A stretch of 21,229 bases of DNA, from NCBI GenBank assembly GCA_002316795.1, contig DCEE01000060.1:1166-22394 (forward strand). Direction: 5' to 3'. The notes under the pieces are model-generated. The model was given only the letters and a program-made list of their open reading frames with translations. It did no database searches and was not told the origin of the DNA. Numbering within the stretch: position 1 is the stretch's first letter; every line of letters starts with the position of its first letter. The DNA comes from Synergistaceae bacterium UBA1037 (GTDB taxonomy: Bacteria; Synergistota; Synergistia; Synergistales; Synergistaceae). Of the stretch, positions 1 to 21,229 are shown one piece after another. The position numbers and the translations under genes are program-made.

Positions 1-131
1 CTGAAGGAATTGTTCCTGCCTATCATGTGGTAATTGACCTCGTGCCCCTTCTCTCTGAGCCTTTCGCCGACTTCCCTGGCAACAAGAAGAGTATTCCCTG
101 TCCCCGAAAAAACAAAATATTCGATTTTCAT
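1..131 (-). CDS. Flavodoxin-fold protein, N-terminal fragment (possibly EFR1-type flavodoxin/ferredoxin)
   Basis: Only the first 43 codons are inside the window; the gene runs off the left edge. The reverse strand reads MKIEYFVFSGTGNTLLVARE and onward. The segment SGTGNT at residues 9-14 is the phosphate-binding loop of the flavodoxin fold, which binds the FMN phosphate. Loop position right after the first beta strand, followed by a helix, fits flavodoxins and the EFR1 family, in which a flavodoxin domain is followed by a 2[4Fe-4S] ferredoxin domain. Which one it is cannot be told from this fragment. The ATG (129-131) is preceded by a clear GGAGG ribosome binding site. It is separated from cassette A by about 260 bp holding a hairpin, so it is probably a separate unit. 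Confidence 0.75.
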   Translation of the reverse strand, partial: MKIEYFVFSGTGNTLLVAREVGERLREKGHEVNYHMIGRNNSF

Positions 132-240
132 GTCTGATTTCCCTCCATTCGGAGCAAAGTATTAAAAACTAAACAAATGATAATTCTTTTATTATAATGA
201 GAAAAAGAGACGTAGGGAAGGTAAATGTAAACAAATCCTC

Positions 241-294
241 CAATTAATTTGCCGCGCTTCAAAATTTAAGAAGCGCGGCAAATTTGCTTAATTG
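241..294. terminator. Long hairpin downstream of cassette A, probable terminator
   Basis: A perfect 15-bp stem pairs 246-260 (AATTTGCCGCGCTTC) with 270-284 around a 9-nt loop. Outer arms 241-246 and 289-294 (CAATTA/TAATTG) extend the symmetry after a small bulge. The GC core flanked by AT pairs resembles an intrinsic terminator usable from either side, although neither side has a clean run of T. It lies about 100 bp past the dctP stop and upstream of the flavodoxin-type gene, the expected place for the end of the seven-gene operon. The other AT-rich sequence between 132 and 394 contains a TATAAT-like box on the minus strand near 200 but no matching -35 box, so no promoter is called there. Confidence 0.55.
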
Positions 295-394
295 ATCATC
301 CATCTGTACCGGTTACTGTATTTATATTCGAAAACCGGATCGCCAAACCATTATGGCTTGATAACGAACAATCTTGATTTTTTTACACAAAAAA

Positions 395-1411
395 CTATTT
401 CGCTTTCTTCAAGGCATTAAGTGCTTTATCAAGCATTTCCTTTGGGACTTCGTTATACACTTTCGGCCAACATTCTTTTGCAACACGATCACGTATTTTT
501 GAAAGATCCTCATCTTTGTAAACGATCGTTTTTACGCCGGCATCAGCAAGTTTTTTACGATAAATCGCTTCATCTTTAGGTGCCTGTACCCAACGTTTGG
601 CCTCTTCTTCATCGCAAACTTTCAATATTATAGCCTGATCCTTTTTTGATATGCCATTCCAAATTTCTTCATTCATAGACAGGAAAAAACTCTCATAGTG
701 GTCGTTATATGCGAGATAGTATTTCGTCACGTCTCTGAATTGTGAATAAGCACCTTCCGCACTAGCACTTCCCTGTAAACCATCAACAACCCCGGTCTGC
801 ATAGCAGTGAAGAGTTCGCCCCATGCCATTGATGTCGGTATCGCGCCAAGGACATCGCCAAATACATATTCATTAACTTTATTGGCCATGACACGAATTT
901 TAAAACCATTTAAAGCCTTCGAAGGGTCATTTATATTTTTAGGTTCTTTTGCGACGCAGACCCCACCGATCCCCGCTGGCCATGTTGATATTAGCACCAG
1001 TCCCTGCTTCTTAAGACGATCGTTTATCATCTCTCTGACAACACCGTTTTTGCCATAAAGGGTCCTTGCTTCATCCATATTGATTACTAGATATGGGAAC
1101 CATGCGATCCCGAACTGTTTATCTGTCTGCATGGCAAGGGGAGCCATCTGGCAGGCTACGTCTCCAATCGCGATTCTTTCATGAACTACCGAATAGTCCC
1201 CAAGCTGACCAGCCGGAAACACATCAAACGCAACTCTTCCCTGCGTCTCTTTTTCTATTCTTGACGCAATCGTTTTGACATCAATATCAAGAGGTGATCC
1301 GGCAGGGCGGTGATGAGAGAACATCAATCTCGGTGCAGCATCCCCTGCGGCGGCAGAAAACACCATAGCTAGAGTTAACATAATCAATAAGCATAAACTA
1401 AAACGTTTCAT
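395..1411 (-). CDS. dctP: TRAP transporter periplasmic substrate-binding protein, DctP family
   Basis: Extracytoplasmic binding protein of a three-part TRAP carrier; it delivers an organic or amino acid to the DctQM membrane complex encoded just upstream. The start is set at ATG 1411 (338 aa), because GGAAGGAAG lies correctly before it and the protein then begins with a typical signal peptide: MKR, a hydrophobic stretch to about residue 20, then AAAGDA. An in-frame start 21 codons earlier would bury the signal. Family landmarks are FKIRV with Arg173, the conserved residue that binds a substrate carboxylate in DctP proteins, then IPTSMAWGELFTAMQTGVVDG (about 191-211). It is the last gene of cassette A, with its own candidate promoter in the 107-bp gap upstream. 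The ligand cannot be read from sequence; the enzyme neighbours suggest a beta-amino or 3-oxo acid. Confidence 0.93.
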   Translation of the reverse strand: MKRFSLCLLIMLTLAMVFSAAAGDAAPRLMFSHHRPAGSPLDIDVKTIASRIEKETQGRVAFDVFPAGQLGDYSVVHERIAIGDVACQMAPLAMQTDKQFGIAWFPYLVINMDEARTLYGKNGVVREMINDRLKKQGLVLISTWPAGIGGVCVAKEPKNINDPSKALNGFKIRVMANKVNEYVFGDVLGAIPTSMAWGELFTAMQTGVVDGLQGSASAEGAYSQFRDVTKYYLAYNDHYESFFLSMNEEIWNGISKKDQAIILKVCDEEEAKRWVQAPKDEAIYRKKLADAGVKTIVYKDEDLSKIRDRVAKECWPKVYNEVPKEMLDKALNALKKAK

Positions 1412-1444
1412 ATCCACACTTCCTTCCAAATTAATAATATAAAT

Positions 1445-1474
1445 ATGATAAGCGCTCTGAAATATTGCTTCCAA
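1445..1474 (-). promoter_or_regulatory. Candidate internal promoter for dctP
   Basis: On the minus strand TTGGAA (1469-1474) and TATCAT (1445-1450) are separated by 18 bp, a fair sigma-70-type match (4/6 and 5/6). The box lies about 34 bp upstream of the dctP ATG, inside the 107-bp gap after dctM. A separate promoter would allow the binding protein to be made in excess over the membrane subunits. It is a pattern match only. Confidence 0.35.
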
Positions 1475-1518
1475 TAAACGAAAACACCTTCTCCTTTCTT
1501 TTCGGATTTATATGATCC

Positions 1519-2817
1519 CTAATACCCGAGAAGCCTCGGCAATGCCAAAGAGAGGGATGGGACCATTGTTGTAAGGAAAATAACCGGAAGATAAGCGAAA
1601 ACTATTATGGATACAATTGGACCCATGACTTCCGAAAATTCGGCCTTGCCAACCTTCATGCCAAAATACAGTATACTTGCGTATGGTGGAGTGATTCCTC
1701 CCATTGCAAGATTTACTCCCATAATCGAGGCAAAATGGATCGGATCAACACCTATTCTGGTTACAAGAGGCAAAAGCAGAGGAGCACAGATCAACATGCC
1801 CATGGTATCGCTCATGACCATGCCAACGAAGAAGAGGAATATGTTTATGAGCAGTAGCAGCACAAATTTGTTCTTTGTCAGAGCGAACATAATATCTGCG
1901 ACTTGCTGAGGGATCTGGAGCATCGCATATATCTGTCCAAGCATCAGACCCGTAAAAATCATAGCCATGATCGATCCGACCATAACTGCCGACTCATCAA
2001 GCAGTGTATACAATGTTTTCACGTTCATTGCTTTATAAACATACAAGCCTATAGGTACCGTATAAACAGCGGCTACCGCGGCAGCTTCTGTTGCCGTAAA
2101 GACTCCTCCGTAAATGCCCCCAAGAATGATAAAAGGCATTAAGAGCGCAGGTATGGCGTTAAATGTAACAGGAATTTTCTGTTTTCTTTTTTCTAGAATT
2201 TCTGCCCTTGTTTCAACCTTCAAGTCGAATTTGCGGCAATACCAAAGATTGACCAGGCACATCAGGAAACAGATTATCACACCCGGGATCAAAGTGGATA
2301 GGAAACAGGCCAATATCGATGTATCAGTGACCCATCCGTAAATGACCATTATTACGCTTGGTGGTATGAGCAATCCAAGTATAGATGCTGCCGTAACTAA
2401 TGCGGTCGAAAATCCTCTTGGATATCCCTGTTCAACCATGCGCGGTATCAATATCGGGCCTGTAGCTGCCACACCCGTAAAACCACTCCCTGATATCGCG
2501 CCTATTACCGCACAGGTCACACACGCGACCATACCCAATCCGCCGCGGATATGGCCAACCATCAAGTCAACAAGCGCCAGAAGTCTTTTTGCAATCCCGC
2601 TTCCACCCATCAACGTTCCAGCAACGATGAACAATGGACTCGCCAGAAGGACAAAACTGCACATCTGAGGAAGCGCCCATAACATGAGGCTCTTCATACC
2701 AACTGTTGTTGTTGAGGACATATATGCAACAACTGATCCAAAAACGTACGGGATCGGCAAACTTGAGAGCAGTAGTACTATCAGTAACGCAAGGCCTATA
2801 AAGAAGCTAGTCACCAT
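1519..2817 (-). CDS. dctM: TRAP transporter large permease subunit, DctM family
   Basis: Twelve-helix membrane subunit that couples substrate uptake to a sodium gradient in TRAP carriers. Almost the whole 432 aa is hydrophobic. Family motifs are visible: GLLIPPS (148-154), GGVFTATEAAAV (237-248) and GGITPPYAS (373-381); these glycine/proline re-entrant loops form the ion and substrate sites of the DctM fold. The start is placed at ATG 2817 rather than GTG 2829, because the GAGAGG box is 11 nt before the ATG but would overlap the GTG. The start overlaps the end of dctQ by 11 nt, so translation is probably coupled. It is gene six of cassette A. Confidence 0.94.
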   Translation of the reverse strand: MVTSFFIGLALLIVLLLSSLPIPYVFGSVVAYMSSTTTVGMKSLMLWALPQMCSFVLLASPLFIVAGTLMGGSGIAKRLLALVDLMVGHIRGGLGMVACVTCAVIGAISGSGFTGVAATGPILIPRMVEQGYPRGFSTALVTAASILGLLIPPSVIMVIYGWVTDTSILACFLSTLIPGVIICFLMCLVNLWYCRKFDLKVETRAEILEKRKQKIPVTFNAIPALLMPFIILGGIYGGVFTATEAAAVAAVYTVPIGLYVYKAMNVKTLYTLLDESAVMVGSIMAMIFTGLMLGQIYAMLQIPQQVADIMFALTKNKFVLLLLINIFLFFVGMVMSDTMGMLICAPLLLPLVTRIGVDPIHFASIMGVNLAMGGITPPYASILYFGMKVGKAEFSEVMGPIVSIIVFAYLPVIFLTTMVPSLSLALPRLLGY

Positions 2818-3355
2818 TGTTCTTGGCACCTCTCATCGGAATAAAATTAAAATCTTTTTTACCAACAAAAATCAGCAACCAATCAGCAAATTCCACAAAT
2901 GAATATATTGTCATCAGAAGTATGCCAAAAAAGACACTTGATTCCACATAGACAAGCCTTATATACCCAAGCGGACTGTATTTATCTATACGGATCAGGT
3001 ACTGGAAATACCACCAGCTCCATTTGAGAAGCCACAGGCAAACACCAAGAACAACTGCGCTGCGCAGCAATTTTATTATTTTGAAGGTCATTGGGCGTTT
3101 GATATATAACATGATAATGCCGCAGTCTATATGCGCCCTGTGGTAGGAAGCGTACGCAGCCCCTCCCATATAGAGCCATGCCATCGGGAACAGAAGAAAT
3201 TCCTCGATACCCATAAGGGGGGCATTAAATAAATATCTGAGAATAACCTGAACAAACACCAGTAACGTAGTACCAATTAAAAAGAAAACCATCAAAAAAC
3301 CATGAACTTTGCCGAGAGAATCCCAGAATTTTTGAAGTGGATAAGGAATTTTCAT
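2807..3355 (-). CDS. dctQ: TRAP transporter small permease subunit, DctQ family
   Basis: Four-helix membrane subunit that pairs with DctM. The 182 aa show the usual pattern of a short cytoplasmic N-terminus, a first helix around residues 18-40 (FLMVFFLIGTTLLVFVQVIL), the R-Y-x-F-x-A-P-L-x-G-x-E-E stretch that follows the first helix in DctQ proteins, and further helices near 52-68, 90-110 and 135-165. The HRAHIDCG segment (about 73-80) is also typical. The ATG at 3355 follows AGGTGATAAT and is 8 bp after the aminotransferase stop. The 3' end overlaps dctM. Transporter genes of this DctQ-DctM-DctP order are a standard TRAP set. Confidence 0.93.
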   Translation of the reverse strand: MKIPYPLQKFWDSLGKVHGFLMVFFLIGTTLLVFVQVILRYLFNAPLMGIEEFLLFPMAWLYMGGAAYASYHRAHIDCGIIMLYIKRPMTFKIIKLLRSAVVLGVCLWLLKWSWWYFQYLIRIDKYSPLGYIRLVYVESSVFFGILLMTIYSFVEFADWLLIFVGKKDFNFIPMRGAKNNGD

Positions 3356-3363
3356 ATTATCAC

Positions 3364-4698
3364 CTACTTTTTAAGCTGGTAAGCAAAAGACTTTAGGGAT
3401 GACAGAAGATGCCCAAAAAGCTCATCAAGCTGTTGTTCGTTTATTATTAGCGGGGGAGCAACGATAATATTGTCTCCATTAATTCCGTCGACCATACCTG
3501 TACCGGGATAGACAGTAAAACCTTTACTGATACAGTAATCTCTGAATCTTGTTGCTACGTCTTCTTTGCGGGCAAAGGGTTCTTTAGTTTTTTTATCTTT
3601 TACAAATTCAAATCCCCACATCAGCCCCTTGCCTCGGACATCTCCAATAAAGTCACAGTCAGCGACTGACTTTGCATATTTCTCCTCAATAATTGAACCC
3701 ATTTTGTATGAATTACCGCACAAGTCATTTTTCAAATAAAAATCCATTACTGCTGAGACTGCAGCGGATGCGGCAGGCATACCGTTAAATGTATGGCTGT
3801 GAGCAAATACCCCGCTTCCTTTCGCGAATACATCGACAACCTTTTCTGTTGTCAAAGTCGCTCCAACTGGGAAATAACAAGAGGCAAGGCCCTTTGCTGA
3901 GGCGATGATATCCGGCTTAACACCCCAGTGATCAACACAGAAATTCTTGCCTGTCCTGCCAACACCGGTCATAACTTCGTCTGCGATAAGAAGAATATCG
4001 TATTTGTCACAGATATCACGCACTATCTGCCAGTAACCATCCGGAGCAACGACAGCTCCAGCAGTAGATCCTATAACAGGTTCGGCTATGAACGCTGATA
4101 TATATTTGGGTCCGATCCTGTTGATCTTTTCTTCGAGTTTGGTCGCACATTCCAGTCCGCACGCCGGATACTCTTTATTAAAGGGACATCTGTAACAGTA
4201 ATGTGTCTCAATTTTGGGATGGTCAACTATCATCGGCATGAATAGTCTGCGCCTGTTAACATTGCCGCCTATCCCAAGAGTCCCAAGTGTGCTACCGTGA
4301 TAACCGTTCTCTCTGCCGATCACAAGGCATTTCTCAGAGACTCCCTTGTTTTTTTCAAGGTGATACTGATGGGCCATTTTTATTGCGGCTTCGGTCGACT
4401 CGCTTCCTGCGTTTACGAACCATACATGGCTGAAGCCTTCAGGGGCAATACTCAGTATTTTTTGTGCAGCTGTCTCATTTATTTCAGTTTCCCAGATGGA
4501 GCCGTGAGCAAAAGGCGTCTTGCATATCTGTTCGTAAATAGCGGCCGCTACTTCTTTATTTCCATATCCGATGTTAGCAGAAACTGCCCCTGAACAGCCG
4601 TCCAGATATCTGTCTCCCTTTTTGTCATAGAGATAAATGCCTTCTCCATGATCTACGACCAGGAACTCCTTGTTAAAATTTCTTGGAAATACATGCAT
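3364..4698 (-). CDS. PLP-dependent class III aminotransferase (cassette A)
   Basis: Cytoplasmic fold-type I PLP enzyme, 444 aa, full length. Visible landmarks: GSESTEAA (98-105) for the cofactor phosphate, NGYHGS (131-136) with the aromatic residue that stacks on PLP, EPVIGS (206-211), ADEVMTG (239-245) with Asp240 for the pyridine nitrogen, and Lys269 in ASAKGLA, which should form the Schiff base. It lies between CoA-transferase and TRAP genes, 20 bp after the CoA-transferase stop. Class III members act on amino groups that need not be alpha. With a 3-oxoacid CoA-transferase beside it, a 3-amino acid donor is the economical guess. Unusual is a four-cysteine cluster, C168-x2-C171-x8-C180-x3-C184, which is also kept in the second aminotransferase. 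The true amino donor and acceptor are unknown. Confidence 0.93.
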   Translation of the reverse strand: MHVFPRNFNKEFLVVDHGEGIYLYDKKGDRYLDGCSGAVSANIGYGNKEVAAAIYEQICKTPFAHGSIWETEINETAAQKILSIAPEGFSHVWFVNAGSESTEAAIKMAHQYHLEKNKGVSEKCLVIGRENGYHGSTLGTLGIGGNVNRRRLFMPMIVDHPKIETHYCYRCPFNKEYPACGLECATKLEEKINRIGPKYISAFIAEPVIGSTAGAVVAPDGYWQIVRDICDKYDILLIADEVMTGVGRTGKNFCVDHWGVKPDIIASAKGLASCYFPVGATLTTEKVVDVFAKGSGVFAHSHTFNGMPAASAAVSAVMDFYLKNDLCGNSYKMGSIIEEKYAKSVADCDFIGDVRGKGLMWGFEFVKDKKTKEPFARKEDVATRFRDYCISKGFTVYPGTGMVDGINGDNIIVAPPLIINEQQLDELFGHLLSSLKSFAYQLKK

Positions 4699-4718
4699 TT
4701 AGGTTACCCCCCTTTTAA

Positions 4719-5396
4719 CTAAAACTTTTTCATATCATCAGAGACGATATATTCTGCCGGCGTTATCTCCCTAAGATCGTTAAGTGTCATATTTGGGCAG
4801 ATCTCTTCAAGGTACATATTTTTGTTTCTGAACCTGAACACAGCGTATTCAGTAACTATCGCGTGGATCTTTTCATAGCCCGTTATCGGGAGTGTGCATT
4901 TTTTTAAAATTTTTGGTTTTCCTTTCTTGCTAAGGTGCTGCATTGCGATATACACTCGTCTGGCGCCTGCGACGAGATCCATCGCACCTCCCACCCCGAG
5001 CATTTTGCCTCCGGGTATTATCCAGTTGGCCACGTTGCCTTCCTGGTCGGCTTCAAATGCGCCAATTACCGTAGCGTCAACGTGTCCGCCCCTTATCATC
5101 CCAAAAGACATGCAACTGTCAAAATAGCTGCAGCCCGGCGTCTCAGTTACCTTGATACGTCCGGCGTTGATCAGCAAAGGATCGCATTCGCCTTCGCACG
5201 CAGCCGGCCCTACGCCCAGCATCCCATTTTCCGCCTGAAGAAAGACCCTTTTACTGTCGATATGATCCGCGACCATCGTCGGTATCCCCACACCCAGATT
5301 GACAAAAAGGTCTTTCTCTTTGCTCATCTCTGAGAATTCTTTGGCGATCCTGCCTGCTATCCTGGCTTTCGCCGTTTCTTCGTCGTATTGATACAT
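4719..5396 (-). CDS. 3-oxoacid CoA-transferase subunit B (AtoA-like), cassette A
   Basis: Beta subunit of a family I CoA-transferase. It carries the catalytic glutamate in QAENG (Glu56 of 225), to which CoA becomes thioester-linked during transfer from a donor acyl-CoA to the 3-oxo acid. NLGVGIPTMVADHI (33-46) and the GGAMDLVAGA segment are typical. ATG 5396 is preferred because AAGGGG is 9 nt upstream; a TTG at 5405 in the same frame would touch that box. It starts 2 nt after the TGA of subunit A, a usual tight coupling for subunits made in equal amount. Its product, a 3-oxoacyl-CoA, is the substrate for the thiolase made from the first gene of the operon. Confidence 0.93.
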   Translation of the reverse strand: MYQYDEETAKARIAGRIAKEFSEMSKEKDLFVNLGVGIPTMVADHIDSKRVFLQAENGMLGVGPAACEGECDPLLINAGRIKVTETPGCSYFDSCMSFGMIRGGHVDATVIGAFEADQEGNVANWIIPGGKMLGVGGAMDLVAGARRVYIAMQHLSKKGKPKILKKCTLPITGYEKIHAIVTEYAVFRFRNKNMYLEEICPNMTLNDLREITPAEYIVSDDMKKF

Positions 5397-5398
5397 TT

Positions 5399-6070
5399 TC
5401 AGCAACCCCTTTTAACTATCACATCAACAAATATGTGAGGCGTCACGATCGACTCCGGATCAAGTGACCCAATAGGAACTATTTCTGCTACCTCGGCGAT
5501 AACGAGTTTTCCTGCCATAGCCATAAGTGGATTAAAGTTGCGGGCTGTTTTGTAATAAACCAAATTACCCAGCTCATCTGCTTTGTATGCTGAAATCAGT
5601 GCCACATCGGCAGGTATGGCATTTTGAAGCAAGTAAGTCTCCCCGTTGAACTCTCTTATCTCCCTGTCACCTTGAAGATCCGTTCCAACGGCCGTTTTGG
5701 TATAAAACCCTGCTATTCCGACTCCGGCAGCACGTATCCCCTCTGCGAAAGATCCCTGCGGAATGAGGTCGACAGTTATTTTCCCCGCGTTGAACGCGTC
5801 TGCCACATCGGGGTTCCAGTTATAATAATTCCCGATAAGCCCCTTTATCTTTCCGGCAGTCAGCAATGAACCCAGTCCTTCGTTCGGTGAACCAAGGTCA
5901 TTGCTTATTATCGTGAGATCTTTAGCATTAACTTTAGTCAACGCTTCAACAAGCATCTTGGGGTCCCCGGAATTACCGAAACCACTAACCATCACCCTGT
6001 CGCCGTCTTTTATCATTCTCATCGCTTCTTCGATCGGCTTGAGCTTTCTGCTTTTAGAAACCTGATCCAT
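5399..6070 (-). CDS. 3-oxoacid CoA-transferase subunit A (AtoD-like), cassette A
   Basis: Alpha subunit partner of the B subunit; together they form the usual heteromeric family I transferase. At 223 aa it is normal length. The CoA-binding glycine loop is GFGNSGDPKML (30-40), the family's GFGxxGxP, and the segment PQGSFAEGIRAAGVGIAGFYT is characteristic of acetate/acetoacetate-type transferases. The open frame extends 39 codons upstream into the thiolase gene, but ATG 6070 is chosen: AAAGGAAAG precedes it, it follows the thiolase stop by 19 bp, and the family N-terminus begins here. Family membership is clear; whether the acceptor is acetoacetate or a longer or branched 3-oxo acid is not. Confidence 0.93.
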   Translation of the reverse strand: MDQVSKSRKLKPIEEAMRMIKDGDRVMVSGFGNSGDPKMLVEALTKVNAKDLTIISNDLGSPNEGLGSLLTAGKIKGLIGNYYNWNPDVADAFNAGKITVDLIPQGSFAEGIRAAGVGIAGFYTKTAVGTDLQGDREIREFNGETYLLQNAIPADVALISAYKADELGNLVYYKTARNFNPLMAMAGKLVIAEVAEIVPIGSLDPESIVTPHIFVDVIVKRGC

Positions 6071-6089
6071 AGTCAAACACTTTCCTTTA

Positions 6090-7289
6090 CTAGATTTTTT
6101 CAAAAGCCAAAGACATTCCAAGACCGCCGGCGATACATATGGTGCCCAGGCCATAACGTACGTCTCGCTTTTGCATTTCATGCACAAGAGTCACGGATAT
6201 CCTGGCGCCAGAGCATCCAAGAGGGTGTCCCAAAGAGATCGCACCGCCGTTCACATTTAAAATATCCTGATCAAGATCCATTTCTTTGATGCAACCGAGA
6301 GATTGGGCGGCAAATGCCTCATTAAGCTCAATAAGCCCGAAATCCTCAAGCTTGATGTGTTCTTTTTCAAGTATTTTCAACAGCTTGTTTGTCGCCGCGA
6401 CAGGACCAAGTCCCATGTAGCGGGGATCCACTCCGGCCGCAGCGCCTGCGATGATCTTCGCTAACGGCTTAGTCCCCAGTTGTTTAGCTTTAGCTGATGA
6501 CATGAGGACGAGCGCAGCTGCGCCGTCATTGCGTCCTGAAGCATTCCCGGCGGTAGTTACGCCTCTGTCGAATACAGGTTTAAGTTTTGACATCTTTTCC
6601 ATGTTTGTATCCCTTTTGGGGAACTCATCTGTGTCTACGACAAGGGCAGTGCCTTTTCTCTGAGGAACCTCTACAGGAATGATCTCATCTTTAAAACGTC
6701 CACTGTCTATCGCGGCTATAGCTTTATGTTGGCTGCTTAAGGCAAAAACATCGCATTCCTCACGGGTGATACCTAATTTTTCAGCTATGTTATCCGCGGT
6801 CTGTATCATATTAAAAGTCCCATATATGTCTCTTGGCTGGCTTCTCGGCTGACTTTCCGTATTCGGGTCTATAAAGTCGGTACTGCCGTTCCCTACACCG
6901 AATCTTGCGTTTCTGACATAAAACGGCGCCGTGCTCATGCTTTCAACTCCACCAACAACAACTATGTCGGAATAGCCTGTCTGGATCTGCTGCATCCCTG
7001 AAAGCATCGCCTGCATTCCTGACGCGCATTGCCGATGTACCGTATACGCCGGCGTCGATTCAGGCAGTCTGACCATCAGGGAAACGACTCGGGCAATATT
7101 TGGCTGGTCTGTTGACTGTTTCGCCTGTCCGACAATAACTTCATCGATCATTTCCTTAGAAATATTGGCTTTTTGTATTGCTGATTCAAGTACGCTTGAA
7201 AGCAACGTTTCCGGTTGAATGTTTTTAAAAACACCACCAATGTTTCCGAGAGGTGTTCTGACAGCAGAAACGATCAAAACGTCTTCCAA
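6090..7289 (-). CDS. Acetyl-CoA acyltransferase / thiolase, cassette A
   Basis: Thiolase-family enzyme of 399 aa with all catalytic residues: nucleophile Cys88 in HRQCASG, His355 in LGHPLG, Cys385 in CIAGG, and the NEAFAAQ loop (323-329). In a degradative setting it cleaves a 3-oxoacyl-CoA with CoA to acetyl-CoA and an acyl-CoA two carbons shorter. It is the promoter-proximal gene of the operon facing lysR. The start is a TTG at 7287-7289, supported by GGAGGT 8-9 nt upstream and by the family N-terminus (EDVLIVSAVRTPLG); a TTG start may temper translation. Chain-length preference cannot be read from sequence; it differs enough from the second thiolase that the two may serve different acyl chains. 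Confidence 0.94.
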   Translation of the reverse strand: MEDVLIVSAVRTPLGNIGGVFKNIQPETLLSSVLESAIQKANISKEMIDEVIVGQAKQSTDQPNIARVVSLMVRLPESTPAYTVHRQCASGMQAMLSGMQQIQTGYSDIVVVGGVESMSTAPFYVRNARFGVGNGSTDFIDPNTESQPRSQPRDIYGTFNMIQTADNIAEKLGITREECDVFALSSQHKAIAAIDSGRFKDEIIPVEVPQRKGTALVVDTDEFPKRDTNMEKMSKLKPVFDRGVTTAGNASGRNDGAAALVLMSSAKAKQLGTKPLAKIIAGAAAGVDPRYMGLGPVAATNKLLKILEKEHIKLEDFGLIELNEAFAAQSLGCIKEMDLDQDILNVNGGAISLGHPLGCSGARISVTLVHEMQKRDVRYGLGTICIAGGLGMSLAFEKI

Positions 7290-7385
7290 GTTCTTCTACC
7301 TCCAAACAAAATTTCCATATTTTTATTCTCGCTTCGGTTCAGGATATCCATTGGATTGAATGGTAAATTCAAAATTTTGATATGT

Positions 7386-7414
7386 ATATTACCAAAACAG
7401 CTATTGTGTCTTAA
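7386..7414 (-). promoter_or_regulatory. Candidate promoter of cassette A
   Basis: On the minus strand TTAAGA (7409-7414) and TAATAT (7386-7391) are exactly 17 bp apart, each 4/6 to consensus. The -35 box is one half of the 20-bp palindrome. A weak promoter whose -35 overlaps an operator is the standard arrangement for a LysR-activated operon. The start of transcription would fall near 7379, about 90 bp before the thiolase TTG. Confidence 0.5.
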
Positions 7415-7428
7415 CTCTAGAGTTAAGA
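7409..7428. promoter_or_regulatory. Perfect 20-bp palindrome, probable LysR-family operator
   Basis: TCTTAACTCTAGAGTTAAGA is identical on both strands. It lies between the two divergent promoters, overlapping the cassette A -35 and ending 4 bp before the lysR -35, so one bound regulator could act on both. Its half-site spacing differs by one base from the common T-N11-A rule of LysR-type sites. A second perfect palindrome, TCAAAATTTTGA (7369-7380), which with its preceding T fits T-N11-A, lies where the cassette A transcript should begin and could be an accessory site. Confidence 0.6.
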
Positions 7429-7432
7429 TGTT

Positions 7433-7461
7433 TTGATAAATTACTTCAGTTAGTGTATTAT
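7433..7461 (+). promoter_or_regulatory. Promoter of the LysR gene
   Basis: TTGATA (7433-7438) and TATTAT (7456-7461) are 17 bp apart, a good sigma-70-type promoter, with the ATG 30 bp further on. The closeness of the 20-bp palindrome suggests autoregulation. Confidence 0.6.
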
Positions 7462-7491
7462 TAAGAAATCGATCAGAGAGGAGGCGAATTT

Positions 7492-8376
7492 ATGGATCTA
7501 TTGCAGCTTAGGTACTTTAAGCTGTTGGCTGAAAATCAACATTTAACTAAAACAGCGCAACAGTTGAAAATATCTTCTCCATCACTAAGCGCCACATTGA
7601 AGAGGTTGGAAAATGAACTGGGAGCGGAGCTCTTTGACAGAAAAAAAAGGAGTTTACTGCTGAACGATAACGGAAAGGCATTTCTGTTTTACGTTAACGA
7701 GGTATTTACTTCTCTTGAAAACGCCAAGAAAAAATTAGCGGACATCAGCGATACAGGGGACAGTAAAATCTCGGTTGCGACAACCAGCCCCATAATATGG
7801 CACGAACTTTTCATGGCTTACTTTAAGGATTTTCCTGATGTAAATATCAATCATTCAATAATCAGACTGCCCGGATTAGATGATCCGGTCGCCTCGGGCA
7901 AGTTTGATTTTATTATTACCGCATACAACGACCTCTCCTCAAACCGCCTGTGGAACTGCGAGACTCTTAATAAAAACGACAAGCCTTATCTTGCTGTATG
8001 GCCCGAACACAAGTTCGCCTCAAGTAAAACAATTAGATTGATTGAGGCAAAGGATGAGAAGTTCATCGCACTTTCAAAAGGTTTCTCTGGCAGGAAATTT
8101 TTTGACGATATCTGCATGCTTGCAGGGTTCGAACCTAAAATAGTTCTTGAATGCGATTATTCTTTAAGAAGTACATTACTCAAAAACAAGTACGGAATAG
8201 TATTCACCACTCAGTCAGTCATCCCTACCGGAGTTCTGGGGGATGCCGTTTTTATTGAGATCATTGATCCAATTTACATAAGGACTCAATCCATTTTTTG
8301 GAAAAAAGACCGATATTTAAACACAACTTGCAATAATTTTTTAAAATTTGCCATAGATTTTTACAATAGAACTTAA
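7492..8376 (+). CDS. LysR-family transcriptional regulator
   Basis: DNA-binding regulator of 294 aa, normal LysR length. Residues 1-60 form the winged helix-turn-helix (LLQLRYFKLLAENQHLTKTA, then LKISSPSLSATLKRLENELG and LFDRKKR), followed by a linker helix and a two-lobed effector-binding domain from about residue 88. A GAGAGGAGG ribosome site precedes ATG 7492. The gene is transcribed away from cassette A with a shared 202-bp control region, the classic layout in which a LysR protein senses the pathway substrate or an intermediate and activates the neighbouring operon. It is AT-rich like cassette A and unlike the rest of the window, so the two probably moved as a unit. The ligand is unknown. 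Confidence 0.94.
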   Translation: MDLLQLRYFKLLAENQHLTKTAQQLKISSPSLSATLKRLENELGAELFDRKKRSLLLNDNGKAFLFYVNEVFTSLENAKKKLADISDTGDSKISVATTSPIIWHELFMAYFKDFPDVNINHSIIRLPGLDDPVASGKFDFIITAYNDLSSNRLWNCETLNKNDKPYLAVWPEHKFASSKTIRLIEAKDEKFIALSKGFSGRKFFDDICMLAGFEPKIVLECDYSLRSTLLKNKYGIVFTTQSVIPTGVLGDAVFIEIIDPIYIRTQSIFWKKDRYLNTTCNNFLKFAIDFYNRT

Positions 8377-8404
8377 GATCATAATAATAATTTTTTATAA
8401 AAAC

Positions 8405-8449
8405 AAAGCAAACAATACCCTCGTAATAAACTGGGGTATTGTTTGCTTT
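8405..8449. terminator. Bidirectional intrinsic terminator between lysR and cassette B
   Basis: A perfect 16-bp stem pairs 8405-8420 (AAAGCAAACAATACCC) with 8434-8449 around a 13-nt loop. On the plus strand TTTTAATTTGTTT follows; on the minus strand a T-rich run (TTTGTTTTTATAAAAAA) follows. It lies 28 bp after the lysR stop and 25 bp after the cassette B thiolase stop, so it closes both convergent units. Confidence 0.9.
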
Positions 8450-8474
8450 TAATTTGTTTAAGAAATGTTTGCCC

Positions 8475-9659
8475 TTACACCAGCTTCACTATCATGGCGA
8501 CGCCCTGACCTCCGCCTATGCAGGCACTGGCCATCCCAACGCTCTTTCCCTGCTGTCTCAGGGCGTAGAGGAGAGTCGTCAGTATCTTGGCCCCGCTTGC
8601 CCCTATCGGGTGACCCAGCGCTATAGCCCCGCCATGGACATTGAGGCGATCCATGTCAAAGGGCATCTTCCTGTGACATGCTATCACCTGGGCGGCAAAC
8701 GCCTCGTTTATCTCGATCAGTTCCATGTCGTCCATTGTCATTCCGGCCTTTTTGAGCGCAATGTCCATCGCCTTGACCGGAGCTATCGGGAAGTGCTCGG
8801 CATCGACCGCCGCAGCAGAATAACTCAGGATCTCCGCGATGGGTTTCAGCCCCTCCGCCTTCGCCCATTCATCACCGGCGACCATCACGGCACTTCCGGC
8901 GTCGCAGAGCGCTGAACTGGACCCGGCCGTTATCGTTCCGTCCTTTTTAAAGATCACGGGCAGTTTTGACAGCGACTCTATCGAAGTATCCTTCCTTGGT
9001 ATCTCGTCCGTGTCAAGGACGATCTCACCCTTTTTCCTGTCCTTTATGACCACCGGCACTATCTCTTCCTTAAAAAGCCCTTTTTCGATCGCGTCTACGG
9101 CCTTCATGTGGCTGTAGTATGCGAATTCATCCTGTTCCTGACGTGAGATCGAGAACTCAGGGATAACGACGTCCTCCGTTATCTCTCCCATCAGCCGCCC
9201 CGCCAGGGGACAGATGAAGCCGTCGGCGTGAAGGACATCTTCGGACTTTTTCTCACCCATCCTGAAACCCCATCTGGCTTCCCTCAGGATATACGGGGTA
9301 TTGGTGGCGCTTTCCATCCCTCCAGCCAGGATAGTGCTGGCATCACCGAGCCTGATCCTGTCAGCCGCCAGCATTACGGTGCGAAGTCCCGAACCGCACC
9401 TGATGTTTACTGTAAACGCCGGTACCGACTGGTCTATTCCGGCTTTGAACATAGCGTTCCTTGCGGGGTTTGCCCCGACTCCGGCCTGCCATCCGTTGCC
9501 CATTATAACCTCCTCAACGGCGTCGGCTGAGGCCCCGGAACGCGTTAGGGCTTCTTTCAGCGCTGCCGCCCCGAGGTCTGTAGCTGAAAGTTTGGAGAAC
9601 TGCCCTCCGAATTTTCCTCCCGCTGTCCTGCTTGCGCTAAGTATTACCGCTTTAGGCAC
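8475..9659 (-). CDS. Acetyl-CoA acetyltransferase-type thiolase, cassette B
   Basis: Thiolase of 394 aa with complete active site: Cys88 in IRCGSG, His350 in LGHPIG, Cys380 in CIGGG, and NEAFAAQ. The ARWGFRMG segment (128-135) and overall sequence resemble biosynthetic/acetoacetyl-CoA thiolases. In this operon the likely direction is cleavage of the CoA-transferase product to acetyl-CoA units. The start is GTG 9659, with GGAGGTGGC upstream; it overlaps the end of the CoA-transferase B gene by 8 nt. It is the last gene of cassette B, ending just before the terminator at 8405-8449, whereas the thiolase of cassette A is the first gene of its operon. Confidence 0.94.
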   Translation of the reverse strand: MPKAVILSASRTAGGKFGGQFSKLSATDLGAAALKEALTRSGASADAVEEVIMGNGWQAGVGANPARNAMFKAGIDQSVPAFTVNIRCGSGLRTVMLAADRIRLGDASTILAGGMESATNTPYILREARWGFRMGEKKSEDVLHADGFICPLAGRLMGEITEDVVIPEFSISRQEQDEFAYYSHMKAVDAIEKGLFKEEIVPVVIKDRKKGEIVLDTDEIPRKDTSIESLSKLPVIFKKDGTITAGSSSALCDAGSAVMVAGDEWAKAEGLKPIAEILSYSAAAVDAEHFPIAPVKAMDIALKKAGMTMDDMELIEINEAFAAQVIACHRKMPFDMDRLNVHGGAIALGHPIGASGAKILTTLLYALRQQGKSVGMASACIGGGQGVAMIVKLV

Positions 9660-10341
9660 TTTCTGCCACCTCCATTCCCTTTATTGGAAGGAGCGGGTCC
9701 GCAACATCAAACTCGGCTTCGGTATGCTCCCTGATCTGTTCCAGCGTAACTTCCGGGGACATCTCTATCAGGGTCATTTTGCCGTCTTTTATAGTGAAGA
9801 CTGCGAACTCGGTGACCACCATGCTTGCGACTCCGACAGCCGTCAGCGGCAGGCTGCACTTTTTCAGTATCTTGGCCCCGCCCTTTTTGGTCGTGTGAGT
9901 AGTAGCGATGTAGACCCTCTTCGCACCCACCACAAGGTCCATGGCTCCGCCCATTCCGGGAACGCTCTTTCCGGGCACGACCCAGTTGGCGATGTCTCCC
10001 GTCTGGCTCACTTCAAGCGTGCCGAGCACAGTTGCATCGACGTGCCCGCCCCTTATAAGGCCGAAACTCGTGTCACTGGCGAAAAAACTACCTCCCGGAA
10101 GCATCGAAATGATCCGCCCTCCGGCTCCTATGCATCTGAGGTCAGGTTCAGCAGGGGCCGGTCCTATGCCAATGGCTCCGTTCTCCGCCTGGAAGATTAT
10201 GCGGACTCCCTCGGGAATATAATCGGAGACAAGCGTGGGTATTCCTATCCCAAGGTTCACTACCTGCCCTTCTGAGAATTCCAGCGCTATCCTTTTGGCT
10301 ATCCTTTCCTTTATGATGCATTCATCAAGTTCTGGAAGCAT
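9652..10341 (-). CDS. 3-oxoacid CoA-transferase subunit B (AtoA-like), cassette B
   Basis: Family I CoA-transferase beta subunit of 229 aa with the catalytic glutamate Glu53 in QAENG and the NLGIGIPTLVSDYI stretch. It matches the cassette A subunit block by block (RIAKRIALEFSE, QAENGxxGxGP, RGGHVDATVLG, GGAMDLVVGA), so the two are homologues of the same type. ATG 10341 has GGGAGG upstream and overlaps the end of subunit A by 17 nt. It transfers CoA from an acyl-CoA to the 3-oxo acid without spending ATP; the donor is probably acetyl-CoA or the acyl-CoA made by the thiolase. Confidence 0.93.
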   Translation of the reverse strand: MLPELDECIIKERIAKRIALEFSEGQVVNLGIGIPTLVSDYIPEGVRIIFQAENGAIGIGPAPAEPDLRCIGAGGRIISMLPGGSFFASDTSFGLIRGGHVDATVLGTLEVSQTGDIANWVVPGKSVPGMGGAMDLVVGAKRVYIATTHTTKKGGAKILKKCSLPLTAVGVASMVVTEFAVFTIKDGKMTLIEMSPEVTLEQIREHTEAEFDVADPLLPIKGMEVAESA

Positions 10342-11017
10342 AGTATGAACCTCCCTTCACAACTATCATGTCAACAAGGATGCCCTGTGTCACGATCACG
10401 TTCGGATCCAGCTCACCGACATCGACTACCGAGTCGACCTCTGCGATCACGATCTCCGCGGCAGTGGCCATGGCAGGGTTGAAGTTCTGGTTGGTCCCCT
10501 TGTAAATGAGGTTGCCCATCCTGTCGGCCTTATAAGCCCTGACCAGCGCGACATCAGCCCTGAGCGGCAGCTCGAGGATATACTTCCTTCCGTTTACTTC
10601 CAGGACCTGCTTGCCCTCTTCGACTATGGTCCCTACCCCTGTCGGCGTAAGGAATCCGCCAAGTCCGAAGCCACCGGCCCTGATGCGCTCAACAAAGGTT
10701 CCCTGCGGAGAAAGCTCAAGCTCCATCTTTCCTGAGTTGTAGTACTCACCCGTCTTTTTGTTCAGCCCTACGTGCGAGGCTATGACCTTTTTGATCCTTC
10801 CCGCCGCTACCAGCTTCCCGTGGCCTACGTTTTCATAGGCCGTGTCGTTGGCGATCATCGTCAGTTCGTCTGTTCCCGCTTCATACAGGGCGTCAACAAG
10901 CGTGTAAGGTATACCGCCGTAGTTGAACCCTCCGACCATGATGGTGTCGCCCTTTTTGACGCATTGCACCGCTTCATGTGCAGAGACGACCGGTTTGATA
11001 ATTTTCTTGGTCATCAT
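10325..11017 (-). CDS. 3-oxoacid CoA-transferase subunit A (AtoD-like), cassette B
   Basis: Alpha subunit of 230 aa (or 229 if the second of two adjacent ATG codons is used). The glycine loop is GGFNYGGIPYTL (29-40) and the family segment PQGTFVERIRAGGFGLGGFLTPTGVGT is complete. ATG 11017 overlaps the TGA of the TRAP permease gene as ATGA; GGAGGG lies 5 nt before the first ATG and 8 nt before the second, so either may be used. Compared with cassette A the glycine loop reads GGFNYGG rather than SGFGNSG, a difference near the CoA site that may reflect a different partner or acid. Its place right after a permease gene shows uptake and activation are co-expressed. Confidence 0.93.
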   Translation of the reverse strand: MMTKKIIKPVVSAHEAVQCVKKGDTIMVGGFNYGGIPYTLVDALYEAGTDELTMIANDTAYENVGHGKLVAAGRIKKVIASHVGLNKKTGEYYNSGKMELELSPQGTFVERIRAGGFGLGGFLTPTGVGTIVEEGKQVLEVNGRKYILELPLRADVALVRAYKADRMGNLIYKGTNQNFNPAMATAAEIVIAEVDSVVDVGELDPNVIVTQGILVDMIVVKGGSYYASRT

Positions 11018-12984
11018 ACGGTCCCTCCTTCAAGTGTATTTTTTTTCTTTCCGAAGCCCTTCTGTTTGGCAAATATGGCCACGACTATCGCCGCTCCTAT
11101 GAGATTGGTGAGCATGGTCGGATAAACTATAAGGAAAGGTACAGCAAGTAACAGCAGCCTTTCTATTATGTTGATGTCATCAGCAAAATATCCCTGCACT
11201 GCAGCTGAGAGCCCAATTACTGCGATGAGTGCTGTCACGCTTGCAAAAACTATCTCAAAGACGCTTCCCTGCAGCAGAAGACCCGGATTGTAAATAAACA
11301 TATAAGGCACAATAAATCCTGCAGCTGCCACCAGAAGAGCTGTAAAGCCAGTCTTCAGCGGTTCGGATTTGGCTATGCCCGCAGATGCGTATGTAGCCAG
11401 GGCAACGGGAGGAGTGACGTCCGCAAGGACACCGAAGTAGAGGCAGAAAAGGTGGGCCGAGAACATCGGAACTCCCATCTGAGCCAGAGCAGGCGCCGCC
11501 AGTGTTGAAGTTATGATATACTGCGCGGTCGTCGGTACTCCCATCCCGAGGATTATCGAACCGATCATCGTGAGGAAGAGGGCAAGCGGGAGTATTCCCT
11601 GAGACATGCTCAGGACAAAGGATGAGAACGCAAGCCCCAGTCCGGTGATCGCGATAACGCCGATCACTATGCCCGAGCAGGCGCATGCAGCTGCCACATC
11701 TACGGCACCCGTGCCGCCCGATATCATAGCGTCGATGATCCTCCTCGGGGTCATCCTGTGTTCCTTGTCCCCCATCCACGATGCAGCCACAAGCGAAACG
11801 ATCGACCAGAAGACCGCCATTGTCGGAGAGTAGCCAAAAGCAAGGAATACAACAAGCAAAACTATCGGAAGGAGAAGGTGCCATCCCTGGCGAAGTACCT
11901 TCCTGACGTTTGGAAGCTGTTCATCAGTAAGCCTTGGCATGCGCTTCTTCCCGGCTCTGAAGTGGACCATTGCCCCTATCGAAATGAAGTAGAGAGTTGC
12001 CGGGATCGCCGCGCCGACTACGATCTCCCAGTAAGAGATGCCGAGGAACTGCGCCATTATGAAGGCTGCCGCTCCCATGACAGGAGGCATGACCTGTCCT
12101 CCCGTGGAGGCGGCTGCGACTATGGCTCCCGCAAATTCAGGAGAATAACCCGAATGCTTCATCAGCGGGATGGTAAACGCTCCGGTAGTGACCGCGTTTC
12201 CGCACGAACTTCCCGAGACCATGCCCATGAAGCCGCTGGCCGTTACCGCAGCCTTTCCCGGTCCGCCCTGGCTCTTACCCGCAAGTCCTACGGCAAGGTC
12301 GATAAAGAACTGGCCGGCCCCCGAGGTGCTGAGGAATGAACCGAAGAGGACGAAGAGGAAGATGAACGAAGCCGAGACTCCGAGAGGTACTCCGAATATC
12401 CCGTCCGTGCGCAGGTACATGAATGGGGCAAGCTCTTCAAAAGAGAAGCCCGCATGTGCCAGGATGCCGGGCATATAAGGCCCGAATACTCCGTAAGCAA
12501 GGGCAAGCGTCGCGACTATCGGAAGCGGCCATCCCAGGGATCTTCGCGCGCCCTCTATCACCAGCACTATCATTATTACGCCGAGGTAGATGTCAGACGG
12601 GATCGCCGAGCCCTCGCGGGCTGCTATCGCGTCGTAGTTAAGGAGTATGTTCGCGCATCCGACGATAATAAGTATCGCGGGTATCCAGTCAAAGATGCTT
12701 ATCTTCAGCTTATTTCCTTTTTTCTGTGACGCGGGGTATATAAGGAAGAGAAGCGCACCCATGAACATCCAGTGCCACGCCCTCTGTGTCATTGCCGCAA
12801 AAAGCCCGAATGCCGCTGTGTAGAGGTGGAAGCAGGAAGCTGTTATTGCTATGCCTGCCACAAGGTAAAACTGCCAGCCGGATAGTCTCCGCTTTTTACT
12901 TTCATCAGGATCTTCAACTATCTCCGGAACGATGTCCAGCTTTTCGATATCATCTGCTTTACGCAGACCCTGATCACATTCCAT
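11014..12984 (-). CDS. Fused TRAP transporter permease (4TM + 12TM, DctQM fusion, TAXI type)
   Basis: Single 656-aa membrane protein combining small and large TRAP subunits, as is usual in TAXI-TRAP systems. After a charged N-terminal tail of about 35 residues come helices through the rest of the chain. Visible large-subunit motifs are VSGSSCGNAVTTG (about 256-268), GGQVMPP (about 295-301) and GMGVPTTAQY (about 480-489), and later DVTPPVALATYASAG. The start is ATG 12984, which has GGGAGGT 8 nt before it; an upstream in-frame start at 13053 would add 23 residues that overlap an intergenic hairpin. It works with the TAXI binding protein encoded upstream, probably sodium-coupled. It is unrelated in architecture to the three-gene DctPQM carrier of cassette A. 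Confidence 0.94.
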   Translation of the reverse strand: MECDQGLRKADDIEKLDIVPEIVEDPDESKKRRLSGWQFYLVAGIAITASCFHLYTAAFGLFAAMTQRAWHWMFMGALLFLIYPASQKKGNKLKISIFDWIPAILIIVGCANILLNYDAIAAREGSAIPSDIYLGVIMIVLVIEGARRSLGWPLPIVATLALAYGVFGPYMPGILAHAGFSFEELAPFMYLRTDGIFGVPLGVSASFIFLFVLFGSFLSTSGAGQFFIDLAVGLAGKSQGGPGKAAVTASGFMGMVSGSSCGNAVTTGAFTIPLMKHSGYSPEFAGAIVAAASTGGQVMPPVMGAAAFIMAQFLGISYWEIVVGAAIPATLYFISIGAMVHFRAGKKRMPRLTDEQLPNVRKVLRQGWHLLLPIVLLVVFLAFGYSPTMAVFWSIVSLVAASWMGDKEHRMTPRRIIDAMISGGTGAVDVAAACACSGIVIGVIAITGLGLAFSSFVLSMSQGILPLALFLTMIGSIILGMGVPTTAQYIITSTLAAPALAQMGVPMFSAHLFCLYFGVLADVTPPVALATYASAGIAKSEPLKTGFTALLVAAAGFIVPYMFIYNPGLLLQGSVFEIVFASVTALIAVIGLSAAVQGYFADDINIIERLLLLAVPFLIVYPTMLTNLIGAAIVVAIFAKQKGFGKKKNTLEGGTV

Positions 12985-13018
12985 ATTACAGACCTCCCAT
13001 AATGTCAGGCTTCTAACA

Positions 13019-13046
13019 TCAACGGGGAGCAAATGCCCCCCGTTGA
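13019..13046 (-). other. Intercistronic hairpin after the TAXI binding-protein gene
   Basis: TCAACGGGG (13019-13027) pairs perfectly with CCCCGTTGA (13038-13046) around a 10-nt loop, 24 nt after the stop of the binding-protein gene and upstream of the permease. No T run follows, so it is more likely an mRNA 3'-end protector or partial terminator than a full stop. Such stems commonly let binding protein exceed permease. Confidence 0.6.
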
Positions 13047-13070
13047 GATCCAACTATGTGTCGGGGCAAC

Positions 13071-14024
13071 CTACTTAACTGTTATTCCCTGTTCCTTGAA
13101 ATACTTGGCAGCTCCCGGGTGGAATGGGATGATCCCCACTGATGCCTTCTGGGGGACAAAGTTGGCCGCGTGCGGAGTGACTTTCATAAGTTCGTCTTTT
13201 TTGTCAATGAAAGTCTTAAGGCAGTCGTATGCTACCTTTTCTGTCATTTTGCCGTTTACTACGAGGAAGTTGGCGTCAGCCACAGTCTTGCAGGGCTGAT
13301 CCTGTTTTGCGTAGGTCCCCTTCTCGATCGTGTACTTCAGAAGGAACTGGTTCTTCTTGGTGACCTTGTCGATAACGTCGTCCGGAAGCGGTATCAAAAC
13401 CACGTCACGTACGGCCGCTATCTCCATGATCGCCGAGCCGGGCGCCGCGAAGTTGAAGAAAGCGGCATCGATGTTGCCGTCCTTGAGCGCAGTTACCGCT
13501 TCGGGCTGTGTCAGCTGCTGCTTGTTGATGTCCTTGTCGGGATCCCATCCGGCTGCCTCGAGTATCATCAGGGAGAGAAGCTGGTCTCCGCCGCCGGGAG
13601 CCCCCAGGGATATCTTCTTGCCCTTAAGGTCAGCAAAGGTCTTGATGCCTGTCTTGGTCGTAGTCACAAGGTGCTGCGGGGCGGCATACATGTTCATGAG
13701 GGTCAGGAGCGGGAGTTTTCCGTCCTGCTGAAAAGCCTCGGTCCCTGTGTAAGCCTGATAGAGGGTCGATCCCATCGTCATCCCTATCTGTGCCTTGTTT
13801 GAGGCAACAAGACGGCAGTTTTCCTTTGAAGCCGCAGTCGAGCGGGATGTAGCCTTGATGTCCAGTCCGCCCTTCGTCAGAAGTTCAGCCATTACTCCGC
13901 CGAGCGGGTAATATGTTCCCCCGACTCCGCCTGAACCGATGGTGATAAACGTCGTAGCGGAGGCGATACCTGCAAAAAGCATAACTGCGATGATACCAAG
14001 CGCGATAATGTTCCTCTTCTTCAT
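13071..14024 (-). CDS. TAXI-family TRAP solute receptor
   Basis: Extracytoplasmic binding protein of 317 aa in the TAXI class, which has a fold like, but a sequence unlike, DctP. A signal peptide is clear: MKKR, a hydrophobic core, then AGIASA near residue 23. The family signature ITIGSGGVGGTYYPLGG lies at 27-43, followed by the SxxSxxN-type segment of these proteins. The start is ATG 14024; the other ATG (14033) has AAGGAGGT directly against it, leaving no room, while 14024 sits about 10 nt behind the box. Hairpins lie on both sides of this gene. TAXI ligands described so far include glutamate and other dicarboxylates; here a beta-amino acid or 3-oxo acid is inferred only from neighbours. 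Confidence 0.94.
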   Translation of the reverse strand: MKKRNIIALGIIAVMLFAGIASATTFITIGSGGVGGTYYPLGGVMAELLTKGGLDIKATSRSTAASKENCRLVASNKAQIGMTMGSTLYQAYTGTEAFQQDGKLPLLTLMNMYAAPQHLVTTTKTGIKTFADLKGKKISLGAPGGGDQLLSLMILEAAGWDPDKDINKQQLTQPEAVTALKDGNIDAAFFNFAAPGSAIMEIAAVRDVVLIPLPDDVIDKVTKKNQFLLKYTIEKGTYAKQDQPCKTVADANFLVVNGKMTEKVAYDCLKTFIDKKDELMKVTPHAANFVPQKASVGIIPFHPGAAKYFKEQGITVK

Positions 14025-14073
14025 AAAAAACATACCTCCTTAAATGATGTATTATTTCGCGTTGCTATGGATA

Positions 14074-14091
14074 CCTGCCGTAAACGGCAGG
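14074..14091 (-). other. Intercistronic hairpin between aminotransferase and TAXI genes
   Basis: CCTGCCG (14074-14080) pairs with CGGCAGG (14085-14091) around a TAAA loop, 10 nt after the aminotransferase stop. No T run follows on the minus strand. It could slow decay or partly end transcription between the enzyme and the transporter genes. Confidence 0.55.
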
Positions 14092-14101
14092 GCAAAAAAC
14101 T

Positions 14102-15436
14102 TTACAGCAGTTTCTTTGCCGCCGCATCCAGTCCGGCAGCCAGTTTTTCCAGCAGCTCGTTCACCTGTTCCTCGTTGATGATAAGAGGAGGCGCGACAAG
14201 GAAATTGTCTCCCAGAAGTCCGTCCACCTGACCAGAACCCGGATAAATGATCAGGCCCCTGTCCACGCACTCCTTCGTAGCGACATTTGCTGCCCCTGTT
14301 TTTTCAAAGGGTTGCCTGGTAGATTTGTCCTTCACCAGTTCAAATCCCCACATAAGCCCTTTGCCTCTGACATCGCCCACGATCGGGTTTTCTGCTGCGA
14401 TCTTTCTCACTCCTGCTCCAAGTATCTCCCCCATCTTTGCAGCGTTTTCGACCAGACTGTGCTCCTTCATGTACTTAAAAACTGCGCATACAGCGGCAGC
14501 GCTTATCGGATTTCCGTTATAGGTGTGGCCATGCATGAATGTGCCGCTGCCGTTTTTGATCTCTTCAACAATACTGCTTCTTGCGATGATCCCGCCTGTC
14601 GGCACATATCCCGCGGCAAGCCCCTTGGCAGTAGCGATGATATCAGGCACTACATTCCAGTGATCGACCGCGAAGTTTTTCCCTGTCCGCCCGCATCCGG
14701 TCATTACTTCATCAGCGATCAGGATAACGTCATATCTGCTGCAGATCTCCCTTATCATCGGCCAGTATTCATCAGGCGGCGTTATCGCACCGACTGTTGA
14801 CCCGACAAGAGGCTCTGCGATGAAGGACGAAACATACTGGGGACCTATTATTTTTATCATTTTTTCAAGATGTTTTGCACACATCACACCGCATGAGGGA
14901 TATTCAGCTCCAAACTCACAGCGGTAACAATAAGAGGCAGCAATTTTGGGTGATTCCCTGAAGAGCGGTGAAAATACTCTTCGGCGAGCCATGGATCCGG
15001 CTATCGCCATAGTGCCGATGGTGCTCCCGTGGTAAGAATTCCAACGTCCGATCGTCAGATGTTTGCTCGTGGCAGGTCCGTCTCTTTCGACAAAGTACTG
15101 CCTGGCAAGCTTAACAGCTGATTCTATCGCTTCGCTTCCGCCGCTGACGAACCAGACCTGGTCCAGGTCACCCGGCGCTGTTTCTGCAACAGCAGATGCT
15201 GCTTCTTCCACTATCCGGCATTTCCAGCGTGAGGGGTGCGCGAATTCGATCTTCTCATACTGAGCCTTGACTGCATCAATGACGTCTTTGTTGCAGTGCC
15301 CGAGGTTTGAGATCAGGGCACCGCAGCAGCCGTCAAGATATTTTTTGCCCTCGGTATCATATATATAGATACCCTCTCCATGGTCCGCTTCAATGTAGTT
15401 TGCTTTGAAACTTCGGGGAAATGAGTGCTGTAACAT
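14102..15436 (-). CDS. PLP-dependent class III aminotransferase (cassette B)
   Basis: Homologue of the cassette A aminotransferase and the same length (444 aa). Landmarks: GGSEAIESA (99-107), NSYHGS (133-138), EPLVGS (208-213), ADEVMTG with Asp242, and Lys271 in ATAKGLA as the PLP lysine. It shares the same four-cysteine cluster, C170-x2-C173-x8-C182-x3-C186. It is the first gene of cassette B, opposite the RpiR-type regulator, with GGGAGGT before ATG 15436. It should remove the amino group from the imported substrate; the next enzymes, a 3-oxoacid CoA-transferase and thiolase, imply that the product is a 3-oxo acid and hence the substrate a 3-amino acid. An alpha- or omega-amino acid is possible if the enzymes do not act in series. 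Confidence 0.93.
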   Translation of the reverse strand: MLQHSFPRSFKANYIEADHGEGIYIYDTEGKKYLDGCCGALISNLGHCNKDVIDAVKAQYEKIEFAHPSRWKCRIVEEAASAVAETAPGDLDQVWFVSGGSEAIESAVKLARQYFVERDGPATSKHLTIGRWNSYHGSTIGTMAIAGSMARRRVFSPLFRESPKIAASYCYRCEFGAEYPSCGVMCAKHLEKMIKIIGPQYVSSFIAEPLVGSTVGAITPPDEYWPMIREICSRYDVILIADEVMTGCGRTGKNFAVDHWNVVPDIIATAKGLAAGYVPTGGIIARSSIVEEIKNGSGTFMHGHTYNGNPISAAAVCAVFKYMKEHSLVENAAKMGEILGAGVRKIAAENPIVGDVRGKGLMWGFELVKDKSTRQPFEKTGAANVATKECVDRGLIIYPGSGQVDGLLGDNFLVAPPLIINEEQVNELLEKLAAGLDAAAKKLL

Positions 15437-15796
15437 CCTGTTTTCTACCTCCCGTCATAATTGAAGGAAATAAATCATAATGCTTATTAACAGGTGAGAC
15501 GGTTCAATGAAGAGGTGCTTTGATTTAAAAAAATATATGCTTGAAATAGCTTTTAATCACTACAGTATTCACCTGTGACAACACATAAGCATATGAAGGA
15601 TTTCCTTCAGTTTTTTATACCTTATATCATTTTTTTTGTCAACTCTTAATTGTTTTTATTTTTTTCTTAAATTGCATGAAATTGTATGGCAAGTATTTCT
15701 GAACCGGCTGTTTTTGTGATAAAGTTATGGTGCTTTTGATTTCGGGGATCATCATGATGGGCAGCATTTGATTTTATGATATTGGGAGTGGCGACA
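15437..15796. promoter_or_regulatory. Control region between cassette B and rpiR
   Basis: This 360-bp gap is AT-rich and holds no gene. It must contain the promoters of both divergent units, but no pair of boxes matches well enough to name. Its left half is occupied by a long inverted repeat (15461-15610). The right half has T-rich tracts (15611-15670) and GAAAT-N12-ATTTC (15678-15699), a weak dyad that might be an RpiR-type site. The palindrome TGAAGGATTTCCTTCA (15594-15609) followed by GTTTTTT could also act as a small terminator on the plus strand. Confidence 0.5.
15461..15610. repeat. Long imperfect inverted repeat with outward-facing arms
   Basis: The left arm (15461-15497) and the reverse complement of the right arm (15569-15610) share four blocks in order: TGAAGGAAAT, TCAT, ATGCTTAT and ACAGGTGA. 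They differ by a 3-nt substitution, a 1-nt indel and a 6-nt insertion before the last block. A 71-bp centre separates the arms. Reading outward, each arm points to one of the two divergent genes; the left arm ends 25 bp before the aminotransferase ATG, next to its ribosome site. It may be duplicated operators or promoters, or a remnant of a small inverted-repeat element. Confidence 0.75.
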
Positions 15797-16630
15797 ATGG
15801 GCTGGAGAAACGTTGAAAACAACCTGGGCAGTCTTCCGCCTGCACAGAGAAAAATTGCGGAGTACATGCTTAAGAACAAACTGGAATCGATCTTCCTGAC
15901 CGCGCTACAGCTCGGCAAAAACGCCGGATCCAGCGAAGCCTCGGTTATAAGGATGGCCTCTAACCTGGGCTTCTCAAGTTTTCCGGATTTCATAAAGTCC
16001 CTGCAGGAAGAGGCAAAGGACCAGCTTTCCACACTCGGACGCCTTCAGACGCACAAGCTGCAGCCACAGACAGGAGGGCTCATAGCGAGAGTCATCAACA
16101 GCGACCTGGAACAGGCGAAGGAATCGCTTTCCACAGTCGACGACGAAACGATCAAAAAGCTTGCGGCAAAAATATGTGCCTCGGATGCGATCTACATAGT
16201 CGGCCTCCGAAGCACGAGAACTCTTGCTGTATATATGGAATACTACCTCTCCTGGTTCTTCACCAACGTCCAGCTTCCGACGACCGACACGATGGGCAAC
16301 CACCTTGTTGCGGCCCCCCATAACAGCATCGTCATAGGGATCAGCTATCCGCGTTACACAAGGCAGACTGTGGAATGCATAACACTCGCGAAAAAGAGAA
16401 AATTCTTTACCGCCGCGATCACCGACTCGCCGTTCAGTCCGCTGGCGAAGGCAGCAGACATGTGCATCGTCTCGCCCTGCGCCCACATAGCCCACATCGA
16501 CTCGCTCCTCATCCCGATCGGTCTTATCAACACCCTGCTCATACAGGTCGCCGAGCAGCTGGGGCCTAAGGCGCTTAAAAGGCTCGAGGAACTGGAGAGG
16601 AACTGGACGGACAGCTCAGTCTACTGTTAA
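15797..16630 (+). CDS. RpiR/MurR-family transcriptional regulator with SIS domain
   Basis: Regulator of 277 aa: an N-terminal RpiR-type helix-turn-helix domain (about 1-77, with LGKNAGSSEASVIRMASNLG around 39-58) and a C-terminal SIS domain (about 115-250). The start is ATG 15797, because GGGAG lies 9 nt before it; an ATG at 15776 has no such site. In SIS domains that bind phosphosugars, loops G-x-G-x-S and S-x-S-G-x-T hold the phosphate. Here they read VGLRST (135-140) and GISYPRYTRQT (181-191), so the second loop has lost its serine-glycine. This suggests a ligand other than a sugar phosphate. Its divergent position makes cassette B the probable target. It ends 34 bp from the end of the convergent activase gene. 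Confidence 0.93.
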   Translation: MGWRNVENNLGSLPPAQRKIAEYMLKNKLESIFLTALQLGKNAGSSEASVIRMASNLGFSSFPDFIKSLQEEAKDQLSTLGRLQTHKLQPQTGGLIARVINSDLEQAKESLSTVDDETIKKLAAKICASDAIYIVGLRSTRTLAVYMEYYLSWFFTNVQLPTTDTMGNHLVAAPHNSIVIGISYPRYTRQTVECITLAKKRKFFTAAITDSPFSPLAKAADMCIVSPCAHIAHIDSLLIPIGLINTLLIQVAEQLGPKALKRLEELERNWTDSSVYC

Positions 16631-16648
16631 GGGCCCCTTCGCAGGCCC
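16631..16648. terminator. Weak GC hairpin in the rpiR/activase convergent gap
   Basis: GGGCC (16631-16635) pairs with GGCCC (16644-16648) directly after the rpiR stop, in a 34-bp gap between convergent genes. The stem is short and no T run follows on either strand, so termination is only a possibility. Confidence 0.25.
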
Positions 16649-16664
16649 CCTCGGAGCAAAGTCT

Positions 16665-19600
16665 TCAGGACATAAGCAGCCGGATCCTGTTCATCTGGTT
16701 GACGGAGCTCGTGCCCGGATCATAGTCGAGCGCGAGTATGCTTGACCCAGCATAGCGTCTTCTCAGCTCCTTTATCACTCCCTTCCCCGTAATGTGGTTG
16801 GGAAGGCATGCAAAGGGCTGGACACATATCACCTTCTTCACTCCGCCCTCTATCAGCGAGATCATTTCAGCCGTAAGCAGCCACCCCTCACCTGCCTGGT
16901 TGGCACAGGAAACTACCGAGGAGGCTTTGTCCGCGAGAGAATAAATGTTATGCAGCGTACCGAAGCGCGTCCCCTCAAGAGCCTTTCTGACGGGCCTGCG
17001 CAGAAGTTCGAGTGCAGCTATGGCGCCCCGTCCGGCTATGGCTGAGCGGAGGCTGCCGGAGAGCTCCCTGTACCTGAATACCGGATCAAAGAGACAGTAG
17101 AGAAGGAAGGATGCGATATCGGTAAGCACTGCTTCTCCTCCGCTGGCCTCTATCAGGTTCACAAGCCTGTCGTTTGCTCCCGAGTGATACTTGACCAGTA
17201 TCTCCCCAACTATCCCGACCCTCGGCTTTTCCGTCCCGGAAACGGGCAACGCGTTGAAATCCGCTGCAGTATCCCTGATGAACGAGGCATGATCCGGACC
17301 GCGTCCGCTCGTTATCGTCTTTCTGTATTTTGAAGACCATTTGTCATAGAGTGCCTCTGCGTCGCCCCTGTTCAGTTCATAAGGCCTTGTCCTCAGAAGC
17401 AGCCTCATAAGAAGGTCGCCGTAGACCATGGCTTTGGCAGAGCGGTACATCACCCTTGGGGAGAGGCGGAAAGCGACTGAGTTCCTGCATTGTGAGTTGA
17501 CCGTCAGGACCCTGACCTCTTTAAGCCCCGCCTCGTCGAGGGCCTTCCTGAGAAGGGGCACGTAATTGCTGGCCCTGCAGGATCCTCCAGTCTGGGCATA
17601 GAAGCAGTCCGTATTTTTCGGATCGTACAGGCCGCTCTTCAGCGCGTTGAGAAACTGTCCAACAACGATCATGGCCGGGTAACAGGCATCGTTGTTCACA
17701 TATCGGAGCCCCAGCTCGACCGACTCCCTGCCTCCTTCGGGCAGTACCCTGAAGTCATGGCCCTCCGCCCTCATTATCGGCTCAAGAAACTGGAAGTGAT
17801 ACTGCGAGAGCGGCGGACAGAGTATCGTCCTTTTGCCGGCAGAAACTGTACGCCTCCTTGATCCTGAGATTACGGCACCGCACGGGGCTTCCTGAGGCAT
17901 CTGCTTTGTCCGGACAGCTGCGAGAAGAGATCGTATCCTGATCCTTACGGCACCGTTGTTCTTGCTCTCGTCTATCTTAAGAAGGGTATGCATCCTCCCC
18001 TCCCTTTCCAGAAGCCCGGCAGTCTGGTCCGCGCTTATCGCATCCAGTCCGCATCCGAAGGAATTGAGCTGGACCAGCTCAAACCTGCGGAGCTCAGGAT
18101 CCCTGGCGACAGCGCTGGCTGCCCTGTAGAGGCGGGAGTGGAAGACCCACTGGTCGATCACTTTCAGATCCGCGCCCGTCTCCATGCCCCTTGACCTTCC
18201 GGCGACCGAATCCTCAGTCAGCACAGCTACGTTATGACCGTTTATCAATTCCGGGATGCCGTGGTTGACGACGGGATCAAGGTGGTAAGGATGGCCTGCG
18301 AGAACTATCCCCGTTATTCCTTTAGCGTTTACATGCCTTACCGCCCGGTCTCCCATCTCTTCTACATCACTTTTGAACTCAGCCTGTGCCGCGTATGCCT
18401 TTTTAACAGCCTCTGCCGCCTCTACAGGGACTACCCCGTCCCGGGCGAACTCCTTCGCCACCTGTCCCGCGATCTTATCAGGCGCATCGACAGAAAAGAA
18501 AGAGTGGATGTAACGCACATCTCCCGAGCTCAGTCCGTCCACGTTCAGCCCCGCCACATCAGGATACCCGGCCACTACGGGGCAGTTGAAGCAGTTGTCG
18601 GCATCCCTGTACTCTCTCGCTTCCTTCTGTACGCCGGGATAAAAGATGAGTTTCACTCCCCTGACGACCAGCTCCTGGAGGTGGCGGTGCGCCAGTTTTG
18701 CAGGAAAGCATAGCGTCTGCGACGGTACAGTGTCAATAGCCAGGCTCTCGTCAGGACGCGGAGAGGAAAGTTCCACCCTGAACCCCAGCTCGGTGAAGAG
18801 TGTGAACCAGAAAGGATAATCTTCGTAGATGTTCAGCACCCTCGGGATCCCCAGGGTTCCCCTAGGGGCGTCTTCAGAACTGAGGGGAACATAGTGTTCA
18901 AAGAGCCTTTTGTACTTCGCGGCATAGAGGTTCGGAGGAAGCTCCCGCGCCGCAGTCCCCTCGGTCTCTCCGTTGGAGCACATATTTCCTGTAACGTGCC
19001 TCCGTCCTCCGCTGAAGGAAGTAACTGTCAGCAGGCAGCTGTTGCCGCACCCCTGACAGCGTTTCGTCTCTGTTTCAGATCCGAACATCATGAGCTGCTC
19101 CCTTGTGATTATCGAGCTGTTGCAGGTGCCTTCGCGGTCCTTTGATATCAGGGCCGCTCCGTAAGCGCCCATGAACTCCGGGATATCCGGCCTGAGCACA
19201 CTGTGGCCGGTAACTATCTCAAACGCCCTGAGCAGCGCGTCGTTTTTAAAAGTTCCGCCCTGAACGACGATATGATCCCCGATCTCATCCGCGCTCTTTA
19301 TCTTCAGCACCTTGTAGAGCGCGTTCCGGACGACGGAATATACAAGTCCGGCGGAAATGTCCTCGATCGACGAGCCCTCTTTCTGGGCCTGCCTCACCTT
19401 GGAGTTCATGAATACCGTGCATCTCGTACCCAGATCTACGGGCGAACGGGACCTCTCAGCACAGGATACGAACTCATCCATATCCATCCCGAGGGACTCA
19501 GCGAAGTTCTGCAGGAAAGAGCCGCAGCCCGATGAGCAGGCTTCGTTCAGGAATATCTGCCTTATCGTCCCCTTTTCCGTCTTCAGGCACTTCATGTCCT

Positions 19601-20876
19601 GTCCGCCGATGTCGATGATGAATTCCACATCGGGATCGATCTTTCCGGCGGCTCTGGTATGGGCGACAGTTTCTATCTCTCCCATGTCTACCCCGAAAGC
19701 GGTCTGGATAAGCTTTTCCCCGTACCCTGTCACACAGCTGCTCTTTATGAAGAGACTTTCCGGCATCCGTGAATAGAGTTCCTTCAGCATCTCACTGACT
19801 GTACGCAGCGGTTCGCTTCCGCCCTGCATCCTGTAGTCGGAGAAGAGGATCCTGCCGTCTCCGTCTGTCAGAACAGCCTTTGTCGTCGTCGACCCCACAT
19901 CTATGCCAAGATAGGCCGGCCCCGATGCCGAGGCTATCTCTTTTCGCGGTGTTCCCGACCTTCTGTGCCTTTCACCAAACTCCCTCCTCTCTTCCCCGTC
20001 ACGGAAAAGAGGAGGCAGCCCCGGAACGCCGTCCATGCTGAGCGGAAGCGAGTAGACGGCCGACCTTCTGTCGAGTTCTGATATGCTCACCACGTCATTC
20101 TTCTTCCCAAGGAGCGCCGCACCGAGGGCTACAAAGAGGTGTGAGTTTTCGGGCGATATCGTCTGGCCGGGCAGAAGCCTGAGAGTCTCGGAAAATCTCT
20201 TTCTCAGCTCCGGAAGGAAATAAAGCGGCCCTCCGAGAAATGCGACATTTCCGACGATTCTTCTCCCGCAGGCCAGTCCGCTTATCGTCTGGTTCACTAC
20301 GGCCTGGAATATCGATGCCGCTATGTCCGCCCTCTCGGCCCCCTCCTTCATCAGGGACTGAACGTCGGTCTTGGCGAAGACCCCGCAACGCGACGCGATC
20401 GGATATATCATCCTGTGTTTTGACGCAAGCTCGTTCAGCCCTGCCGGGTCCGTTCCCATGAGCATCGCCATGTGATCAAGAAAGGCCCCGGTCCCTCCGG
20501 CGCAAGTCTCGTTCATCCTCTGGTCGGCGCCGTTGGGATCGAAATATGTAAGCTTGGCATCCTCACCGCCAAGCTCAATGCATACATTTGCCTCCGGGAT
20601 GAACCTGCTGACCGATGCGGAACATGCAATAAGCTCCTGCGTGAACGGGAGCTTCATCTCCTCTGCTACCCCGATCCCTCCGGATCCGGCTATCGCAAGC
20701 GTTATCCTTGAATTTTTTATAGACTGCCTAACTTCGTTAAAAATATCACAGACTGCCGAGCGGACATCGGAAAAATGCCTGCAGTACCTGCTGTGAACGA
20801 GTCTGTCCCTATCATCCAGCAGTACAGCTTTCGCCGTTGTTGAACCGATATCCAGCCCCATGTGAAGATGCGGCAT
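16665..20876 (-). CDS. Fused 2-hydroxyacyl-CoA dehydratase activase-type protein (two ASKHA ATPase domains + DUF2229 + HgdB-like region)
   Basis: Protein of 1403 aa. Domain 1 (about 4-260) is a BcrAD/BadFG-type ATPase with GLDIGSTTAKAV (7-18) and cysteines Cys125 (NETCAGGTG) and Cys164 (SRCGVF), the positions that bind the dimer-bridging [4Fe-4S] cluster in HgdC. Domain 2 (about 321-590) repeats it: GIDVGSTTTKAV (324-335), Cys447/Cys451 (EACSSGCGSF) and Cys486 (TRCTVF). A linker cluster, CQGCGNSC (607-614) and Cys633, precedes a DUF2229-type region (about 680-900) and an HgdB-like C-terminus with cysteines near 1020, 1065, 1100 and 1130. HgdC-type enzymes use ATP to push one electron into a dehydratase; the role of this long fused form is not established. 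AGGAGG precedes ATG 20876. No separate dehydratase genes are in the window, and it is probably a single-gene unit. Confidence 0.92.
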   Translation of the reverse strand: MPHLHMGLDIGSTTAKAVLLDDRDRLVHSRYCRHFSDVRSAVCDIFNEVRQSIKNSRITLAIAGSGGIGVAEEMKLPFTQELIACSASVSRFIPEANVCIELGGEDAKLTYFDPNGADQRMNETCAGGTGAFLDHMAMLMGTDPAGLNELASKHRMIYPIASRCGVFAKTDVQSLMKEGAERADIAASIFQAVVNQTISGLACGRRIVGNVAFLGGPLYFLPELRKRFSETLRLLPGQTISPENSHLFVALGAALLGKKNDVVSISELDRRSAVYSLPLSMDGVPGLPPLFRDGEERREFGERHRRSGTPRKEIASASGPAYLGIDVGSTTTKAVLTDGDGRILFSDYRMQGGSEPLRTVSEMLKELYSRMPESLFIKSSCVTGYGEKLIQTAFGVDMGEIETVAHTRAAGKIDPDVEFIIDIGGQDMKCLKTEKGTIRQIFLNEACSSGCGSFLQNFAESLGMDMDEFVSCAERSRSPVDLGTRCTVFMNSKVRQAQKEGSSIEDISAGLVYSVVRNALYKVLKIKSADEIGDHIVVQGGTFKNDALLRAFEIVTGHSVLRPDIPEFMGAYGAALISKDREGTCNSSIITREQLMMFGSETETKRCQGCGNSCLLTVTSFSGGRRHVTGNMCSNGETEGTAARELPPNLYAAKYKRLFEHYVPLSSEDAPRGTLGIPRVLNIYEDYPFWFTLFTELGFRVELSSPRPDESLAIDTVPSQTLCFPAKLAHRHLQELVVRGVKLIFYPGVQKEAREYRDADNCFNCPVVAGYPDVAGLNVDGLSSGDVRYIHSFFSVDAPDKIAGQVAKEFARDGVVPVEAAEAVKKAYAAQAEFKSDVEEMGDRAVRHVNAKGITGIVLAGHPYHLDPVVNHGIPELINGHNVAVLTEDSVAGRSRGMETGADLKVIDQWVFHSRLYRAASAVARDPELRRFELVQLNSFGCGLDAISADQTAGLLEREGRMHTLLKIDESKNNGAVRIRIRSLLAAVRTKQMPQEAPCGAVISGSRRRTVSAGKRTILCPPLSQYHFQFLEPIMRAEGHDFRVLPEGGRESVELGLRYVNNDACYPAMIVVGQFLNALKSGLYDPKNTDCFYAQTGGSCRASNYVPLLRKALDEAGLKEVRVLTVNSQCRNSVAFRLSPRVMYRSAKAMVYGDLLMRLLLRTRPYELNRGDAEALYDKWSSKYRKTITSGRGPDHASFIRDTAADFNALPVSGTEKPRVGIVGEILVKYHSGANDRLVNLIEASGGEAVLTDIASFLLYCLFDPVFRYRELSGSLRSAIAGRGAIAALELLRRPVRKALEGTRFGTLHNIYSLADKASSVVSCANQAGEGWLLTAEMISLIEGGVKKVICVQPFACLPNHITGKGVIKELRRRYAGSSILALDYDPGTSSVNQMNRIRLLMS

Positions 20877-20911
20877 TTGTTGCTTCCTCCTAACCTTTCC
20901 TGTCAGAACAT

Positions 20912-20931
20912 GGGCTGTACGCAGACAGCCC
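20912..20931. other. Hairpin in the leader of the activase gene
   Basis: GGGCTGT (20912-20918) pairs with ACAGCCC (20925-20931) around a 6-nt loop, 36 bp before the activase ATG on the minus strand. On the plus strand GGTTTT follows. It could end transcription from the upstream frame, or be a leader structure. No promoter could be recognised between 20877 and 20980. Confidence 0.4.
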
Positions 20932-20980
20932 GGTTTTAAACGCTTATCTGAAATTCGGAAACGAAAAAGGAGAAGTCGGA

Positions 20981-21229
20981 CTAAATCAGGAGTACGAGAT
21001 CCAAAACAGGAAGAAAGAGGTGTTCCCTCTCCGAAGTGATGTGGTCTTTATCGAGGACGTTTGGCAAAGGACGGAATGAAGAGTGGTCATACACATCGCT
21101 TCTGCCTGCAAAAAATGACTGATCAGTGTTGGATAGGCTGTTGACGGACCTGTAAAGTTTTGAAAGAGTCTGCCTGAGGACGGAGACGACAGCGACTGCG
21201 GGTGTCTCGATGCTGTTCATTATTATCGT
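20981..21229 (-). CDS. Doubtful partial reading frame at the right edge
   Basis: A minus-strand frame is open from the right edge to TAG at 20981 (82 codons visible). An ATG at 21220 is possible, but its upstream region is outside the window. The first half has codons ending mostly in C or G (AAC, AGC, ATC, GTC, TCC), as in the neighbouring activase gene, which hints at coding. The protein (beginning MNSIETPAVAVVSVLRQTL) shows no motif I recognise. It could be the C-terminus of an upstream gene or chance. No other gene is seen in 20877-21229. Confidence 0.25.
   Translation of the reverse strand, partial: TIIMNSIETPAVAVVSVLRQTLSKLYRSVNSLSNTDQSFFAGRSDVYDHSSFRPLPNVLDKDHITSEREHLFLPVLDLVLLI

Follow-up and report, generated by a model that had tools for sequence, protein, structure and literature searches.

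Synergistota are anaerobic bacteria that live in guts and digesters, where they degrade amino acids. The 21,229-nucleotide stretch of DNA that we analyzed from Synergistaceae bacterium UBA1037 (the window) contains two neighboring cassettes, each encoding one class III aminotransferase, both subunits of a CoA-transferase, one thiolase and one TRAP carrier, as assigned with Pfam and NCBIfam. What do these cassettes take up and degrade? We propose that both are uptake and degradation modules for 3-amino (beta-amino) acids, a reading to which we assign a probability of about 0.58. The gene content, conservation, island status and pocket residues were observed directly; from these we infer the substrate class, the order of the reactions, the amino acceptor, the regulation and the energy yield. 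The TRAP carrier would import a 3-amino acid and the aminotransferase would transfer the amino group from position 3 onto a keto acid, yielding a free 3-oxo acid. The CoA-transferase would convert this unstable product at once into its CoA ester, paid for by another acyl-CoA and not by ATP. Finally, the thiolase would cleave the 3-oxoacyl-CoA into acetyl-CoA and a shorter acyl-CoA that could feed acetate kinase. An earlier, sequence-only reading of this DNA called such modules ATP-free; the description could apply to the activation step only.

Layout of the two cassettes

The open reading frames matched exactly the spans (395-7289 for cassette A and 8475-15436 for cassette B) and the gene content that the sequence-only reading had claimed, and Pfam and NCBIfam confirmed the families. 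All frames of both cassettes in the window's list lie on the minus strand, and among those tested against Pfam and NCBIfam no further family-supported gene was found inside either cassette. The gene order is unequal, the enzymes of A and B are 36-51% identical, and the carriers are of different types: DctPQM in cassette A, and a TAXI receptor with a fused permease in cassette B. Each cassette has its own divergent regulator, LysR for A and RpiR for B (Table 1). Starts of some cassette A genes (CoA-transferase A and DctP) were over-extended in the raw list of frames. Scans of the window for tRNAs and Rfam families gave no matches, and those for promoters and terminator-like sites returned 11 (8.4 expected) and 16 (9.4 expected), respectively.

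Table 1 Features of the window, with strand and supporting evidence.
Feature	Position	Strand	Evidence
Variable island (LysR + cassette A)	147..8473		Absence from G018, G025; GC contrast
DctP solute receptor, cassette A	395..1474 (probable start 1411)	-	PF03480, NF037995 above cut-off
DctM large permease, cassette A	1519..2829	-	PF06808, TIGR00786 above cut-off
DctQ small permease, cassette A	2807..3355	-	PF04290 above cut-off
Class III aminotransferase AT_A	3364..4698	-	PF00202; best NCBIfam NF005685, 465.5 bits (below 485 cut-off)
CoA-transferase subunit B, cassette A	4719..5405	-	TIGR02428 above cut-off
CoA-transferase subunit A, cassette A	5399..6187 (probable start 6070)	-	TIGR02429 above cut-off
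Thiolase, cassette A	6090..7289	-	TIGR01930 above cut-off
Perfect 20-nt palindrome between LysR and A thiolase	7409..7428		Candidate LysR operator
LysR-type regulator, divergent to cassette A, within island	7492..8376	+	PF00126, PF03466
Thiolase, cassette B	8475..9659	-	TIGR01930 above cut-off
CoA-transferase subunit B, cassette B	9652..10341	-	TIGR02428 above cut-off
CoA-transferase subunit A, cassette B	10325..11017	-	TIGR02429 above cut-off
Fused DctQM TRAP permease, cassette B	11014..13053	-	TIGR02123 above cut-off, 713.7 bits
TAXI solute receptor, cassette B	13071..14033	-	TIGR02122 above cut-off, 280.4 bits
Class III aminotransferase AT_B	14102..15436	-	PF00202; NF005685, 488.5 bits (above 485 cut-off)
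RpiR/SIS regulator, divergent to cassette B	15776..16630	+	PF01418, PF01380

Tandem duplication of one cassette was ruled out by the unequal order, the different carriers and the thiolases, which are 36% identical and score best against different models. AT_A and AT_B fall within a single starred clade of the phylum, so the aminotransferases alone look like old paralogues; this tree left out duplicates (L097-L100) and frames shorter than 400 or longer than 600 aa (L051, L103), and outside the Synergistota clade a number of long branches join one another. That the cassettes serve two different substrates, as the sequence-only reading considered possible, is suggested, though not proven, by the receptor types and by the old divergence of the aminotransferases (51% identity).

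Enzymes, receptor pocket and competing readings

Both CoA-transferases scored as 3-oxoacid CoA-transferases (TIGR02428, 264.7 bits in A and 284.5 in B, cut-off 243.55; TIGR02429, 240 and 230.8, cut-off 128.5) and both thiolases as acetyl-CoA C-acyltransferases (TIGR01930, 449.6 and 432.5 bits, cut-off 240.55). AT_A and AT_B belong to the class III aminotransferases (PF00202, 294.3 and 297.2 bits), and remained below the 535-bit cut-off of the YodT group (NF005375), at 454 and 489.6 bits. The motifs Lys269/Lys271 in the aminotransferases, ENG in CoA-transferase B, and Cys88, GHP and C-x-GG in the thiolases are present; we take these to be the PLP lysine, the CoA-transferase B active site and the catalytic Cys/His/Cys, respectively. 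The genome (G000) yielded only two strong thiolase hits, both in the cassettes, and contains acetate kinase and a gene of the glutamate dehydrogenase family.

Relatives of the aminotransferases occur in 158 plasmid records; among the 40 matches listed, 16 were picked for variety, and 14 of these carried annotation. In this hand-picked set, which is no random estimate and has an incomplete gene table, a gene of the BKACE (beta-keto-acid cleavage) family lies beside the relative in seven cases, two CoA-transferase genes in one and neither partner in six. One of the seven BKACE loci has an RpiR-TAXI-permease-aminotransferase skeleton with BKACE in place of CoA-transferase and thiolase, and in a further locus (L104) the aminotransferase adjoins BKACE. 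Excerpts of the family's description give free beta-keto acids as BKACE substrates and state that part of the family is without BKACE activity (PMC4922564). Because these partners use free beta-keto acids, at least the BKACE-paired aminotransferases should make free acids. The pairing and the cassette thiolases being the genome's only strong hits lend independent support to 3-amino-acid chemistry. The route from 3-amino acid through 3-oxo acid and 3-oxoacyl-CoA to two acyl-CoAs, as first read from the sequence, is the best fit; the six relatives with neither partner weigh against it.

The carrier of cassette B, by its receptor and fused permease, is a TAXI TRAP carrier. In the glutamate receptor of this family, VcGluP, S75 and Y45 bind the carboxylate and Q93 and E125 the amine, according to the portion of the study available (PMC11574862). 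Like VcGluP, the receptor in the window retains S75 and Y45; unlike VcGluP, for which Y45 and Q93 are key, it has M at Q93, A at E125 and N at M201, indicating that it is not of the glutamate-binding type. The same pocket recurs among the receptors compared: S75 is kept in 43/43 and Y45 in 42/43 (one gap), with Q93 replaced by M in 42/43, E125 by A in 43/43 and M201 by N in 43/43. The receptor at L060, where the enzymes are present, has Q and E, and the pocket at a Paracoccus BKACE locus is glutamate-like; both cases weigh against the proposed reading. A conserved pocket without the residues that hold the alpha-amino group of glutamate supports 3-amino acids as predicted ligands, but would suit a non-amino acid equally well.

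This loss of amine-binding residues fits an ato-like module. The compound imported would then be a 3-oxo or short-chain acid without an amino group, for example acetoacetate, broken down by CoA-transferase and thiolase as in the E. coli ato operon, with the aminotransferase catalyzing a side reaction. The CoA-transferase A of cassette B also comes near the acetate CoA-transferase alpha model (NF007394; 276.9 bits, and 196.4 in cassette A, both below the 315-bit cut-off). We nevertheless consider this unlikely, since the aminotransferase pairs with BKACE elsewhere and no good 3-hydroxyacyl-CoA dehydrogenase was seen: each of four genomes of the genus has one partial PF02737 hit above the cut-off of 22 (best, 24.4 bits), although one ECH_1 gene is present in each. 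Imported saturated acids would therefore need further steps, and fatty-acid beta-oxidation is disfavored as the role of the cassettes. Less probable still, the aminotransferases could have diamines or alpha- or omega-amino acids as their substrates, with CoA-transferase and thiolase linked to them in a route other than from 3-amino acids via 3-oxo acids. Putrescine and omega transaminases are among the closest solved structures (the best being 3I4J), and aldehyde-oxidizing enzymes are found at A-type loci elsewhere (L051, L136, L074). However, no aldehyde enzyme lies within the cassettes of the window, aminotransferase relatives are paired with BKACE, and semialdehydes are, to our knowledge, substrates of neither 3-oxoacid CoA-transferase nor thiolase. 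Least probable is the reverse order on the same substrates, in which the CoA-transferase would first form a 3-aminoacyl-CoA for the aminotransferase, as with Kat, which excerpts describe as acting exclusively on CoA esters (PMC3149608), because the BKACE partners of the aminotransferase relatives use free acids.

Conservation of cassette B and variability of cassette A

A neighborhood search, which had been suggested on the basis of the sequence, recovered the set of aminotransferase, CoA-transferase A and B and thiolase in other genomes. It used one even sample of 149 genomes of the phylum with the aminotransferase as anchor (E <= 1e-110) and left out L107-L111. B-type aminotransferases were present in 54 of the 149 genomes, under 11 family labels; 10 loci with <5.5 kb downstream were set aside. 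At the 44 assessable loci, aminotransferase, CoA-transferase and thiolase were kept together in 41 and the TAXI carrier as well in 38, with an RpiR regulator near 36; the recurrence of the enzyme set goes beyond what chance would give. Because the aminotransferase was the anchor, its own constancy at these loci is no evidence. Thiolase is missing at L084 and L095, and L063 (aminotransferase, 69%) has neither CoA-transferase nor thiolase, exceptions that weigh against the proposed reading. Cassette B is accordingly described as an old and widespread, rather than phylum-core, Synergistota module, presumably under its RpiR regulator.

Cassette A and its LysR gene form an island of 8.3 kb that is missing from G018 and G025 and has a GC content of 43.3%, compared to 53.8% on its right side. 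The flank of a same-species genome lacking the island is 99.8% identical. A comparison of stretches at the two borders revealed no direct repeat 10-20 bases long, and we therefore propose no insertion mechanism. In a congener, the cassette A enzymes are accompanied by a sodium symporter as carrier. G051 encodes at the same position a LysR protein 76% identical, and the 18-nt core of the palindrome matches at 17/18 positions in the same gap of that genome. The cassette A receptor belongs to the DctP-type TRAP family (it exceeds the cut-offs of PF03480, with 160.4 bits, and of NF037995, with 122.9, but at 111.1 falls short of the 175.05 required by TIGR00787), and its KIR-motif Arg, presumably the binding-site Arg, aligns with solved chains. 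Cassette A is accordingly described as an accessory, low-GC relative, presumably under LysR, with an exchangeable carrier and probably another substrate.

We tentatively suggest, at somewhat less than even odds, that Synergistota have a widespread route of transamination, CoA transfer and thiolysis for imported beta-amino acids. It would be fed by an unassigned class of TAXI receptors in whose pocket the clamp on the alpha-amino group has been lost and an invariant Asn acquired, and its enzyme block would be a plug-in combined with TAXI, DctPQM or a sodium symporter, the island form coming and going within species. If so, beta-amino acids, methanogen osmolytes included, would be tied into anaerobic food webs. 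Degradation of beta-amino acids would provide an added energy route, with activation predicted to proceed without ATP, give a TAXI receptor family a substrate class, and offer a fate for those made by other microbes, such as N-epsilon-acetyl-beta-lysine and beta-glutamate. Beta-glutamate has a role as an osmolyte. N-epsilon-acetyl-beta-lysine is a methanogen solute, as an excerpt of one report puts it (PMC12776343).

Related operons and routes

The view that no operon of this content has been described was not contradicted by searches of an open-access library, but the gene set is frequent in Synergistota genomes and has components similar to those of the ato and yod operons. The E. coli atoDAEB operon likewise combines a CoA-transferase pair, a thiolase and a carrier, AtoE; the cassettes add an aminotransferase, and have a TRAP carrier instead of AtoE and an RpiR or LysR regulator. 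In the B. subtilis yodT-yodS-yodR (kamA) operon, which includes an acetyltransferase and a deacylase, a class III aminotransferase of the same NCBIfam neighborhood stands beside two CoA-transferase subunits. The cassettes lack kamA, acetyltransferase and deacylase, and have a TRAP carrier and a thiolase in addition. YodT, called uncharacterized in the passages available, has 3I4J as its nearest solved structure (PMC6522883), as do the cassette aminotransferases.

Beta-phenylalanine transaminases also convert a beta-amino acid to a beta-keto acid, which then decarboxylates; the portions of these reports available mention no CoA step (PMC6150868, PMC9850050). In BKACE/Kce (DUF849) routes, aminotransferase relatives supply the enzyme that follows with a beta-keto acid, and BKACE, for which this genome has no gene, takes the place of CoA-transferase plus thiolase. 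Similar chemistry is found in the Kat route of lysine fermentation in Cloacimonas, where, in the part of the account available, beta-transamination, CoA transfer by AtoA/AtoD (acetoacetate) and thiolysis lead to acetyl-CoA (PMC3149608). By that description it is set apart from the cassettes: Kat is HemL-like, acts on CoA esters, and its substrate is made in the cell from lysine and not imported. An internal lysine 2,3-aminomutase as the source of beta-amino acids was rejected for G000, which is 90% complete, and five other genomes of the genus in the sample, none of which gave a TIGR03820 hit; across the phylum, TIGR03820 was hit in 36/149 genomes.

Layout and spread of the two cassettes

The sequence-only reading had credited both cassettes with a class III aminotransferase (AT), both CoA-transferase subunits, a thiolase and a TRAP carrier, and we found all of these in each. 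The window lies on contig C5 of a draft genome (G000; 1.75 Mb, 64 contigs, 90% complete) whose nearest named relatives are Synergistaceae MAGs, for example UBA6101. Genes are closely spaced in both cassettes, with overlaps of 4 to 17 bases among the final four genes of cassette B. Because each cassette stands opposite its own divergent regulator, the two are likely separately regulated operons. A C-x2-C-x8-C-x3-C motif (YCYRC...C...C), shared by the two ATs and several of the relatives read, could form a metal site. Downstream of the RpiR gene, a 1403-residue protein joins BadF-type activase and DUF2229 domains and resembles activases of 2-hydroxyacyl-CoA dehydratases; in this neighbourhood it is limited to genomes of the same genus.

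Positions of features in the window and in related AT neighbourhoods (L numbers)
Sequence	Feature	Positions	Strand	Genes or relation
Window	Cassette A	7289 down to 395	minus	thiolase, CoA-transferase A, CoA-transferase B, AT, DctQ, DctM, DctP
Window	AT of cassette A	3364-4698	minus	
Window	Palindrome	7409-7428		candidate LysR operator
Window	LysR	7492-8376	plus	divergent from cassette A
Window	Cassette B	15436 down to 8475	minus	AT, TAXI receptor, fused permease, CoA-transferase A, CoA-transferase B, thiolase
Window	AT of cassette B	14102-15436	minus	
Window	RpiR/SIS	15776-16630	plus	divergent from cassette B
Window	BadF/DUF2229 protein	16665-20876		
L051	Aldehyde-oxidising enzyme	5613-7454		
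L074	Aldehyde-oxidising enzyme	4993-7854		
L079	Aldehyde-oxidising enzyme	2483-4348		
L136	Aldehyde-oxidising enzyme	2545-5373		
L063	AT neighbourhood	3635-10709		
L076	AT neighbourhood	9371-13339		
L116	AT neighbourhood	7923-11763		
L119	AT neighbourhood	3839-9326		

A search of 149 phylum genomes with the AT (E ≤ 1e-110) gave matches in 57, and the neighbourhoods of these matches were read. B-type ATs (at least 50% identity) occurred at 54 loci from 53 genomes, or 54 of 149 genomes with G000 added; A-type ATs were found in six (G000, G021, G051, G059, G068 and G114). With partners counted up to 6.5 kb from the AT, the 44 B-type loci having at least 5.5 kb downstream contained CoA-transferase A in 43, CoA-transferase B in 43, thiolase in 41, TAXI receptor in 39, permease in 39 and RpiR in 36. 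In this neighbourhood search, of the kind proposed from the sequence alone, AT, both CoA-transferases and thiolase recur together at 41 of the 44 loci, joined at 38 by TAXI receptor and permease (identity 55% or more). Cassette B is widespread in the phylum. Of the remaining six loci, L046 and L058 have the enzymes without TRAP genes, L078 has two ATs and a DctPQM carrier, L084 and L095 lack thiolase and TRAP, and L063 lacks CoA-transferase and thiolase. We found no published description of this operon in the open-access papers searched.

Between the cassettes, protein identity is 51% for the AT, 51% for CoA-transferase B, 46% for CoA-transferase A and 36% for thiolase. In a tree of 80 ATs, the five A-type rows (support 100/99) are nested in an exclusively Synergistota clade of 61 rows (100/99) that includes all 54 B-type ATs, which argues that the two types are old paralogues inside the phylum. 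The thiolases score best on different models, so this gene may have a separate origin.

Cassette A as an accessory island

Cassette A is an accessory island. G018, a genome of the same species that is about 99% complete, matches the left 146 bases of the window (98.6%) and 8474-21229 (99.8%); LysR and cassette A are absent, and a short-chain dehydrogenase gene occupies the site. In G025 the two flanks are separated by 323 bases. GC content is 43.3% in the island (LysR and cassette A) versus 53.8% on its right. Across eight genomes of the genus, B-type ATs occur in six and A-type ATs in two. In G051, the second carrier of A, LysR and the A enzymes occupy the same position (GC 37.2% versus 50.0% for the B part), but the AT is followed by a sodium:solute symporter, called by likeness to the Pfam-tested symporters of L074 and L081, and a molybdenum hydroxylase in place of DctPQM. 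The window and G051 share 75% DNA identity across the A enzymes and 79% across the B stretch, so the island did not arrive recently from that species. Ancestral gain with later losses and exchange at one site both fit. The 20-nt palindrome between the cassette and LysR is perfect, and 17 of the 18 positions of its core are identical in G051.

In A-type loci the enzyme block is constant and the carrier variable. At L081 the A enzymes are accompanied by a symporter and a TAXI carrier, and at L051 by an aldehyde ferredoxin oxidoreductase (AFOR) and a gene resembling a symporter. L074 has CoA-transferases and thiolase of the A type, together with a symporter and an AT of 42% identity. Four A-type loci encode an aldehyde-oxidising enzyme, either of the molybdenum type or of the tungsten type (AFOR), the latter assigned at L051 by Pfam and at L079 by clustering. 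Unlike these loci, cassette A of the window has no such enzyme; their presence elsewhere is a clue to the A substrate.

Genomic evidence for 3-amino acids as probable substrates

We favor, at a probability of about 0.58, the reading that both cassettes import and degrade 3-amino (beta-amino) acids through AT, CoA-transferase and thiolase. The CoA-transferases of A and B are of the 3-oxoacid type, with scores over curated cut-offs, and thiolases require 3-oxoacyl-CoA. A fatty-acid cycle is an unlikely source of this substrate, since PF02737 gave partial hits alone (best 24.4 bits). Strong thiolase hits number two each in G000 and G051, all in cassettes, and one each in G018 and G025, in B.

Plasmid relatives of the AT (42-46% identity) point the same way in part. 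Among 14 annotated neighbourhoods (two further records had no annotation), a gene of the beta-keto-acid cleavage (BKACE) family adjoins the AT in seven (H1, H5, H7, H9, H10, H14 and H17) and two CoA-transferase genes do so in one (H33); six have neither beside the AT (H6, H8, H15, H19, H31 and H40), although two of these, H6 and H8, include a TAXI carrier. At the Paracoccus locus H17, the cassette B skeleton is retained with BKACE substituting for CoA-transferase and thiolase, and in Syntrophaceae L104 the AT is followed by BKACE. According to PMC4922564, the founding BKACE enzyme has a beta-keto acid and acetyl-CoA as reactants, and some family members lack that activity. Free beta-keto acid readily decarboxylates, as PMC6150868 reports for beta-phenylalanine degradation, and prompt CoA transfer would therefore make sense. 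G000 encodes acetate kinase and a glutamate-dehydrogenase-family gene, whose products could complete the route. If one substrate is to be named for cassette B, 3-aminobutyrate, passing through acetoacetate to two acetyl-CoA, would be the simplest because the B CoA-transferase is AtoD-like, but it is a long shot.

The cassette B receptor pocket and other AT settings

The best solved relative of the B receptor is 8s4j, which we take to be VcGluP because the published residues fit its sequence at 13 of 13 positions checked. In VcGluP, according to PMC11574862, the alpha-amino group is held by Y45, Q93, E125 and the M201 main chain and the alpha-carboxyl group by S75, with Y45 and Q93 the most important. 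We compared 43 cassette B receptors, including that of the window (at least 55% identity; VcGluP numbering). S75 is kept in 43/43 and Y45 in 42/43, with one gap. Q93 is replaced by M (42/43) or T (1/43), E125 by A and M201 by N in all 43, and Y200 by W (36/43) or F (7/43). A Desulfobacterales receptor adjoining an AT (L103) has M, A and N too. This looks like a single conserved site that is not for glutamate. A 3-amino acid, with a carboxylate and no alpha-amino group, would fit the pocket; a non-amino acid would fit equally. Two loci count against the 3-amino acid reading. At L060 the enzymes adjoin a receptor that retains Q and E, and the receptor pocket at the Paracoccus BKACE locus is glutamate-like; speculatively, this last pocket perhaps serves a glutamate-like 3-amino acid.

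Related ATs also occur in other settings. At L063 (AT 69%) and L076 (AT 44%), the AT lies next to a dehydratase of the IlvD/Edd type and a gene resembling 3-hydroxyisobutyrate dehydrogenase, with neither CoA-transferase nor thiolase present: a different use of this AT family. On a Shinella plasmid (L116), consecutive genes encode AT, BKACE, a GNAT acetyltransferase and a histone-deacetylase-family protein, an arrangement that resembles a pathway for an N-acetylated beta-amino acid. On a plasmid of the archaeon Natronorubrum (L119), the consecutive genes are an M20 deacylase, a creatininase-family gene, two CoA-transferase genes and the AT.
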